Part shown: positions 1 through 64,000 of the stretch, one piece after another
How the letters are laid out: each line of letters starts with the position of its first letter
How positions within the stretch are numbered: position 1 is the stretch's first letter
Notes under the pieces: model-generated
The model's input: the letters and a program-made list of their open reading frames with translations, nothing else
Database searches by the model: none
Told to the model about the DNA's origin: nothing
Program-made: the position numbers and the translations under genes
Origin: Mesorhizobium sp. M1E.F.Ca.ET.045.02.1.1
GTDB lineage: Bacteria > Pseudomonadota > Alphaproteobacteria > Rhizobiales > Rhizobiaceae
Assembly: GCF_003952485.1 (NCBI RefSeq)
Contig: NZ_CP034447.1
Location: 868,001-932,000, forward strand
Length of the DNA stretch: 64,000 nucleotides
Direction of reading: 5' to 3'

Positions 1-114
1 CGAGGCCCAGTTCATTTCGGTGATCGTCACCGTGCCACACGCGGCGCTGGCGGGCGATGCGCCTGCCAGAAAGCTCGCGCCGATCATGCCGACTGCTGCA
101 AGAAGAGATTTCAT
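1..114 (-). CDS. Partial glycine betaine/choline-type ABC substrate-binding protein (N-terminus only)
   Basis: The first 38 codons of a minus-strand gene that leaves the window on the left. The ATG at 114-112 follows an AAGGGGA ribosome-binding site about 5 bases upstream. The translation is a Sec signal peptide (MKSLLAAVGMIGASFLAG, then an Ala-rich region ending ASA) followed by mature residues CGTVTITEMNWAS. That 'TEMNWAS' start is typical of OpuAC/ProX-family periplasmic receptors for glycine betaine, proline betaine or choline. The gene diverges from the LysR regulator to its right, which might control it. The family call rests on about 13 mature residues only. Confidence 0.6.
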   Translation of the reverse strand, partial: MKSLLAAVGMIGASFLAGASPASAACGTVTITEMNWAS

Positions 115-288
115 TTCATTCCCCTTTGGCGAAGTTATGCCTGACCATTCGCGGCGAGCGGCATTGCTGCTGCCTCCCCGCGGCGCGCGATCAGGTCTTT
201 TTTCGGCTTATTAAGCAGGAGGCAGATTACGTCCCGGCGGACAGTTGGCAAGTTGCTTAATTCCTACGCAATGGGTAAGCTGGGCTTT

Positions 289-1224
289 ATGCAAAAACTT
301 CGCCACAAGCTGCCGCCGCCCAATCTTCTAATCACCTTCGAGGCCGCCGGACGTCAGCTTAGCTTTACCAAAGCGGCGTCGGAGCTGAACGTTTCGCGTG
401 TCGCGGTCAGCCAGCAGATTCATGCCCTGGAGAGATTTCTCGGTGTGCCGCTGTTCGAACGGCTGCAACGTTCGGTTCGGTTGACAAGGACAGGAGAGAG
501 GTATCACCGCGCCATCTCCGAGGTCCTTGAACGAGCGCTGCGCGCGACGCTCGAAATCAGCCGGCGCTCCGACACCAACGTCGTCAATGTTGGCGCCACG
601 CCGGGTTTCATGACCTATTGGCTATCACCGAGACTCGGTGAGTTCAGGGCGATCCACCCCGACATCGAACTGAGGTTTATCGTCTCAGACAGCAACTTGC
701 AGTTCGAGGACAACATGGACCTCGCGATCCGATACGGCTCCCCACCGTTTGATGACGCCGAGACGACATTCCTTGTTCGGCAAGAGATAAGTCCTACCTG
801 CGCCAATACATTTCTTCCCGCGGGCACGATGCTCGAGCCGTCCGAACTCCTGACCTATCCCCTCATTCACCTGGAAGGTCCATATGACGAACATACCAGG
901 TGGTCGACTTGGCTACGTGTTCACGGACTCGATTTGGCAAGAGCGAAGGCCGGAATAACCGTGAATTCCTATACGAACCTGGTTCAGGCCGCGCTCGAAG
1001 GTCAGGGATTTGCCTTGATCGGCCCGCCGCTGGTTCAGAGATTCCTCTCGAACGGGACGCTCATTCAACCCGTCAATGCCAGGCCCGTGATCCGTCATGC
1101 TTTTCACCTCTTGCTTCCCCGGCTATCAATCCCGTCCGCTGCCGCCCAGGCCTTCGCGGATTGGATCAAAGGTTCCTTCCCAGCGAGGAAGGCAGGCATT
1201 GAGGGGACGATTGAATTGGAGTGA
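289..1224 (+). CDS. LysR-family transcriptional regulator, GcvA-like
   Basis: A DNA-binding regulator with an N-terminal winged helix-turn-helix (LSFTKAASELNVSRVAVSQQ, within the first 60 residues) and a C-terminal periplasmic-binding-like effector domain. The GcvA subgroup is suggested by the opening LPPPNLLITFEAA, close to the usual LPPLNALRAFEAA. I place the start at ATG 289 because family members begin a few residues before that motif. ATG 271 and a TTG at 253 are in frame alternatives, and none has a strong ribosome-binding site. It is divergent from the betaine-type receptor gene; LysR proteins commonly regulate a divergent neighbour, so this is the simplest target. The effector is unknown. 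Confidence 0.88.
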   Translation: MQKLRHKLPPPNLLITFEAAGRQLSFTKAASELNVSRVAVSQQIHALERFLGVPLFERLQRSVRLTRTGERYHRAISEVLERALRATLEISRRSDTNVVNVGATPGFMTYWLSPRLGEFRAIHPDIELRFIVSDSNLQFEDNMDLAIRYGSPPFDDAETTFLVRQEISPTCANTFLPAGTMLEPSELLTYPLIHLEGPYDEHTRWSTWLRVHGLDLARAKAGITVNSYTNLVQAALEGQGFALIGPPLVQRFLSNGTLIQPVNARPVIRHAFHLLLPRLSIPSAAAQAFADWIKGSFPARKAGIEGTIELE

Positions 1225-1477
1225 GCCCAAGGGCCCGTCGCAGACTGAATTGCTGAAATTTGTATCGGCAGATCTAGAAACGACAATCAAAGTGGACGGC
1301 GTATCGCAGGAGGACGCGCTCGGCCGCCGGTCGCCGCGATCCCCTTCCACTTCGTCTGGTGGGCCTCAGGAGCCCGCCATAAGTCAACAAAATCAAAGCA
1401 ATGCGCGGAGTTCGCCACCCTGGATCTGGCTAACGGAAGCAAGAAATATGCACTAAGTCATTGATAAATAACGGTCA

Positions 1478-1494
1478 TGGTGGGCCCGGAGGAT
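1478..1494 (-). other. tRNA 3'-end-like sequence, possible attachment-site half
   Basis: On the minus strand this reads ATCCTCCGGGCCCACCA. It looks like the 3' end of a tRNA: the end of the T arm, the 3' strand of the acceptor stem and an encoded CCA. No tRNA body follows, since the sequence on the inner side turns AT-rich. Such orphan tails are what remains at the far end of an element inserted by a tyrosine recombinase into a tRNA gene. A chance match of 17 bases with a GGGCCC core cannot be excluded. Confidence 0.35.
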
Positions 1495-1550
1495 GTATAA
1501 AAATCTTTGATTTTATTGAGTTTCTCGCGGACGAAAATCAGAAATCCTCC

Positions 1551-1570
1551 CGTATCGTCCCGTATGGTCC
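1551..1570 (+). repeat. Two tandem 10-base direct repeats
   Basis: CGTATCGTCC is followed directly by CGTATGGTCC, nine of ten bases identical, and then by another CGT. The pair lies about 60 bases from the tRNA-tail-like segment. Short direct repeats at this distance from a core can be arm-type integrase sites, but no integrase gene is in the window, so the role is conjecture. Confidence 0.35.
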
Positions 1571-1657
1571 CGTGACGCAATACAGTCGACTTTAGCTAAC
1601 CCCGTCCTTTGCAAACATACGCGGCCTTTGAAGCCATAATCTAAAATGACCGCAATG

Positions 1658-3007
1658 GGCCGGGTAGTGTGCTGAGAGTTCTGCAAATTCGCTGCGAGAG
1701 GGCGGTCATGGCAGGCTGGTGATTGTTCACGTCACCGATTCCCGCGAAGGAACGCCACCATGACCAAGACTGAAGATAAATCCGCCATAGCCGCCGTCAA
1801 AGACATTCTGCTTTCGAACCCGGATGGATTGCACGAGGTGATCCGTGCGGTGATGCAGGAGGTGCTCGAGGCCGAGATGGACGAGGCGCTGGGTGCTTCG
1901 AAGAGTGAGCGCACGCCGGAGCGTCTTGGCTATCGCTCTGGCTATTACGGCCGCACCCTTGTCACCCGTGTCGGCAAGCTTGAGCTGCGGGTTCCGCAGG
2001 ACCGGGCGGGCCGCTTCTCCACCGAATTGTTCGAGCGCTACCAGCGTTCCGAGCGCGCCTTGGTGGCCACCCTTGCGGAGATGTACGTGCAGGGCGTGTC
2101 GACCCGCAAGGTGAAGGCGATCACCGAGGAGCTGTGCGGTCATGCCTTCTCCGCCTCGTCGATCTCGGCCATCAACAAGCGGCTGGACGAGAGCCTGAAG
2201 GCCTTTGCCGAGCGGCCGCTTCAAGAGCCCTTTGCCTATCTCATCCTCGACGCTCGCTACGAGAAGGTGCGTGAAGCCGGCATCGTCACGAGCCAGGCGG
2301 TGCTGATTGCGGTCGGCATCGACTGGGACGGGCGGCGCCAGATCCTGGCTGTGGAGATGGCCAATCGCGAGAGCCGTTCGGCCTGGAAAGACTTTCTCGT
2401 CTCGCTGAAGGCGCGCGGCCTCAAGGGCGTCGAGCTGGTCGTGTCCGACGACCATGCCGGTCTCGTCGCGGCAATCGGCGAGGTGATCCCCGAAGCCGCC
2501 TGGCAGCGCTGCTACGTGCACTTCCTCAGGAACGCGCTCGATCACCTGCCGAGGAAGCACGGCGACGATTGCCTGCAGGAGCTGCGCTGGCTCTACGACC
2601 GGCGCGATCTCGCCGAGGCCAAAGCCGATCTCGCCGCATGGCTGTCCAAATGGTCGGGCCGCTATCCAAGGCTGACGACGTGGGTGGAGGAGACCATCGA
2701 GCGCACGCTGACCTTCTTTTGCCTGCCACGCCAGCACCACAAGCATCTCAAGTCCACCAACATGCTCGAACGCCTCAATGAGGAAATCCGCCGGCGCACC
2801 TATATCGTATGCATCTTCCCCAACGCCGAAAGCTGCCTGCGCCTCGTCAGGGCGCTGGCCGTCGAGACCAACGAGAACTGGATGGAGGCCAACCGCTACA
2901 TCAACATGGACGACCTGCGCGAGCACAAGAAGCTCGCTCTACGCCAAGCCGCATGACCAGCAACAGGGCCGCCCCTTTTTGCAGAACTTGACGCACACAA
3001 CCGGGCC
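1658..3007 (+). mobile_element. IS256-family insertion sequence, about 1.35 kb
   Basis: The element is bounded by imperfect inverted repeats. The left end starting at 1658 (GGCCGGGTAGTGTGC...) and the reverse complement of the right end from 3007 (GGCCCGGTTGTGTGC...) match at 24 of 30 positions, including a shared AGTTCTGCAAA. The transposase gene fills the interior, and length and layout fit IS256. The 8-9 bases outside the two ends (ccgcaatg on the left, gagagcgg on the right) do not match, so no target duplication is visible. That suggests an old insertion or a rearrangement through the element. Confidence 0.85.
1760..2956 (+). CDS. IS256-family (mutator-type) transposase
   Basis: A 398-residue DDE transposase, full length for the family. 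The catalytic triad is recognisable at D164 (LILDARYEK), D230 or D231 (VVSDDHAGL) and E337 (NMLERLNEE). The mutator-family signature region CYVHFLRNALDHLP is present. The reading frame is uninterrupted, so the element may still be active. It lies alone between the inverted repeats. A nearly full-length opposite-strand open frame is a shadow of this gene. Confidence 0.95.
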   Translation: MTKTEDKSAIAAVKDILLSNPDGLHEVIRAVMQEVLEAEMDEALGASKSERTPERLGYRSGYYGRTLVTRVGKLELRVPQDRAGRFSTELFERYQRSERALVATLAEMYVQGVSTRKVKAITEELCGHAFSASSISAINKRLDESLKAFAERPLQEPFAYLILDARYEKVREAGIVTSQAVLIAVGIDWDGRRQILAVEMANRESRSAWKDFLVSLKARGLKGVELVVSDDHAGLVAAIGEVIPEAAWQRCYVHFLRNALDHLPRKHGDDCLQELRWLYDRRDLAEAKADLAAWLSKWSGRYPRLTTWVEETIERTLTFFCLPRQHHKHLKSTNMLERLNEEIRRRTYIVCIFPNAESCLRLVRALAVETNENWMEANRYINMDDLREHKKLALRQAA

Positions 3008-3109
3008 GAGAGCGGACAGGCGGCTTCGGGGCTCGGATATTCAGAATCGGACCTTCCGGCCTGCGCGGGATTACCTAGGCGGGCGTTCAAGGTGGTGAGA
3101 AACTGACTA

Positions 3110-3266
3110 GCCGATCGGGCGCTTGCGGCACGCCAGCATCATTTCTGCCTGGCCCATGTCATCTGCGGCGCTCAATATTCCAGGAACGCTTGTCTCGTTC
3201 CAAGTCGTCGGTTCGAATTTCAGCATCGGATCGAGCAAGGAGCCGGACGGCCACGGGCGCGCAGAT
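3110..3266 (-). pseudogene. Possible 3' remnant of a gene cut by the IS region
   Basis: Between the amidase stop and the insertion sequence there is an open minus-strand frame ending ADDMGQAEMMLACRKRPIG with a protein-like composition (about 50 residues from RPWPSGSLLDP onward). It has no start of its own and I do not recognise it. It could be the tail of a gene once longer and disrupted on the left. It could equally be non-coding sequence that happens to be open. Confidence 0.2.
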
Positions 3267-4919
3267 TTACAATTGTGGCAGCTCTGCTGCCACACCAAGT
3301 GCAGCTTCAAGCGCGAGACCCAAAGCCAGCAATTTGCCTTCATCGAAAAGCCGGCCCCAGAGCGAAATGCCCTGCGGCACCCGGGATTTCAGCCCCGTCT
3401 CAGCCTCCGATTTGACCGCCGTAACCGAGGCCGGCGGGCGTGTGGCAAGCTCCAGGAACCCGGCGCGCATGTGTAGGCACGGGTGGCCGGTGAAATTGCT
3501 GGCCAGCGGCATCGGTCCGGTATCGAGCGGCCCGATCAGGGCATCAACTTCGGCAAAAAGCCCGTCGAGCGCGAGCATGACCTGGTAGCGCAGCCGGTCG
3601 AGCTGGACATGATCGACGGCCGAAAGGAACCACGCCTTGCGGAATGTATTGGGCCAGGCTTCGTCGCCCTGCCAGCGCAGAAGGTCATCCTGATCGCTCA
3701 ACGTCAGCGCCTGAAAGGTGGCCGCTGCCTCGGCAAGCATTAGGTTCTTCAAGGAGCCATAGGGAAGTTCGGGCAACGAGACTTCGACCACCTCGTTTCC
3801 GAGACGCCGTGCCGCCGCCAGTGCGGCATGATCAACCGCTGTCGCCTCCGCGCCAAAGGCTTTGGGCAGATAGCCCAGCCGCAGGCCCGAGATACCCGCC
3901 GTCGCGTCAAAGCGGAAAGGTGCTGCGATCGAGCTGGTGTCCTCCGGATCAGCACCATTCAGGACTGACAGGACAATTGCACAATCTTCGACGCCCCGGC
4001 AGATCGGCCCGACCTTGTCGAGCGAGGGGCAAAGCACCATTACCCCCGCCCGAGATACCCGCCCGAAGGTCGGCCGCAGCCCGGTCGCCCCGCAGCGATC
4101 GCTCGGTGCAACAATCGAGCCCAGGGTCTCGGTGCCAATGGAAAAACCACAGAGGCCTGTCGCGACAGCCGAGGCCGATCCGGCGCTCGATCCGCGCGCG
4201 CCCTCGCCAAGATTCCACGGATTGCGAACAATGCCCCCATACCAGGTGTCGCCATCAGCCAGTGCACCGACCGCGGTCTTACCGAGCAAGACTGCCCCAG
4301 CCGCGCGTAAGACGCGCACCACGAAGGCATCGCTGTCGGGAGCACGGTCGCGGTACGGCTCTGCACCCCAGCCGGTGACAATGCCTTTCGTGTCGAAAAG
4401 GTCCTTCAGCGCGTAAGGGATGCCGTGCAACGGGCCAAGGTGGACCCCGGCGCGGGTCAGAGCATCGGCTGCCTCCGCTTGGGCCAGCGCGAGTTCGCGA
4501 GTGACCGTGACGAAGCATTCGAGCCGGGGGGCAAGGGCCGAAATCCGGTCAAGGTAGATTTCGGTCAACGCACGGCTGGTGAGCGCGCCCTTGGCCATCC
4601 AGCCCGCCAGATGCGTGAGCGGCGCGAAAGCGATATCCTCGGCATTGGCGGGTAGCGCGGGCAGGTCCGAGGACAAGCTCAGGGCGTCCGGTCCCGGGGG
4701 CATACGAAACCCCGGCGGTCTGGGGTCGAAGCGGCTGGCCGTCGGGGCATCATTTGGCAAGACCATGGCGCGGCAGTCCTGCGCCGCGTCGATCTGGCCG
4801 CCGAGGTTATCTGCCATCTGCGCCCGTTCCGCGGCCGTATAGCTAAGCCCCAGCAGTTTTTCCGCCGCCGCGATCGTCTCTTCGGCGACTCTCGCTTTGG
4901 TCAGGGACTTCTCCACCAT
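3267..4919 (-). CDS. Amidase-signature family hydrolase
   Basis: A 550-residue enzyme expected to hydrolyse a carboxamide to the acid and ammonia in the cytoplasm. The Ser-cisSer-Lys triad is visible: Lys in YALKDLF, the cis-Ser region in GSSAGSASA and the nucleophile Ser in GTETLGSIV. An N-terminal extension of about 90 residues precedes the core. It is the last gene of the operon whose other members import amino-acid-like solutes and encode an isoaspartyl peptidase, so a nitrogen-scavenging role on a small amide is likely. The start at ATG 4919 lies 15 bases after the previous gene. The exact substrate (for example an aryl, amino-acid or allophanate amide) cannot be read from sequence. Confidence 0.9.
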   Translation of the reverse strand: MVEKSLTKARVAEETIAAAEKLLGLSYTAAERAQMADNLGGQIDAAQDCRAMVLPNDAPTASRFDPRPPGFRMPPGPDALSLSSDLPALPANAEDIAFAPLTHLAGWMAKGALTSRALTEIYLDRISALAPRLECFVTVTRELALAQAEAADALTRAGVHLGPLHGIPYALKDLFDTKGIVTGWGAEPYRDRAPDSDAFVVRVLRAAGAVLLGKTAVGALADGDTWYGGIVRNPWNLGEGARGSSAGSASAVATGLCGFSIGTETLGSIVAPSDRCGATGLRPTFGRVSRAGVMVLCPSLDKVGPICRGVEDCAIVLSVLNGADPEDTSSIAAPFRFDATAGISGLRLGYLPKAFGAEATAVDHAALAAARRLGNEVVEVSLPELPYGSLKNLMLAEAAATFQALTLSDQDDLLRWQGDEAWPNTFRKAWFLSAVDHVQLDRLRYQVMLALDGLFAEVDALIGPLDTGPMPLASNFTGHPCLHMRAGFLELATRPPASVTAVKSEAETGLKSRVPQGISLWGRLFDEGKLLALGLALEAALGVAAELPQL

Positions 4920-4934
4920 TTCGACCCGCCCGGC

Positions 4935-5864
4935 TCAGAATATCGCGGTTTCGGGGCCGTCGCCCTCGCGTACCCAGGCGCGATACATGCCGATCGAGTT
5001 GAATTGCATGACGATGTTGCCCCCAAAATCGATGCCGATCAATCCGCCCCGCCCGCCGATCGGGGCTAGCTCCTCGGCGATGGCGGCCGCCATCGCTTCG
5101 TCCAGCGTCAGGCCCGCGTACACCATGCGGGCGTGGATATCATGGCCGATGCAGGCACGGATGAAATGCTCGCCGGTGCCGGTCGCCGAGATCGCGCAGG
5201 AGCGGTCGTTCGCGTAGGTCCCCGCGCCGATGACAGGCGTGTCCCCGATCCGTCCGGCCTGCTTGTTGGTCACTCCGCCGGTTGAGGTTGCGGCCGCGAG
5301 ACGCCCTTCGCGGTCGCGCGCCACCGCGCCAACGGTGCCGAAACGACCCTCTGCCGGAGCATCATGGTCGAGCGCTTGGGCGTTGGTGTCATGGGCGCGC
5401 AAATCTTGCAATTGCCGCAGGCGGTGTGGGGTCGAGAAATAGTCGGGCTCGACCAGGGCAAGACCGCGGGAGCGGGCAAATTTCTCGGCCCCATCCGAGC
5501 CCAATAGCACGCTGCGCGCGGCGCGCATGACTTCCGCTGCCGCCACGACCGGATTACGGATGCGACGCACTCCGGCGACTGCACCTGCCTGGAGCCCGGT
5601 GCCCGCCATGACTGCGGCATCGAGCTCATGAACCTGATCCTCGGTAAAGACGGCGCCGCGTCCAGCATTGAAAAGCGGGCAATCCTCCAGCATGCGCACC
5701 GTCTCGACAACCGCGTCGATGGCCGACCCGCCCGCCTCCAGCACCGCCGTCCCGGCGTTCAACGACGCGATCATCTCCTGCCGGTAGCCCGCTTCAGCGG
5801 CAGGATTGCCAGGCAAGATCGTTCCGGTGCCGCCGTGAAGGGCCAAGGAATAGGGTACTTTCAT
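4935..5864 (-). CDS. Isoaspartyl peptidase / plant-type L-asparaginase
   Basis: An N-terminal-nucleophile hydrolase that cleaves beta-aspartyl dipeptides and L-asparagine. The precursor is autocleaved before the Thr of GTVGAVA, which becomes the nucleophile; the downstream STGGVTNK and GAGTYAND blocks match the family. The length of 309 residues is normal. It begins 7 bases after the ATPase gene and is followed 15 bases later by the amidase, so the three are co-transcribed. Together with the Aap-like importer this points to uptake and deamidation of amino acids or damaged peptides. Confidence 0.93.
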   Translation of the reverse strand: MKVPYSLALHGGTGTILPGNPAAEAGYRQEMIASLNAGTAVLEAGGSAIDAVVETVRMLEDCPLFNAGRGAVFTEDQVHELDAAVMAGTGLQAGAVAGVRRIRNPVVAAAEVMRAARSVLLGSDGAEKFARSRGLALVEPDYFSTPHRLRQLQDLRAHDTNAQALDHDAPAEGRFGTVGAVARDREGRLAAATSTGGVTNKQAGRIGDTPVIGAGTYANDRSCAISATGTGEHFIRACIGHDIHARMVYAGLTLDEAMAAAIAEELAPIGGRGGLIGIDFGGNIVMQFNSIGMYRAWVREGDGPETAIF

Positions 5865-5870
5865 GAAGCC

Positions 5871-6626
5871 TCAATGAGTCAGGATCTTGCCGAGGAAGGC
5901 GCGGCTGCGTTCGGATTGCGGCTGCACGAAGAATTTTTCAGGCGGCTGGATCTCGAGAATCCGCCCGGCCTCCATGAAGACAACGCGGTCGGCGACCTTG
6001 CGGGCGAATCCCATCTCGTGAGTCACCACTATCATGGTCATGCCGTCGCTCGCCAAGTCTTGCATCGTGTCAAGCACCTCACCCACCATCTCCGGGTCGA
6101 GCGCCGAAGTGGGCTCATCAAAAAGCATCAGCTGCGGCTGCATGGCCAGCGCCCGCGCGATCGCCACGCGCTGTTGCTGGCCGCCCGAGAGCTGCCCCGG
6201 CATCTTGAGCGCCTGCTCGGCGATATGCACCCGGTCGAGAAGCGCCATCGCCTGTTCGCGCGCTGCCGCGGGGCTTTGCTTCTTGACCAGCGTCGGTGCC
6301 AGCATGACGTTGTCGAGGACGCTGAGGTGCGGAAACAAGTTGAACTGCTGGAATACCATTCCGATGCCCTTGCGGGCCTGCACAGCGAGGCGGGAATCAT
6401 CGATCGGCGTGCCGTTGAAAACGATGCAGCCCGCGTCATGTTCCTCGATGCGGTTGATACAACGGATGAGCGTTGACTTGCCTGAGCCGGAGGGCCCGCA
6501 GATCACGATCTTCTCGCCGCGATTTACGCTCAGCGAGCAGTCGTCGAGGGCATGGAAGGAGCCGAACCATTTGTGCACCCCTTCAATGGAGAGCAATATG
6601 CCTGCGGCGGGGTCATTTAAGGGCAT
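5871..6626 (-). CDS. Polar amino acid ABC transporter ATP-binding protein (AapP/GlnQ-like)
   Basis: The cytoplasmic ATPase of the importer. It shows Walker A GPSGSGKS, signature LSGGQQQR, Walker [13 protein letters not shown] and the switch His in VVTHEM. I chose ATG 6626 (MPLNDPAAG...) over the longer ATG 6650, because 6626 has a GGAG seven bases upstream while 6650 has none. It overlaps the end of the upstream permease gene by 14 bases, indicating translational coupling. About 251 residues, normal for the GlnQ group. Confidence 0.95.
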
Positions 6627-7677
6627 AGCGGCGCTCCAGATATCGGCCATAGGTAGCTATGGAAAGGCCCATGACGAGGTAGATGGCGCTGACCATCATG
6701 TACATCTCGACGAAATAGGGCCGCCATTGCGCATCGCCCTGGGCCAGCCGAAGCGTTCCCGTGAGGTCGTAGATATTGACGATGGCTACCAGCGAGGTGT
6801 CCTTGATGGTGCCGATGAAAAGGCTCGCCAAGGGCGGGATTGTAATTCGAAGTGCCTGGGGCATGACGACGTGCGTGAGGGTCTGCCAGCGGTTTAGGTT
6901 GAGCGCGTGGGCCGCCTCGCGCTGGCCTCTACCGATCGCCTGCAGGCCGCCGCGGAAGATCTCGGCCTGGTAGGCGGCGGCAAAGAGTACGACGCAGATC
7001 GCCACGCGCAGCATCGGGTCCAGCCGCCACGCCGGCGGCAGCAGGATTGGCAGCACGAAGGCCCCGAAGAACAGCAGGGTGATCAGCGGCAGCCCACGCA
7101 CCAGCTCGATATAGGATGTTGCAAGCCAGGACAGCACCGGCAGATGCGACTGCCGCCCGAGCGCCAGCACAATGCCCAGCGGCAAGCCGAGCAGGCAGGC
7201 GATGACTCCCAGCAGAATGGTCAGCGGCAGGCCGCCCCAGAGGTCGGTGCCAACCGGCGTAAGCCCGAAGATACCGCCACCGAGCAGGATGGCGAAAGCA
7301 ACCAGCGCCAGGCTCACCAGTGCAAGGCCCGATCGACCGAAGAAGCGCGGTAGAGCCGCCGCGCCGAGGCATCCGAGCAGGAGGGCGCACCCCAGCACCG
7401 GGCGCCATTGTTCGCCCTGGGGGTAGCGACCCAGCAGGATCAGCCGCGCCTTCTCGACCAGCACACCCCAGCAGGCTCCAGCGACGGCGCGGCAGACCTC
7501 GGGGTTCGGTGCGACCTCGGCGGCGAAGATGCCCCAGTAGAGGGCCCGCCACAGCGCCCAAGCCAAGAGCGCCAGTAGAGCGGACGAGACCAGTCCGGTT
7601 TTCGTGTCGGCGAAGAGCAAGGCGCGCAGCCGGGCCGCCGTCGCCACAGGTTTTGGCGGAAGAAGCATGGTTGCCAT
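6613..7677 (-). CDS. Amino acid ABC transporter permease (AapM-like)
   Basis: A 354-residue inner-membrane permease of the HisM/GlnP family. It has the long N-terminal segment between early membrane helices that is seen in the Aap/Bzt general amino-acid transporters. The ATPase-docking EAA motif reads [17 protein letters not shown], followed by [12 protein letters not shown]. It pairs with the next upstream permease to form a heterodimer. Spacing to that gene is 5 bases, and it overlaps the ATPase gene. Confidence 0.93.
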
Positions 7678-7682
7678 CTACC

Positions 7683-8843
7683 TCAACGCTCCTGCAACTG
7701 AACGAGCCGGTTGACGTTCCCCATCACCGCGGCGGTGAGAATGTTAAGCGACAGGTAGACCGCCGCGATGATGGCAATGCATTCGATCGCCTGTCCGGTC
7801 TGGTTAAGGGACGTGGTGCCGATCGAGACGATATCGGGATAGCCCACCGCCACCGCCAGCGACGAGTTCTTCAGCGTGTTCATGACCAGGCTTGTATAGG
7901 GCGGCACGATCACCCGCAGGCTTTGCGGGATCACAATCCGTCGCAGGGTCTGGCCGCGTGTCAGGCTCAGCGCATGAGAGGCTTCCCATTGCCCGCGGTG
8001 CACGGCGAGGAGGCCCGAGCGGACGATCTCGGCGCAATAGACGCCTGAGTAGAGCGTCAGCGCACCCACCAGCGAAGCCCATTCGACGCTGACCGTGCCA
8101 CCGCCGTTAATTCCAAACAGGCCGACCACCGGCACATCCCAGCGATCCGGGACATAGAGCCAGAGCGCTGCCGAAACCACAGCGGCGGCGGCAAGTGCGC
8201 CGGCTCGATGGCCTCTGACTAGCAGCGCCGCTGCAAAGAGCACAAGCATCGAGACGATCAGGACACCCGCCTCGGGCGCCGTCATCAATGGTTTGGCAAA
8301 GGCAAGTCCGCCATTGCTCAGCAGCAATATATTTCCGAGGTTGAGCGCATCGGCGGCTCGTGGCAGCAGTTCGAGCATGGCGACATACCAGACCAGCAAC
8401 TGGACCAGCAGCGGGATGTTCCGGATCAGGTCGACGATGCCACGTGTGATCAAGCGCACCAGCGGATGGCGGCTGATCTGTCCGATGCCGAGGACGAGCC
8501 CAATCAGGGTCGCAAAAACGATCGCCGGAAGAGCAGCGCGCAGGGTATTTGCAATACCGGCCGCGAAGGCAACGGCATAGCTGCTGCGGCTGGTGTAGGG
8601 AACCAGCCCTTCCGAGATCGAAAAGCCGGCCGTATCACCGAGGAAGCCAAAGCCTGATGCGATGTGGCGGGCAGCGAGGTTGACCGCCGCGTTATGGGCG
8701 AGCCAGAGGAATGCCCCGGCGGCGACGGCCAGAACCAGCACCTGTACGGCGATCATCCCCGCTGCGCGTCGACGCGGGGCGGGGATGGGGGGAGCGATGG
8801 CCCGCGCCCCGCCTTCCTTGTGGGAGAGATCGACCCCCGACAT
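7683..8843 (-). CDS. Amino acid ABC transporter permease (AapQ-like)
   Basis: A 386-residue inner-membrane permease, partner of the AapM-like protein. The EAA loop is GQWEASHALSLTRGQTL followed by IPQSLRVIVPPY. An N-terminal proline- and arginine-rich cytoplasmic tail precedes the first helix (VQVLVLAVAAGAFLWLA). It starts 4 bases after the binding-protein gene. Length and the large periplasmic insertion fit AapQ/BztB rather than short HisQ-type permeases. Confidence 0.93.
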   Translation of the reverse strand: MSGVDLSHKEGGARAIAPPIPAPRRRAAGMIAVQVLVLAVAAGAFLWLAHNAAVNLAARHIASGFGFLGDTAGFSISEGLVPYTSRSSYAVAFAAGIANTLRAALPAIVFATLIGLVLGIGQISRHPLVRLITRGIVDLIRNIPLLVQLLVWYVAMLELLPRAADALNLGNILLLSNGGLAFAKPLMTAPEAGVLIVSMLVLFAAALLVRGHRAGALAAAAVVSAALWLYVPDRWDVPVVGLFGINGGGTVSVEWASLVGALTLYSGVYCAEIVRSGLLAVHRGQWEASHALSLTRGQTLRRIVIPQSLRVIVPPYTSLVMNTLKNSSLAVAVGYPDIVSIGTTSLNQTGQAIECIAIIAAVYLSLNILTAAVMGNVNRLVQLQER

Positions 8844-8847
8844 CGGC

Positions 8848-9876
8848 TCAGCGCAGCGGCGGGGAATAGAGCAGGCCGCCCTTCATCCACAATTCATTGT
8901 GTCCGCGCGGCAGCTTCAGCACCGACCCGGATCCGAGATTGCGGTCAAAGACCTCCCCATAGTTACCGACCTGCTTGACGATGTTGTAGCTCCAGTCCTT
9001 GCTCAGCCCTAGAAAGCGGCCGAGATCGTCGCCAGCCCCGGCAATCGATAGCACCGCGGGGTCCTTGCTGTTGGCCTTGAGGTCGTCGATGTTGTGCGAT
9101 GTGACACCAAGTTCCTCGGCCTGGACCATCGCATTGAGGACCCACTTGGCGATTGCGAACCAATCGTCGTCGCCACGGCGCACCGCCGGCCCCAGCGGCT
9201 CTTTCGAGATCAATTCCGGCAGGATTTGATAATTTTCCTTGTTCGGCACTTCGGTCGTCAGAAACGACGCCAAGCTGGTGAAGTCATTTGTGTAGACGTC
9301 ACAGCGTCCGTTGATGAAAGCCTGATGCGAAGCCTCCTGCTGGTCGAAAACGACGGCCTTGTAGGTCAGCCCATTGGCGGCGAAGTAATCGGCAAGGTTC
9401 TTTTCGGTGGTCGAGCCCGAGTCGACGCAGATGGTTGCGCCGGTGAGCTGCTTGACCGAGGTCAGCTCGTCTTTCTTCGGCGCCAGGAAGGCCTGGCCGT
9501 CGTAGAAATTGATGCCGACCCAAACCAGGTTCAGCGAAGTGTCACGGGTGTAAGTCCAGGTCGTGTTGCGCGCGAGGACGTCGATCTCGCCGCTTTGCAG
9601 GGCGGTCAGACGGGTCTGGCCGCTGGTGGGCACATATTTGACCTTGTTGGCGTCGCCGAGCACCGCAGCCGCCAGCGCGCGGCAATAATCGACGTCGAAC
9701 CCGGCCCACTTGCCGGAACTGTCGGCCAGTGCAAAACCAGGATTGCCGGTGTGAACTCCGCAGGTCACGACATCGTTCTTCTTTATGGCATCGAGCACCG
9801 CCCCAGCATGTGCCGTGCCGGCCAGCATCAACGCCGCTATGGCGCCGCAGCCGAGGGCTGCGATTTTCGTCTTCAT
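8848..9876 (-). CDS. Amino acid ABC transporter periplasmic binding protein (AapJ/BztA-like)
   Basis: A 342-residue secreted receptor with a signal peptide ending GTAHAG. It has the AapJ/BztA pattern, with CGVHTGNPGFA near the mature N-terminus followed by KWAGFDVDYCRALAAAV and GEIDVLARNTTWTYTRD. The start ATG 9876 overlaps the RpiR stop as ATGA and has a GGAGGAAG ribosome-binding site. The receptor sets substrate range. Resemblance to Aap suggests broad amino-acid uptake, but the association with asparaginase and amidase genes hints at amides, Asn/Gln or isoaspartyl compounds. Confidence 0.93.
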   Translation of the reverse strand: MKTKIAALGCGAIAALMLAGTAHAGAVLDAIKKNDVVTCGVHTGNPGFALADSSGKWAGFDVDYCRALAAAVLGDANKVKYVPTSGQTRLTALQSGEIDVLARNTTWTYTRDTSLNLVWVGINFYDGQAFLAPKKDELTSVKQLTGATICVDSGSTTEKNLADYFAANGLTYKAVVFDQQEASHQAFINGRCDVYTNDFTSLASFLTTEVPNKENYQILPELISKEPLGPAVRRGDDDWFAIAKWVLNAMVQAEELGVTSHNIDDLKANSKDPAVLSIAGAGDDLGRFLGLSKDWSYNIVKQVGNYGEVFDRNLGSGSVLKLPRGHNELWMKGGLLYSPPLR

Positions 9877-10730
9877 GGTTCTTCCTCCTCAAGGTTTTGA
9901 TTTTCCGGCGACACGGAGCGCGGCGCCAGATAGGCTAATACTGTCTCGGCCAGATCGCGGGCCAATCGCACAGCGTCCGGATTCTGCGTCATCACTCCCG
10001 AGGCCAAGGCCTCGATCACCGCCATCATGGCGATGGCGGAACTTGGCAGCACGCCATGTGCCGCCGGCGCCAGGAGCCGAATGTGGGCGATCGCGCTCAA
10101 GGGTGAGGCCTGGTCGTCAGTGATCACCACGATGGAGGCGCCGCGATCGCGGGCGAAGCGGACGAGATGAACGGTGTCCCTAGAATAGCGCGGCAGCGAG
10201 AGCGCGATCAAAACATCACCCTTGCCGCACCGCATGAGCCGGCGGGCCACCTCTTCGGTGCCGCCCTCGCCCGCGACGGCTTCGATCGCTTCGACAAATG
10301 GCATCAGCGTGTGCACTGCATAGCCGGCCAAATGGCTTGACGCCCCGAGACCAAGAAACCAGACGCGCCGCGCCTTCATGATCCAGGTTGCGACCGTGGC
10401 GATCTGTGGCGCCTCGCCAGCGCCCCGCACGGCCTCCGCAATTTCCGTCAATTCCGGTTCTTCGCGCGCGTGGCCCAACTTGAGAACCGGCTCCATCACC
10501 GATTGCATCTCGACACCCAGATGGGCCTTCAGCTCGCCAAAGCCCTTGAACCCCGCGGCTTTGGAAAACCGGTTGACTGCCGAGACCGAGGTGACGGTCA
10601 GCGCCGCAATCTCCTCAGCACTTTGCGACAACGTCTGAATCGGATGTGCCGTCATCCACAGACCCACCGGAACCAAGGACGGTGTGGTGCTGGATGCAGC
10701 AAGCTGAATGCGTTCAAGCGCGGACTTCAT
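9873..10730 (-). CDS. MurR/RpiR-family transcriptional regulator
   Basis: A 285-residue regulator with an N-terminal RpiR-type helix-turn-helix (SAEEIAALTVTSVSAVNRFS, about residues 37-56) and a C-terminal SIS domain (about residues 120-260). SIS domains usually bind phosphosugars or similar ligands. It is the first gene of the amino-acid uptake and amidase operon and overlaps the binding-protein gene by ATGA. The ATG has no ribosome-binding site. A strong promoter ends 6 bases before it, so the message is probably leaderless and autoregulated through the two palindromes just upstream. Confidence 0.92.
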   Translation of the reverse strand: MKSALERIQLAASSTTPSLVPVGLWMTAHPIQTLSQSAEEIAALTVTSVSAVNRFSKAAGFKGFGELKAHLGVEMQSVMEPVLKLGHAREEPELTEIAEAVRGAGEAPQIATVATWIMKARRVWFLGLGASSHLAGYAVHTLMPFVEAIEAVAGEGGTEEVARRLMRCGKGDVLIALSLPRYSRDTVHLVRFARDRGASIVVITDDQASPLSAIAHIRLLAPAAHGVLPSSAIAMMAVIEALASGVMTQNPDAVRLARDLAETVLAYLAPRSVSPENQNLEEEEP

Positions 10731-10765
10731 GGATGAATGATATCATTCACTTCTGCGGTTGTAAA
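10731..10765 (-). promoter_or_regulatory. Sigma-70-type promoter of the RpiR-led operon, probably leaderless
   Basis: On the minus strand TTTACA (10765-10760) is followed by exactly 17 bases and then TATCAT (10742-10737). The -10 element ends six bases before the ATG at 10730. With the usual 6-7 base distance, transcription would start at or next to the A of the start codon, which fits the lack of a ribosome-binding site. The first operator palindrome covers the -10 element. Confidence 0.65.
10734..10749. promoter_or_regulatory. Operator 1: perfect 16-base palindrome over the -10 element
   Basis: TGAATGATATCATTCA is its own reverse complement and covers the -10 hexamer of the operon promoter. 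The position suggests repression, most simply by the RpiR protein encoded just downstream. Confidence 0.7.
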
Positions 10766-10777
10766 TGATCTCGTTCA
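10762..10777. promoter_or_regulatory. Operator 2: second copy of the palindrome at the -35 element
   Basis: TAAATGATCTCGTTCA matches operator 1 at 13 of 16 positions. The two centres are 28 bases apart, so the sites are nearly on the same face of the helix. This copy touches the -35 hexamer. Paired sites at this spacing suit cooperative binding by a dimer or tetramer. Confidence 0.6.
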
Positions 10778-11192
10778 TCAAGGCGATTGGACCGCTGGCT
10801 TGACTATTGGCACCGCCGAGACGACGCCAAGACAGCACGCGCTCCATCGGTCGACTTGGAACACGGTTGCCCTGACGCCGGCGCTAGGGGGCGCCAGCCG
10901 CTATTCCTCGATCCGATTCCTGTCGGGCTGCTCGCCGACGAAGGTCAGCCGATGTCGGAGAGCAGGCTGAGGAAATCCAGGGCGAGCCCGGCGGGGGCGA
11001 CGGCAGGTCCGCTTTGCGCCGCACGGCGGTCGTCCGGCAGGTGTGACGGGAACGACTGGAATGGGTCAGAAGTGGCCGTTCGACAAAGTCTGCTTTAGGC
11101 GCATTGCTGACGGGCAGCAGGGGCCGAAAGCGGGGCCGCCCGCTCGCTGCCGCTACGAGCTTAGAACGGCTTAGAACCAAGGCGGGGAATCT
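10778..11192. other. Gene-free stretch upstream of the RpiR operon
   Basis: Beyond the promoter and operators I see no gene here. The open frames have poor composition, no ribosome-binding sites and no recognisable domain. It also contains the downstream flank of the hydrolase-cyclase gene, with no obvious hairpin plus T-run terminator. Confidence 0.5.
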
Positions 11193-12545
11193 CTACGAAG
11201 TCGCCCCAGCGTCTTCCAACATCGCGAGGAATAACCGGTGTTTGTCAGGCACACCTTTGAGCACGCGCTCGCCCTGATCTGAGAAACGGAGGCCTGAGCC
11301 CGCTACCAAGTCCCTCACGGTCTGAGAGGTCAAAACCATTCCCCCCTCCGCTGAACTCATGATTCTTGCTCCCGTGTGGATAGCGAGGCCTGTTACGTTG
11401 GCCCCAACAATCGCACATTCCCCGACGTGGACACCCGCTCGAACGTCGATCTCAAGCTGCTTCACCGCGGCGGCAATGGTGAGGGCGCATCGTACCGCCC
11501 GCGCGGGTCCGTCGAACAGTGCCAAGAAGCCATCACCGGCAACCGTGAACTCCTCGCCGCGGTAGCGTGCGATTTCCTTGCGCACGATGTTGTAATAAGA
11601 GGTCAGCGTATTGCTCCATGACTGATCCCCGTCCCTCGCCAATTGGTCCGTCGATGACACGACGTCGAGGAACAGTATGGCGGCTAGTTTTCGGTCAGAC
11701 GCAACCTCCGGCGTCACACCGGTCAGAAACGACTGAATGTCAGCCAAAATCGTATCCATATCCTTGGCGACAAAGGTGTGTGTGTCCCCGGGATACTCCT
11801 TCATCTCTGCTTGAGGTATGCGCCGCGCCATGTCGCGCGCGGCTTCAACCGATGCAACCGGATCCTGAGTCCGGTTCATGACCAGCGTTGGGACTGAAAT
11901 CGTGGGAAGGATGTTCCGGATATCGATGTCCCGGTTCATCGCTTCGTAGGCTGCATGCGCGGACGGGCTTGCAGCGGCCCTCATATGACGAGCGAAGGCA
12001 TCGACCACCGTTTGATCGACAGTACGCCCGAGCCCGACTCCTGCTCCACGGATGTATTCGTCTGAGGGGCCGTTCTCGGCCATATCCTTGATAAGCTGAT
12101 CGTACGCCTCGGACGACATGCCCCATGGGTGATCATCCGAAGTACACCAACGAGCTTGCGTGCCCCAGACGATCAGCGATCTCACGCGGTCCGGGTTCAA
12201 GGCAGCGAACAAGCTCGTCATCGAGCCCCCCTCCGAAACACCGAAAAGGCTGGCGCGCTCCACCTTCTCCGCATCTATCACCGCCCGGATGTCGTCGGCC
12301 CGTTCCTCAAGTGTCGCCATTCGGATTGGGCGATCGGACAGCCCCGTTCCACGCTTGTCGAACTTGATGACCCGGCAGAACGCCCCAAGCTTCTCGAAAA
12401 ACAGAGCGCGAAGTGGCATCTCCCATTCCAGATCGAGGTGGGATGCCGTTCCCGGTGCCCAGACAAGGTCAACTGGACCACTGCCCCAGACCTGATATGC
12501 GATGGCCACGTCTCCACTTCGCGCGTACTTCGTTCGGGGTGTCAT
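11193..12545 (-). CDS. Alpha/beta-hydrolase-class III nucleotidyl cyclase fusion
   Basis: A 450-residue two-domain protein. Residues 1-270 are an alpha/beta hydrolase with nucleophile S104 (GVSEG), acid D228 and H256. Residues 285-445 are a class III cyclase domain with metal ligands D294 (FLDVVSST) and D338 (VAGDGF). The transition-state Asn is replaced by H390 in GLAIHTGARI, while R394 is kept. This His variant is common in hydrolase-linked cyclases, so activity is not excluded. The hydrolase part may be a sensor for a small ligand rather than an enzyme. The gene stands alone on the minus strand, with long non-coding DNA on both sides. Confidence 0.9.
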   Translation of the reverse strand: MTPRTKYARSGDVAIAYQVWGSGPVDLVWAPGTASHLDLEWEMPLRALFFEKLGAFCRVIKFDKRGTGLSDRPIRMATLEERADDIRAVIDAEKVERASLFGVSEGGSMTSLFAALNPDRVRSLIVWGTQARWCTSDDHPWGMSSEAYDQLIKDMAENGPSDEYIRGAGVGLGRTVDQTVVDAFARHMRAAASPSAHAAYEAMNRDIDIRNILPTISVPTLVMNRTQDPVASVEAARDMARRIPQAEMKEYPGDTHTFVAKDMDTILADIQSFLTGVTPEVASDRKLAAILFLDVVSSTDQLARDGDQSWSNTLTSYYNIVRKEIARYRGEEFTVAGDGFLALFDGPARAVRCALTIAAAVKQLEIDVRAGVHVGECAIVGANVTGLAIHTGARIMSSAEGGMVLTSQTVRDLVAGSGLRFSDQGERVLKGVPDKHRLFLAMLEDAGATS

Positions 12546-13191
12546 CTCTTTGCCTTTTCGTGGAAAGGGGACACTTACTCACGCTGAGTCGCGGCCCCGG
12601 CGATCTGCAAATGTTGGCCCGCTCCTTTCGTCTTCCGGAGTGCGTTCGACCTGCTGTAGTGTGGCATAAGTTACCTTAGGTTCCCACTACATCGGGGGTT
12701 TCCTCCAACGTAATCGATGGCAACGTCTGCTTTCAGGCGGTGTCAGAGCCTACTTAAATGGCCGACTTGCGGGCGCAAAGCGGTCGTTCAGTATCCGCAA
12801 TGCTCAAAGCGGCTTCGGTTAATTGCGCTCTTGCGTTGAGGGTCCCCGCTCCGCGTCGACCACGCTGCGTGGAGACAGGCAAATTGCAGTCCAGTGGTTA
12901 GACGATTAGAAATTAAACTTATCGGATTCGGCTCAAATCCACGGCAAACACCCCCGCTCTTCCATTCAGGGAACCGTCATTGGCGAATAGTGTTCGGGAA
13001 ACGAACCAATCCACAGAAATATTTTGTTGGTATTTTTGTGGTTCGAGCTGCCACGAGACGATAGTCAACTATCTGGAAACAAAACCAAATTTCCTGTACT
13101 TGGATTCCGCCTCTGGCACCATTCCTTTTTTGTCCAGCCCGGAAGCTCCGGTTCTAGGCAGTGCGAAAGGGAGTTGGCACGCAATCCGTGT
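12546..13191. other. 646-base gene-free region between two cyclase genes
   Basis: No gene is supported. The last third is AT-richer than the surroundings and contains the inverted repeats noted at 12992-13045. It serves as the upstream region of the hydrolase-cyclase gene and the downstream region of the DUF5939-type cyclase gene, both on the minus strand. Confidence 0.5.
13002..13045. repeat. Imperfect inverted repeat, possible hairpin
   Basis: The left arm CGAACC-aat-CCACAGAAATA and the right arm TATTTTTGTGGTTCG pair with a three-base bulge and one mismatch, around an 8-10 base loop. A further small repeat GTTCG-ggaaa-CGAAC overlaps at 12992-13006. It lies about 150 bases past the stop of the minus-strand cyclase gene. 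It might be a terminator or processing hairpin, but there is no clear T-run. Confidence 0.3.
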
Positions 13192-14637
13192 CTATCCCCG
13201 CATGATGCGATAGACAGTTGCATCACCCTCCACACCTCGAAGAGGCGCGTCAAAAGGCACGACACGAAGGCCGGCAAGCATTTCGCTAACCCCGGGCGCG
13301 GAATGGAGCGCCTCGGAAATGCAGACCTGTCCGGCTTCCGCCAAGGACTGCACGCGCGCGGCGACATTCACGGTCTGGCCGAAATAGTCGAGGTTGTCGT
13401 TGAGCGTCACGGCAATCGACGGTCCACAGTGGGCACCGATCTTCAGGATGATCCCCGGCCCGTCATGGTCGCCGTTGAAGCGATCGATTTCTTCAAAGAT
13501 GTGGAGTGCAGCCGAAATTGCATCCGACGGCTGCGAGAATGCAGCCATCACCGCATCCCCAATCGTCTTGACCACCGCTCCGGAATGTTGCTGAACCGCC
13601 GCGTTGACCAGAGCGAAATGCTCGCGGACCAACGCATAGGCGTTGAGGTCACCCAGGCGCTCATACATGGCGGTCGAACCCTTGAGGTCCGTGAACAGGA
13701 AGGTGATCTGCCGGATGCCGAGCCCCTCCTTCTCGTCGACACGTTCGGACCGGAAGAGCTGGCGGAAGGTTTGCCGCGCAAGCAGCGCTCCACCGGAAAC
13801 ATAAGGGTCGAAATCGAGCGCCGGCTTGGTAGTCAGCGCGACAAGTTCGGGCGGCCAGTTGATGGCAAGCAACGAACCTCGCACCGGCCCCCTATTCGTT
13901 ACCTCAATGACAATCGGACCAGGTGGCACGGCGGGCAACGCCGGCAAGAAGCGTTTGCCGTCATAATCAATCTTCAGAAGCGTCGGCGCCAATGCCGGAT
14001 CACCTGATATCGGCACAGCGAATGCGGCCTGCGTCTGCACGTTGACGCCCGCAAGGGCGCCCGGTCCGAGGTCGGCGCGGAGCGCTGTGGTGGTGCCGGG
14101 CGGCAGAAACGTCATGCCCCGAACGAAGCCGCGCAGAACGTCAAGAAAGCGAAGCCCTTGTCCCGGTAGCCGCCCGTCAGGTCCGAAGTGGAGCTTCCAG
14201 TGAAAATCCTCGACAGAGAGCGACTCGGGATCATGGTGCGGCAGGCGGCGCAACTTCGGCGATATCGAGAAGGTGACCTCGATGAAGTCGTCGAGGTCGG
14301 TGTCGCCCGATACGTCGCACAGGCCACAGACGTAGTGGGTCTTCAGCGTCCGCAGGGCGCCGAAACTATCGAGCACCATCCCGGACTGGGGACAGAGCAC
14401 ATCCCAACTCATGTCGAACAAGCCACAGCGGGCGGCATGAAGGAAGAGGTCGATTGCTTCAGGCTCGGCAATTGCGCGGTCGCGAGCAAAGGCCAGCGGA
14501 TTAACACGATAGAGCGAGTAGTCGTCGGCGCTCCTGATCAGCGTCTCGAATTTCGAGATGACGCGTGGACTCCAGGCTCGCGCCTGCTCCACCTTGGTCA
14601 TCTTGCTTTCGAGAAGACGATCGTTGACTACCGTCAC
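13192..14637 (-). CDS. DUF5939-type class III adenylate/guanylate cyclase (paralogue 1)
   Basis: A soluble 481-residue cyclase. The N-terminal ~300 residues correspond to the DUF5939-like region. The C-terminal cyclase domain is intact: metal ligands D317 (FLFTDLKGST) and D361 (KTIGDAVMA), transition-state N424 and R428 (GQTVNVAARV). It is paralogous to the plus-strand cyclase at 25.4 kb. The zinc-ribbon cysteines seen there are incomplete here: C82, C104 and C107 remain, while the fourth position is Ser (LCPQS). The longest frame starts with GTG at 14637. ATG 14601 is an equally reasonable start; neither has a strong ribosome-binding site. Confidence 0.92.
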   Translation of the reverse strand: MTVVNDRLLESKMTKVEQARAWSPRVISKFETLIRSADDYSLYRVNPLAFARDRAIAEPEAIDLFLHAARCGLFDMSWDVLCPQSGMVLDSFGALRTLKTHYVCGLCDVSGDTDLDDFIEVTFSISPKLRRLPHHDPESLSVEDFHWKLHFGPDGRLPGQGLRFLDVLRGFVRGMTFLPPGTTTALRADLGPGALAGVNVQTQAAFAVPISGDPALAPTLLKIDYDGKRFLPALPAVPPGPIVIEVTNRGPVRGSLLAINWPPELVALTTKPALDFDPYVSGGALLARQTFRQLFRSERVDEKEGLGIRQITFLFTDLKGSTAMYERLGDLNAYALVREHFALVNAAVQQHSGAVVKTIGDAVMAAFSQPSDAISAALHIFEEIDRFNGDHDGPGIILKIGAHCGPSIAVTLNDNLDYFGQTVNVAARVQSLAEAGQVCISEALHSAPGVSEMLAGLRVVPFDAPLRGVEGDATVYRIMRG

Positions 14638-14782
14638 GTCGGATACCCAACCTTGCCTCGCGACAGCCTACTAAAAAACCAGCGCGATGCGAATGGGATT
14701 GAATTCCTTTGTTGTATGACAGTCTTGACAGAGCAGTGCTGCCATCCGATGCCGTTATCCGTTTTCGACGTTCCGAAGCTCG

Positions 14783-15001
14783 ATGATCCAGGACAATGCT
14801 CCCGTAAGCGTTGTGGTACCGATGGCCAATGCCAAGCAAACCATCGGCGCAACGCTTGCCAGCACCCGCCGGCAGATTTACCTGGCACCGGAGATGAATG
14901 TAGTGGACCACAGCTCGAGGGACGGATCGGGTTCGACGCCCGATGTCAGGCTATGTTTTGGGACTCTTGTTCTCCCTTCGAAGCAGGCGCGGGTAAGATA
15001 G
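14783..15001 (+). pseudogene. Broken glycosyltransferase family 2 fragment
   Basis: The 72-codon frame begins MIQDNAPVSVVVPMANAKQ and continues TIGATLASTRRQIY, VVDHSSRDGSGS. This is the classic start of a GT2 domain (SVVVPxxNAxxTI, then VVDDxSxDG), but the frame stops after about 50 GT2-like residues, and the usual second Asp of VVDDGS is His. The sequence stops directly before the trifunctional gene, whose own N-terminus is a second, intact GT2 start. It looks like the remains of a duplicated or deleted upstream glycosyltransferase gene. Confidence 0.55.
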
Positions 15002-15002
15002 C

Positions 15003-17900
15003 GTGGCGCATAATCCCTTGGTTTCAATAGTGGTTCCTGCGCACAACGCCGAGGCAACGCTGGCGCGCGCACTCGATTGCCTCGTCGGTCAGGACACACC
15101 GGATTGGGAGGCGATCATCATCGACGATGCCTCCACGGACCGCACCCCCGCGATCATCGCGGGTTATGTGGAGCACGATCCCCGATTTCGCACGTTGAGC
15201 TCTTGCGCGTATAGCGCCGCCGGCGCGCGCAATAGCGGGATTTCGATGGCGCGCGGCCAATGGCTCATGTTTCTGGATGCGGACGATTGGGTGGATGCCA
15301 GCTTTCTTTCGAAAATGCTGGCCGCACTGAAAGCCGCTCCCGATGCGGTGGCCGCCTATTGCGGTTCTCGGCGCGTGATGCCCGACGGCGGACTCACCCC
15401 ATCGAGCATCGCAACGGAAGTTGCGATCCAGCCCTTCGAAACATTCGCCCGCCGGTGTGCCGTCCGCGCTCACGCGCTGCTGGTCGACCGGAAGACTATT
15501 GTCGAGTTGGGCGGTTTCGATGTGTCGCTGCGCACTTGCGAGGACTGGGATCTGTGGCAGCGCCTCGCACGTCTCGGCAAACGTTGGCTGATGGTCGACG
15601 AGCCGCTCGCTTTCCATCGGACCAACCCCAACGCACTCACCAGCAATTCGACGCAGATGCTGGCAGATGCGGAAATCGTGATCGCCCGCGGCTTTTCTCC
15701 TGATCCGAGGGTCAGGCACCCAGCATCGGCTCACGCCAATGGAGCGATCGACGCGAACGGCCGCACCGCTGCCGAAGCATTGGCGTGGTTCGCGCTGTGG
15801 AACGCCGCGTCGGATTGTGGCCGCGGATCGCGCTCGATCAACCCGCAGTTCCTGCGCGCACTCCCGGCAGGACGTAAATGGGTGCGTGAGATCGCCAAGG
15901 TGGTCTTAGATGGCCTTATGGTAGGAAGCCTTTCGGTGCCAGCGCAATTGGCTGCCAGGTGGGACAGGTTCGGCGGCGCCCTCACCGAATTGGTCATCGA
16001 ACTCGGCAAGGTCTGGGACGACCCCGCAGCGGGTCGCCGTGTCCAGTATCACCTTGAGCAAATGCTTCTTGACTTAGACGACCTTGCTGCGCCGCGCAGA
16101 TTGGCGCGGACGCTCGGAATTCGCGTCAAAGCTCGAAATCCGACCGCGATCGAATTGCCGGAAGGAATCGATCAAATTTATGCCTATCTGATGGTCGATG
16201 GCCGTATCGAGGCTCGCGTGCAGTTCGGCGCACTCGGGAAAGTGACAAGGCGCCATTGGATTGAATTGGCCTCACAGGGCGGCGGTGCCGACAAGTCAAA
16301 CATGTCTGCAGCCGAGGCATCGTTGTCCATGGCTGGACACCGGTCTGATCCAGACAGCCACTTCGGCAAACTCGCGCTATTGGCCGCGGAAGCGCAGGGG
16401 CTGGTTCGGTCGAGCGCCGAACCTGCGGAGCCACTTGCAGCACCGCGCCGTAAACACGCCGCGGATGACCACGATAATGATCGCACGTCGTTCTGGAATC
16501 GCCATTTCGCGACCGAGGACCCCTGGAACTACGGTTCGCCCTATGAGCAGGAAAAATATGAGCGCCAGCTCGAGATTCTGCCTGCCGGTCCCATCGGACG
16601 GGCGCTTGAGCTGGCCTGCGCGGAGGGCCACTTCACGCGGCAACTGGCGCCGCGAGTAGGCCATTTGACCGCAACTGACATCTCCAACGTAGCCGTCGAG
16701 CGGGCGCGCGCGCGATGCAGCGATCAGCCGAATGTCGAGTTCGGCGTACTGGATTTCTCCGCGGACACGCTTCCGCGTGAGATGGATCTGATCGTCTGTT
16801 CGGAAGTGCTCTACTACCTGGATGATCTCGCCGAGTTGCGCCGCGTCGCCAGAAAACTTGTTGAGCCGTTGGCGCCTGGCGGCAGTCTCATCAGCGCACA
16901 CGCATTCGTGCTCCGAGACAATGTTGAAAGGACGGGCTTCGACTGGAACACATTCGGCGCACAAGCGATCTCGGAAACGCTGGCAGCGACCGAAGGCCTT
17001 GTCCTCGAGCAATCGATCCAGACCGAGCTCTATCGCATAGACCGCTTCCGCCGCCTGTCGCCAGACGACGTGGCGACGGAACCGATGATTGATCACGTGC
17101 CAATCCGTGCGCCCATCGGTATCGGGGTCGCGCGAAATATCGTCTGGGGCGGAGCACGGGCCTTGCGCCGCGACGTCGCGCGTACCGAACGGCGGCAGCG
17201 TATCCCTGTCCTCATGTATCACGGCGTCGCCGATGATGGTCCGGCAGCGCTCGCCCGTTTTCGGCTCACGCCCGCGGCATTCGCCAGCCAGATGGCATGG
17301 CTGCGCGCCAATGGCTTTCACGCGATCATGTCCGAGCAGCTGGAATGGTCCATCGCCAACCGTCAACCCTTCGCTGGCCGCCCGGTGCTGATCACCTTCG
17401 ACGACGGCTTCCAGAATTTTGCCGACCACGCCTGGCCGATCTTGCGCGCCAACGACCTGACTGCGGAAGTGTTCCTGGTGACGGACTTGGTGGGTGAAAC
17501 TGCACGATGGGACGCCGGCAGCGGTCCGCCGACGCAGCTTATGGACGCCGGGACGGTGCGACGCCTAGCGGGCGAAGGTGCGTTCTTCGGAAGCCATCTG
17601 GCGACGCATCGCGCAATCGATGGTCTGTCGAGCGCCGACCTGGCCGCCGAGCTCTTGCGCTCTCGCATGTTCATCGAACGGTGGACCGGTCGGCCAATCG
17701 CGTCGTTCGCGGCGCCCTTCTCTGTCACCGACCGACGGCTTGGACGGCTGGCCAGGGAGTGCGGTTATCGGATCGGCTTCGGCGGCAGACACGGGCCGGC
17801 GGACCTCGAGTCCGATCCCATCGACCTTCCGCGCATCGAAATTCGCGGGGATCGCTCGCTCGACGAATTTGTTGTCCGTCTCGAGGCCGTGCTCGAATGA
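15003..17900 (+). CDS. Trifunctional glycosyltransferase 2 / SAM methyltransferase / polysaccharide deacetylase
   Basis: A 965-residue protein with three catalytic modules in order. Residues 1-230 are a GT2 glycosyltransferase with nucleotide-binding DDAS at 41-44, DxD in LDADDW and a TCEDWDLWQRL block. Residues 496-700 are a class I SAM methyltransferase of NodS type, opening SFWNRHFATEDPWNYG and with LELACAEGHF at about 535. Residues 733-965 are a NodB-like polysaccharide deacetylase (VLMYHGV, LITFDDGF, metal His pair in SHLATH). The module set matches NodC/NodS/NodB of Nod-factor synthesis, so an N-acetylhexosamine-containing glycan is a reasonable substrate. The same fusion is known in other proteobacteria. 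The GTG start at 15003 is weakly supported. Confidence 0.9.
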   Translation: MAHNPLVSIVVPAHNAEATLARALDCLVGQDTPDWEAIIIDDASTDRTPAIIAGYVEHDPRFRTLSSCAYSAAGARNSGISMARGQWLMFLDADDWVDASFLSKMLAALKAAPDAVAAYCGSRRVMPDGGLTPSSIATEVAIQPFETFARRCAVRAHALLVDRKTIVELGGFDVSLRTCEDWDLWQRLARLGKRWLMVDEPLAFHRTNPNALTSNSTQMLADAEIVIARGFSPDPRVRHPASAHANGAIDANGRTAAEALAWFALWNAASDCGRGSRSINPQFLRALPAGRKWVREIAKVVLDGLMVGSLSVPAQLAARWDRFGGALTELVIELGKVWDDPAAGRRVQYHLEQMLLDLDDLAAPRRLARTLGIRVKARNPTAIELPEGIDQIYAYLMVDGRIEARVQFGALGKVTRRHWIELASQGGGADKSNMSAAEASLSMAGHRSDPDSHFGKLALLAAEAQGLVRSSAEPAEPLAAPRRKHAADDHDNDRTSFWNRHFATEDPWNYGSPYEQEKYERQLEILPAGPIGRALELACAEGHFTRQLAPRVGHLTATDISNVAVERARARCSDQPNVEFGVLDFSADTLPREMDLIVCSEVLYYLDDLAELRRVARKLVEPLAPGGSLISAHAFVLRDNVERTGFDWNTFGAQAISETLAATEGLVLEQSIQTELYRIDRFRRLSPDDVATEPMIDHVPIRAPIGIGVARNIVWGGARALRRDVARTERRQRIPVLMYHGVADDGPAALARFRLTPAAFASQMAWLRANGFHAIMSEQLEWSIANRQPFAGRPVLITFDDGFQNFADHAWPILRANDLTAEVFLVTDLVGETARWDAGSGPPTQLMDAGTVRRLAGEGAFFGSHLATHRAIDGLSSADLAAELLRSRMFIERWTGRPIASFAAPFSVTDRRLGRLARECGYRIGFGGRHGPADLESDPIDLPRIEIRGDRSLDEFVVRLEAVLE

Positions 17901-18085
17901 GCGGTGAACTTTTCAGTCGGGTGCGTGCTGCCACGAGTGCGCGGGCATCGCCAGACCGTACATTCTGGCTCACCGAGGCCTTGGTTCCGCTTTTTGTTCA
18001 GCGTCCTGCCCGTCACCTCGTTTGCAAGCCTATTGGGCGACTTGCGACACGGCCGACATCAGCTCCTGCGGGTTCGGCGCCGTAA
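17897..18085 (+). pseudogene. Possible truncated gene start coupled to the trifunctional gene
   Basis: An ATG overlaps the trifunctional stop codon as ATGA, the layout of a translationally coupled next gene. It opens MSGELFSRVRAATSARASP and continues with FWLTEALVPLFVQRPA, which reads like protein for about 40 codons. It then runs into the antisense of the redoxin gene and stops at 62 codons. My reading is the 5' end of a lost downstream gene, cut at a junction near 18,020. I do not recognise the family. Confidence 0.25.
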
Positions 18086-18716
18086 ACATGTATCGCCCAC
18101 CCTCTGGAACCTCCGTGAAGCTCCAGCGGACCACCCCCTGCCGGTCGAGTAGGAACTGACCGATCAGTTGTCCGTGTCCGGTTGCCATCATCTGCTCGTC
18201 GGCTTCCGTCAGTTCGTAATGGTCCTTCTTGTCGAGGAATTCGCTGGCCGCAAAAGGATCCATTGGACCGGGCAACTCGCCTGGTAAGTCGACCCGCATA
18301 TCCTTTGCCGCTGCCATCGAGACCTTGTACGGCCAGTTCGTCTCGTCTTCGGTGAATTCGAGATTGGGCAGTCCAAAAGCACGATGTGAAGCGCGTTCAG
18401 GGTCGGAGGCCGCAAGCAGATTCGGCATCGGGTGGTAGCGGAAATAGAGACGCGCCCGCTCGATCGGCGTGTTGACCACCGTCAGGCTCCCCACGCCCTT
18501 TTCGCGCAGCTCCGGATCAAGTCGCGCCTGGGCAGCGATATGGCGCCGGCAAAACGCACAATGCAGACCTCGAAACAGGCCGACCAGCACCGGTCTTTGT
18601 CCGCGAAAGTCGTCAAGCGCGATCTTGCCTTCCTGGGTAATGGCGTCGAGCACTACGTTAGGCGCACGGTCGCCCGGTTGAAGCGGTATCAAGTCACTAT
18701 GCACCGACATTTCCAA
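18030..18716 (-). CDS. Peroxiredoxin-like (AhpC/TSA, redoxin-domain) protein
   Basis: A 228-residue thioredoxin-fold protein. The N-terminal half is redoxin-like (LQPGDRAPNVVLDAI, then PVLVGLFRGLHCAFCRRH), with a CxxC pair where peroxiredoxins carry the peroxidatic Cys. The C-terminal 80 residues form a family-specific extension. No signal peptide, so probably cytosolic. It starts 12 bases after the stop of the large cyclase/AAA gene on the same strand and is probably co-transcribed with it, which may link the signalling protein to redox state. Convergent with the trifunctional gene. Confidence 0.8.
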   Translation of the reverse strand: MEMSVHSDLIPLQPGDRAPNVVLDAITQEGKIALDDFRGQRPVLVGLFRGLHCAFCRRHIAAQARLDPELREKGVGSLTVVNTPIERARLYFRYHPMPNLLAASDPERASHRAFGLPNLEFTEDETNWPYKVSMAAAKDMRVDLPGELPGPMDPFAASEFLDKKDHYELTEADEQMMATGHGQLIGQFLLDRQGVVRWSFTEVPEGGRYMFTAPNPQELMSAVSQVAQ

Positions 18717-18728
18717 CCTCCCGCCCGG

Positions 18729-21700
18729 CTAGTCGAGAAAAGGCAGCACCACAAGCGCTTCCGGGTCGAGCCCGTGCTGGGCGCATATGCCCTGCGCCAG
18801 GGAAAAGTAGCGTTCGGCCTCGGCCAGATTGTCGAGGTCGAGATTAAGCGTTGCGAGACCATCATAGCACGGAAACAGCAGTTGGGGTTCGCCCGTTTCG
18901 CGGGCTACGTCCAGTGCTTCTTGGAACAAGCCAACCGCCAGTTCCGGATGGCCGCTGCACTGGTGGATCTGCCCGAGCACGATCAACGGCACCGGCAGGT
19001 GCTCGCGCTGGTCGAGCGCCCGGTCGATCTCGATGGCCTTCTCGGCAGCAGGCACGCCCTCCGTTGGACAGCGATCGGTGAAAGTACAACAAGCGACCGC
19101 CAGATTGGCGAGGAGGCGCGCCTGGAACCCCAGATCACCAACACGACGCGCCACTTCAAGACCGCGCCGACAGACCTCTATCGCCTGTGCAGGATTGATG
19201 GTCGTGTAAAGCACGCCGAGATTGGTGTAGCCGCGGCAGGCTGCGCCCAGTAGACCGGCGGCTTCGGCCAATTCAATGCTTCGCTCAACCTGACGCACCG
19301 CTTCAAGGTTTCGCCCAAGGCGAGCCAGCGCAACAGCCTTGGTGTTGAGCGCCTCGGCGGTCACAAGAGTGGCTTCACGCCCTACCTCGGAGACATGCTC
19401 CGTTGTCAGAGTGCGTACGCTATCCAGCGCCGCGTCTGCCAATGTCGCCGCAAGAGCGTGATCTCCGCTTCGGAACGCGTGTCGGCCACGTTCTTGCCAG
19501 AGATGCGCCTGCTCGATCGGCGCATCCGCTCCATCGAGGAGCGCTGCGGCCTCAGCATAGCGGGATTCTGCCTTGTCCCGCTTGCCGATATCCCAGAGCA
19601 GCCGACCGATCTTGCGCAAAACTCGCGCCGAGGCGACACGATCGGCTGACTCGCGGTACGCCTGCAACACCGTCTCGTAGTGATGGTGCGCGATCTCGCG
19701 GCGGCCTGCCGGGCCGCTCAAATCGGCAATGCGCTCTGCAATTGCCAGTTTGAGCGGCGTTTGCCCGGTCGCGTCCAACGCAGTCAGTGCTCGCTCGTAG
19801 AAACGAAGGGCGTCGTCATTGGCGTATATCATGCGAGCGCGATCGCCCGCCTCCTGCAGGTAGTGCGCGCCCTTCTCCCGCTCGGTGCTCTGTGCGAAAT
19901 GATGACCGAGCACGGTCAAATCCTCGAGCCGTTCCGGCTTGTCGCCGCACAGTTGCTCCAAGGCAGCACCGACCCGCCCGTGAATGTCGGTCCGGCGTTG
20001 CAGGAGCAGATTCTGGTAGATCACGTCCTGCAGCAATGTTTGCGTAAAGCGGTAGCTTTGCGACGAGACCGAACCTGATCCGGCAACCTCCTCGATGATT
20101 TCCGCATCGCAAAGCAATTCGCAGCCGGCTTCCAGGCGGCCGGGGTCGGCCGTCACGGCTTTCAGAAGGGTCGCGTCGAAGCGCGGGCCGATCACCGCGG
20201 CCTCCTGGGCCAACCGGCGGACCTCTTGGGGCAGCCGGTCGACCCGGGCAAGAAGCATTGCCTGAATAGTGGCGGGAATGCCGGTTGCAACTTCGCCTGT
20301 CACAGTCCGCCATCGCTGGCCCTCGCGTATCAGCACACCGCGATCGATAAGGCCGCGAACGGTCTCCTCTACAAAAAGGGGATTGCCGCCTGCGCGCTCG
20401 AGGATCTGGTCGAGAAGCCCTCCTGCGGACTTTACCCAGCTCTCGCCGAAAAGCGCCGCCAGCAGTCTGCGTCCGTCGTCACTGTTGAGCGGCGAAAGCC
20501 TGAGCGCTGTGTGACTGACCCGACTTGAGTCGAGCTGGTCGTTGTCCGGCGCCGGACGATGGGTGACCAGTAACATCAACCGCGTGCGTTCCAACCTGTC
20601 CATCACGAAACGCAGTGCCTCGAGCGACACAGCGTCGGCCCAGTGCAGGTCTTCGACGACAATCAACAGCGGCGACAACGCAAGCCGCCGTTCGACGATT
20701 GTACGGACTGCGTAGAGAATTTGTCGCCGCAGTTGCTCGGGCTCGACATGCTGCAAGGTGGCATCGGGGTCGCCAAGGCCGAGCACATGGTAGAGCAAAG
20801 GCATCAGCCGCCTCGCCTCCTCGCCCTGCAGGCCGAGCTCGGCAAGCAAGCCTGCGAGCTTCCCCCGCATTTCGTCCCCATTGTCGTTTTGCATCATCCC
20901 CGCAGCGCTGCGCACCACCGCGCCCAAGGCGCCAAATGATTGTTCGCCCAGCGGTGAGCACGTGGCCTGCCGCACCGCGACGTTGCGAAAACGATCCTCG
21001 TCGCCGACGCGGGCGACGAACTCCTTCACCAGTCGCGATTTCCCGATACCGGCTTCTCCGACGAGGCGGACAAGTTGGGCCGCGCCGCCGCACGCCTGGT
21101 CAAGGCACGCCAGCATTCTATTGAGCTCCGCACCACGACCTATTATCGGCGCGCTAAGGCCGAGCGCCTCGAGCCCGCGCGCGGCACGCGGCGCCGCCAG
21201 CGGTGCATCCAGTCGATGGACGAGCACACTGCCGGCCTTGCCGCGAAGCATGACATCCCCCAGCGACTCGTAAGAGAAGGCATGCCGGGTCAGCCTGTGA
21301 GTGAGTTCGCCTACCAGCACCTCACCCGGTGCGGCCAGCGATTGCAGGCGTTGCGCCGTATTCACTGTGTCGCCGGTCACCGAATAGGATTTGGCGGTGC
21401 CGATGCCCAATCCGCCAGTGACGACCGGACCGGTGTTTATGCCTATGTGGAGTAACAGTGGCGAGCCGGAGCTGGGGGCCCTTTCGCCGAGCCGCGCCGT
21501 CCGGGCCATCATGTCGAGCGCGGCGCGAAGCGCACGTTCCGGATCGTCCTCATGCGCGACCGGAGCACCGAACAAAGCGAGCAGTGCATCGCCGATGAAT
21601 TTGTCGACGAAACCCCCAAAGTTTCGCACGGCTGCCGTCAATTCCTTGAACAGTTCGTTCTGCAGTGCCTGCATCACTTCGGGGTCGAGCTGCTCGCTGA

Positions 21701-22025
21701 GTGTCGTGAAGCCGCAAAGATCGGCGAACAGGACCGTTACGGTCCGGCGATCGGCGTCTGAGGCGGGATGGCGCCCATCGCCTTCGATGTTCGCAAGCAG
21801 CGACGGAGTTCGCGAAGGCGGCACAACGGTCCGGCTTGGTGCCGAAGCAGGCCTTTCGACGGCTTTCGCGGGCGCACCGACGCTTGTCCCGCATTTCGGA
21901 CAGAACTCGAAATCAGGTGCGCAGAGATAGCCGCAATTGGCGCATGGCACGGGCTGGCGCCTTCCGCACTTCGGACAGAAAGCGAAACCGCCCTCAACCT
22001 CGAAACCGCAGCCCGAGCAGTCCAT
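18729..22025 (-). CDS. Zinc-ribbon / class III cyclase / AAA ATPase / TPR signalling protein
   Basis: A 1,098-residue multidomain protein. Two zinc ribbons come first (C3/C6/C17/C20 and C28/C31/C42/C45). A class III cyclase follows at about residues 92-275 with D102, D146, N222 and R226 all present. Next is a STAND/AAA-type ATPase with Walker A GEAGIGKS at 323-330 and Walker B LLIVVEDLHW. A C-terminal region of about 400 residues is rich in TPR-like helices. This is the adenylate cyclase/ATPase architecture common in rhizobia, where the ATPase-TPR part is thought to sense and gate the cyclase. The ligand is unknown. The redoxin gene follows 12 bases downstream. Confidence 0.93.
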   Translation of the reverse strand: MDCSGCGFEVEGGFAFCPKCGRRQPVPCANCGYLCAPDFEFCPKCGTSVGAPAKAVERPASAPSRTVVPPSRTPSLLANIEGDGRHPASDADRRTVTVLFADLCGFTTLSEQLDPEVMQALQNELFKELTAAVRNFGGFVDKFIGDALLALFGAPVAHEDDPERALRAALDMMARTARLGERAPSSGSPLLLHIGINTGPVVTGGLGIGTAKSYSVTGDTVNTAQRLQSLAAPGEVLVGELTHRLTRHAFSYESLGDVMLRGKAGSVLVHRLDAPLAAPRAARGLEALGLSAPIIGRGAELNRMLACLDQACGGAAQLVRLVGEAGIGKSRLVKEFVARVGDEDRFRNVAVRQATCSPLGEQSFGALGAVVRSAAGMMQNDNGDEMRGKLAGLLAELGLQGEEARRLMPLLYHVLGLGDPDATLQHVEPEQLRRQILYAVRTIVERRLALSPLLIVVEDLHWADAVSLEALRFVMDRLERTRLMLLVTHRPAPDNDQLDSSRVSHTALRLSPLNSDDGRRLLAALFGESWVKSAGGLLDQILERAGGNPLFVEETVRGLIDRGVLIREGQRWRTVTGEVATGIPATIQAMLLARVDRLPQEVRRLAQEAAVIGPRFDATLLKAVTADPGRLEAGCELLCDAEIIEEVAGSGSVSSQSYRFTQTLLQDVIYQNLLLQRRTDIHGRVGAALEQLCGDKPERLEDLTVLGHHFAQSTEREKGAHYLQEAGDRARMIYANDDALRFYERALTALDATGQTPLKLAIAERIADLSGPAGRREIAHHHYETVLQAYRESADRVASARVLRKIGRLLWDIGKRDKAESRYAEAAALLDGADAPIEQAHLWQERGRHAFRSGDHALAATLADAALDSVRTLTTEHVSEVGREATLVTAEALNTKAVALARLGRNLEAVRQVERSIELAEAAGLLGAACRGYTNLGVLYTTINPAQAIEVCRRGLEVARRVGDLGFQARLLANLAVACCTFTDRCPTEGVPAAEKAIEIDRALDQREHLPVPLIVLGQIHQCSGHPELAVGLFQEALDVARETGEPQLLFPCYDGLATLNLDLDNLAEAERYFSLAQGICAQHGLDPEALVVLPFLD

Positions 22026-22150
22026 CGAACAGACCTCGCTAGGGGCCGTGACGGCGTAATCCCGCTACGCACCTCACGGCCGGGTATTCACACAAGGATG
22101 AACCTATAGCCGTCGACCAGCAAGCGGCAGCGCAAATGGGCATCGAGCGA

Positions 22151-23563
22151 TCAGCGTGGGTCCGGTGGCAGAACGCTGCCGATTGCGGGCGGGCTCGCCC
22201 GGCCGATCTTGCGCCATCGGGAGTCTTCGCGGACCAGGTTCAGGTCGTCGGTCGTCTCGGCAAGTGTCCGCAAACGATATTGCCGGAGCAGTTCCGGGAA
22301 GAGCGCCCCTTCCGGCAGGCCGGCAAGCTGCTCGCGGACCGAGATCCTTTCATCGATGACCCGCATGCCCCAGGCATTTTCGCGAACCTGCAGCTCCGCA
22401 GCCAGATCGCGCTCTTCCGGCGCGTTTTCGTCCAGCGCAGCCAGCAGGATCGAGTGGAAAAGCGCTACGTAGCCAATCTGTCTCAGGCCACCCACAACCC
22501 GCACGCGTGGCAATATGGCAAGGACGAGGAACATCAGGAACAAGTTCGGCAGCAGCACGCCGTCCAGCAGCGCCTGCCTGAGATGCGGCCGCTCGAACGG
22601 GATGGAAAGACCATGTGGCCTGTCAGGCTCGATCAGCTGCCCGTCCTCGAGGACGAGCTTGCGCACGCGTTCCTCGCGGATGCCCCAGAAATAGTCCGTG
22701 GCATTGGGCAGGAATCTGCCAAATGGGCCCGATGCGGCCTCTTGCAAGGCACGTTCGAGACGCAGGCGCCTTGCGGGCTCAATGAGCAGCCTGGAAAGAA
22801 GGCTGCCGTCATATTCCAGATGCCGCGCCATGGCAGCCGCGGCGAGCCGATCATCGATGAAAACCGGCAGGGCCATGCCGGAACGATCCCAATCGGCGAC
22901 CAGATCCTCATTGAGGGCTGTCAGCGCATCGGCGGCGGTTCCAAACACCTTGTCCTGGCTGGCAAGCAGTGTGCCAAGCCAGCGGCTGGCATCCTTTTCA
23001 TCGCCCACAGCTTCGAGCGCGCGCTTGTTGAGGGAGACAGGACCGGCCACGCAGGCGCTTTTGCGGCACAGTTTGTGGCGTCCCATGCCAAACAGGTTGA
23101 CCTTGTCGTCGCCGATATCGAGCCATCCTGGCCCCTCCCGGCCGATTGTCTCCATGGTCATCGTCGTTCCCATGAAGTTGACGAAGGCCGACAGCCCGTT
23201 TTCGACCGCGCCGAGCCAGGCAAGCAGGAGGGCATCGAAGGTGATCCGGTCCATCAGAAGCAGGCAGTGCAGGCCGGACTGAATCACCGGTCTCTGCTCG
23301 AACTCTTCGAGGGCCTTGCCGATCTCCGCAGGCTGCATAATCACGCCGAGGCGCTGACGCAGGACGTCTCGCAGGATCGAGCGGGCAGCGATTGCCGGGC
23401 CCGATGCAGGCCTTGCCACCGGCCGCCACAGATGGCGGGCGTAATCGGAAACCGGTGCATTCCAGTTCTGCTCGATGTCGCGCGCGACTTCCGGGCAGAG
23501 CAGCGACAGCACGGCCAGAATTTCCATCGGAGGCGTAGGGGTTGGGTCAACTACGGCGGTCAT
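22151..23563 (-). CDS. Hypothetical protein of unknown family, 470 residues
   Basis: I do not recognise this protein. The minus-strand frame is favoured over a similarly long plus-strand frame because its composition is protein-like and it contains a coherent hydrophobic stretch (LPNLFLMFLVLAILPRV, about residues 345-361), while the opposite frame is rich in Gln, His and Arg. Other distinctive segments are SGLHCLLLMDRITFDALLLA and FVNFMGTTMTMETIG. There is no signal peptide. It lies 125 bases upstream of the cyclase/AAA gene on the same strand and may share its transcript. An enzyme with a membrane-associated helix is possible, but no catalytic motif is evident. Confidence 0.65.
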   Translation of the reverse strand: MTAVVDPTPTPPMEILAVLSLLCPEVARDIEQNWNAPVSDYARHLWRPVARPASGPAIAARSILRDVLRQRLGVIMQPAEIGKALEEFEQRPVIQSGLHCLLLMDRITFDALLLAWLGAVENGLSAFVNFMGTTMTMETIGREGPGWLDIGDDKVNLFGMGRHKLCRKSACVAGPVSLNKRALEAVGDEKDASRWLGTLLASQDKVFGTAADALTALNEDLVADWDRSGMALPVFIDDRLAAAAMARHLEYDGSLLSRLLIEPARRLRLERALQEAASGPFGRFLPNATDYFWGIREERVRKLVLEDGQLIEPDRPHGLSIPFERPHLRQALLDGVLLPNLFLMFLVLAILPRVRVVGGLRQIGYVALFHSILLAALDENAPEERDLAAELQVRENAWGMRVIDERISVREQLAGLPEGALFPELLRQYRLRTLAETTDDLNLVREDSRWRKIGRASPPAIGSVLPPDPR

Positions 23564-23759
23564 TGGTCCCGTCTAGCGGCTTGCGGTGCAAACGCCAACG
23601 GGGACCAGACTTCCTGAAGCGCTTGGCCCACGCAACTCGATCAAATGGTGTGAGACGAAATTGACCGTATCCTACGGAGTCCTCCATCAGCAATCACCTG
23701 TTCGCCGACTCGGCACGAATTGTCAGATTGGCTGAACAGCCAAGGCCAAACAGCGGATC

Positions 23760-24284
23760 TCAGAACCGCAGCCGGGCCATGCTCAGGAGGTCGTGGTACT
23801 GCCCGTCGGTAAAGCCGGCCTTCACATGCCGACCTTCGACCTCGAAGCCGTGGCTCGTGTAGAGACGGATGGCCGGTTCGTTGTCGGCATAGACGGTCAA
23901 TTCGACCCGCTTCAGAGCGCGCCAGTTGTCGGCCACGTCAAGCAGCGCCTCAAGTATGGCAGAGCCGATGCCCTTGCCGACAAAAGCATCGTGAAGGCCG
24001 ATATTGATCTCGCCGATATGCGAACGGCGCGGCGAACCCTGCACGACCAAGCTGCCGTGGCCGACGACCTTGCCCTCCCACTCCGCAACGATCCAGGTGG
24101 TTTCCTGGCCGGACTTGGCGATGCGCCGTTCCACCTGCTCCACCCTCTCGAAGGGCATCCTGAGCGTGCCCGAGCGGAAGCCCGGCATGTTGAAGATGGC
24201 GCAAAGCGCCTCCGCATCGCTTGGCCGGACAGGTCGGAGCCGCGGCTGGATTTTCTCGGAGGGTGGCGAGGTCTTGCTGGTCAT
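23760..24284 (-). CDS. GNAT-family N-acetyltransferase
   Basis: About 174 residues of GNAT fold. The acetyl-CoA-binding segment is GLHDAFVGKGIGSAILEAL, with the usual conserved helix start, and the C-terminal block is NEPAIRLYTSHGFEVEGR. It resembles the RimJ/RimL or phosphinothricin-type small-molecule acetyltransferases, so the acceptor amine cannot be named. ATG 24284 (MTSKTSPPS...) has a GGGA nine bases upstream and is preferred over a longer start at 24323. The gene is followed on the same strand by no close neighbour; the membrane protein lies upstream. Confidence 0.85.
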   Translation of the reverse strand: MTSKTSPPSEKIQPRLRPVRPSDAEALCAIFNMPGFRSGTLRMPFERVEQVERRIAKSGQETTWIVAEWEGKVVGHGSLVVQGSPRRSHIGEINIGLHDAFVGKGIGSAILEALLDVADNWRALKRVELTVYADNEPAIRLYTSHGFEVEGRHVKAGFTDGQYHDLLSMARLRF

Positions 24285-24358
24285 GGCGTTCCCGGCGAAG
24301 GCAATCGGCCCGGCACGATGCACCGGACGTCACCCGAAAATCCAGTCGTCTCCGTAAT

Positions 24359-25183
24359 CTATGATCCCGATTGCGAGCTGAAATACCGGGAGGCGGCGTA
24401 GAGTTTGAAGACACCGCTGATGCCGATCCAGCCGAAAAGGGCGAGCCAGCACAATGTCCCGGTCGCCCTCCAGTCGATCCGGTGCACCGCAGCATCGGTG
24501 ATGACGAGGCCAAGGATGGCAAGCAGGCCAACCAGAAACTGCGCCAAGCCGAGCACCAGCAGCTCCTCGCGCGGCGCGCTTCTCAAGACGAGATATATCC
24601 CGCCCGCGCCGGCGAGGAAGATGGCGCTGTAGACCTGAGCGTGGAAGACATCGACCGGCCATGGCCAGAAGTTGCTGAATGTCAGGGGAAACAGCAGCAG
24701 GCCGAGGCCATAGATCCCAAGGATCGTCGATTCCACCGACAGGTAGCCGCGCCATGCGGGCTTCAAGGTCACGCCTTTTGCAGAAGGACGGGCCCTGGCC
24801 CGCCACAGGAACAGCCCGGATACCGCGACCGAGGCAAGATAGACCAAAAACCAGAGCCAGGGCGCTTTGCGCGCGAAGTTGAAATAGCCGAGATTGATGA
24901 ACGAAGCCGCCGACACGATGACGGTGAAGATGAAGGCCATGACGAGCACGAGCCTGCCGGGCGACCAGCGATTCCAGAACAGCAAAGCCGCCATCACGAC
25001 CATTTCGGCGGTGTAGAAGCCACCGAGGAAGCGGGCGTTGAACGGGGTGACGGCCCAAGGCCAGCGCGGCTTGACCAGCACGGGCGCGAAAAACAGGCCC
25101 GCGCCTACGATCAGGACGATGATGACCACCACAGAGAAAAGGCGCAAGGCCGCGGGAAATGGCGGGTTGTCGGATGTCGGCAT
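24359..25183 (-). CDS. Multi-pass membrane protein of unknown function
   Basis: About 274 residues with seven or eight predicted membrane helices, the first being LRLFSVVVIIVLIVGAGLFF. There are no recognisable catalytic or transport motifs. The start is uncertain. I use ATG 25183 (MPTSDNPPFP...), which leaves a short polar tail before helix 1. ATG 25222 is an in-frame alternative and neither has a clear ribosome-binding site. It is divergent from the plus-strand cyclase gene at 25,386, with about 200 bases of shared upstream DNA. Confidence 0.7.
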   Translation of the reverse strand: MPTSDNPPFPAALRLFSVVVIIVLIVGAGLFFAPVLVKPRWPWAVTPFNARFLGGFYTAEMVVMAALLFWNRWSPGRLVLVMAFIFTVIVSAASFINLGYFNFARKAPWLWFLVYLASVAVSGLFLWRARARPSAKGVTLKPAWRGYLSVESTILGIYGLGLLLFPLTFSNFWPWPVDVFHAQVYSAIFLAGAGGIYLVLRSAPREELLVLGLAQFLVGLLAILGLVITDAAVHRIDWRATGTLCWLALFGWIGISGVFKLYAASRYFSSQSGS

Positions 25184-25385
25184 GGGAGGGAGCCCCAAAG
25201 ATGAATGCCCATGGACCATCATAGTGCCGCTTGCGGCCGGTGAAAATCGACCGAGTGGAAATTGGACTGTCACCAAGCCTATCTATTCAAATGGCCGCGC
25301 GGTCCGTTTCGAAGTAAAATGGAGCAGTCGGACCAAAGAGCGGTCCGGCTAACACGCCTGGGGCGCATTTTCCGGAGCCTGTACG

Positions 25386-26801
25386 ATGAACGAAGGTCAG
25401 GATCTGTTCTCGCTTCTGCGGCAATCGACCGATGTCGATCCACAGGCAATCGACGCGATCGAGCGAACCATCGCGGAAGGCAAGGACCGCGAACTTTGCC
25501 GCATCAATGCGCTAGCCTTCGCCAGCAAGCATGGCCTCGGAGAGGAACGCGCCATAGGCGCCTTTCTCCATGCGGCGCGGGTGGGCATCTTCGACATTTC
25601 CTGGAATGTTCTATGCCCCGGCTGTGGCGGCGTGCTCGACACCAACGCCACGCTGAAAACCCTGCAGAAGGACGAATACACCTGCTCGCTGTGCGCCGAG
25701 GGCTATTCGCCGACCCTCGACGAGATGGTCGAGGTGACATTCACCGTCAGTCCCCGCGTGCGCAAGATTGCCGCCCACAATCCACACGAACTGCCGTTGG
25801 TGGAATATTTCCGCCAGATCTACTGGGCGTCCGGCGTCGATCTGCCGGAAGAGGATTTCGCCAAGACGATGGAAGCGTTCTCGCTGGAGGATATCGAGCT
25901 TGCGCCCGGTGAAAGAGCTGTTCTGCCCGTGCAGCTTCCGTCCGAATTCATCATCGTCTTCGAGCCGGTCACCCATTCAGTGCAGTTCATCGACGTCAAG
26001 GGCGAACCGACAAAGGAGCGCCGAAGCCTGTCCTTGGTCTTCGACCGCGAGCATATCCAGAGCCAGACGCTGGAGATGCAACCCGGCCCGTTGCGCATTT
26101 CGCTGGAAAACAGGACCGACACCCGCGTGCTGCCGACGGTCTTCATCGCCGGAAAGGAATTGCATGATCTCCTGGGCAAACGCCGGCCCTTCCTGACCGC
26201 CAAGCGCCTGCTCACCAACCAGACGTTCCGCGATCTCTACCGCACGGATACGCTCGACATCAACCAGCGCCTGAAGATCACCAGCCTGACCTTCCTGTTC
26301 ACCGACCTGCGCGGATCGACCGAGCTTTACGAGCGGGTGGGCGACCTTTCAGCCTTCGATCTCGTGCGCGAGCATTTCCAGGTTCTGCACGAGATCGTCG
26401 CGGCGGAGGCCGGCGCGGTGGTGAAGACGATCGGTGATGCTGTGATGGCGACCTTCGCGACGCCTGATCGTGGGATTGCCGCGGCCCTCAGGATGCGCGA
26501 TGCAATGCGCGCGCTCAATGAGAAGAGCGGGCGCGAGGATCTGCTGCTCAAGATCGGAGTCCATGCCGGCCCTTGCATCGCCGTATCTATGAACGAGCGA
26601 CAGGACTATTTCGGCCAGACGGTCAACATTGCTTCGCGGGTCCAGAACCTAGCCAACGCACAGGCGATCTTCGCCACTCGTGCGGTGGTCGACGACAATC
26701 TCACCGCCGATCTGTTGCACAGGAACGCGCTGACGCCAGTGCCCCATGAGGTCTCGCTGCGCGGCATCGAGCGGGAGATAGCGGTCTATACGATCCCCTG
26801 A
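25386..26801 (+). CDS. DUF5939-type class III adenylate/guanylate cyclase with zinc ribbon (paralogue 2)
   Basis: A 471-residue soluble cyclase, end-to-end paralogue of the gene at 13.2 kb. It shares NALAFA, LHAARVGIFD and an almost identical catalytic domain: D307 (FLFTDLRGST), D351 (KTIGDAVMA), N414 and R418 (GQTVNIASRV). All four zinc-ribbon cysteines are present (C77/C80 in LCPGCGG and C100/C103 in CSLC), unlike in the paralogue. The start is supported by GGAG nine bases upstream. The N-terminal region may sense redox state, zinc or a partner protein. It is convergent with the methyltransferase gene 15 bases downstream. Confidence 0.93.
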   Translation: MNEGQDLFSLLRQSTDVDPQAIDAIERTIAEGKDRELCRINALAFASKHGLGEERAIGAFLHAARVGIFDISWNVLCPGCGGVLDTNATLKTLQKDEYTCSLCAEGYSPTLDEMVEVTFTVSPRVRKIAAHNPHELPLVEYFRQIYWASGVDLPEEDFAKTMEAFSLEDIELAPGERAVLPVQLPSEFIIVFEPVTHSVQFIDVKGEPTKERRSLSLVFDREHIQSQTLEMQPGPLRISLENRTDTRVLPTVFIAGKELHDLLGKRRPFLTAKRLLTNQTFRDLYRTDTLDINQRLKITSLTFLFTDLRGSTELYERVGDLSAFDLVREHFQVLHEIVAAEAGAVVKTIGDAVMATFATPDRGIAAALRMRDAMRALNEKSGREDLLLKIGVHAGPCIAVSMNERQDYFGQTVNIASRVQNLANAQAIFATRAVVDDNLTADLLHRNALTPVPHEVSLRGIEREIAVYTIP

Positions 26802-26816
26802 AGACTTCTCGCCCTT

Positions 26817-27296
26817 TCACACGCGCCTGCAGATAAAATAACGATCTGTGGGCACCGAGGGCGGCGGCGGGAGGCGTTGCAACTGCGGGTGATCGAGCGG
26901 CGTGCCGCTGACCGCGATGCCGCCGACGCGAAGCAGGCGCACGGTCAGATCGGGAAGCCAGGTAGCGGTCACTGCATCGAGATCTTCATAGCCGGTGCCG
27001 ATATCGGCGTGAACAAGAGCGGCGTCGATGCCAAAGAACCTGCTCGCCGTCTCGCGTATTTCGCCGAGCACGAGGTTTTCAGCTTCGGGAATTGAGCTGG
27101 CGTGTGCGGCAAGTGCGCGGTCGAACGCCACGATCCGGCGTCCGGGCAAGCGCTCGCGCAGATGGTGGAATGTCCGGCCATTGCCGAGGCCGAGCTCGAT
27201 CACCGGCCCCTCCATCTTCGCCACCTCGGCGCAGACCTGATCGAGGATATCGCGCTGTGCCGTCATCCTGCGGATGAAACTATCGAGGCGACTCAT
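26817..27296 (-). CDS. Small class I SAM-dependent methyltransferase
   Basis: A 159-residue single-domain protein with the SAM-binding glycine motif VIELGLGNGRTFHHL at residues 32-46 and an acidic residue ending the second strand (VAFDRAL). It is short for the fold and has no obvious substrate-binding insertion. It is convergent with the cyclase gene and about 215 bases downstream of the peptide-type ABC permease gene on the same strand, so it may be at the end of that transcript. The substrate is unknown. Confidence 0.75.
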   Translation of the reverse strand: MSRLDSFIRRMTAQRDILDQVCAEVAKMEGPVIELGLGNGRTFHHLRERLPGRRIVAFDRALAAHASSIPEAENLVLGEIRETASRFFGIDAALVHADIGTGYEDLDAVTATWLPDLTVRLLRVGGIAVSGTPLDHPQLQRLPPPPSVPTDRYFICRRV

Positions 27297-27512
27297 ATGC
27301 GATTGTATGTCCTGAACCAGTCGATGAAATCAGCAACGCCCGGCGACCGGGACGGTTCGCGGGTGAAATCCGAGGGCGACTTATTACACCCCGATCGAGC
27401 ATCGCCGCATATAGAGGCCAACGATGAACACTGCAACAACCGAACGGGCTGCCCGACAAGGATCATACCGGGTGGAGTCGGCGGCCCGGCGCTCGGCAGC
27501 ATAGCGATGTCG

Positions 27513-28694
27513 TCACTTGTAGGGGTCTGCGGCGTCCCGCAAGCCGTCGCCGAGGAAGTTGAACGCCAGGATGACGAGGATGACGGGCAGGATCGGCAAA
27601 AGCAGCCATGGATAGAACGCGATCACGCTGACGCTGCGCGCCTCGGTGAGCAGGATGCCCCAGCTGGTTATCGGCGCCCTCAGGCCGAGCCCGAGGAAGC
27701 TCAGCGCCGTCTCGCCCAGGATCATGCCGGGTATGGAGATCGTCGCCGTGGCGATCAGATGCGACATGAAGCCGGGAATGAGGTGACGCCGGATGATGCG
27801 GCCGCTGCTGGCGCCCATCAATTGCGCGGCCAGAACATAATCCTCCTCGCGCAACGCCAGAAGCTTTGAACGCACGGCCCGCGCCAGTCCGGTCCAGTGG
27901 AGCAGCCCGAGAATGACGGTGATGCCGAAATAGATCAGGATCGGACTCCAGGTTATCGGCATGATCGCCGCCAGAGCCAGCCATAGCGGAATGCTGGGAA
28001 TCGATTGCAGAACTTCGATTATGCGTTGAACGATCAGGTCGAAAATACCGCCGTGATAGCCGGCCAGTCCGCCGATGACGATGCCGAGGAGGAAGCTGAA
28101 ACCGATGCCGACAAGGCCGATCGTCAGTGAAATGCGTGCGCCATAGATGATGCGCGAGAGCACATCGCGCCCCAGCCTGTCGGTGCCGGCCAGAAAGAGC
28201 TGGCCGTTTTCGGCCGGGCAGACAAGATGCCTGTCACCTTCGATCAGGCCCCAGAACCGGTAACTGTCGCCCTTGCAGAAGAAACGGATGCGCTGAACAT
28301 CGTCCTTTTTGTCGATGTAGTTCCGCTTGAGCGTGTCCATATCCAGCGTCATCCGGCGGCCATAGACGAACGGCCCGACGAACTGGGCGTTGTGGAAAAG
28401 ATGCACCCGCTGCGGTGGCGAATAGATGTAGTCCATGTTGCGCGTGTGCAGATTGTAGGGCGCCAGGAACTCGCAGATCAGTATCCCGAGATAAAGCGCT
28501 GCCAGGAATATGCCGGATATAAGGGCAAGCCGGTGCCGTCGGAATTTCCACCACATCAGCCGCAATTGCGACGCCTGAAAGACCTTCGACTGCTCCGCCG
28601 TCATCGCCTCTACCGACTGTAAGTCGAAGGGCGCGATGGAAACGTAGTGTTGCAATGGGGCACCCGGAGCGGGCAGCGGCGATTGCGTGTTCAT
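27513..28694 (-). CDS. Peptide/oligopeptide-type ABC transporter permease (DppC/YejE-like)
   Basis: A 393-residue inner-membrane permease. After a cytoplasmic tail the first helix is HRLALISGIFLAALYLGIL. A large periplasmic loop of about 100 residues precedes the conserved GTDRLGRDVLSRIIYGAR block, and the EAA-type loop is ALREEDYVLAAQLMGASSGRI. The long first loop is a feature of YejE-like proteins. The start overlaps the partner permease stop by 4 bases (28,691-28,694). It forms the membrane heterodimer with the upstream DppB-type protein. Confidence 0.92.
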   Translation of the reverse strand: MNTQSPLPAPGAPLQHYVSIAPFDLQSVEAMTAEQSKVFQASQLRLMWWKFRRHRLALISGIFLAALYLGILICEFLAPYNLHTRNMDYIYSPPQRVHLFHNAQFVGPFVYGRRMTLDMDTLKRNYIDKKDDVQRIRFFCKGDSYRFWGLIEGDRHLVCPAENGQLFLAGTDRLGRDVLSRIIYGARISLTIGLVGIGFSFLLGIVIGGLAGYHGGIFDLIVQRIIEVLQSIPSIPLWLALAAIMPITWSPILIYFGITVILGLLHWTGLARAVRSKLLALREEDYVLAAQLMGASSGRIIRRHLIPGFMSHLIATATISIPGMILGETALSFLGLGLRAPITSWGILLTEARSVSVIAFYPWLLLPILPVILVILAFNFLGDGLRDAADPYK

Positions 28695-29689
28695 TTGGTG
28701 CTGCCGCCCTGCAAACGAATTCGTGGATCAAGCAGCGCCAGCGCCAGGTCGGAAATCAGCACGCCGATGACCGTCAGGAAGGCGAGGAACATCAGGAACG
28801 ACCCTGCCAGATACATGTCCTGGCTCTGCAGCGCCCTGATGAGCATCGGCCCGGTCGTTTCCAATGACAGCACGATCGCCGTGATTTCGGCGCCGGAAAT
28901 GATGGCCGGCAGGATGGAGCCGATGTCTGAAATGAAGAAATTGAGCGCCATGCGCAGCGGATATTTGACCAGCGCCTTGAAGGGGTGAAGGCCTTTGGCG
29001 CGCGCGGTCACGACATATTGCTTGTGAAGCTCGTCGAGCAGATTGGCGCGCAGCCGCCGGATCATGCTTGCCGTGCCCCCGGTGCCGATGATCAAGACCG
29101 GGATCCAGAGATGGGCGAGGATTGACTTCGCCTTGGCCCAGCTCATCGGCTCGCCGAGATATTGCTGGTCCATGAGATGGCCGATGGACGTGCCGAACCA
29201 GATGTTTGCGAAATACATCAGGATCAGCGCCAGCATGAAGTTTGGAATGGCAAGGCCTAGAAGGCCGAACAACGTCAGGCCGTAGTCACCCCAGCTGTAT
29301 TGATGCGTGGCGGAGTACATGCCGATCGGAAAGGCTATGAGCCAGGTGAAGATGATCGTGACGAAGGAAACCAGCACGGTCAGCCACATTCGGTCACCGA
29401 TGACATCGCGAACCGGCAGCTCATATTCGAAGGAATAGCCGAAATCGCCGTGCAGCATTCCGCCGACCCAGTAGAAGTAGCGAATGACCGGCGGCTTGTC
29501 GAAACCATACTCCTTCCGCATCATCTGGATGCGATCGGAATCCACCGCTTCGCCCTGAGCCCGAAGCTCGGAAACATAGCTGTCGAAATAGTCGCCCGGG
29601 GGAAGTTCGATGATCGTGAACACCAGCGCCGATATGACCAGCAGCGTTGGAACCATCACGGCGATGCGCCAGACAATATATCGAAGCAC
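28691..29689 (-). CDS. Peptide/oligopeptide-type ABC transporter permease (DppB/YejB-like)
   Basis: A 332-residue permease with the standard N-terminal start (MLRYIVWRIAVMVPTLLVIS) and PPGDYFDSY. It contains the EAA-type loop region (YVVTARAKGLHPFKALVKYPLR), the family's ATPase-docking site. It begins 2 bases after the binding-protein gene and overlaps the next permease by 4 bases, showing tight translational coupling within the operon. Confidence 0.93.
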   Translation of the reverse strand: MLRYIVWRIAVMVPTLLVISALVFTIIELPPGDYFDSYVSELRAQGEAVDSDRIQMMRKEYGFDKPPVIRYFYWVGGMLHGDFGYSFEYELPVRDVIGDRMWLTVLVSFVTIIFTWLIAFPIGMYSATHQYSWGDYGLTLFGLLGLAIPNFMLALILMYFANIWFGTSIGHLMDQQYLGEPMSWAKAKSILAHLWIPVLIIGTGGTASMIRRLRANLLDELHKQYVVTARAKGLHPFKALVKYPLRMALNFFISDIGSILPAIISGAEITAIVLSLETTGPMLIRALQSQDMYLAGSFLMFLAFLTVIGVLISDLALALLDPRIRLQGGSTK

Positions 29690-29691
29690 GC

Positions 29692-31590
29692 TCAGGACTC
29701 TCCAAGCCAGAATGTGTCCGGCATATAGACACCGAAATAGGCGGTCGGGTCGTAGCCGTAGAGCGCCTTGTCAGGCAGATTGCGCAGCCGCGAGGACGCT
29801 AGAACCGGCTGATGCGTTCCGTTCACCGTGCCGATCGAAAACACCTGATCGGTGTAGATCGACAGCATTGAATTCCAGATTTCAGCGCGCTCCGTGGCTT
29901 CGGTCGATTCGTTCCAGCGCTTGAGCAAAGCCATCAACTCGACCACAGGCGGAAGGTCGGGCGCCTCGCCGACCGTGCCGTGAGACAAGTAGTGAGCACC
30001 CCAGAGAGGCCATTGCAACTGGTCGTCGATGGTGGGGGCCAACTGGTACGGGTTCATGTCGGCGGTCGGCACGCCATTGTCGATGCCCGACCAAATCGAC
30101 ATCATGATCTCGCCACCAAGCGCGCGGCTGCGGAAGATGTCTCGCTGCGAAGTCCGGACGAACAGGGCGATGCCGACCTGCCGCCAGTGATCGGTGATGA
30201 GTTCGAGCGCGTCGGTTTCCAGCGTGCTCTCGCCGGCCGTTTCCACGATGACCTGCGCCGGGCGTCCATCGGGAAGGATCCGCAGACCGTCATCGTCGCG
30301 CGTCTTAAGCCCGACCTCGTCGAGCAGGGCGTTGGCCCGGTCGGGATCGTGGGCGACCCAGGCTTTCGCGAATTCCGGCCGGTAGAGCGGGCTCTCCGGC
30401 AGGACAGTATCGGCACTTTCCTGAGCCAATCCGTAGAAGACGGCCAAATTGATCTCGCGCCTGTCCACTGCGAGCGAAAGCGCGCGGCGCACGCGTACGT
30501 CGCGAAGAAGGCCACGCCACACCGGGTCGGCACAATTCAGATTGGGCAGCAGCGCCAGCCGCGAACCCTGTGTGCGTTTCCACAGATGCATCTTCACCGG
30601 GTAGCGCTTCTCCGCGTCCTTCAGGAAGGCGTAGTCGCTGAAGTCAATTCCCATGCATTGCAGGTCGCTCTCGCCCGCACCGGTCTTGGCGGAAATGATC
30701 GCCGACGAGCTGACATTCATGACAACCCGGTCAATGTACGGCAGTTGACGGCCATTCTCGTCTATTCGATGAAAGAACGGGTTCCGCTCGAAGACGAACT
30801 GCTCAGCCGGCGGCTTGGTCCGGTTCCGCCAGGGATCGAGCGTCGGCAGTTCCGGGTTCTCCGGGCGATACTGCCGCGACATGCGGATATGCAGGAGCGT
30901 CCATTTCTTGGCCCTGTTCTCCTCCATCAGGCCGGCGAGCCGGAACGGATCCTGGTATTTCTTGTGGAACTGCTTGAGATAGGCGGCCGGCAGGACAAGC
31001 GATAGCGGCGAAGCAGCAGCGAGCTTGGGCAGGAAGTCGGGATTGGGCGCATCCCAACTATAGCGCACCGTCAACGGATCGACGATCTCGAAGCGCGGCG
31101 GCTTGCCGTCCGCCAGCAGGGCCGGGGCGAGCCCGCCTTGCGAAAGCTCATCGTTCAGCCAGACATCTTCCCAGCAATAGCGAAAATCCTCCGGCGTCAG
31201 CAGGCTGCCGTCAGACCATTTATGTCCTTCCCGTATCTTGAAAGTGAAGACCCGATCATCCGCTACGTCGAAACTCTCGAGAATGTCGGGCTGCAGGTTG
31301 AGCTTTTCGTCATAGCCGACCAGGCGAGCATAGCCATAGATCGTCATCAGCCGGATATCTTTCTGGGTGCCGATAATCGTGCGCAGCGTGCCGCCATACT
31401 GGCCGGGCTGTCGGCCTATCGCAGCGAGATTCACCACGCGCGGGCTCTTGGGCAAGCGTTTGGCGAGTGCCGGCAGCGCCAGGGCCTTCAGCAGCGGCTG
31501 AAGAAATTCCGGCTCCAGATCGCCGGCGCGCAACGTGCTCGGCACAAATGCCGAAGCCATGAGTCCAAGGACGGTGCGCCGGCTGATCAA
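29692..31590 (-). CDS. ABC transporter solute-binding protein, family 5, Tat-exported
   Basis: A periplasmic receptor of the peptide/nickel (SBP_bac_5) family, about 632 residues. The true start is probably the TTG at 31590, which overlaps the ATPase stop as TTGA and directly opens a twin-arginine signal ([17 protein letters not shown]). The open frame continues upstream to 31,866 but that part is antisense-type Arg-rich sequence inside the ATPase gene. Family landmarks are PGQYGGTLRTI near the N-terminus and GHKWSDGSLLTPEDF. A Tat signal implies folding before export. The ligand could be a peptide or another large solute. Confidence 0.9.
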   Translation of the reverse strand: MISRRTVLGLMASAFVPSTLRAGDLEPEFLQPLLKALALPALAKRLPKSPRVVNLAAIGRQPGQYGGTLRTIIGTQKDIRLMTIYGYARLVGYDEKLNLQPDILESFDVADDRVFTFKIREGHKWSDGSLLTPEDFRYCWEDVWLNDELSQGGLAPALLADGKPPRFEIVDPLTVRYSWDAPNPDFLPKLAAASPLSLVLPAAYLKQFHKKYQDPFRLAGLMEENRAKKWTLLHIRMSRQYRPENPELPTLDPWRNRTKPPAEQFVFERNPFFHRIDENGRQLPYIDRVVMNVSSSAIISAKTGAGESDLQCMGIDFSDYAFLKDAEKRYPVKMHLWKRTQGSRLALLPNLNCADPVWRGLLRDVRVRRALSLAVDRREINLAVFYGLAQESADTVLPESPLYRPEFAKAWVAHDPDRANALLDEVGLKTRDDDGLRILPDGRPAQVIVETAGESTLETDALELITDHWRQVGIALFVRTSQRDIFRSRALGGEIMMSIWSGIDNGVPTADMNPYQLAPTIDDQLQWPLWGAHYLSHGTVGEAPDLPPVVELMALLKRWNESTEATERAEIWNSMLSIYTDQVFSIGTVNGTHQPVLASSRLRNLPDKALYGYDPTAYFGVYMPDTFWLGES

Positions 31591-33482
31591 TGGCGCAACT
31601 CGCTGAAATCGGCCGAACGCCGGGCCAGCACGAGGTGGCCGCCGCCAAGATCGAGCGGCGACAGTATGCCCCCGTCGCCATCGTCGCGGAATTGCGCCCC
31701 CCATGCGCTGGTGTCGGAAGCGCCGCTGAGCTTCAGCGTCCTGAAATCCATCGGCCTGTCGAGATCGGGGAAAGGCACTGCGGCGACCAGTGAGCGCGTG
31801 TAGGGGTGGATCGGTTTCCTGAGCAGGATTTCGCGCGGCGCGAGCTCGACGATACGCCCGCCGCACATCACCGCGATGCGGTCTGCCATGTAGTCCACCA
31901 CCGCCAGGTTGTGGGATATGAACAGGTAGGTCAGGCCCAGTTCCTTCTGCAGGTCCTTCAGAAGGTTCAGGATCTGCGCCTGGACAGAGACATCGAGCGC
32001 CGAAACCGGCTCGTCGCAGATCAGCAGTTCAGGCCCCAGCGCCAACGCGCGCGCGATGCCGATACGCTGACGCTGCCCGCCGGAGAAACTGTGCGGGTAA
32101 CGCTTGATGAAGCGCGGATCGAGCCCGATTGCCTGCATCAGGTTCTTGACCATGGCGAGTCGGGACGCGGCATTGCCGCGTTGATGTATTTCCAGCGGCT
32201 CGCTCAAGATGTTCTCCACCGTCATGCGCGGTGAAAGCGACGAAACCGGATCCTGGAAAACCATCTGGATTTTCGCGCGCAGCATGCGCAGGGCGTCTGC
32301 CTCGCCTTGCAAGACGTCGATCGGTCCGTCGCGGCCGTTGAAGATCACAGAACCGCCGCTGGGAGTGACAGCCCGCATGAGGATCTTGCTGACGGTGGTT
32401 TTGCCGGAGCCGCTTTCGCCGACCAGGCCCAGGCATTCACCTCGCTTGATATCGAAGCTCACGCCGTCCACGGCGCGAACAGTGGTTTGATGATCCCCGC
32501 CGAACCATCCGGACTTGCGGATGGTGAAGGTCTTTTTCAGATCCCTGACCGACAGCAGGATATCGTCTGGCCCCTTCGATGGCGGCGCCGTCTGCTTGCC
32601 GAGCAGGTTCCCGACATTCACCGGCACCTCGCGGAGCGCCTTTAGCCTTTCGCCAGGCTTCAGGTCGAAATGCGGTACGGCTGCCATCAGGCCCTTCAGG
32701 TAAGGGTGGCCTGGCCGGCGGAATATCGCCTCGACAGGTCCCGCTTCCATGATCTCGCCATGGTACATGACCACCACCTCGTCGGCGACATTGGCGACGA
32801 CGCCGAGGTCGTGCGTGATCAGCAGCATCGCCATGTTCAGCTTGGTCTGAAGCCCGCGCAGCAAGTGTAGGATCTGCGCCTGGATGGTGACGTCCAACGC
32901 CGTCGTCGGCTCGTCGGCGATCAACAGTGCGGGCCGGCAGATAAGCGCCATGGCGATCATGGCGCGCTGACGCAACCCTCCCGAAAGTTCGAAGGGATAC
33001 ATGTCGTAGGCGCGCTTGGGATTGGGAAAGCCGACAAGGCTGAGCATTTCCTCGGTCCGCGCCTTGCGCTCCGCGCGAGCCATGGGCGTATGAATCTGCA
33101 GGGATTCGCTGACTTGGTTGCCGATCGTGTGCAGCGGCGACAGCGATGTCATCGGCTCCTGAAAGATCTTGCCGATGCGGCTGCCTCTCAACGCCCGGAT
33201 TTCGGGTCCATCATGCGGCATCTTGAGGATATCCTGCGTCGTACCGGGTTTTTCGGGATCGGAAAACAGGATACGGCCGCGAACATGGGCTGTGTTCGGC
33301 AAAATGCCCATCACGGCCTGGCTCAGAACCGATTTTCCGGAACCTGACTCGCCCACAAGCGCGGTAACCTTGCCGGGCAGGACGCGAAGATTTGCGCGCC
33401 TGACGGCATGCAACGGTCCCCCGATAATGGCAAAGGAGATGCCAACATCTTCGATCCGCAGTAGATCAACACCCAAATTCAT
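31587..33482 (-). CDS. Peptide-type ABC transporter ATP-binding protein, duplicated (DppD-DppF/YejF-like)
   Basis: About 631 residues holding two complete nucleotide-binding domains. The N-terminal one has [16 protein letters not shown] and [12 protein letters not shown]. The C-terminal one has [18 protein letters not shown] and [12 protein letters not shown]. Such fusions energise dipeptide, glutathione or microcin-type importers. ATG 33482 is used; a GTG two codons earlier is possible. It is the first gene of a four-gene operon (ATPases, receptor, DppB-like, DppC-like), joined by overlaps of a few bases. Confidence 0.93.
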
Positions 33483-33632
33483 TCTCACACCAGCCCCACC
33501 CTGGCGGGTCCCAGAAAGCGAGACTAGCGCATTGCCAGCCTAGAGCAACTTGGATTCGAAACTGTCGCCGGTCCCCTGGCGGAACGGGTGACACGGATGC
33601 ATGCCAAAGGCGTTCGGATCGGACCGTGGCGG

Positions 33633-34973
33633 TTACTGAAGCTTCGTCGGGTCGCCCGCCGACAGCCGCCCGGCATCGCGATGAAGCAGCATGACCTGCT
33701 CGGCGTCCGATCTTCGGTCGTAAATCGGCTCCAGCGTACCGTCTTCATCGACTGCGAGAGCACCCGACAAATCGGGTGAAAGCACCGTCAGCTTCTGCTT
33801 GATGCCAACCAGTTCTTCCTTGCCGAGCGTCAACCAGCCGTTGGCGCCGCAATAGCTGGCGAAGTGTTCGCTGGCGAGAACGCTGTGGGGATATTTCTTG
33901 GTCAGGGTCTGGAGGCGCTGAACCTCGTTTACAGCCGCGCCGAAGACAGAAAATGTAAGCCGGTCGGTAAGCCCAACATTGCCGAACATCACATTGCCGA
34001 CATGCAGACCGATACCAAATTTAATGTCGGACAACGCCTTTTCCTTTCTGCGCAGATTGAGATCCATCATCCGCGCGGTGGCCTTATGGGCTGCCGCGAG
34101 GGCAGCCTGGCAGGCGATCTCGGACTGTGAGCGGTGCCTTTCGCAAGGGTAGACGGCAATGAAGCCATCCCCGATGAAACTCATGATCTGCCCGCCGTTG
34201 CGATTGAAAGGTGCAGCAACGGCGTCGAAAAACTGGTTCAGCGTATCGATATAGATTTCGCGACCGGAGGTTTCGGCAAGCTTTGACGACCCACGCATAT
34301 CGGCCATAACCAACGCGGCCCGGATTGTATCGCCCTCGCCGCGCTTGATCTGGCCGTCCAGCACGCGCCTGCCGGCGTCGCCGCCGAGATAGGTGGTCAT
34401 CATGTTGTCGGCGAGCTTGGTGAGCACCGCCATCTTGGTGGCGATAGCGAGATGGCTCTGGATGCGCAGCAGCGCCGAAATCATACTTTCGCTGAAGCCT
34501 GCGGCGCTGTCGGTGGACCAAGACCCCATCATGCCCTGACTGGTGTTGCCGCTGAAGGGATGGACGAAAGCCATGTAATCGGTGACGCCCATAAGCCGGA
34601 GGTCATCGAAAACAGGAAACTCCGGCAGCACCGACGGGTCGAGCCGACGTCGCAGATGGTCGAGCTTATTGCTGAGCAGATGGTAGTATGGGCTGGTCAG
34701 GAATCTGTCAGACGGCGCGCCGGCCTGCTTGCGGAAGCTTTCTACTTCGATGCCTTGGCCGCGAACCCAGGTGAAGCCAAGCGCGTCATAAAGCGGATGA
34801 AGCATCGAGAAGCTCAAATGCACCCGCTTCAGCGGCAGGCCGGCAGCAGCCAGCCGTTCGCAAAAGCCATTTACCAATGTTTCCAGGTCGTTGCCCGCCA
34901 GTGCCGAGTGGGTCAGCCAATCGGCAACCTTATCCATGAGAATGGTGGAAATTTCTGCTTGCGATGTGCTCAT
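33633..34973 (-). CDS. Class III nucleotidyl cyclase with an unassigned N-terminal sensor region
   Basis: About 446 residues from ATG 34973 (GAG nine bases upstream); the frame stays open to 35,057 but the first 28 residues are unlikely. The C-terminal cyclase domain (about residues 215-430) has both metal ligands, D225 (VMADMRGSS) and D269 (FIGDGFIAVY), and an N349/R353 pair in GAAVNEVQRL. The N-terminal 200 residues contain no membrane helix or recognised sensor; LSFSMLHPLYDALGFTWVRG is characteristic of this cyclase subgroup. The gene stands between the peptide ABC operon and the nucleotide-sugar dehydrogenase, all on the minus strand. Confidence 0.9.
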   Translation of the reverse strand: MSTSQAEISTILMDKVADWLTHSALAGNDLETLVNGFCERLAAAGLPLKRVHLSFSMLHPLYDALGFTWVRGQGIEVESFRKQAGAPSDRFLTSPYYHLLSNKLDHLRRRLDPSVLPEFPVFDDLRLMGVTDYMAFVHPFSGNTSQGMMGSWSTDSAAGFSESMISALLRIQSHLAIATKMAVLTKLADNMMTTYLGGDAGRRVLDGQIKRGEGDTIRAALVMADMRGSSKLAETSGREIYIDTLNQFFDAVAAPFNRNGGQIMSFIGDGFIAVYPCERHRSQSEIACQAALAAAHKATARMMDLNLRRKEKALSDIKFGIGLHVGNVMFGNVGLTDRLTFSVFGAAVNEVQRLQTLTKKYPHSVLASEHFASYCGANGWLTLGKEELVGIKQKLTVLSPDLSGALAVDEDGTLEPIYDRRSDAEQVMLLHRDAGRLSAGDPTKLQ

Positions 34974-35238
34974 GCTATCTCGAAACCCGTCGAAGACGGA
35001 GCCATTATCCTCTGATCTGTCATAACACAGTCCGCCAACGACCCAGCGATAAGACACCCGAAGTCAACGAGGCCGGCTTCGGCGGCAAAAGCGGCGAAGA
35101 ATTTCCCGGATGACTATCCTTGCTGCCAAGGAGAAGGCGTAAATGCATCTGTGTTTTATGGCGTTATGTGGCGAGGCAGCCGGCGTAGTGCAACCACGAT
35201 CCTGACACTGGGCAAAAAATTCGCCGGCTCAGACGCCG

Positions 35239-36582
35239 TCAGGCCTTCACCACCGTCTCTCGGACCAGCCCGAGGCGGCCAAAAACATTGCGTGTGTCGA
35301 CGATCAGAAGGGCGTGATCAGCGATCGTCTGATAGTCGATCGCGTCGTGGTCGGTTGCAACGACGACAGCATCGAAATCCTTCAAGGCCGCCTCGCTCAA
35401 TTCGACTGACCGACGCCCCTTGATCGCCATATGCTCCCGTGTGTTCGGAATTTCTCTAACGTGCGGATCGTGGAATTCCGCCTTGCCGCCCCACTCCTCA
35501 ATGAGTTCAATGAGTCGCAATGAAGGGCTTTCGCGGATGTCGGGCACATTCTTCTTATAGGCGAGCCCAATGATGAGAATGCGCGAGCGGCTGAGCGCCT
35601 TGCCGCAGCGCCGATCCAGCGCCTTCGCCAGCTCATCGACCACATGACGCGGCATGGCCGTGTTGATCTCTGCCGCCAGCTCGATGAAGCGGGTCGGCAG
35701 TTCGTATTCGCGCGCCTTCCACGTCAGGTAGAATGGATCGATCGGAACGCAGTGCCCGCCAAGTCCGGGACCAGGATAGAAAGGCATGTAGCCGAAGGGC
35801 TTGCTCTTTGCCGCCTCGATCACCTCCCAGATGTCGATGCCCATTGCGCCGAGCACGACCTTCAACTCGTTGACCAGGGCTATGTTGACCGAGCGGAAAA
35901 TGTTTTCCGTCAGCTTGACCGCCTCGGCTGTCGCCGTGGTGGAAACCGGGACGACGGTCTTGACCACGCGCTGGTAGAAGGCCTGCACGAGCGCCGCCGC
36001 TTCAATGCCGTCACCCGCCACGACCTTGGGGATCGTCGCGACCTCAAAGCTGCGGTTGCCGGGATCCTCGCGTTCGGGCGAGAAGCCGAGGAAGAAGTCT
36101 ATCTTCGACCGCAGGCCGGTTTGTTCCAGTATGGGCTTGATCACGTCGTCGGTGGTGCCGGGATAAGTGGTCGATTCCAGCACGATCAGCTGGCCGAGGC
36201 GCAGATGCTTGGCGATGGTGCCAGCCGTGTTCTTGACAAAGGACAGATCCGGCTCGCGGTTTTTCGTCAGCGGTGTCGGAACGCAGATGATGATGACATC
36301 GCAGTCGGCCAGTTCGGCAAAATCCGCGGTGGCGCGGAACCGTCCGCTCGCCACCTGGCCGGCAAGGGCCGTCGACGTCACCGCCTCGATGTAGGAGTGG
36401 CCATTGTTCAGGCTCTCGACCTTCTGGGCTTCGATGTCGAAGCCGGAAACCGGGAAGCCGGCGCGTGCGATCGCAACCGCCAGCGGCAACCCGACATAGC
36501 CCAGTCCGATCACGCCGACTTGCGCAGCGCGCGTCGAAATCCGGTTCAGTAGACTGTCATATGTCGATCGCGAGGCGTCCAA
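35239..36582 (-). CDS. Nucleotide-sugar dehydrogenase (UDP-GlcNAc/UDP-ManNAc 6-dehydrogenase type)
   Basis: An NAD-dependent enzyme that oxidises C6 of a UDP-sugar to the uronic acid. The Rossmann motif is VGVIGLGYVGLPLA, the catalytic Cys is in GLGGHCVPIDP, and AEAVKLTENIFRSVNIAL is family-typical. ESTTYPGTTDD favours the WecC/WbpA (N-acetylhexosamine) group over UDP-glucose dehydrogenase. I choose the TTG at 36582 (LDASRSTYDSLLN), preceded by GGAAAG six bases upstream, which gives the usual length of about 447 residues; the frame is open to 36,681. It probably supplies an aminouronic acid precursor to the glycosyltransferases downstream. Confidence 0.9.
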   Translation of the reverse strand: MDASRSTYDSLLNRISTRAAQVGVIGLGYVGLPLAVAIARAGFPVSGFDIEAQKVESLNNGHSYIEAVTSTALAGQVASGRFRATADFAELADCDVIIICVPTPLTKNREPDLSFVKNTAGTIAKHLRLGQLIVLESTTYPGTTDDVIKPILEQTGLRSKIDFFLGFSPEREDPGNRSFEVATIPKVVAGDGIEAAALVQAFYQRVVKTVVPVSTTATAEAVKLTENIFRSVNIALVNELKVVLGAMGIDIWEVIEAAKSKPFGYMPFYPGPGLGGHCVPIDPFYLTWKAREYELPTRFIELAAEINTAMPRHVVDELAKALDRRCGKALSRSRILIIGLAYKKNVPDIRESPSLRLIELIEEWGGKAEFHDPHVREIPNTREHMAIKGRRSVELSEAALKDFDAVVVATDHDAIDYQTIADHALLIVDTRNVFGRLGLVRETVVKA

Positions 36583-36688
36583 AATCTGCTTTCCGCCAAT
36601 TCGGACAGGCTGTCCGCTTCCATGACGAGGCCACCCGTCCCAAGTACGCCGAGGCATATTGTGGAAAAGCGATTTCCGCAAGCCGTCG

Positions 36689-37855
36689 TCAGACCGGCAC
36701 CTTCGCCTTCAGGCTCGCGGCAGCCATCGCATAGCCGCCGGCCGCACCATCGATGAAATGAAGGTGATCGCGCTGCAGCGGCGAGGCGACGAGGCATGTC
36801 ATCAAGGCCGATTTCTGGCGGTGCAGGCCATAGTTGCAGATGCCCGCCTCTTCCGCCTGTCTCAGCCGGTTCTCGATCCGTCGCAAGACGTCCTCGTCAA
36901 CGTCGATGGTCATCTTCAAGCCATCGTCGAACTTCCGGAAATCCGAATTGCTGGCCACGTCGCGTTTGTAGATCTTCGGATCGAACCTACCGATGGTCCA
37001 GCCAAACCTATCGGTGACAGCCGTGAGCGTCATCAGGAACACAACCCACAGCTTCGCCAGCCACCGCCGTCCCGCCGGCGCCGTGGCCCGCGCCTCGATA
37101 TCGAGGCCGGCGGGCAGTAGACTATAGTTCGGCCCGTCCGCCGGCACCGGGTGGCCATCGCGTTCCTGCCTGCCGGCAAGGGCGATGATGTCGGAAGCCA
37201 GAAACTGAAAACCGCGCGAATCGCGCGATGCCCCCGGCACGGCTATGATCGAGACGATTTCGCCATGCCGGGCTTCGATCGGGTTCCAGCGGCAGGAGAG
37301 GCCGGTCAGATCCGGACGTGCGCCGGCCGGCGCCGGATCGATGCGATAGCGCCCTGCCTTCATCTCGGCTTCCGCCCAACTGCCGCCGCCGCCGGCGAAC
37401 ATGGCATAGAGAACTGCTTCGGAGGCCTGGAACCTCACCACGCGAACATCGAGGCCTTGCGCTCTTATGTCCTCTATCGGGACGATTGCGGCGCGCAAGA
37501 TCAGGTCCAGTTCTTCCGCCACCCATCTCTGGACAGCGGCAAGCGCGTTGCGGGTTATCTCCAGCGCGGAGCCGGGAAACGCCACGAGCGCGCCGTCGCC
37601 GCCGAAGACAAAAGGAAGATCTTGCCGACCCAGCGCATTGAGTACAGCCGAAATAACGCTGGCGCCGGCCATATTGACGGTTTTATAGCGTCCGGCCTCG
37701 ATCGCCTTGGTCGAGCCGACAATGTCTGCGGTCGCCAGCGCCCAGCCATCGGGGAGAGGCCGATAGTTGTCGATGTCGGCAACGCTTTCGAACTTTGCCA
37801 ACACCGGCAGAGAAGCAACGAACGGGTCGGACGCGACAGCTGTTTCCATGGACAT
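36689..37855 (-). CDS. DUF3095 protein, cyclase-like
   Basis: About 388 residues of the DUF3095 family, whose N-terminal half resembles the class III cyclase fold. Both metal-binding positions can be read, Asp in ATADIVGSTKAI and Asp in FGGDGALVAFP. I find no clear transition-state Asn-Arg pair in the second half, so nucleotide cyclisation is unproven. A hydrophobic segment (LWVVFLMTLTAVT) lies near residue 270. Several in-frame Met codons exist (37,867, 37,855, 37,849); 37,855 is a compromise. It is divergent from the GT4-deacetylase pair, 87 bases away, suggesting a shared control region. Confidence 0.8.
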   Translation of the reverse strand: MSMETAVASDPFVASLPVLAKFESVADIDNYRPLPDGWALATADIVGSTKAIEAGRYKTVNMAGASVISAVLNALGRQDLPFVFGGDGALVAFPGSALEITRNALAAVQRWVAEELDLILRAAIVPIEDIRAQGLDVRVVRFQASEAVLYAMFAGGGGSWAEAEMKAGRYRIDPAPAGARPDLTGLSCRWNPIEARHGEIVSIIAVPGASRDSRGFQFLASDIIALAGRQERDGHPVPADGPNYSLLPAGLDIEARATAPAGRRWLAKLWVVFLMTLTAVTDRFGWTIGRFDPKIYKRDVASNSDFRKFDDGLKMTIDVDEDVLRRIENRLRQAEEAGICNYGLHRQKSALMTCLVASPLQRDHLHFIDGAAGGYAMAAASLKAKVPV

Positions 37856-37942
37856 CAGATAGCACATTCCACTGCTTGAAGAGTGAAGTCGATCATGCTT
37901 CGAAATTGACTTGCGCCGGCATTCCGATGATAGGGTCCGGCG

Positions 37943-39031
37943 ATGCGAATTGCCTTTTACGCGCCGCTGAAGTCACCCAATGATCCCGTTGCCTCCGGCG
38001 ACCGCCAGATGGCGCGGACGCTGGTCAAGGCGTTGGAGCATGGAGGGCATAGCGTCGAACTTGCATCCGAATTGCGCTTTTATCTACGCGAACCGGAGCC
38101 GAGAAGTTTCGATGCGCTCAAAATCGCGGCCCGAGAGGAAACCGCGCGGCTGACAAGGCTTTGGGATCGTGACGGCAAGCCCGATCTCTGGTTTACCTAC
38201 CATCCCTATTACAAGGCACCCGACCTGATCGGACCCGAGCTGGGGTCGACCTTTGCTGTCCCCTATGCAACAGCGGAAGCCTCCTATTCGAGGCGGCGCA
38301 ACGCCGGTCTATGGGCCGATACGCAAGCGTTGGTGGCGCGAGCCGTCGGACAGGCAGCGCTAAACATCTGCTTCACACAGAGAGATCGTCAGGGACTTGC
38401 AGACGCGATTCCCGGCGCCGCTTTCGGTATGCTTTCGCCATTCATTGACACGGCGGCATACCGGGAAATGCCGGCACGGGGTTGTCCGACCCGTCTCGTT
38501 ACCGTCGCCATGATGCGCCCGGGCGACAAAGTCGAAAGCTATCGCATGCTGGCGCAAGCGCTCGGTCCGATCGGCCACCTGCCCTGGACCATGTCGGTTG
38601 TCGGCGACGGGCCTGCCCGTGACGAGGTCAAAGCGCAATTCGCCGGCTTGCCCGCCGATCGTATCCAATGGCTCGGCTCGATTGAGCCTGCCGCCGTGCC
38701 GGATGTCCTCTACGGTGGCGGGATTTACGTCTGGCCGGGTTGCGGCGAGGCCTATGGCGTTGCCTATCTTGAAGCACAGGCGGCCGGCCTTCCGGTGGTG
38801 GCTCAAAACATCGCCGGCGTTCCGGAGGTCGTGCGGGATGGCCAGACCGGGATTCTCACCCCGCCGGGCAATGTGGCGGCGTTCACCTCCGCCATTGAAA
38901 GGCTTCTGGTCCGTGACGCCGAAAGAACCATCATGGCTGCGGAAGCCAGACGCTTCGTCCTCGAGGAACGTTCCCTCGATGCTGCGGCGGCGCGTCTGGC
39001 CGCACTCCTGGCGAAGATCCCGGTGTCATGA
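37943..39031 (+). CDS. Family 4 glycosyltransferase (GT-B)
   Basis: A 362-residue GT-B fold enzyme starting MRIAFYAPLKSP. The C-terminal donor-binding region has the E-x7-E-like motif in GCGEAYGVAYLEAQAAGLPVVA and the sugar-nucleotide block GVPEVVRDGQTGIL. The start has AGGG eight bases upstream. It is translationally coupled to the deacetylase gene (ATGA overlap). It probably transfers a sugar to a polysaccharide or lipid-linked intermediate at the cytoplasmic face of the inner membrane. Confidence 0.9.
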   Translation: MRIAFYAPLKSPNDPVASGDRQMARTLVKALEHGGHSVELASELRFYLREPEPRSFDALKIAAREETARLTRLWDRDGKPDLWFTYHPYYKAPDLIGPELGSTFAVPYATAEASYSRRRNAGLWADTQALVARAVGQAALNICFTQRDRQGLADAIPGAAFGMLSPFIDTAAYREMPARGCPTRLVTVAMMRPGDKVESYRMLAQALGPIGHLPWTMSVVGDGPARDEVKAQFAGLPADRIQWLGSIEPAAVPDVLYGGGIYVWPGCGEAYGVAYLEAQAAGLPVVAQNIAGVPEVVRDGQTGILTPPGNVAAFTSAIERLLVRDAERTIMAAEARRFVLEERSLDAAAARLAALLAKIPVS

Positions 39032-39804
39032 CGTCCGATCAGATTTGGCAACCCTTGGTGGAAGAACTGGCGTGCCTGCAACGGACGGACCGCAAGACAG
39101 AGTTCTGGCTGCGCGACGATGACGCCGTGGATCCGACGCCTGCGCTTGATCGGCTGCTCGACCTCACCGGTCAATTCGCGGTTCCGGTCACTCTCGCCGT
39201 CATTCCGGCCCTAACCGACGAGAAGCTTGTCGTCCGGCTTGACGAAGCGTCGCATGCCACGGTCGCAATCCATGGCTGGGCGCACCGAAATCATGCGCCA
39301 GAGGACCAGAAAAAGCAGGAACTCGGCGCACATCGGCCACGCGAGGCGGTGCTCGATGATCTGGCTCGCGGGCTGTCGCACGTAACGGGCCTGCACGGCG
39401 CACGTGCCGTTCCGATGCTGGTGCCACCCTGGAACAGGATCGACGCCGGCTTGGTATCCGACCTTGGGTCGGTAGGATTTGCGGCATTGTCGGTCTTCGG
39501 ACCGCCGAAACCGGCTTCACTGGCGGTCATCAACAGCAATGTCGACATCATGGATTGGCATGGCACGCGCGGTTGCCGCGATCATGGCCTGTTGGTTCAG
39601 GCTATCATCGCGCAATTGCGGCATGCGGCCGGCGGCGGCGAACCGGTCGGCCTGCTCACCCACCATTTGGTCCATGATGAATCGGCCTGGCTTTTCCTCG
39701 AACAGCTGTTCTCAGTCACCGCACGGACTGAAGCCTGCGCATGGCTTCCGATCAAAACATTGATCGGGCGCAGCGCCGGTAGAGCAATTCCAGGAAAAGT
39801 GTGA
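39028..39804 (+). CDS. Polysaccharide deacetylase-like protein
   Basis: A 258-residue protein of the NodB-homology type, with the metal-binding acidic stretch FWLRDDDAVDPTP near the N-terminus, the His region VAIHGWAHRNH and LVPPWNRID. It has no signal peptide, so it probably acts on a nucleotide- or lipid-linked sugar inside the cell. It is coupled to the preceding glycosyltransferase by ATGA. Its last seven codons and stop (RAIPGKV) lie inside a palindromic intergenic element, so the C-terminus has been rewritten by the repeat. Confidence 0.82.
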   Translation: MTSDQIWQPLVEELACLQRTDRKTEFWLRDDDAVDPTPALDRLLDLTGQFAVPVTLAVIPALTDEKLVVRLDEASHATVAIHGWAHRNHAPEDQKKQELGAHRPREAVLDDLARGLSHVTGLHGARAVPMLVPPWNRIDAGLVSDLGSVGFAALSVFGPPKPASLAVINSNVDIMDWHGTRGCRDHGLLVQAIIAQLRHAAGGGEPVGLLTHHLVHDESAWLFLEQLFSVTARTEACAWLPIKTLIGRSAGRAIPGKV

Positions 39805-39830
39805 GCGGTTTTCCGTCCGGAATTGCGTCA
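39781..39830. repeat. Palindromic repeat element overlapping a gene end
   Basis: Nested inverted repeats: outer arms GCAATTCC (39,784-39,791) and GGAATTGC (39,819-39,826), inner arms GGAAAA (39,793-39,798) and TTTTCC (39,809-39,814). I recall similar palindromes in intergenic DNA of Mesorhizobium and related genera, but the copy number cannot be tested here. It provides the stop codon of the deacetylase gene and may act as a hairpin at the end of that transcript. Confidence 0.6.
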
Positions 39831-39855
39831 AAACAAGAAGATAGAGGAAAATAGC

Positions 39856-40710
39856 TCAGCGCGCTTTGCGCGATGAGGCCGGAAATTCGAGCGTCTGGCC
39901 ATCCCGCGCGGCAAAAGCGCCGGCAAACCTCACCTTGGCCAATTTCTCGATCTCGTCCAGTTCATTGTCGGTGCGTGCCGGATCGTGGTGGAACAGCGCA
40001 AGCTCCCGCGCACCGGCCGCCTCGCAGAGCTTGACGCCCTGTTGCCACGTCGAGTGCCCGTTTCCACGGCGGTGTTCCATTTCCTCCTCGGTGTAGGTGC
40101 AATCGTAAATGACGAGGTCGGCATCTTCGATCAGGCCGAGCACCGCCTGATCGAGCTTGCCCGGCTCATGCTCGGTGTCTGTGATCACCGCCACGACGCG
40201 GCCGCCCCATTCGACCCGGTAGCCTATGCAGCCGCCCGGATGGTTGAGACTGCCCGTTCGGACCACCACCCCTTCGCGCGGCCGAAGCACGTCTCCGGAT
40301 ACAAAATCGCGGCAGTCGATAGTTGCCTTGCAGATATCGAGCCTCACCGGAAACCACGGCGGCCGCATGAATTCATCGACCATCTGCCGGGTCGTCGTGC
40401 GTCCTGCTAGGTGGCCGGACCAGAGCCTGACCTTGACGCTCCGGTCATAGATCGGCTTGAAAGCCGGCAGCCCAATGATGTGATCGTAATGGCAATGGGT
40501 GAAAAACAGGTCGAAATCGGTCACGCCCGAGGCCTGAAGCGCCCTGCCGGCAGGCCGCAGGCCAGAGCCCGCGTCGAACAGAAGCGTATGCCTGCCGCAT
40601 CGCATCTCGATGCAGATCGTGTTGCCGCCATAGCGGGAGAATTCTGGCCCCGATACCGAAATGCTGCCGCGGACGCCCCAAAACCTGACCAGGAAAACGT
40701 CGTCGTCCAT
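39856..40710 (-). CDS. Metallo-beta-lactamase-fold hydrolase
   Basis: A 284-residue dinuclear metal hydrolase. The metal motif HxHxDH is present (FFTHCHYDHIIGLP), with later ligands in LNHPGGCIGY, VITDTEH and FHHDP. The overall pattern, beginning VRFWGVRGSISVSG, is that of the PhnP/phosphodiesterase-like branch rather than true beta-lactamases. A phosphodiester substrate is likely. Given the neighbouring cNMP-binding gene 75 bases upstream on the same strand, a cyclic nucleotide is an attractive but untested candidate. Confidence 0.85.
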   Translation of the reverse strand: MDDDVFLVRFWGVRGSISVSGPEFSRYGGNTICIEMRCGRHTLLFDAGSGLRPAGRALQASGVTDFDLFFTHCHYDHIIGLPAFKPIYDRSVKVRLWSGHLAGRTTTRQMVDEFMRPPWFPVRLDICKATIDCRDFVSGDVLRPREGVVVRTGSLNHPGGCIGYRVEWGGRVVAVITDTEHEPGKLDQAVLGLIEDADLVIYDCTYTEEEMEHRRGNGHSTWQQGVKLCEAAGARELALFHHDPARTDNELDEIEKLAKVRFAGAFAARDGQTLEFPASSRKAR

Positions 40711-40785
40711 GCTAGCCCTTCACAGTCCAGTCGCCCATGGTAGCCGGTGTCGTCACGACGGCAAGGATCAAGCGCGCGTCACTCG

Positions 40786-41235
40786 TTACTTGGCGCTCCG
40801 TGCGTCGATTAGATCCGCGGTCGTATGGCTCAGTCGATCGGCGAGGACCCGCACCATCTCGATGGTCATGTCAGGGAACTCCCTCATAAGCCTCAGGAAA
40901 TGATCCTTGCGGATTCTCAAGGCTTCCAGCGGACTTGCGGCTTTGACGGTGGCAGTGCGATTGCTGTTGCACAATATGGCGATCTCGCCAACGATCGAAT
41001 TTGGCACCAGTTCGGCAACTTTTATCGGTCCGCTGTCGGAATCGACCAAAATATCCGCCTTACCTGAAAGGATGACATAGGCGGCGTCTCCCTCATCGCC
41101 CTGCCGGAAAAGAATCTGGCCGGCGCTGTAGCTTACGCGATCGGATGTGAACGCAAGCAGCTTGAGCTTTGCCGGCTCTATGCCGGAGAACAAGGGAACG
41201 CGTTGCAGCATTCCAACCTCATCCTTGAGCAGCAT
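40786..41235 (-). CDS. Stand-alone cyclic-nucleotide-binding domain protein
   Basis: About 149 residues consisting of one CRP-type cNMP-binding domain. The phosphate-binding cassette is intact: VGEIAILCNSNRTATV contains the Glu that contacts the ribose and the Arg that contacts the cyclic phosphate. There is no DNA-binding helix-turn-helix after it, so it is a regulator acting through protein contacts or a nucleotide sink. ATG 41235 has a GGAAGG nine bases upstream and is preferred to ATG 41256, which has none. It lies between the hydrolase gene and the aberrant ABC gene, all on the minus strand. Confidence 0.88.
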   Translation of the reverse strand: MLLKDEVGMLQRVPLFSGIEPAKLKLLAFTSDRVSYSAGQILFRQGDEGDAAYVILSGKADILVDSDSGPIKVAELVPNSIVGEIAILCNSNRTATVKAASPLEALRIRKDHFLRLMREFPDMTIEMVRVLADRLSHTTADLIDARSAK

Positions 41236-41426
41236 TGTCGCAAACCTTCCCAACATTCACGTCTGCGAGACTAGAACAACCGACGCCCAGATGGAATCAA
41301 TTCTGCTTGCGGATAGCGGGACGAACCACGCGAAACGTGGCGAGCCCGATCAGCCGAAAACCATAATCCCTTGACCTTGCGGTAAGTTCCCACCGGCAGA
41401 ATGATCCTCTCTGAATGTCCAATGCT

Positions 41427-44141
41427 CTATGACAGCAGTTCCTTGAAAATACCGTTCCCTGCCAAAAGTCCCTCGTGTGTTCCGTCTTCCACCAAACGAC
41501 CCGAGTCGAAGACGACAACGCGATCGAACATCATTGCCATTGCCGGATTCGTCACGACCCACACAATTGCCGGCGAATGCCCGTCGCGTCTGGCTTCCTC
41601 GAGCACGTTTTGCAGCACCTTGTCCTGTACGCGCTGGTCGAGCGCAGACAGCGGCCGGTTGAGGATGAGAAAATCGGGACGCTTGAGCAGGGCCCGGGCA
41701 ACATCGAGCTTCTGTCGCTGTCCACCGGTCAGCCGCCTGCCGCCGGCGCCGACGTTGAAGTCCAAACCGACATCCAGCAGTTCGGCATAAAGCCCCAGTT
41801 CATCAAGAATGTCATAGACGATGGAGCGTATTCGGTCCGGTGCGTCGGGGTGGTTGCTGCCCAGACGCCCGAACAGGACATTGTCCATGACGGTAGCCGC
41901 GGCAATGTATTTGGCAGGATCGTACCGTTCGACCGCGTTTTGCAGCTCGGGCGGCAGGTCTTCATAGAACCGGTTGCGTGCGGCGACGATGTTGTTCATC
42001 AATTCGTCGCTCAGCAGGCCGAAGCGATGCCGGGGCTCGATATAGGCAAAGCTCAAGGTGACGATCATGGCGCGGTCGCTCTCCGAAACCGTCTCGTAGG
42101 GACGGTTCTTGAGCCGTTGCAGCAAGGTTTCGTAGGCGGGTATCTCCTCGGCGCTCATGAAGGTGAGTTGCTGGAAGAACGGGTGATCGGGCGGCAGGTC
42201 GGCAAACAGCTCGATCGCCTGTTCGGCGATCTCCATGCCCATTTCGTAGAGCGTGCGATCGAGGCCGGCTTGCCTCAGCACGGAAGCAAAATAGGGATTT
42301 GCCGCCAGAGCCCTGTCGGCCAGATCCGGGCCGGCGGCAGCGCCGAAGAGCAGGTTCTGGCCGATCGTTGCTTCCTTGTTGTAGGCGCCCGGTTCGAAAG
42401 GAACCACCAGTCCGCTCAGCCCTTCGTGTTCCAGCCGGGCTCGCAGCGCCGCGCGCAGTTCGACGATACGCCTGGCAAGCTCCGTGTGACGCGTGAGGTC
42501 GGCCGAAGAGCGCAAGCCAAGATCCAGAATGTCGCGTGACAGAACAACCGCGTCGAGCACGCGGCGCACGGCTTCAAAGAGGTCGTGCGGGCCGGTAGCG
42601 CCGGCGGAAGCATAGTTGATCCAGTCGCTGTGGATATCGAGATCCGGATTGCCCGACCGGCTCGCCTCGCTGATGTTCCAGCGGCGCTGGTCTGCGGCGA
42701 CACCGTCATAAGTCACCGATGTCAGCGGCGCATGCTTCAACCCGTAGAGCAGGTTGTCGCGGAGGCTTGCCTGGAACAGGAAAACATCCGACGAGGCATA
42801 GGACATGCGCCGGCCGGTCACTGCCTCGGGGAGTTCAAGCAGGTCGTCGGCGCCCGAAGCGACCCTTCCGCTGTTCGGCCAGTTCAGTCGCGCGAAGGCC
42901 TCCGCAAGCGCCTCCGCGCCACCTGTTGCGGTGCTGACCAGCGCCACCGTCTCGCCCGGCTTGACCTGGAGGGAGACACGGTCGAGGAGCATTGCACCGC
43001 CATCGTCTGCCATGGACAGGCTGATCGCCGACAGCGGGTTGGTCATCGGACCGGGATCGTCGATCGTCAATGCCCCGATTCTCGGCGCAATGAGACCCTC
43101 GACCGTGAACTGTTCAACGACCTGCTGATATTTGACCTGGACATCCTGCCGGTCCTGATCCCAGTCGATCAGTTCCTTCATCGGTCCAGGCAGGTCCTTG
43201 TAGGCGCCGATCACGGCCACGAGCTGGCCGACATCCAGCCGCCCCTGGATAACCAGATACCCGCCGACCATGTAGAACAGAAACGGCGTGACCTGCGCGA
43301 GGAAATTGTTCAGGAACTTCACCATGAATTTCCATTGGTAAAGATCGAAGCGGATCTTGAAGATGAGCCCGAGCCGGGCAGCTATGTCGGCGCGCTCGTA
43401 GTTTGATGTATCGTGGACGTGAACCGCGCCGATGCCGTCGACGATTTCGCCAACGCGGCCCGAAAGCGCGCGCGCCGTCAACTGCCGTTTGCGCCCGAGC
43501 ACGATCAGCCGCCGCCGCATTCGCGGGATGAGCACGATCTGGATCGCCACGATCACGGCCGCTATCATTCCGAGCCAGAAGTTCTGGACCAGGATGAACA
43601 GCATGGCCGTCAGCGCCTGGCCACCGAGCAGCACCGGCTGCAGGAAGGCATCGCCGATGAAGCCGCCCAGCGGCTCGACCTCGTCCTTCACCATGGTTGC
43701 CACTTCGGCGGATTTCACACGCGTGAAGTAACGGGGCGGAAATCGCAGCACACGATCGACCAGATCGAAGCGGATACGCCGCAGCATGCGTTCGCCGAGC
43801 CGGCCCTTGTAGGTGTTGATGTAGAGTTTGAACAGGCCGTTGATGACGACCAGCAAGAGGAAGACAAGGCTCAGGGCAAACAGCGTCGCCGTGCGGTCGA
43901 GCTGAAAACCGGAGAAGAACTGGACCTCTCCAATGAACGGCAAGTTATAGTGGAGCCTCATGAATGACTGGGTCGCGCCCGGTTGCTCGAAGCCTCTACC
44001 TTGGATCGGGCCGTTGACGATCAGCTTCGGCAGATCAAAGGACATGAAATACGGGATCATCGAAAGCAAGACGATAATCAATATCCAGAGCTGCTGCTTC
44101 TTGGTGTGCGTCCAGATATAGCGGGCTAGGCTGGCTTCCAT
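41427..44141 (-). CDS. ABC-exporter-like protein with degenerate, expanded nucleotide-binding domain
   Basis: A 904-residue protein: a type-IV ABC exporter membrane domain (about residues 1-340) followed by an abnormal NBD. Walker A is destroyed (VSTATGGAEAL, no Lys) and Walker B reads LILNRPLSALD, with Asp-to-Asn and Glu-to-Arg changes. The signature LTGGQRQKLDVARAL is intact. About 345 residues separate the Q-loop region (residue 456) from the signature (803), against 60-70 normally. The insert repeats the post-Q-loop pattern: SLRDNLLYG, TIGQNLLFG, TVMDNVLFG. It may act as an adaptor or need a partner ATPase. Its position suggests a role in glycan export or envelope assembly. Confidence 0.88.
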   Translation of the reverse strand: MEASLARYIWTHTKKQQLWILIIVLLSMIPYFMSFDLPKLIVNGPIQGRGFEQPGATQSFMRLHYNLPFIGEVQFFSGFQLDRTATLFALSLVFLLLVVINGLFKLYINTYKGRLGERMLRRIRFDLVDRVLRFPPRYFTRVKSAEVATMVKDEVEPLGGFIGDAFLQPVLLGGQALTAMLFILVQNFWLGMIAAVIVAIQIVLIPRMRRRLIVLGRKRQLTARALSGRVGEIVDGIGAVHVHDTSNYERADIAARLGLIFKIRFDLYQWKFMVKFLNNFLAQVTPFLFYMVGGYLVIQGRLDVGQLVAVIGAYKDLPGPMKELIDWDQDRQDVQVKYQQVVEQFTVEGLIAPRIGALTIDDPGPMTNPLSAISLSMADDGGAMLLDRVSLQVKPGETVALVSTATGGAEALAEAFARLNWPNSGRVASGADDLLELPEAVTGRRMSYASSDVFLFQASLRDNLLYGLKHAPLTSVTYDGVAADQRRWNISEASRSGNPDLDIHSDWINYASAGATGPHDLFEAVRRVLDAVVLSRDILDLGLRSSADLTRHTELARRIVELRAALRARLEHEGLSGLVVPFEPGAYNKEATIGQNLLFGAAAGPDLADRALAANPYFASVLRQAGLDRTLYEMGMEIAEQAIELFADLPPDHPFFQQLTFMSAEEIPAYETLLQRLKNRPYETVSESDRAMIVTLSFAYIEPRHRFGLLSDELMNNIVAARNRFYEDLPPELQNAVERYDPAKYIAAATVMDNVLFGRLGSNHPDAPDRIRSIVYDILDELGLYAELLDVGLDFNVGAGGRRLTGGQRQKLDVARALLKRPDFLILNRPLSALDQRVQDKVLQNVLEEARRDGHSPAIVWVVTNPAMAMMFDRVVVFDSGRLVEDGTHEGLLAGNGIFKELLS

Positions 44142-44300
44142 ATGCGACTGCGGACCTTCAGTTTAAGGAACAAAGTAAAAGTACCAGCCGGTGAACGGCG
44201 CATCGGCAATCATCGCCGGCGACACGTTCGAAGCCTGCGAGGCGGCTTGGCGGGGCAAGATTGCGTTGTGTCGCCCGAAATCCCAACGTACAAGGCGAAT

Positions 44301-44975
44301 ATGATGGATGTTACGCAACCGCGCAATGCCGGCATGGACGGGCACGAGCAGGCCTTGGACCTCACGCGGGGGATTGCTGCCTATGTCAAACACCCTCTCG
44401 TGGCAGGGCTGGCGCGTGTCATCGCCAAGCATCCGAAGGCCGACATCGCCAACGCCTTTAACCACAAGCAGGTCGCCTGCAAGATGTGGGCGCTCAACAA
44501 ACTGTTCGAAAGCTGCGGCGGCCGGTTCGGGCGCATATGGGTTGTGGGTGGATGGTACGGTATATTGCCGGCAATGCTTTTCAACGACGCCCGCTTCGAC
44601 GTCGCGGCGGTTGACAGCATCGACATCGACCCCGAAGTCGCGCCGGTCGCCCGGACCCTCAACCGGGAAGCCGGCGACCGGTTCCGGGCGCTGACGGCAG
44701 ATATGTACGCAGTCGACTATGCGGCCGGGCCGTCCGACCTGATAGTCAATACGAGCTGCGAACACATCGCAGATCTGCGCGCCTGGCTTACCCTGCTTCC
44801 GCGGGGTACGAATGTACTGCTGCAATCCAACGATTATTTCAGCGAGCCGACACACATCAACTGCGTGGCTTCACTCGCAGCCTTCGAAGCAATGGCGGCG
44901 CTACGGGAGATGCGGTTCTCCGGCGAACTGCCGACAAAAAATTATACGCGCTTCATGCTGATTGGAACTGTTTAA
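44301..44975 (+). CDS. SAM-dependent methyltransferase-like protein
   Basis: About 224 residues. A Rossmann-type core is visible: RIWVVGGWYGILPAMLF stands where the SAM glycine loop is expected, AVDSIDIDPEVAP ends the second strand, and LIVNTSCEHIADL fits the fourth. ATG 44301 (MMDVTQPRN...) has AAGG five bases upstream. The frame is open back to 44,142 but the upstream part is not protein-like. Divergent from the ABC gene and convergent with the glycosyltransferase cluster. Substrate unknown; methylation of a sugar or lipid carrier would suit the neighbourhood. Confidence 0.75.
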   Translation: MMDVTQPRNAGMDGHEQALDLTRGIAAYVKHPLVAGLARVIAKHPKADIANAFNHKQVACKMWALNKLFESCGGRFGRIWVVGGWYGILPAMLFNDARFDVAAVDSIDIDPEVAPVARTLNREAGDRFRALTADMYAVDYAAGPSDLIVNTSCEHIADLRAWLTLLPRGTNVLLQSNDYFSEPTHINCVASLAAFEAMAALREMRFSGELPTKNYTRFMLIGTV

Positions 44976-45074
44976 GCATTTCGCCCAAAAGCGCGTAGCG
45001 GTTTGGACAACGACATGCATCAAAACAAAGACTTAAAGCGCGTCGACTGAATCCGTTTCAGCGCGACGCGCTTT
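44976..45074. repeat. Two adjacent palindromes, probable rhizobial intergenic repeat
   Basis: The first inverted repeat runs 44,976-45,018 with near-matching ends GCATTTCG and CGACATGC. The second has perfect 11-base arms AAAGCGCGTCG (45,035-45,045) and CGACGCGCTTT (45,064-45,074) plus an inner CTGAA/TTCAG pair. I recall very similar units in Mesorhizobium intergenic DNA. They start at the base after the methyltransferase stop and lie between convergent genes, so they may act as bidirectional terminators. Confidence 0.65.
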
Positions 45075-45094
45075 AGGCTCCGCCGTCTGCTTGA

Positions 45095-46285
45095 TCATGT
45101 CCTTTTTCCGAGACCGGACCCCATTTTTAGGGACCATGTTCGATGCCGCTCGCGCAGGATTTGCGCCGAGTGACGCGCCCCTTCCAGATCGAGACGATGC
45201 GCGGATGGCGTCGGTGCCACAAGCGCCTGTTCGATCGCCTGCGCCAAACCTTCGGGCGTCAGGTCCTTTTCCATCAGCACCGTTGCAAGACCGAGTTGTT
45301 CGAGCATCAGGGCGCGAACCGTCTGTTCGGTTTCCCCGCCGGCTGCAAATGGAACAAGCAGGGAGCGACAACCCGCGCGCAGGACATCGCAGACCGTGTT
45401 GTAACCCGCCTGCGAGACCGACAGGCGGGCGCCCGTCAGCAGGCTGGCGAAATCCTCGCGGAACCGGAAGATGGACAGACCCGGCGTGGCATCGCGTGCG
45501 ATCGCGTCAAACTCGTCTTTCGGCAGGTTTGGGCCGGTGATCAAACACCATTTCCAGCCGTTGTTGGCATTCCGCGCCGCTGCGACGGTGGAGCTGACAA
45601 GGCTCTTTCCGGCAGCTCCGCCGCCAACCGACACCAGCACATCGAAGCGCTCGGAGGCCGCGGGCGGTGGCGGCGCAGCAACGAGGCCTGTATAGGCAAC
45701 CTCGGCCCTGATCGCCCCAGCCAGTGGAAATGTCTTGTCGATGGTTGCGAAAGCCGGATCGCCGTGGACCATGACAAGGTCGAAATGCCTGTTGATGAGA
45801 TCGACCGTTTCCTCGTTTCGGCCCGGCTTGACGCGTTCCTGAAGGATATCACGGACGGAGGTCGCCAGCAGCGGTCTGGGCGACGTCGCGTCGATGGCCT
45901 CGATCAGCGGCAAGAGTTCGAAACGCATCTGCCGGCGTCCAAATGGAAACGCCTCGACGATCACGATATCGGGCCTGCAATCCCGGAATGCCTGCAGCAG
46001 CATCTCTGAACGCCGCTTCTTGAAATCGTCGTCGATGGGTTTGCCCTGCAGGTCGACAAGTCCGGAAAATCCTTCATCGCCGGAGGTGACAGGTGGCAGG
46101 GTTACAGTTTTTACCCCTGGTCCCGGAAACCCCGCGATCGGCGCGCCGCCGGTCACGACGGTTACGTCAAACCCGTCATCGACCAGGGCCGCTGCGATGC
46201 GGCTGGAGCGCGCGAGATGGCCGATGCCGAGCAGGTGCTGGACATAGAGGAAAGCGCGCAGCTGCTTCAATCGGCGGCCCGCCAC
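45095..46285 (-). CDS. MurG/UGT-like glycosyltransferase
   Basis: A 396-residue GT-B glycosyltransferase. The N-terminal acceptor domain has YVQHLLGIGHLARSSRIA and VTGGAPIAGF; the C-terminal donor domain has LSVSQAGYNTVCDVLRAG followed by LLVPFAAGGETEQ. It is clearly paralogous to the first gene of this three-gene run (GLGHL, GAPIAG and GYNT motifs shared). Its first 19 bases overlap the end of the GT4 gene upstream. The last residues approach the palindromic repeat. Expected to act at the cytoplasmic membrane in glycan assembly. Confidence 0.85.
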   Translation of the reverse strand: MAGRRLKQLRAFLYVQHLLGIGHLARSSRIAAALVDDGFDVTVVTGGAPIAGFPGPGVKTVTLPPVTSGDEGFSGLVDLQGKPIDDDFKKRRSEMLLQAFRDCRPDIVIVEAFPFGRRQMRFELLPLIEAIDATSPRPLLATSVRDILQERVKPGRNEETVDLINRHFDLVMVHGDPAFATIDKTFPLAGAIRAEVAYTGLVAAPPPPAASERFDVLVSVGGGAAGKSLVSSTVAAARNANNGWKWCLITGPNLPKDEFDAIARDATPGLSIFRFREDFASLLTGARLSVSQAGYNTVCDVLRAGCRSLLVPFAAGGETEQTVRALMLEQLGLATVLMEKDLTPEGLAQAIEQALVAPTPSAHRLDLEGARHSAQILRERHRTWSLKMGSGLGKRT

Positions 46286-47511
46286 TCGCGCTCGAACAGT
46301 TCCTTGAGCTGTCCAATGCTTGCCATATGATCGAAATTGCCGCGCACGCGCCGCTCCGCGGCGTCGCCGAGACGGGCGCGCAGCATGGGATCACGGATCA
46401 GGCGCTCCAGCGCCTGTGCCAGGGCAATTGGGTTTTCCGTCGGAACCAGCAGCCCGGTTTCATCCGGCGATAAAAGCTCCGGCACGCCGGAAATATCGGT
46501 CGACACGCAGGCAAGCCGCTGGCTGGCCGCCTCCACCAGAACATTCGGCAGACCGTCCCGGTCGCCATTCGCGGTGATCCTGCAGGCCAGGGCGAAGATG
46601 TCGGCGCGGCGGTAGTGCTCAAGCACCTCCTCCTGAGCAAGCGCGCCCTTCCAGGAGACGCGGCCATCCAGTCCGAGCTTTTGCGCCAGCGCCTTGAGCC
46701 GTTCCAGGTGCTCGCCGCCGCCGATATGCTCGAAACGCCACGCCAAATCGCCAGGCAAGAGGGCAAGGGCCTGCAGCAAGGTATCGTAACCTTTCTTTTC
46801 AACGGCGCGCCCGACGCTGAGAATGATGACCGGTTCGTCCGGCGCCGAGCCGTCATGCTGCTTTCGCGCCTCGCCGAAACTGCCGAAGCGATCAAGGTCG
46901 AGCCCATGATAGCTCAGATGCACGGACGACTTGCCGTTGGCGAGTTCTTTCAGACGGTCGAAACCGGTTTTCGTGCAGGTGACCGTCCAGCGCGCGGAGG
47001 AGAGCTTGCCGGCCAGATCCCAGTCCGCCGAAGTCCAGATGTCCTTGGCATGGGCCGAGCAGCTCCACGGCAGGCTGCGAAGCTGGCTGGCATAGCGCGT
47101 CACCGATGCCGGCGTGTGCGCGAAATGTGCATGCAACCATCCCGCGTCTTCCGGCCATTCGGCCGCCAGCACGAGCGCTTGCCCGAAGCGGCGCACGCGA
47201 TTGCGCGTAAAGTCGCGGGGGAGATCGGCAGCCAGCGATCCGAGCGCGCGCCAGAGGCCCGGCCGCAGCAGATAGGCGAACAGCGAGCGAACCACGCGCA
47301 GCGGCTCTTCATGCAGATATTCCGGCAGATAATGGACGGGCGCTTTGATCTCGTCATGCACGGGGTGGCGTTTTGCGTCGGTCGGCCGCCTGAGCGCGAC
47401 GAGTATCAGGTCGAACCCCGCGCGCTCCAGACCGAGCAGTTCCTGCGCGATGAAGGTTTCCGACAGCCGTGGATAGCCCTTTAGAACCACGACGATCTTG
47501 CGGCGTCGCAA
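46267..47511 (-). CDS. Family 4 glycosyltransferase
   Basis: A 414-residue GT-B enzyme that resembles colanic-acid-type glycosyltransferases. It opens KIVVVLKGYPRLSETFIAQE, typical of the WcaL/ExpE group, and ends with the donor-site region DRDGLPNVLVEAASQRLACV followed by SGVPELL. It starts one base after the preceding gene's stop and overlaps the next one, so the three glycosyltransferases form one translational unit on the minus strand. Confidence 0.9.
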   Translation of the reverse strand: MRRRKIVVVLKGYPRLSETFIAQELLGLERAGFDLILVALRRPTDAKRHPVHDEIKAPVHYLPEYLHEEPLRVVRSLFAYLLRPGLWRALGSLAADLPRDFTRNRVRRFGQALVLAAEWPEDAGWLHAHFAHTPASVTRYASQLRSLPWSCSAHAKDIWTSADWDLAGKLSSARWTVTCTKTGFDRLKELANGKSSVHLSYHGLDLDRFGSFGEARKQHDGSAPDEPVIILSVGRAVEKKGYDTLLQALALLPGDLAWRFEHIGGGEHLERLKALAQKLGLDGRVSWKGALAQEEVLEHYRRADIFALACRITANGDRDGLPNVLVEAASQRLACVSTDISGVPELLSPDETGLLVPTENPIALAQALERLIRDPMLRARLGDAAERRVRGNFDHMASIGQLKELFEREWRAAD

Positions 47512-47512
47512 C

Positions 47513-48727
47513 TCAGTTCATTCCTTCAATGACCGAAAGGTGAGGACTGGCCCGCCGGTCGAGCAGTTCCGCGACGATTTCGGAAATATGGGGCAGCCCT
47601 TCCAGCCTCAGATGCGGATTGCTCTGGGATGGGCGGGGCCGGTCCGGCAGCATCACCAGCGCATCGGCAAACCGCTGGGAATCCTTGGCTTCTTCCGGCA
47701 AAAGCATCTCGATGAGGCCGAGTTCGGCTGCGCGCCGAGCGCGGATCAATTGCTCCTCCCGAGGCTCGGTGCGCGGCACGATCAGCGCCGGCTTGTCGAA
47801 AGACAGTATCTCGCAATAGGTGTTGTAACCGCCCATCGCCACTACCGCCTTGGCCCCTGCAATCAGGTCTTCCATGCGGTTGTCGAACTCGATGATCTTG
47901 ATATAGGGGATCTTGGCCCCCTTCTTGAGCAGCTTGTTGCGCTTGCGTGCCGGCATGTAAGGCCCAAGCACGATCAGCGCCCTATGCTGCAATTGCGGGT
48001 CCTGCTGATAGGCATCGATGACGTCGTGGATCAGTTCCGCGCCGTCACCGCCGCCCCCGGTGGTAACGAGGATATACTCGCCCTCGGGCCGGTGGCCGGG
48101 CAACTCGATCCGCTGCAGGCTCCGTTGCAGGAAACCGACGAACCTCATCTTTGCCCTGACAGCCGGCGGCACATCCAGGCCGGTCAACGGATCGTAGAAA
48201 TCCGGCGGGCCATAGGCCCAGACCTTGTCGTAGAACAGGCCTATCTTGCGCATCACATCCCTGCGTGCCCACTCTGCTTCGAGCAGATGCGGCGCATCCA
48301 TGACCTCGCGCAGACCAAGCACGAGCGTGGTACCCCGCGTCTTGAGGTAGGACAAAGTATCCTCGATCTCACCGCGCAGGCCGAGCGGTTCCTTGTCGAC
48401 GATGAAGATATCCGGCCGGAAGGTCTCGGCCGTGTGGCGGATGATCGACTGCCGCATCCTCAGCGTCTCATGCAGATCGATATCCTTTTCCAGCGAGGTG
48501 TACTCGCCGTTGCGCAATTTGATGACGCTGGGGATCTTCACGAAGTCGACGCGGGCGCGATAGTCGAAGGCACCGGCGATAGGCGCGCCTGAAATGATCA
48601 GCACCTGAAGTCCGCGGAAATCCTCGACCAGCGAATGCGCGATCGTCCGACAGCGCTGCAGGTGGCCGAGCCCGAACGTGTCGTGGCTGTACATGAGAAT
48701 TCGAGCGTCTTGTGCGTGCTGGGTCAT
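47513..48727 (-). CDS. MurG/UGT-like glycosyltransferase, first of a three-gene run
   Basis: A 404-residue GT-B protein beginning with polar residues, then ILMYSHDTFGLGHLQRCRTI. The donor domain includes VTTGGGGDGAELI and VVAMGGYNTYCEILSFDKPA, then VPRTEPREEQ. It is related to the third gene of the run, giving a duplicated pair flanking a GT4 enzyme. The leader region upstream (48,728-49,055) is shared with the divergent FecR-domain gene. Confidence 0.87.
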   Translation of the reverse strand: MTQHAQDARILMYSHDTFGLGHLQRCRTIAHSLVEDFRGLQVLIISGAPIAGAFDYRARVDFVKIPSVIKLRNGEYTSLEKDIDLHETLRMRQSIIRHTAETFRPDIFIVDKEPLGLRGEIEDTLSYLKTRGTTLVLGLREVMDAPHLLEAEWARRDVMRKIGLFYDKVWAYGPPDFYDPLTGLDVPPAVRAKMRFVGFLQRSLQRIELPGHRPEGEYILVTTGGGGDGAELIHDVIDAYQQDPQLQHRALIVLGPYMPARKRNKLLKKGAKIPYIKIIEFDNRMEDLIAGAKAVVAMGGYNTYCEILSFDKPALIVPRTEPREEQLIRARRAAELGLIEMLLPEEAKDSQRFADALVMLPDRPRPSQSNPHLRLEGLPHISEIVAELLDRRASPHLSVIEGMN

Positions 48728-49055
48728 TGTTGAACGTCTTTTAGAATTCTCGTTTTGAGGACCGTGGGCGACCCGGAATTCGAAACCATCCTCGCGGGTC
48801 TACCGACCTGCTTTGAACATGAGGACGCAATTTTTTCAATTGTATTACTCAACGTCTGCCCAGCTGCCATGCGCATCAGATGCAATCCCCAGCGCATCAG
48901 CCTCGTCGGTCTTGTTGCGCCGTGCGCGGCACAGAGCCTGGCGTCGACGATTGTGCTTTCGAGCTTTGCCTGAGCGAAAGAGCTATGTCCTACTTCAATT
49001 GATGTATGCCTCCTCTTCAAGCATATGCTAATAAAGGCATTTGCAGGAGGATGCT
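48728..49055. other. Divergent control region between glycosyltransferases and FecR-domain gene
   Basis: No gene is seen. It holds AT-rich patches around 48,830 (CAATTTTTTCAATTG at 48,829-48,843), a perfect 10-base palindrome AGCATATGCT at 49,020-49,029, and the AGGAGG ribosome-binding site of the FecR gene at 49,045-49,050. The palindrome sits about 26 bases before the start codon, in a good position for an operator. Confidence 0.5.
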
Positions 49056-49934
49056 ATGCCGTCCTTGAGGTGGGCTGCTATTGTCGCTCTTGCCGCGACG
49101 CTCAACAATGCGACACCGACCATAGCCGCCGAAGCAGTGGGCCAGGCAGTCGTGATCAAAACTGCCGTTACCGGCGCAAGCGGACCGCTGGAAGTCAAGT
49201 CACCCGTTCATCGGGACGAACGGATCAGTACATCCAATTCCGGGCTTGGCCAGTTCGTGTTCCTGGATGGCACCAAGCTGGCGGTGGGATGGGGTTCTTC
49301 AGTCGTCATCGACAAGTATGTCTTCAACGATGATAATTCGGTGAAGAAGCTTACCATCCGCGCTGCCAAGGGAACGTTTCGCTGGATAAGCGGAAGCTCG
49401 CCTTCATCCGCCTACCAGATCGTGACGCCTGCGGGCACGATAGGCGTGCGGGGAACAGCATTCGATGTCCATATCGCGCCCAACGGCAAAACCGCCGTCG
49501 TGCTCCTGAAGGGGACGGCCCGATTCTGCGGCGGCGCCGGATGCAGGGAACTGAAGCGGCGCTGCGATTGTGTGGTCGCGACGCCATCGGGCGCAATCAC
49601 CGACGTTATCAAGGTCAATCGATCCGTGCTCACCACACTCGGCACCTCGCGGGCATTGCCGTTTCTGACCGGCAATCAGCAGCTTTCGGGAAGCTTTGGC
49701 GCAATCGGCGGAAATTGCGGGCTTACGGCTGCCATTCAGCAGGAACATACGCCGCGGCCGCAGCAGCGCAACTCACCGGCGCCACCCAGTCCGGGCACGC
49801 CCAATCCGCCGAGCCCGCCGGAGCCGCCGCCGAAAGGCGAGGTGGATGACGGCAACAATGGGCATGGAAATGATCCGGGTAAGCACGATCCCAGCAATCC
49901 CGGAAGATCCTACGGTCCTGGCAAGAAGGGATAG
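49056..49934 (+). CDS. Secreted FecR-domain protein with proline-rich tail
   Basis: About 292 residues. ATG 49056 has AGGAGG five bases upstream. A Sec signal peptide (WAAIVALAATL, cleavage near TIAAEA) is followed by a FecR beta-domain (about residues 40-150), with the characteristic TPAGTIGVRGTAFDV. Then come a small Cys-rich segment (ARFCGGAGC, RRCDC) and a Pro-rich plus Gly/Asn/Asp-rich C-terminal tail. FecR domains in such stand-alone proteins are often found with CHASE2 cyclases, as here, the two genes being convergent. The frame continues past the TAG for 11 further Gly-rich codons, suggesting recent loss of the natural end. Confidence 0.88.
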   Translation: MPSLRWAAIVALAATLNNATPTIAAEAVGQAVVIKTAVTGASGPLEVKSPVHRDERISTSNSGLGQFVFLDGTKLAVGWGSSVVIDKYVFNDDNSVKKLTIRAAKGTFRWISGSSPSSAYQIVTPAGTIGVRGTAFDVHIAPNGKTAVVLLKGTARFCGGAGCRELKRRCDCVVATPSGAITDVIKVNRSVLTTLGTSRALPFLTGNQQLSGSFGAIGGNCGLTAAIQQEHTPRPQQRNSPAPPSPGTPNPPSPPEPPPKGEVDDGNNGHGNDPGKHDPSNPGRSYGPGKKG

Positions 49935-50108
49935 GGCAAGGGCGGTGGCAACGGCAAGAGCCACGGATAGCCGCTCTTTTTCTTGGCGAGTCCGATATTC
50001 GACTTCGCCGCCCGGCCGGGGCTAACTCGCCTCTACGTCGGGGTGGACGACATCATTGCCCTTGAACAGTAGCGAGTCATGTGGTCGACCTCCCTGTATG
50101 AACGCAGG

Positions 50109-52313
50109 TCAGGAACCGGAGCCGAATTGTTGCTCCGCATAGCCGGCATTCACTTCCACCGCCGCTGCCGCCCGTTTGGCAACAAAATCATCCGCTCTAC
50201 GAGCTATCCGGCCATAGAAGTCCTGCAAGCCTGCCGGCAGGCTTGCAGCCTTGGCTTTGGCCGCCGCGATGATCTTTCGGCTGCCTGGCAAGCGCGATTG
50301 CAACGCCTCGACGAGCTTGCCGTGGAGAAGCCGCAATTCCGCAAAATCCGGCGACGACGCAACATTTTCATCGCCGACGACGGCACTGATTCTGGTCCTG
50401 GAGCTCTTTCCCTTGAGCTCCAGCGATCCCGCGTCGAGCAAGGCCCAGCCTGGCAGTGATCTTACTGTGTCGTCGGACGCGAGGATGTCGAAACTCACCG
50501 TCTTGCACGCTGTCTCGATACGCGCTGCTATGTTCACCGCGTCGCCAACGGCCGAATAGTTGAATCGCGACTCCGCACCCATGTTTCCGACGCAGGCGAC
50601 GCCGGTATGGATTCCGATACCGATGCGAACCGTCTGCCCGGCCCCGAATCCGAATGTATCGCTTTCGTTGAGGCGGGCAATCGTCTCGCGCATGGCCAAT
50701 GCCGCGCGAACGGCCTTGGCAGGATGGTCGGTGACATCGACCGGGGCATTCCAAAAGGCCATGATCGAATCGCCGATGAACTTGTCGAGTGTGCCTTCAT
50801 TGGCGGTGACATGACGGCTGAGCGCGTCGAGAAGCGTGTTCAGAAACCGCACGACAGCTGTGGGCGGCAGTCTTTCGCTGATCTCGGTGAAGTTTCGCAC
50901 ATCGACAAACATCACGGTCAGCTCGCGGTCGTCTCCGCCAAGACGAAGTGCGTTGCGCGTGTGCTCGATGCGGTAGAGAAGCGATGGCGACAAATATTGG
51001 CCGAAGGCCCGCCGGATCGCGCGCCGCTCCCGATCAGTCACCAGGAAGCGGAAAGAGGTTGTCGCGAAATGCGTGATCGTGCCCATGACGATCGGCGCAA
51101 ACGGGTCGAACAGCAGTCCCGCAAGCGAAAAGGCGAGCCATGATGCGACGAGCGCCAGGCCCGTGATCGCCAGGCCGCAGGCGAGCGCAATCGCGGGGCT
51201 TACGAAAATCGTGAGAATCACCAGAAGGATGCCCAGCATCGCGATCGACGCGATTTCCAGCCCGTTTGCCCAGTCGGGCCGCGACAGATAGTGGCCGGAC
51301 AGTACCTGTTCAACCATCTGCGCGTGGAGCGAGACGCCCGGCACGTTCTCACCGAGTGCCGTGACACGAATATCCTGAAGCCCGGCGGCGGAAGTGCCGA
51401 CAAACACGATGCTGCCGTCGATCGCGGCCTTTGTTTCAGGCGAGACGCCGTCGGGTGCGAGCACGTCCTTCGCCGAAACATACCGTTCCGCCCTGTCGGG
51501 ACTGACATAGAGCCAGAGTTCGCCGGCCGAGGTTACCGGGATAACGAAGTCGCCGATCTTGACGGAGGTCATTATGCCCTGCCGATCCGGCGCGCCGGCA
51601 ATGAGATAGGTGGAGGCGCCTTGCGCTACCCTCATGGCCTCGAGCGCAAGATCCGGATAAAGCTGCTCGCCATCAGTCAGAAAAAGTGGAGTTGCCCTCA
51701 CAACAGCGGTCGACCTGCCCGGATTGAGGCTGATATGCCCGATGCCGGCGGCATTGGCCTCAAGCTGCGGCCGCAGCGGTGTGGCTGCCTTGATATGGGG
51801 AGGAGCATCGACCGGGCTTTCGCCCGTAAAGGCGATGCCAGCCTTCATTCGCGGACGATAGTTCCCTTCGTTGGAGATGCCGTAACCCAGGATAACTGGT
51901 TTGCCGGCGATCGACCGGGCGAAGATCTCGTCGTTGTCGGGCAGGCGGTCGAGCACGGCAGGATCGATGCCTGGCACGTCGCGGACAACAGTGCGAGGCG
52001 ACAGACGATCAGGCTCGGCGAAAAGGATGTCGAATGCGATGGCTGCCGCACCAAGCTCCGTCAGTTTCTCGACCAGAGCCGCCATGCGATCCCTGGGCCA
52101 CGGCCACTGCCCGAACTGCTGCAATGAGGCCTCGTCGATGTCGACCACGCGGACGGGCATCGACTCGAAGTGGCGAGGTGCCAGCCTCTGATATTGGTCG
52201 AACGTCGCTTCGCGGGCCAGTCTCAACGGCTGCGGGTCGCGCGCCCGGACAATTGTAAGCGCCGCTACCAGCGACAAGCCCAGGATGACGCCGGCCAACT
52301 GGGCGCGTGTCAT
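50109..52313 (-). CDS. CHASE2-domain membrane-bound adenylate/guanylate cyclase
   Basis: About 734 residues. One N-terminal membrane helix (residues 5-22) precedes a periplasmic CHASE2 sensor (about residues 30-345, with VRVVDIDEASLQQFGQWPWP and FDILFAEPD). Then come two or three membrane helices (355-415) and a cytosolic cyclase with D471, D515, N594 and R598 all conserved. A 60-residue helical tail follows. ATG 52313 (MTRAQLAGV) is preferred; an open extension to 52,421 is Arg-rich and unlikely. The protein would convert a periplasmic signal into cyclic nucleotide. The FecR protein encoded next to it is a plausible periplasmic partner. Confidence 0.93.
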   Translation of the reverse strand: MTRAQLAGVILGLSLVAALTIVRARDPQPLRLAREATFDQYQRLAPRHFESMPVRVVDIDEASLQQFGQWPWPRDRMAALVEKLTELGAAAIAFDILFAEPDRLSPRTVVRDVPGIDPAVLDRLPDNDEIFARSIAGKPVILGYGISNEGNYRPRMKAGIAFTGESPVDAPPHIKAATPLRPQLEANAAGIGHISLNPGRSTAVVRATPLFLTDGEQLYPDLALEAMRVAQGASTYLIAGAPDRQGIMTSVKIGDFVIPVTSAGELWLYVSPDRAERYVSAKDVLAPDGVSPETKAAIDGSIVFVGTSAAGLQDIRVTALGENVPGVSLHAQMVEQVLSGHYLSRPDWANGLEIASIAMLGILLVILTIFVSPAIALACGLAITGLALVASWLAFSLAGLLFDPFAPIVMGTITHFATTSFRFLVTDRERRAIRRAFGQYLSPSLLYRIEHTRNALRLGGDDRELTVMFVDVRNFTEISERLPPTAVVRFLNTLLDALSRHVTANEGTLDKFIGDSIMAFWNAPVDVTDHPAKAVRAALAMRETIARLNESDTFGFGAGQTVRIGIGIHTGVACVGNMGAESRFNYSAVGDAVNIAARIETACKTVSFDILASDDTVRSLPGWALLDAGSLELKGKSSRTRISAVVGDENVASSPDFAELRLLHGKLVEALQSRLPGSRKIIAAAKAKAASLPAGLQDFYGRIARRADDFVAKRAAAAVEVNAGYAEQQFGSGS

Positions 52314-52514
52314 GACTTCTGCACCGGTTGCTGTGCTGCGTGTCCTTCCTGCATGGTCCCGCCCCGGGAGGTAGGTTTCGAGCCTCAAGGCTAGGCTGCA
52401 TTGTTCCCGGCGAATGTGCAATCACCAACCTTACCGCCCCAACGGAGTAGCGCAGTCCCAGCGCTGACGATTTTCCGCAGCCAGGAAGAACCGAGTAAAC
52501 ACTGGGGCTACGAA

Positions 52515-53741
52515 TCACTGCGTCGTCGCATCGCCCCTCAGTATCGTCTCCAGGTCGTCGGGCGGCGGTTTGTTCGTGTTCCCCTCAACCGCCGCAATGG
52601 GCGCGCTGACCGTCGTTGCCGCGGCGTTGCCGATCGTGTCGACTGTGCCGGCAACGACCAGGCCCAGCTCGTCGCCAAGGCCAACTTTCGAATCCGTCAG
52701 GGTTTGACCGGATGCCAGTTGCGCCCCCAGGAGCTGCACGATTTCAGGACTTTCGGCAAACTTGCTGTGGTTCAAACGATCCGCGGTCTTCACGTCAGTC
52801 AGATCCAGAGCTGTTATTCCGGCCGCCTGCAGCTTCGATTTGTACGGCTCCTTTGACGGATCGGCCTGCCCCACCCTATCGACATTGCCCGCGATCAGAC
52901 GCGAAACGGCAAGCGCCCGGTCGTCCCGCGAGACGGTGATGGTGAACTTCGGCTTTTTCGGTCCGAGCTCGGTCCACTGGCGGCCGAAGACATCCACGTC
53001 CAGATCGGGAGATGCCAGGATGACGTTCCTGATCTTGGGCGAAACGCGCCCGTCCTCCAACGCCATCTGCCTCAATGATTCCATCGCGAGCCAGGTGCCC
53101 ATAGAGTGCGCCATGACCGTGACGTCCGTCACGCCGCGGTCGTCAGCCAAGGCCTTCAACGTCCGCTCGAATGCGGTGCGTGAAAAATTGGTGCTTTCCT
53201 TGTCGTAGTTGTAGCCGAGAACACTGGCGCGCGACGGCCATGTGAAAAGGATCGGCACGACCTTTGCCCGCGAGTCATGCACGAACTGCGCGAAGCGAAA
53301 CACCGAATCCTCATACCTGTTGTTAAAGCCATGCACGAAGACGAGAACATGGCCGTTCGAATTATGAGAATGCAGCCATTTGTGAGCTTCGGGAATCGAC
53401 AGATTTTTCGCGGCAACGACGGCGAAATCCTTCCGGGGATCGGGCGGCAGCTTTTTCGGCCATTCGACCGTGCCGGGCGCACGGTTCGGCGGGATTGAGA
53501 TGGTGAGGTCGGTCAAGGAAAGTGCCGGGCTGCGCTCGCCCGTGAACAAGGTCGCCGGGTCGCCGGAAGGCTTGCGGCTGGTCGCAACCAGCATCGTCAC
53601 ATCCGAGGCCGCCGGCGAGACCAGGCTCGCGGGAATCGGCGTAAGAACGCCCTCGGGCTCTGTCGCGCACGCCGTCAGCGCAAGGAAGAGAGCCGATATA
53701 CTTCCTACGGCGTGCCTGCGTAACGGTCTAGACCGCGCCAT
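52515..53741 (-). CDS. Lipoprotein alpha/beta hydrolase (DUF900 type)
   Basis: A 408-residue predicted lipoprotein with a lipobox LTAC at residue 25. The DUF900-type alpha/beta hydrolase core includes VLVFVHGFNNRYEDSVFRF (oxyanion HG plus helix), FTWPSRA, and nucleophile Ser in AHSMGTWLAME. It would be anchored in the envelope facing the periplasm. It lies 60 bases downstream of the formylglycine-generating enzyme gene and could be the last gene of the sulfatase operon. The substrate, probably an ester or lipid, is unknown. Confidence 0.82.
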   Translation of the reverse strand: MARSRPLRRHAVGSISALFLALTACATEPEGVLTPIPASLVSPAASDVTMLVATSRKPSGDPATLFTGERSPALSLTDLTISIPPNRAPGTVEWPKKLPPDPRKDFAVVAAKNLSIPEAHKWLHSHNSNGHVLVFVHGFNNRYEDSVFRFAQFVHDSRAKVVPILFTWPSRASVLGYNYDKESTNFSRTAFERTLKALADDRGVTDVTVMAHSMGTWLAMESLRQMALEDGRVSPKIRNVILASPDLDVDVFGRQWTELGPKKPKFTITVSRDDRALAVSRLIAGNVDRVGQADPSKEPYKSKLQAAGITALDLTDVKTADRLNHSKFAESPEIVQLLGAQLASGQTLTDSKVGLGDELGLVVAGTVDTIGNAAATTVSAPIAAVEGNTNKPPPDDLETILRGDATTQ

Positions 53742-53801
53742 TGCTTACCCTTTGTGGATGCCTTCACGCGCTGACATCGGCCGAGCACAAGCACGCTCCC
53801 C

Positions 53802-54761
53802 TCACGACGAACGCGCGATGCAACGAAAGCCAAGGTGACAGGTGGACGTATCCACGGGCTGCGCCATGCGAGCGGCCGGGCGGTAACGCCGGCAGTAGCT
53901 GGGGGCACACAGGAAGGACCCGCCCTTGGTGACCTTGCGTGGAATTTTGATGTCGGGCGTCAGCGGGTCGTAGCTCGCCTCGCGCTCGCCGCCGCGCGGA
54001 TTGGTTATCGTGCAGCATGGGCTCTCGATTCGGCGGTGCTCCTGGTACCAGTCGACAGTCCACTGCCAGACATTGCCGGCCATGTCATAGAGGCCATAAC
54101 CGTTTGCCGGAAACGAGGCGACGGGCGCGGTCCATTCGTAGCCGTCCTCGCAATCGTTGCGGAATGGAAACTCGCCCTGATAGGTGTTGGCCATATGCTG
54201 GCCGCCGGGGGTCAGTTCGTCGCCCCATACGAATTCGGCGCCCTCCAACCCGCCGCGCGCGGCGAACTCCCATTCGGCCTCGGTCGGCAGCGCCTTTCCG
54301 GCCCAGTTCGCGTAGGCTTCCGCGTCCTCATAGGCAATGTGCACGACAGGATGGCTTTCGAGCCCCTTGAGGCCGCTGGCGGGCCCGCGCGGATGCCTCC
54401 AGTTCGCGCCCCGGACGTAAGCCCACCAGTTGTAATGATTGCTGCGATCGATGCCGCGTGGAGGCCTGACGAACAGGGCTGAAGCCGGAGCCAATGAATC
54501 GACGCTGGCTCCGGGATAGTCAGCCGCATTTGCCGGGCGCTCGGCCAGCGTAGCGTAGCCGGTCGCCTCGACGAAGCGCCTGAACTCGGCGTTTGTGACC
54601 GTCGTGCGATCCATCCAGAAGCCGCCGACGACGACGCGGTGCGCCGGCGCCTCTTCCGGATAGTGGCCGTTCGAGCCCATCAGGAACTCGCCGCCGGGGA
54701 TCCAGAGCATATCGCCATGCGACGAGGCTGCCGGCTTTGCGGCAAGTCGTGCCTCAGTCAT
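53802..54761 (-). CDS. Formylglycine-generating enzyme (sulfatase maturase, SUMF1 family)
   Basis: A 319-residue aerobic maturase that oxidises the active-site Cys of sulfatases to formylglycine. The hallmark KGGSFLCAPSYCRRYRPAAR carries the two catalytic Cys residues. The N-terminal GGEFLMGS, VTNAEF and WEFAARGG blocks fit the family. No signal peptide is visible. It is encoded 38 bases downstream of a Cys-type sulfatase, its obvious client. The enzyme needs oxygen and copper in characterised members. Confidence 0.93.
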   Translation of the reverse strand: MTEARLAAKPAASSHGDMLWIPGGEFLMGSNGHYPEEAPAHRVVVGGFWMDRTTVTNAEFRRFVEATGYATLAERPANAADYPGASVDSLAPASALFVRPPRGIDRSNHYNWWAYVRGANWRHPRGPASGLKGLESHPVVHIAYEDAEAYANWAGKALPTEAEWEFAARGGLEGAEFVWGDELTPGGQHMANTYQGEFPFRNDCEDGYEWTAPVASFPANGYGLYDMAGNVWQWTVDWYQEHRRIESPCCTITNPRGGEREASYDPLTPDIKIPRKVTKGGSFLCAPSYCRRYRPAARMAQPVDTSTCHLGFRCIARSS

Positions 54762-54799
54762 CGGGCGGCCTCGTCTGAACGGCAGAACTCATCTGCCTT

Positions 54800-56305
54800 T
54801 CAATCTCCCGCGGCAAACATATCTTCCGGGCTTGGCGTCACCAACGGTGTGAAGTACGTCAACCGCACGGCTTCCATCAGCAACAGCGGAGGCTTCATCT
54901 GGGTTGCGAGTTCCGTAATCCTTGCCTGCAACTCCTTGACTTTATCCGGATTTTTGTCGGCCAGATTGGTCGCTTCCGATTTGTCCTGCGCCAAATTGAA
55001 AAGCTCTATCTTTTGCGGCAACGCTGCTGCCCATACCAATTTCCAATCGCCCTCACGCACCGCGCCGGCCATCGGATCAACGTTGTAGACAATCTCAGTG
55101 CGCGGCGAAGGTTTGCCCTCGCTGATGGCCGGCCACATATCCATGCCGTCCAGCGGTTTGTCCTTGCCAGGCTTGGCACCGGCTAGCCCGGACAGCGTTG
55201 GCAACATGTCAACGACGTGCATAAGGCCATTGAAGACACCAGGCTTGATCTTGCCGGGCCAGTTCATGAAGGCAACCGAGCGGGTGCCCCCTTCATAGAT
55301 AGTGCCTTTGCCGTCACGATAGGGGCCGTTATCCGCAGGCAGCTTGCCGTTTACCTTCGTGTCCCCCGTAAACATCGAGTTGACGACGCCGCCATTGTCG
55401 CTCATGAAAACGATAAGAGTGTTGTCGCGAATCCTCTTCTTCTCGAGGGCGGCCACGACGTTTCCCACCTCGTCATCGATCACGGAGATCATGGCGGCAT
55501 AGGCTCTCCGGTTCTCGTCCGGGATATTCTTGTACCGGTCGAGATACTCCTTCGGAGCCTGGAAGGGCGTGTGGGGCGCGGTGAAGGCGAGGTAGAGAAA
55601 GAGGGGCTTTTTCTGATCGTGCGTGTTGATGACCCGGACGGCCTCCCGACCGAACAGGATGTTGTCGAAGCCCTGCTCCTTGATCGGCTTGTTGTTTCGG
55701 TACCAGTCCGCGATCCCGTGCGAAGCATGTTTGAAATGATCGATCTCGCCGACGGTTGCCCCGTAGAATGAATCAAATCCACGTTGTTTCGGCCAATAAT
55801 CCGTCTTGGCATGGCCAAGATGCCATTTACCGCTCATCGCCGTTCGATAACCGGCATCTTTGAGGACTTGCGGAAGAAGGGTTTCGTCAAGCGGAAGGCC
55901 ATAGGTCCCCGCAGCAGGGACAACGCCAACCTGCATACCATAGCGTAGCGGATAGCGGCCGGTCATCAGGGCGCAACGCGTTGGTGTGCACATCGGCTGC
56001 ACGTAATATTCCTCGAGCTTCGCCCCTTCTGCTGCAAGCTTGTCGATGTTGGGCGTCTTGATGTCCGAGCCATGGTAGCCGACATCTTTCCAGCCCTGAT
56101 CGTCCGTGACGATGAAGACGATGTTGGGTCGCGATGGCTCGGCCGCCACGGCCTGAACACCGGCAAGGCCGGCAAGCGCTCCTGAGAGGCCGGCAGGAAC
56201 GGCAAATCGCGAAACGGCAGCCGCCGTGCCGGCCATCAATGCGTCGCGCCGCGTGATTTTGTTGCTTGTGCCGGCTTCAGCCGGGAAGTCTCGATCGATA
56301 CTCAT
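54800..56305 (-). CDS. Tat-exported arylsulfatase (Cys type)
   Basis: A 501-residue sulfatase with an N-terminal twin-arginine signal (ITRRDALMAGTAAAV). The active-site motif is CTPTR at residues 106-110, where C106 would become formylglycine, inside MCTPTRCALMTGRYP. Calcium ligands appear in VTDDQGW and MSDNGG. As a Tat substrate it should mature in the cytosol, where the neighbouring maturase can act, and then work in the periplasm on sulfate esters. Paired with an outer-membrane protein gene upstream and an AraC regulator, it looks like a sulfate-ester scavenging locus. Confidence 0.94.
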   Translation of the reverse strand: MSIDRDFPAEAGTSNKITRRDALMAGTAAAVSRFAVPAGLSGALAGLAGVQAVAAEPSRPNIVFIVTDDQGWKDVGYHGSDIKTPNIDKLAAEGAKLEEYYVQPMCTPTRCALMTGRYPLRYGMQVGVVPAAGTYGLPLDETLLPQVLKDAGYRTAMSGKWHLGHAKTDYWPKQRGFDSFYGATVGEIDHFKHASHGIADWYRNNKPIKEQGFDNILFGREAVRVINTHDQKKPLFLYLAFTAPHTPFQAPKEYLDRYKNIPDENRRAYAAMISVIDDEVGNVVAALEKKRIRDNTLIVFMSDNGGVVNSMFTGDTKVNGKLPADNGPYRDGKGTIYEGGTRSVAFMNWPGKIKPGVFNGLMHVVDMLPTLSGLAGAKPGKDKPLDGMDMWPAISEGKPSPRTEIVYNVDPMAGAVREGDWKLVWAAALPQKIELFNLAQDKSEATNLADKNPDKVKELQARITELATQMKPPLLLMEAVRLTYFTPLVTPSPEDMFAAGD

Positions 56306-56510
56306 ACTCTCCGCCCTTCTCCCCTTTGGGTAAATGCTTTTGGGGTATCAACGTCACTCCTCCCTGAAGGCCGAAGCTTTCAGGACCTGTGTTTCTGTTT
56401 TCCGACCAGTAAGCACACCGGTGTCGGACAGCAGCCGATGGCCTCTCTGCCATCACTTGGCAGTCCAGCTAAACGCAAGCGCCACGAACCAACCACTCCG
56501 TCTCAATCCT

Positions 56511-57307
56511 TTATTGGACCGAGAATTTATACGTGAAACCCAGCATCGGTCCCTGCTGGGTGAGTTTATTCACGAAACCGTCGTGACTATAATTGTCGTG
56601 CACGGCCCGATAGCCGATAAACATCGACGTCTTTTCGTTGAATTGATAACCGGCGCCACCCATTACGTCCCACATGGACTTGGACCCCGCGCCGAAACCA
56701 CCGACCAGGCCCCAGCCGGCAAGGTAGATTCCGTTACCGACATCGGCCTTGAATTTGGCGCCGATCACCGGATCGACCCATGTATCGCCGTCGCTCGCCG
56801 AAGTGCCGTCAAGCGCGCCGCCGTGGAATTCGAAACGGTTGTCGGCCGACCAGAGGCGCGCGCCGGCCACCAGATCGAAATTGGTCCCGTCCTGATAGTA
56901 CAGGCTGTAACCGCCAAGCGCCGTCCCCATGAAAGTGCTCACCGTCGCATCGATGTTTGAAGCGAGGATTCCCCGGGGGTGTCTATGTCGGCGTTGAGCC
57001 TGGCGTAGACTATGTCCGTGCTGATGGTGAAACGCCCGTTGCGGGCTTCCGTAATCCCCATGAAGCCGAATTTGAGATGCTGCAGCACATCGCTGAAGCT
57101 CACATCGACATCCTGAGGCGGGAATCCGAAGAGGCCGCTTTCGCCGTTGATTCCCGATGCCCACAGATACGGGGCGACAGTAACAGTCCAGCCTTCATCC
57201 TGTTGCTGCTTGGTCGCGTCTGCCGCAAACGCACTGGCCGCACAAAGTAGAGACACCGCTGCCGTTCCCAAGGCGGCGGAACGAAATTTGTTCATGAGAG
57301 TCCCCAT
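56511..57307 (-). pseudogene. Outer-membrane beta-barrel protein gene with a frameshift
   Basis: ATG 57307 has a strong GGGAGG ribosome-binding site. The signal peptide (ALGTAAVSLLCAASAFAADA) and beta-barrel N-terminal half (TVTVAPYLWASGINGES, DVSFSDVLQHLKFGFMG) run to ADIDTPGESS. The matching continuation ILASNIDATVS lies in another frame, out to FTYKFSVQ at 56,511. The break is at a C5G4 run on the minus strand (about 56,970); one extra C would join the halves. It is either a real inactivating slip, phase variation in a short homopolymer, or a sequencing error. Joined, the protein of about 265 residues would be a normal barrel of the sulfatase locus. Confidence 0.75.
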
Positions 57308-57526
57308 CTTTCCTCCCTGTAGCCCACTTGCTGGTGGCGAAGACACCGCTGTGAACTATGCACCGAGTCATATTCGATACGGCATCGGAGACTAGATGAA
57401 ATCTCGCTTTGCGCTAGGTCAATTCGGCGGCCATGCAGCGGAACTTGACGGATCAACATATCAACGTCTTGCGCCATTCGCTCCTCCGGTCCCGGCGCTG
57501 CACGATAATCATGGCAAAGACGCTCG

Positions 57527-58660
57527 ATGTTCTCGGCGAACCCGTCTGAACCATATCTATTTCGTCCACAGTCCCCACCAGCCGTGCGTCGGCCATATTT
57601 TGCGCCGATTGATCTCGCGCAATTCGAATTTAAGGTACACCTAATACAACCGTCCCGCTATCCACTTTGCGCAAAGGACGTATTTTTGACCGCCTGGCCT
57701 TCATCGCCTTCGTACAGGGACGTGCTGCTTGGCCCTGACGACCTGACCAGCGCCGCCTCCGGTCTGCCCGTGAAGGTCGACAGGCTTTCGACCGGCTGGC
57801 TTCCCTCGCGCATCCGGCAAATCCAGTCCCCCGGCAAGTGGGCGCTCGACCTGCCCGAATTCAATTGCGCCTTCCGCGCCAATGGCGGTTTCGATCCAGG
57901 CTCCGTGGCGTTAGTGGCCATCGAGCGGGCCTGTGGGTCGACGATATGCGGCATCCCGCTCGAAGACGACTTGGTCCTGGCAATCCCTGCCGGCACGAGC
58001 GTGACGGCAACGGTCCGGCCCGGCCTCACCTACGCAGTCGCCATTGTCCCGACCTCGACCTGGATGGAAATCCAGTCGGTTGCCGCGGGAATGGTCCTCG
58101 AACAGATCAGCGATCGCCCTACGACAGTTCGGCTCACCGCCGGCGAAGCGCAAACAATCCGAAGCCAGATGAAGTCGATGGCAGACCACCTTGCGACACT
58201 TGCAAGCGATTCGGTTCTGCCAAAGCAACCGCCAGATGCATTCGTGGAATACCTGGGAGTGGTGGCTGACGCCTTCGCGGGCGCAGATAGTCGTGAGACC
58301 GGGACAGCCGGTTCCGCGAGTCATCATTTTAGACAAGCATCGGCAGCCGAGGATTTCATTCGCACGCACATCCGGGAAGACATACCCATTGTTCGACTGT
58401 GCAAGGAAATCGGCGTCAGCCGGCGACAGCTCGAGTACGCCTTTCGCACCACATTCGCTGTAACTCCGCTCGAATTCATCAGAGCGCTCCGCCTCAACGA
58501 AGCCAGACGGCTCCTTACCACTGCCCGTGCAAACGGCTTGAGCGTTACAACGATCGCAATGGATGTGGGGGTCAACCATTTGGGCCGCTTCGCCGCCAAC
58601 TATCGCCTGTTCTTCGGTGAGTCTCCCAAGGAAACACTCCAGCGCGCCGGAAGATCGTGA
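57527..58660 (+). CDS. AraC-family transcriptional regulator
   Basis: A 377-residue regulator with a C-terminal double helix-turn-helix (about residues 270-370: VRLCKEIGVSRRQLEYAFRT and TTIAMDVGVNHLGRFAANYR, FFGESP). The N-terminal 260 residues form a ligand or dimerisation region of the AraC-binding-like type. Divergent from the outer-membrane protein and sulfatase genes, with 219 bases between, so these are its likely targets. The inducer might be a sulfated or aromatic compound, but this is inference. Confidence 0.88.
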   Translation: MFSANPSEPYLFRPQSPPAVRRPYFAPIDLAQFEFKVHLIQPSRYPLCAKDVFLTAWPSSPSYRDVLLGPDDLTSAASGLPVKVDRLSTGWLPSRIRQIQSPGKWALDLPEFNCAFRANGGFDPGSVALVAIERACGSTICGIPLEDDLVLAIPAGTSVTATVRPGLTYAVAIVPTSTWMEIQSVAAGMVLEQISDRPTTVRLTAGEAQTIRSQMKSMADHLATLASDSVLPKQPPDAFVEYLGVVADAFAGADSRETGTAGSASHHFRQASAAEDFIRTHIREDIPIVRLCKEIGVSRRQLEYAFRTTFAVTPLEFIRALRLNEARRLLTTARANGLSVTTIAMDVGVNHLGRFAANYRLFFGESPKETLQRAGRS

Positions 58661-58737
58661 CCAGGGCACAGTGCAGTCCTCGAAATTGCGCCCCCGTCAT
58701 CGATGGAATTTGCGCAATCCGGATAGAAGTCGCATCA

Positions 58738-58897
58738 TCAAATTAGTATATTCTAAAATAGTAAATGCATTGCCCCTGGCCCGCTGGGCCAGAGAACAAG
58801 CCCGGTTTCGGGTTCGGCTCTGGGTTGCGTCGGACGCATGGTTGCATCGGACGCGAATCCAAACGCACGGAGTGGTGAGTTTCTGGGAGGACGCAAA
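58738..58897 (+). promoter_or_regulatory. AT-rich upstream region with hairpin and direct repeats before the small secreted protein
   Basis: An AT-rich stretch (AATTAGTATATTCTAAAA, 58,741-58,758) stands out in GC-rich DNA and probably contains the promoter. It is followed by a perfect 7-base stem CTGGCCC-gct-GGGCCAG and by a direct repeat GTTGCGTCGGACGC / GTTGCATCGGACGC at 58,824 and 58,841. The gene's GGGAGG ribosome-binding site ends the region. Confidence 0.4.
58824..58854 (+). repeat. Two 14-base direct repeats, 17-base period
   Basis: GTTGCGTCGGACGC (58,824-58,837) and GTTGCATCGGACGC (58,841-58,854) differ at one base. They lie in the leader of the small secreted protein gene and could be a regulator site or a replication slip. 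Confidence 0.5.
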
Positions 58898-59221
58898 ATG
58901 ACAAGATTTAGCTTGAGATTGACCGGCGCCGCCGGAATCGTCATCGCCTTGATGTTTGGAGGGCTTGTCGACGCCGTTACGCCCTTCGCCCCTTTCGTCG
59001 GCGACGCACAGGCGCGAGTTGGTCGCCCACTCACGCCAGGCAGTGTAGCAGGGGTTGCGAGGCGGACCACACGCCGAACGATCCGCCGTTCGACTGTCTA
59101 CGTGAGCAGGCTGCCGGCGGCGTGTGTGAAGACTTCGATCAACGGCACCGTGCTCTGGCACTGCGGCAGCAGCTACTATCAGCCCTACCAAGGGCGCTAT
59201 GTCATCGTCTATATACATTGA
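58898..59221 (+). CDS. Small secreted protein of unknown function
   Basis: A 107-residue protein. ATG 58898 is backed by GGGAGG ten bases upstream. A hydrophobic signal segment (LTGAAGIVIALMFGGLVDAV) is followed by a basic region (VARRTTRRTIRRSTVYVSR) and a C-terminal CVKTSINGTVLWHCGSSYYQ with YQGRYVIVYIH at the end. The two Cys may form a disulfide in the periplasm. Similar short YYQPY-type proteins are familiar from rhizobial genomes without known role. Its stop codon abuts the start of the MscS gene (TGAATG), so the two are co-translated. Confidence 0.7.
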   Translation: MTRFSLRLTGAAGIVIALMFGGLVDAVTPFAPFVGDAQARVGRPLTPGSVAGVARRTTRRTIRRSTVYVSRLPAACVKTSINGTVLWHCGSSYYQPYQGRYVIVYIH

Positions 59222-61534
59222 ATGGCAAGCTGCCCCGAATTAATGATTCGACGATTGGGAGCCAGGAACCTGGCGCGCCCGACACGACATCTCGGATTTC
59301 TGACCGCGATGTTTTTCCTGATCGCCAGGTCCCTCGTCTTTGGGATCGCCCTCTCGTTGGCTGGCCCGTCGCAGGCGCAGGCGCCGGCGACCGTCCCACC
59401 TGAAAGGGTCAAACAGCTATTCGAGCTTCTCGACGATCCGTCGGTGAAGGCCTGGATGGCCGAACAACGAAATCGGGACGCCGGGTCAACGGGAGCGCCT
59501 GCCAAGGCAGGAGCTTCGCCGGCCGCCGCATCGTCCGACGCCGTGGCCGCACCAGGCCAGATGAATACGATGGCGTCCTCGACGCTCGATCGGATCAAGC
59601 ATCATATCGAAAGAATCGTGCGGACTTTGCCCCTGCTGCCAGGCCAGTTCGCGCGCGTTCGGGCAGAAACCATGGAGGATATGTCCGGCAGGCGGCCTGC
59701 CGGCGTGCTTTTGCTGATCGCAATGTTCATCGCTGCCGGCGTGGCGCTCACCTGGGCAACGTACAGGCTCACCCGTCCGTTTCGTCTTTGGATCATCGCG
59801 CAGCCGAAGGATACGCCCATTGGGCGGGCCAAGAAGATTGGTGGTCGCACGCTTTATTCCAGCCTGCTGATCGTCTCGTTCGCGCTTGGCAGCGCTGGCG
59901 CGTTCATGTTGTTCGACTGGCCAATGCTTATCCGCGAGATCGTGCTGACATTTCTGATGGCTGCAGTCGTTACAGCGGGTGTGCGCATGTACCTCGCAGC
60001 CATGCTCGTCCCTTCCTTCATGCAGGTCGAGAACGCCGTCGAGGTTCGTGCTTTGCCGATCACCAACGAGATGGCTGACCATTGGTTCTATTGGCTGCCC
60101 CGGATCGTCGGCGTCTTCGCCTTCTTCGGCGCCGCGTTTATCCTCTTGCCGGGTCTCGGCATCGATCAGGACGGGATGCTGGTCCTGTCAGTGGGTGCCG
60201 ATTCCGCACTGCTGTTGCTCTTTTTGCTTGCCGTTTGGCGTCGGCCAAGAACGCAGCGAGACGGTGCGAACCAAGCGGGTCACACCGGAGCGACATGGTT
60301 TTTGACGGCTTACTTCGTCGTCCTGTTCCTGCTGCGCATCGCCGGCCTTCCCATATTGTTCTGGTTTACCTTCGCCGCATTCTTCCTGCCTTTGACAATC
60401 GTGCTGACGCAGCGCGGGGTCAATTTCGTCCTGCGGCCGGGTTCGGAAGATGCTGGCCGGCCTACGATCCCGGCGCTGACGATCGCTGTCATCGATCGCG
60501 GAATCCGGATGATTTTGATCCTGGCGGCGGCTTACGTTCTCGCCCGTGTCTGGGGTCTGAACATGCAGTCCATGCAGGACAGCAACACGACGACCACGCT
60601 CATATTGCGCGGCTTGATCAATATCGTGGTCATTGCCCTGGCAGCCGATTTCGGCTGGTCGATCATCAAAGCTTTGATCGAACGCAAGCTGGGCATCGAA
60701 ACGCCGCACGCAGCGATCAGCGACGAGGAGATGCCGATCGTCGATCCGCAGCAGGCGCGGCTGCGCACGCTCTTGCCGATCATCCAAAACATTCTGCTCG
60801 CGGTGATCGTCGTCATGGCGGTGCTGATGATGCTCGCCTCAATGGGTATCGAGATCGGCCCGCTGATCGCCGGCGCCGGCGTCGTTGGTGTCGCTGTGGG
60901 ATTTGGAGCACAAACCCTGGTCAAGGACGTCATTTCCGGCGTATTTTTTCTGCTCGATGATGCGTTTCGCGTCGGCGAATACATTTCTTCGGGCTCTTAT
61001 GTGGGTACGGTAGAGAGCTTTTCGCTGCGCTCGGTGAAGCTGCGCCACCATCGTGGCTCGCTGTTCACAATACCTTTCGGTGAACTCGGGGCAGTCCAGA
61101 ACCAGAGCCGTGACTGGGTTACCGACAAATTCAACATCACCGTCGGCTATGACACCGACATCGACTTCGCTCGCAAGCTGATCAAGCGAATCGGCCTCGA
61201 ACTGGCGGAAGATCCCGAATTCAAACCCTGGGTGCTCTCACCGATCAAGATGCAGGGCGTACAAGAGTTCGGCGAGTACGGCATCGTATTGAGGGTCAAG
61301 GTCACAACCAGACCGGGAGGCGCCTTCGGTATGAAACGCAAATTCTATGTACGCCTCCGCCAAGTCTTCAAGGAGCAGGGCATCGAACTCCCGTTCCCGA
61401 CCGTCCACGTCGAAGGGCTACAGAACCCACATGGGGCAGAGAATGCGCCGTTGGAGATCACACCCGAGTTAAAAATCGCGGTCGCGCAGTCGCACACCAA
61501 CCGGCGCAGAAAAAAAGCTGGCACAGCGGAGTAG
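59222..61534 (+). CDS. Large mechanosensitive ion channel, MscS family
   Basis: A 770-residue channel: a probable signal-like N-terminal helix, a periplasmic stretch (Ala/Pro/Ser-rich near residue 95), then about ten membrane helices and the MscS core. The pore helix and beta domain are recognisable in LIAGAGVVGVAVGFGAQTLV, DVISGVFFLLDDAFRVGEYI and TIPFGELGAVQNQSRDW. It resembles the larger YbiO/MscM-type channels rather than minimal MscS. The start at ATG 59222 immediately follows the small gene's stop; ATG 59309 is a shorter alternative. It would vent solutes at high membrane tension. Confidence 0.9.
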   Translation: MASCPELMIRRLGARNLARPTRHLGFLTAMFFLIARSLVFGIALSLAGPSQAQAPATVPPERVKQLFELLDDPSVKAWMAEQRNRDAGSTGAPAKAGASPAAASSDAVAAPGQMNTMASSTLDRIKHHIERIVRTLPLLPGQFARVRAETMEDMSGRRPAGVLLLIAMFIAAGVALTWATYRLTRPFRLWIIAQPKDTPIGRAKKIGGRTLYSSLLIVSFALGSAGAFMLFDWPMLIREIVLTFLMAAVVTAGVRMYLAAMLVPSFMQVENAVEVRALPITNEMADHWFYWLPRIVGVFAFFGAAFILLPGLGIDQDGMLVLSVGADSALLLLFLLAVWRRPRTQRDGANQAGHTGATWFLTAYFVVLFLLRIAGLPILFWFTFAAFFLPLTIVLTQRGVNFVLRPGSEDAGRPTIPALTIAVIDRGIRMILILAAAYVLARVWGLNMQSMQDSNTTTTLILRGLINIVVIALAADFGWSIIKALIERKLGIETPHAAISDEEMPIVDPQQARLRTLLPIIQNILLAVIVVMAVLMMLASMGIEIGPLIAGAGVVGVAVGFGAQTLVKDVISGVFFLLDDAFRVGEYISSGSYVGTVESFSLRSVKLRHHRGSLFTIPFGELGAVQNQSRDWVTDKFNITVGYDTDIDFARKLIKRIGLELAEDPEFKPWVLSPIKMQGVQEFGEYGIVLRVKVTTRPGGAFGMKRKFYVRLRQVFKEQGIELPFPTVHVEGLQNPHGAENAPLEITPELKIAVAQSHTNRRRKKAGTAE

Positions 61535-61777
61535 GAAACTGTGCCACCGACCGGTCACAGCGCGGATCGCCAACCGGCGCTGCCGTGCGCGCCATAGCGA
61601 GCCGGCGGCCGCGGCCGCACAGCCCAAGACCTTGGCAAGAACTGCCGGGCAGGTCGCATTTCCCTTCCTTCAATGCTCGACCGGCCTCTGTCCCGACGAC
61701 CCAACGCAGTACGAGCTGCTCCGGCTGGAAAAGCACTCCGACAACACACCTGTGCTGACCGGCAGCCGACAGATGGA

Positions 61778-63265
61778 TCAGGCACGACTTCTAGCGCGCT
61801 CGGCCGTGTCGTCCGTCTCCACATCAGCTCCGTTCGAGATCAATGCTCTCATCATATCGGCGCGGCTGTCGATTGCGGTGTCGATATCGGTGGCCAGCTT
61901 GTGGTTCTTGTCCAGCATACGCTGCATGGCTGAATCAGGAATAGCGATCACCTCGCTAGCTTCGTCCGCCACGAGGCTCACCGGGCTTGGTGTCCCGCGA
62001 AAAATCTGGCGGATGGCAAACATCTGCCCGGGCGACAGCCGATCAACGACGCGGGGGCCGCTGGGGGTATCGATCGCAGTCGAGAGGCTGCCGCTAAGCA
62101 GAATGTAGAAAGCGGTGGCGGGCGCGCCGTGTGCGAGCAATAGTTCACCAGGCGCGTAGCGTTCGATCCGCGACGCTTCGGCAAGCTCCTCGATACCGGT
62201 CACCGGGCCGCGCAGTGCACCGCTGTTGACGATCAACCGAACTCGCTCCTCGGCCGTCACTCCCCAGTCGAGCGCACCGCCAATCACTTCGACGACCTTG
62301 CCGTCCCCGGTCCGCATGAGGGAGATGCCGTGTCGCGGCAGAACGTGCCAGATGCGGTCGAGAAGCGTGTTGCATGCACGGCCTATCTTGCCCGGCTCGT
62401 CCACCAACACACCCACTGCATAGCGAATACCGCCGGCAGTCCATTCCGCGACCTGGCAGCTGGCGCTGTCGGGACCGATGCTCTCTGGAATGCTTCGCGC
62501 GGCCTCGGTCAAGGCAGCGATAACCTGGTCCGGAGGATAGGCCGAAGGAACGACGATCGACGTGCCTGCCCCGAACGGTTGCCCATTTCGCACGATCCGC
62601 AAGGTGTCCCCTGCAATCTTCGAACTCGGCACGGCGATCCGCTCCCCGCCAGCTTCCAGAGTCACGGCACGCCAGTCGACCTGAACGACCTTGGCGTAGC
62701 CCTGGTCGAGACGCAGCCAGTCGCCGATGGCGAAATGTCGGCCGGAGAGCACGATGAGGCCATTGGCGAGACCGCCGATCACGCTTTGTAGCGCCAGCCC
62801 GAGGACGACCGATCCGACGCCGAGCGCGCCGAACAGCGTCGTAAGCTTGATATCCCACACCGTGGAGATGATGAAGGCGCCGCCCACGATGACGATGAAG
62901 ACTGCGCCGAGCTCGTGGAAAAGCCTGGGCGCCTGAGCCCGTCCATCGACCGCACGTCTCGCCGCCAGGAGAACGGTCTGCCCGATCAGCAGGACCGCAT
63001 AGAGCACGAGTATGCCGACAATGGTATCGATGACCTTGAAGGCTACGCCGTCGGAAGGGAGCGACGAGAGCTTATGGATCAAGACCCATAAGGCGACAGC
63101 AGGCAGAACGGCATTCTGGATCACCTTCAGCGGGCGGGTGGTTTCGGAGCCCTCCATGCGCCGGGTGACCTCGGAAAGGACAAGGGTGACGAGAGGATAG
63201 CCGAGGACGACAACGGCCGCCCACGCGAGAAAGCTGGACCACGGGATGTTTGTCATGACAATCAC
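61778..63265 (-). CDS. MscS-family channel with C-terminal cyclic-nucleotide-binding-like domain
   Basis: About 495 residues. Four membrane helices lead to an MscS core (TLFGALGVGSVVLGLALQSV, IGGLANGLIVLSGRHFAIGD). The C-terminal 130 residues are a cNMP-binding-like fold (YAPGELLLAHGAPATAFYILLSG). Its phosphate cassette reads FAIRQIFRGTPSPVSLV and lacks the canonical Gly-Glu and Arg, so cNMP binding is doubtful or altered. Such cyclic-nucleotide-gated MscS-like channels (bCNG) are a known class. The start is GTG 63265 or ATG 63256. The gene follows the HAMP-cyclase-like gene within 2 bases, indicating an operon. Confidence 0.88.
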   Translation of the reverse strand: MIVMTNIPWSSFLAWAAVVVLGYPLVTLVLSEVTRRMEGSETTRPLKVIQNAVLPAVALWVLIHKLSSLPSDGVAFKVIDTIVGILVLYAVLLIGQTVLLAARRAVDGRAQAPRLFHELGAVFIVIVGGAFIISTVWDIKLTTLFGALGVGSVVLGLALQSVIGGLANGLIVLSGRHFAIGDWLRLDQGYAKVVQVDWRAVTLEAGGERIAVPSSKIAGDTLRIVRNGQPFGAGTSIVVPSAYPPDQVIAALTEAARSIPESIGPDSASCQVAEWTAGGIRYAVGVLVDEPGKIGRACNTLLDRIWHVLPRHGISLMRTGDGKVVEVIGGALDWGVTAEERVRLIVNSGALRGPVTGIEELAEASRIERYAPGELLLAHGAPATAFYILLSGSLSTAIDTPSGPRVVDRLSPGQMFAIRQIFRGTPSPVSLVADEASEVIAIPDSAMQRMLDKNHKLATDIDTAIDSRADMMRALISNGADVETDDTAERARSRA

Positions 63266-63266
63266 A

Positions 63267-64000
63267 TCATGCAGCCGCGGTGACAGACGACGCCGCAGCG
63301 ATGGGGCCTTGCCACGTATCCACGGCCTCGGCCTGGTTGATCGGGATGGATGGCTTCTTCACGAAGCCATCCGCATCCGGCAGTTGCTCCAGGACCGGCT
63401 TCGTGATGCGCACGGAATTGGCATCGGCGTCGAAGACGATGCGGCGTGCCGTGAGCACCGTCAGGCCCCACATGCTATAGACCGTGCGTTGCTGGCCGAC
63501 GAGGCCGACTTCCACGTCGCCGAGCGCGACCGCGGCCTTGACCGTGAGCGGTATGCTCCAGTTACGGCTGTGGCGCTCCGCTATCTCGGCCACCGCCGCG
63601 ATGAAGGAAAGGATTCGCCGCGCACCATCCAGCCGAGGCGTCGAGAGTCCGCAGGCGGCAATATACGTTTCGCCGAACGAATGGGTTTTCTCCACGCCGG
63701 CGTCCAACGCCGCCTCATCTATGTCGCTGATCAGTTCGTTGACAGCCTTCAACGTGTCCTGTGTCGCGTCGGTAACAAGCACGTTGATACCGTCGATATC
63801 GATCACCGTGACCGCGACGTTCTTGACGACCTCGGCCACCGATTCCTCGCCCATTTTGATCCGCTCGGCGACGATTTCGGGAAAGACGTTGCGCAAGAGC
63901 GCTTCATACTCGCCGGTCTTCTGGGCGATCTTGTCGCTGCGTGTGGCAATCTCGTCGGCCATGGTATTGAACGCGCGACTGAGTTCGCTGAATTCGTCGC
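63267..64000 (-). CDS. HAMP-linked degenerate class III cyclase, partial
   Basis: The 5' end lies beyond the right edge. The visible N-terminal part reads DEFSELSRAFNTMADEI, the end of a HAMP linker, so a membrane sensor probably precedes. The cyclase-like domain has its first Asp (VIDIDGI), but the second metal position is Glu (SFGETYIA) and the transition-state Asn position is Leu (YSMWGLTVLTARRI). It is therefore probably inactive or of altered activity. It is directly upstream of the cNMP-domain MscS channel on the same strand. The ATG at 63,962 is internal to the HAMP helix. Confidence 0.82.
   Translation of the reverse strand, partial: DEFSELSRAFNTMADEIATRSDKIAQKTGEYEALLRNVFPEIVAERIKMGEESVAEVVKNVAVTVIDIDGINVLVTDATQDTLKAVNELISDIDEAALDAGVEKTHSFGETYIAACGLSTPRLDGARRILSFIAAVAEIAERHSRNWSIPLTVKAAVALGDVEVGLVGQQRTVYSMWGLTVLTARRIVFDADANSVRITKPVLEQLPDADGFVKKPSIPINQAEAVDTWQGPIAAASSVTAAA

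What the first reader, a model, noticed from the sequence alone, without database searches (positions are those of the whole stretch)
11193..64000. Dense cluster of class III cyclase domains with different sensors, plus cNMP-binding proteins
Within about 53 kb I count seven genes with recognisable class III cyclase domains (11.2, 13.2, 18.7, 25.4, 33.6, 50.1 and 63.3 kb) and an eighth, DUF3095, with a cyclase-like metal site. Input modules differ: alpha/beta hydrolase, zinc ribbon (two paralogues), zinc ribbons plus AAA-TPR, an unassigned region, CHASE2 and HAMP. Two proteins carry cNMP-binding folds, one intact and one degenerate. Rhizobia are known for many cyclases, but this local density interleaved with envelope genes suggests a signalling neighbourhood. 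The co-location is visible; joint function is inference.
Basis: partly seen in the sequence, partly recalled or inferred. Interest (0 to 1): 0.75.

Follow-up and report, generated by a model that had tools for sequence, protein, structure and literature searches.

The report
Mobile cyclase-rich island in Mesorhizobium
A stretch of this soil bacterium's chromosome really is crowded with enzymes of the kind that make cyclic-nucleotide messengers, and the crowd sits on and around a mobile block of about 31 kb of sugar-building, export and messenger-sensing genes that many related bacteria carry and others lack.

Summary
All seven class III cyclase domains score above the Pfam cut-off. They are 7 of the genome's 20, in 52 kb; 20,000 random placements never put more than 5 that close. 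They are not a tandem expansion: only cyc2 and cyc4 are sisters. DUF3095 is a remote class III cyclase homologue by profile comparison.

The cluster has layers. An older core (cyc5, DUF3095, a peptide-type ABC importer, glycosyltransferases, an MsbA-like exporter, a stand-alone cNMP-binding protein) recurs on Sinorhizobium and Rhizobium plasmids. Mesorhizobium added cyc3 and cyc4, giving a ~31-kb block with changing flanks. Cyc1, cyc2, cyc6 and cyc7 are accessory. Of 119 genus genomes, 76 with DUF3095 have 6 to 25+ cyclases and 43 without have 0 to 4; in a 28-genome sample the latter are polyphyletic. Part of that gap is the block's own cyclases.

So a mobile cyclic-nucleotide island is supported. 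Joint function of all seven is not: four are strain-level neighbours, and cyc7 is degenerate and frame-broken in this assembly. Messenger identity, exporter control and cargo are inference. Cyc5 has an invariant Ser/Ser base-recognition pair, neither the adenylyl nor the guanylyl type.

The parts
18030..48727 (.). Conserved Mesorhizobium block (redoxin ... gt28b), about 31 kb
   Evidence: Pairwise blastn coverage 0.88-1.00 among 9 loci; gt28b-side 10-kb flank 0.00-0.02 for all pairs except window-G002 and G002-G003
15003..17900 (+). 965-aa GT2 + NodS-like methyltransferase + polysaccharide deacetylase protein, beside (once inside) the block in 8 of 10 relatives
   Evidence: Pfam
18729..22025 (-). 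cyc3: double zinc ribbon + class III cyclase + AAA_16 + TPR; residues D,K,D,S,N,R
   Evidence: type found in 14 of 15 loci
25386..26801 (+). cyc4: DUF5939 + class III cyclase; residues D,K,D,D,N,R
   Evidence: 15 of 15 loci
27513..33488 (-). Opp/Gsi-like peptide-type ABC importer: two permeases, binding protein, fused ATPase (best NCBIfam names below their cut-offs)
   Evidence: kept beside cyc5 in 15 of 20 more divergent loci
33633..35057 (-). cyc5: unassigned N-terminus + class III cyclase; residues D,S,D,S,N,R conserved in 89-90 of 90 sequences
   Evidence: 15 of 15 loci
35239..36681 (-). UDP-glucose/GDP-mannose dehydrogenase family
36689..37867 (-). DUF3095, remote class III cyclase homologue (residues 42-127), Asp47 and Asp90 invariant
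37943..39804 (+). Glycosyltransferase (GT4 type) and the next gene (258 aa; no Pfam hit at 0.001 here; its WSM1497 counterpart is annotated polysaccharide deacetylase family)
39856..40710 (-). MBL-fold hydrolase, RNase Z-like; sub-cut-off similarity to a cyclic-nucleotide-degrading phosphodiesterase model
   Evidence: 41.4 bits against a cut-off of 400
40786..41256 (-). Stand-alone cNMP-binding protein with intact cassette GEIAIL...RTATV
41427..44141 (-). MsbA-like ABC exporter (904 aa); ATPase part appears interrupted by a long insertion
   Evidence: present in the same 13 of 28 genomes as DUF3095
44142..48727 (.). SAM methyltransferase-like gene (no Pfam hit here; so annotated in WSM1497) and three glycosyltransferases (two with a GT28 C-terminal domain, one GT4 type)
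11193..12545 (-). cyc1: alpha/beta hydrolase + class III cyclase (LipJ-like); accessory; residues D,T,D,N,H,R
13192..14637 (-). cyc2: DUF5939 + class III cyclase; accessory; residues D,K,D,D,N,R
49041..52421 (.). FecR-domain protein (+) beside cyc6, a CHASE2 + class III cyclase (-); accessory; cyc6 residues D,K,D,S,N,R
61778..63265 (-). MscS-type channel with C-terminal cNMP-binding domain (cassette Glu read as Gln)
   Evidence: 1 of 61 genus genomes
63267..63998 (-). cyc7: degenerate class III cyclase domain; the gene continues past the window and its frame breaks there

Best explanation
The window carries a mobile genomic island for cyclic-nucleotide signalling at the cell envelope. SHOWN by sequence comparison: a ~31-kb block with cyc3, cyc4, cyc5, a cyclase-like DUF3095 protein, a stand-alone cNMP-binding protein, an MBL hydrolase, an MsbA-like exporter, a peptide-type importer and sugar-building genes is kept together, is present or absent together for the marker genes tested, has changing surroundings, sits on a plasmid in at least one Mesorhizobium (its core on plasmids in Rhizobium and Sinorhizobium), and repeatedly has further unrelated cyclase genes beside it. 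INFERRED: the cyclases with their different sensors feed one nucleotide signal; the stand-alone cNMP-binding protein is its receptor and acts on the neighbouring exporter, which secretes a glycoconjugate made by the glycosyltransferases, deacetylase and methyltransferase; the MBL hydrolase may end the signal; the importer brings in an external, perhaps host, peptide cue. Cyc1, cyc2, cyc6 and cyc7 are later, strain-level arrivals that may plug into the same pool.
For: 7 of 20 genome cyclases in 52 kb against a chance maximum of 5 in 20,000 placements. Block coverage 0.88-1.00 in 9 loci with near-zero similarity beyond the gt28b edge for all but two pairs. DUF3095, exporter and the close cNMP-binding protein are present in the same 13 of 28 genomes and not found in the other 15. 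Block-lacking genomes polyphyletic, 8 changes on an rpoB tree of 30 genomes. 11 conflicts between block tree and rpoB tree at support 0.95 or more on both sides. Core on S. meliloti 1021 pSymB 822.6-845.0 kb and on R. leguminosarum pR132502; whole block plus more cyclases on pWSM1497. 13 cyclase types on or beside the block in 15 loci; 13 non-core cyclases within 30 kb in 6 near-complete genomes against 0.85 expected. Intact receptor cassette in 84 of 84 sequences at 50% identity or more.
Against: No experiment links any gene here to a nucleotide or to export. The cNMP-binding protein could act elsewhere. Cyc5's base-recognition pair is Ser/Ser, so its product is unknown; for DUF3095 no transition-state Asn/Arg could be aligned. 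In the Rhizobium and Sinorhizobium stretches read, the core has only one cyclase, so high density is not needed for core function, and the MBL gene is missing from the R. leguminosarum stretch. The contrast in cyclase number is small between close relatives: G109 has 6 (3 of them recognised at the block) against 2 in its well-supported sister G064; G044 has 2 outside the block against 0 in G021 and G053. G109 also lacks cyc3 at the block.
Confidence: 0.5

Rival explanations
1. Hotspot crowding: the island edge is simply a permissive landing site, and cyclases, which are many in these genomes, accumulate there without working together.
For: Cyc1, cyc2, cyc6 and cyc7 are accessory and of different architectures; in the cyclase tree only cyc2 groups with a core member. 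This strain's right flank is shared with one of 8 relatives compared and its left flank only in part (0.00-0.46). Cyc7 is frame-broken.
Against: Uniform chance is excluded, and unrelated cyclase types recur beside the block. The core with cyc5 is kept across genera. I did not count other gene families at the edges, so a general insertion hotspot is not excluded.
Confidence: 0.3
2. A polysaccharide/envelope island in which cyclases are mere passengers: the functional unit is glycan synthesis and export, and cNMP binding plays no role.
For: Many core genes are glycosyltransferases and transporters; in the S. meliloti stretch the core has a single cyclase.
Against: Cyc5 stays beside DUF3095 in 16 of 20 more divergent loci, and with the importer in 15 of them; the receptor cassette is invariant in 84 of 84 and the catalytic positions of cyc5 in 89-90 of 90.
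Confidence: 0.15
3. An anti-phage Pycsar-type system built from class III cyclases and cNMP-binding effectors.
For: PADLOC PycC profiles hit six of the seven cyclases (not the cyc7 fragment; best 2.2e-28 for cyc6), and the cNMP-binding protein matches the nucleotide-binding part of PycTIR.
Against: The effector match covers only the nucleotide-binding part; no TIR domain was reported in the Pfam scans of 48 window ORFs. PycC profiles score best on an ordinary CHASE2 cyclase.
Confidence: 0.03

Closest known systems
S. meliloti cAMP system: CHASE2 cyclases CyaD1/CyaD2/CyaK with Clr (PMC13001267, PMC10127613)
   Same: Rhizobial genome with many class III cyclases (28 in S. meliloti according to these papers), some of them CHASE2-type as cyc6
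   Different: There the receptor is a Crp-like transcription factor; here the linked receptor is a stand-alone binding domain beside an exporter, and the cyclases are clustered on and around a mobile block
S. meliloti 1021 pSymB region 822.6-845.0 kb (not described in the papers I saw)
   Same: Same core genes: DUF3095, cyc5, importer, glycosyltransferases, MBL, exporter, cNMP-binding protein
   Different: One cyclase only; cyc3, cyc4 and the accessory cyclases not found in the 37 kb fetched
MsbA2 export operon of S. meliloti (SMb21191)
   Same: MsbA-type exporter with glycosyltransferases, proposed to secrete an unknown polysaccharide (passages of PMC3687685, PMC12239276)
   Different: A different locus: its operon's ChvI-bound fragment is at 938 kb on pSymB, the homologue of this exporter at 842-844 kb
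Cya2 guanylyl cyclase of Synechocystis (PDB 2w01)
   Same: Best-scoring solved structure to the cyc5 catalytic domain
   Different: Cya2 has a Glu/Gly base-recognition pair (passages of PMC4215837, PMC5995499); cyc5 has Ser/Ser
Rv1900c/LipJ lipase-cyclase
   Same: cyc1 has the same two-domain order and matches NF058673 over nearly its full length
   Different: 330 bits against the LipJ equivalog cut-off of 800: similar architecture, not the equivalog
Bacterial cyclic nucleotide-gated MscS-type channels (bCNG; recalled)
   Same: The 61.8-kb channel has an MscS domain plus a C-terminal cNMP-binding domain
   Different: Cassette Glu appears lost here and the adjacent cyclase is degenerate and frame-broken

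Membership tests
Class III nucleotidyl cyclase (cyc1-cyc6) | PF00211 domain above curated cut-off | tested here: met
   28.8 to 93.0 bits against 21.9
Class III nucleotidyl cyclase (cyc2-cyc6) | Two metal-binding Asp, transition-state Asn and Arg | tested here: met
   All four present in cyc2-cyc6
Class III nucleotidyl cyclase (cyc1) | Two metal-binding Asp, transition-state Asn and Arg | tested here: inconclusive
   Both Asp and Arg present, His in place of Asn
Class III nucleotidyl cyclase (cyc7) | Two metal-binding Asp, transition-state Asn and Arg, intact frame | tested here: not met
   Second Asp is Glu, Asn is Leu, frame breaks, although PF00211 scores 69.5 bits
Class III nucleotidyl cyclase (DUF3095) | Homology to the catalytic domain | tested here: met
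   hhalign score 46.6, P 4e-6; controls at most 26.2. No PF00211 match among the families listed for 104 members, so remote only
Class III nucleotidyl cyclase (DUF3095) | Transition-state Asn/Arg and cyclase activity | tested here: inconclusive
Adenylyl or guanylyl cyclase (cyc5) | Lys (ATP) or Glu (GTP) at the first base-recognition position | tested here: not met
   Ser in 90 of 90 sequences; rule from passages of PMC4215837
cNMP-binding domain (40786-41256) | Phosphate-binding cassette with Glu and Arg | tested here: met
   PF00027 79.1 bits; Glu and Arg in 84 of 84
LipJ equivalog (cyc1) | Score over NF058673 cut-off | tested here: not met
   330.2 bits against 800
Pycsar | PycC cyclase plus dedicated toxic effector beside it | tested here: not met
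   PycC-like hits but no TIR domain among 48 scanned ORFs
Mobile genomic island | Unit kept intact while flanks differ, patchy distribution, phylogenetic conflict | tested here: met
Mobile genomic island | Integrase, attachment site or tRNA at the ends | tested here: inconclusive
   No tRNA in the window; no integrase in the Pfam scans; one Mutator-family transposase at 1760-2956; attachment sites not searched

The most novel reading that the evidence does not exclude
The core is a self-contained, horizontally moving messenger module that uses a non-standard nucleotide: cyc5 (invariant Ser/Ser pocket) and possibly DUF3095 (a divergent, uncharacterised cyclase-like family) make a cyclic nucleotide other than cAMP, read directly by the stand-alone binding protein to switch an MsbA-like glycan exporter, without a transcription factor. 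Strains that acquire it then collect further cyclases.
Probability: 0.12. Interest if true: 0.85.

Novelty: new variant of a known kind. Interest (0 to 1): 0.52.

Why it matters
Some rhizobia have long been noted for many class III cyclases (PMC554113, PMC13001267), and partners are known for few of them (my reading of the field). This locus gives a genetic unit that ties one cyclase, a cyclase-like family of unknown function and one receptor to defined transport genes, and natural with/without strains in which to test it. If DUF3095 proves catalytic, a large unknown protein family gains a function.

Tried and rejected
Reading cyc5 as a guanylyl cyclase: my first residue table took the wrong position (three residues before the transition-state Asn) for the second base-recognition residue and suggested that adenine specificity was lost. 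After reading passages of PMC4215837 I moved it to seven residues before, a position I recalled and checked against the Glu/Gly pair given there for Cya2 and the alignment (result); the pair is Ser/Ser, which fits neither rule. The Thr beside the cassette Arg in the cNMP-binding protein (84 of 84) resembles cGMP-kinase cassettes but is, as I recall, also found in cAMP-preferring channels, so I do not use it to name the ligand.

Identifying the exporter as MsbA2: recalled, tested and rejected; msbA2 is SMb21191 with its operon's ChvI-bound fragment at 938 kb, while the homologue here is at 842-844 kb.

Tandem duplication as origin of the cluster: rejected. In a tree of the genome's cyclase domains only cyc2 and cyc4 of the seven are sisters, and cyc5's sister is at 2.32 Mb (many deeper forks of that tree are unresolved and cyc7, cyc1 and cyc5 have long branches).

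A Pycsar defence reading: rejected. An apparent in-frame TAG in other cNMP-binding proteins: not seen within the tblastn alignments of the two such loci checked, so dropped. Two first rpoB trees were wrong because loci were read on the wrong strand or in the wrong frame and were replaced. The cyclase-number contrast was first read as a total separation; part of it is the block's own cyclases.

Left unused or unanswered: structure prediction; a count of other gene families at the block edges; relatives of the MscS-cNMP channel outside Mesorhizobium beyond plasmids (no plasmid match at 1e-40); the third protein search and the last genome search.
Full report
Check of the observation. The window is 868,001-932,000 of a single 7.35-Mb contig; its close relatives in named records are Mesorhizobium. 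A PF00211 search of that genome gives 20 cyclase domains, all over the cut-off, 7 of them in the window. The seven span 52.1 kb; 20,000 uniform random placements of 20 genes never reached more than 5 in such a span, and the densest such span outside the window holds 3. Pfam, NCBIfam and PADLOC scans confirm the different partner modules. The two 'zinc ribbon' paralogues carry DUF5939. I label the genes cyc1 (11193-12545), cyc2 (13192-14637), cyc3 (18729-22025), cyc4 (25386-26801), cyc5 (33633-35057), cyc6 (50109-52421) and cyc7 (from 63267 past the window end).

Catalytic residues. In the order metal Asp, first base-recognition residue, metal Asp, second base-recognition residue, transition-state Asn, transition-state Arg: cyc1 D,T,D,N,H,R; cyc2 D,K,D,D,N,R; cyc3 D,K,D,S,N,R; cyc4 D,K,D,D,N,R; cyc5 D,S,D,S,N,R; cyc6 D,K,D,S,N,R; cyc7 D,H,E,S,L,R (one search's column for the second base-recognition residue is superseded; the positions themselves are recalled rules checked against Cya2). 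Cyc2 and cyc4 look like plain adenylyl cyclases. Cyc5's pattern is invariant in 89 or 90 of 90 sequences, which were picked at 50% identity or more. According to passages of PMC4215837, ATP-specific enzymes have Lys and GTP-specific ones Glu at the first position; cyc5 has Ser. The best-scoring solved structure to its catalytic domain is 2w01, which passages of PMC5995499 identify as Cya2, a guanylate cyclase. I make no claim about its product. Cyc7 continues beyond the window; the sensor part and the catalytic part lie in different frames, with the break at about window 64.15-64.2 kb. Whether that is real or an assembly error cannot be told here.

DUF3095. It is annotated as unknown function by Pfam; some database entries call it adenylate cyclase. 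Among the 17 Pfam families listed for 104 members at E up to 10, PF00211 is absent (HMMER's filters drop most matches above about 0.1). A profile of the 104 against a profile of 6 window cyclases plus 25 diverse neighbours gives probability 87%, P 4e-6, score 46.6 over residues 42-127, aligning Asp47 and Asp90 with the two metal-binding Asp; the N-half alone gives 91% and P 9e-7. With end-to-end alignment forced, the probability falls to 41%. Controls: 60 column shuffles at most 22.5, 60 shuffles in 12-column pieces at most 25.9, reversed profile 18.8, 22 unrelated profiles at most 26.2. Asp47 and Asp90 are invariant. The C-terminal half does not match, and a sequence search of solved structures finds nothing significant. 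So it is a remote homologue; activity is untested. A full-text search of the held open-access library found no paper with 'DUF3095' and none with 'DUF5939'.

The conserved block. Comparing window proteins with neighbourhoods of 10 other Mesorhizobium genomes shows the genes from redoxin and cyc3 to gt28b in the same order in all 10, apart from small gaps (one small membrane-protein gene is missing in 2) and one gene moved inward in G002. In the 9 loci compared pairwise, including the window, the block is covered 0.88-1.00, while the 10 kb beyond gt28b is covered 0.00-0.02 in all pairs except window-G002 (0.59-0.60) and G002-G003 (0.24). The other side is variable, 0.00 to 0.93, so that edge is not sharp. 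In the first 60 (L053-L112), cyc5, exporter, cNMP-binding protein and MBL gene accompany DUF3095 in 60 of 60; in the other 20 (L113-L132, mostly other genera or divergent strains) cyc5 does so in 16, cyc5 with the importer in 15, and exporter plus cNMP-binding protein within 10 kb in 9. In three genomes of other families, one (G030) keeps MBL, cNMP-binding protein and exporter near DUF3095, and two (G028, G037) do not. On S. meliloti 1021 pSymB, 822.6-845.0 kb, and on R. leguminosarum pR132502 the core is present with one cyclase, the cyc5 homologue; the R. leguminosarum stretch lacks the MBL gene. On pWSM1497 the whole block sits on a 532-kb plasmid with eight cyclase-annotated genes in the 49 kb fetched.

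Distribution. Of 119 genus genomes examined (95% or more complete, drawn evenly from a larger group), 76 have DUF3095 and 43 do not. In a chosen sample of 28 of these genomes the exporter is found in 13 and the close cNMP-binding protein in the same 13, which are the DUF3095 carriers. On an rpoB tree of those 28 plus 2 outside genomes the lacking genomes are not one clade; parsimony needs 8 changes, with both outside genomes scored as DUF3095 carriers. Fourteen block genes of 13 genomes give a tree with 11 conflicts with rpoB at support 0.95 or more on both sides, which fits horizontal transfer, though rpoB recombination could contribute. Against an over-reading: carriers own at least the block's own cyclases. 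Counting only those outside the block region, six carriers with assemblies of one or two contigs have 13, 10, 5, 10, 9 and 2, and six such non-carriers 2, 1, 1, 0, 1 and 0 (Mann-Whitney P 0.006; counts taken by me, one of G003's being below the cut-off). Close relatives differ less: G109 has 6, 3 of them recognised at the block, against 2 in its sister G064; G065 has 6 against 1 in G099, though that grouping has almost no support.

Accretion of cyclases. In 15 loci I find 13 cyclase types at 65% identity: cyc5 and cyc4 in 15, cyc3 in 14 (absent from G109), a ~593-aa type in 7, a 357-aa type in 7, the cyc2 type in 3, and seven types seen once, among them cyc1, cyc6 and cyc7. The stretches differ in length, so low counts are lower bounds. 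In six genomes of one or two contigs 13 non-core cyclases lie within 30 kb of the block where 0.85 are expected (P 9e-12; three of the six are not significant alone). This test assumes independence between genomes, which shared ancestry violates; the near-block counts were taken by me, and for two genomes I estimated the size of the second contig. A tree of this genome's cyclase domains makes only cyc2 and cyc4 sisters among the seven, so the cluster looks assembled rather than duplicated in place.

How it most likely works. The block combines makers (cyclases), a reader (the 156-aa protein with an intact cassette, 84 of 84), a possible eraser (an MBL protein with weak similarity to a cyclic-nucleotide-degrading phosphodiesterase model, 41 bits against a cut-off of 400, and more to RNase Z), an exporter of MsbA type, a peptide-type importer and glycan-building enzymes. 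The simplest mechanism is that the signal made by the cyclases is read by the small protein, which controls the exporter beside it. Each link in that sentence beyond gene content and linkage is inference.

Known relatives. S. meliloti uses CHASE2 cyclases with the Crp-like regulator Clr, which responds to cAMP and cGMP (abstract, introduction and one passage of PMC13001267; passages of PMC10127613). Cyc6 is a CHASE2 cyclase, but it is accessory here. The eight other full-text queries listed no paper that by title or abstract start describes this cluster; of the listed papers I saw sections or passages of PMC13001267, PMC10127613, PMC3687685, PMC12239276, PMC5539429, PMC5596199, PMC4653623, PMC554113, PMC4215837 and PMC5995499 only. 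Passages of PMC554113 and PMC4653623 report enrichment of the cyclase domain in plant-associated or nodule bacteria; the passages do not mention a cluster.

Verdict. The density is real and not chance. It is best read as a mobile island with a conserved cyclic-nucleotide and envelope core, plus strain-level extra cyclases. The parts are of known kinds; the assembly, the Ser/Ser cyclase and the cyclase-like DUF3095 are the unusual features.

Noticed in passing
window 15003-17900: One 965-aa protein joins a GT2 glycosyltransferase, a NodS-like methyltransferase and a polysaccharide deacetylase, kinds of activity like those of NodC, NodS and NodB in Nod factor synthesis (comparison recalled); found beside or in the block in 8 of 10 relatives fetched.
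   Followed up: partly
window 61778-63998: MscS-type channel with a C-terminal cNMP-binding domain directly downstream of cyc7; channel cassette and cyclase both look degenerate and the cyclase frame is broken; channel in 1 of 61 genus genomes, no plasmid match at 1e-40.
   Followed up: partly
window 52515-56305: A sulfatase beside a sulfatase-modifying-factor (FGE) type protein and a DUF900 hydrolase; within the stretches fetched the trio is shared with one of 10 relatives, G002.
   Followed up: no
G000 contig 5.92-5.95 Mb (L011, L012): A second group of three cyclases; its 357-aa length class lies next to the block in seven other loci, so the two clusters may once have been one region.
   Followed up: partly
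L165 43325-46896 (pWSM1497): Beside the 357-aa cyclase: a gene annotated Rab family GTPase and a large OmpA-family protein.
   Followed up: no
L164, record about 828457-829812 (S. meliloti 1021 pSymB): The cyc5 homologue matches in two overlapping reading frames in the 1021 record, while strain RCAM1750 shows a single annotated gene.
   Followed up: no
window 1760-2956: Mutator-family (IS256-like) transposase outside the block, the only transposase in the window's Pfam scans.
   Followed up: no
window 22151-23563 and 24359-25276: Two block genes with no Pfam family (470 aa and 305 aa), found in 10 and 8 of 10 other Mesorhizobium blocks fetched.
   Followed up: no
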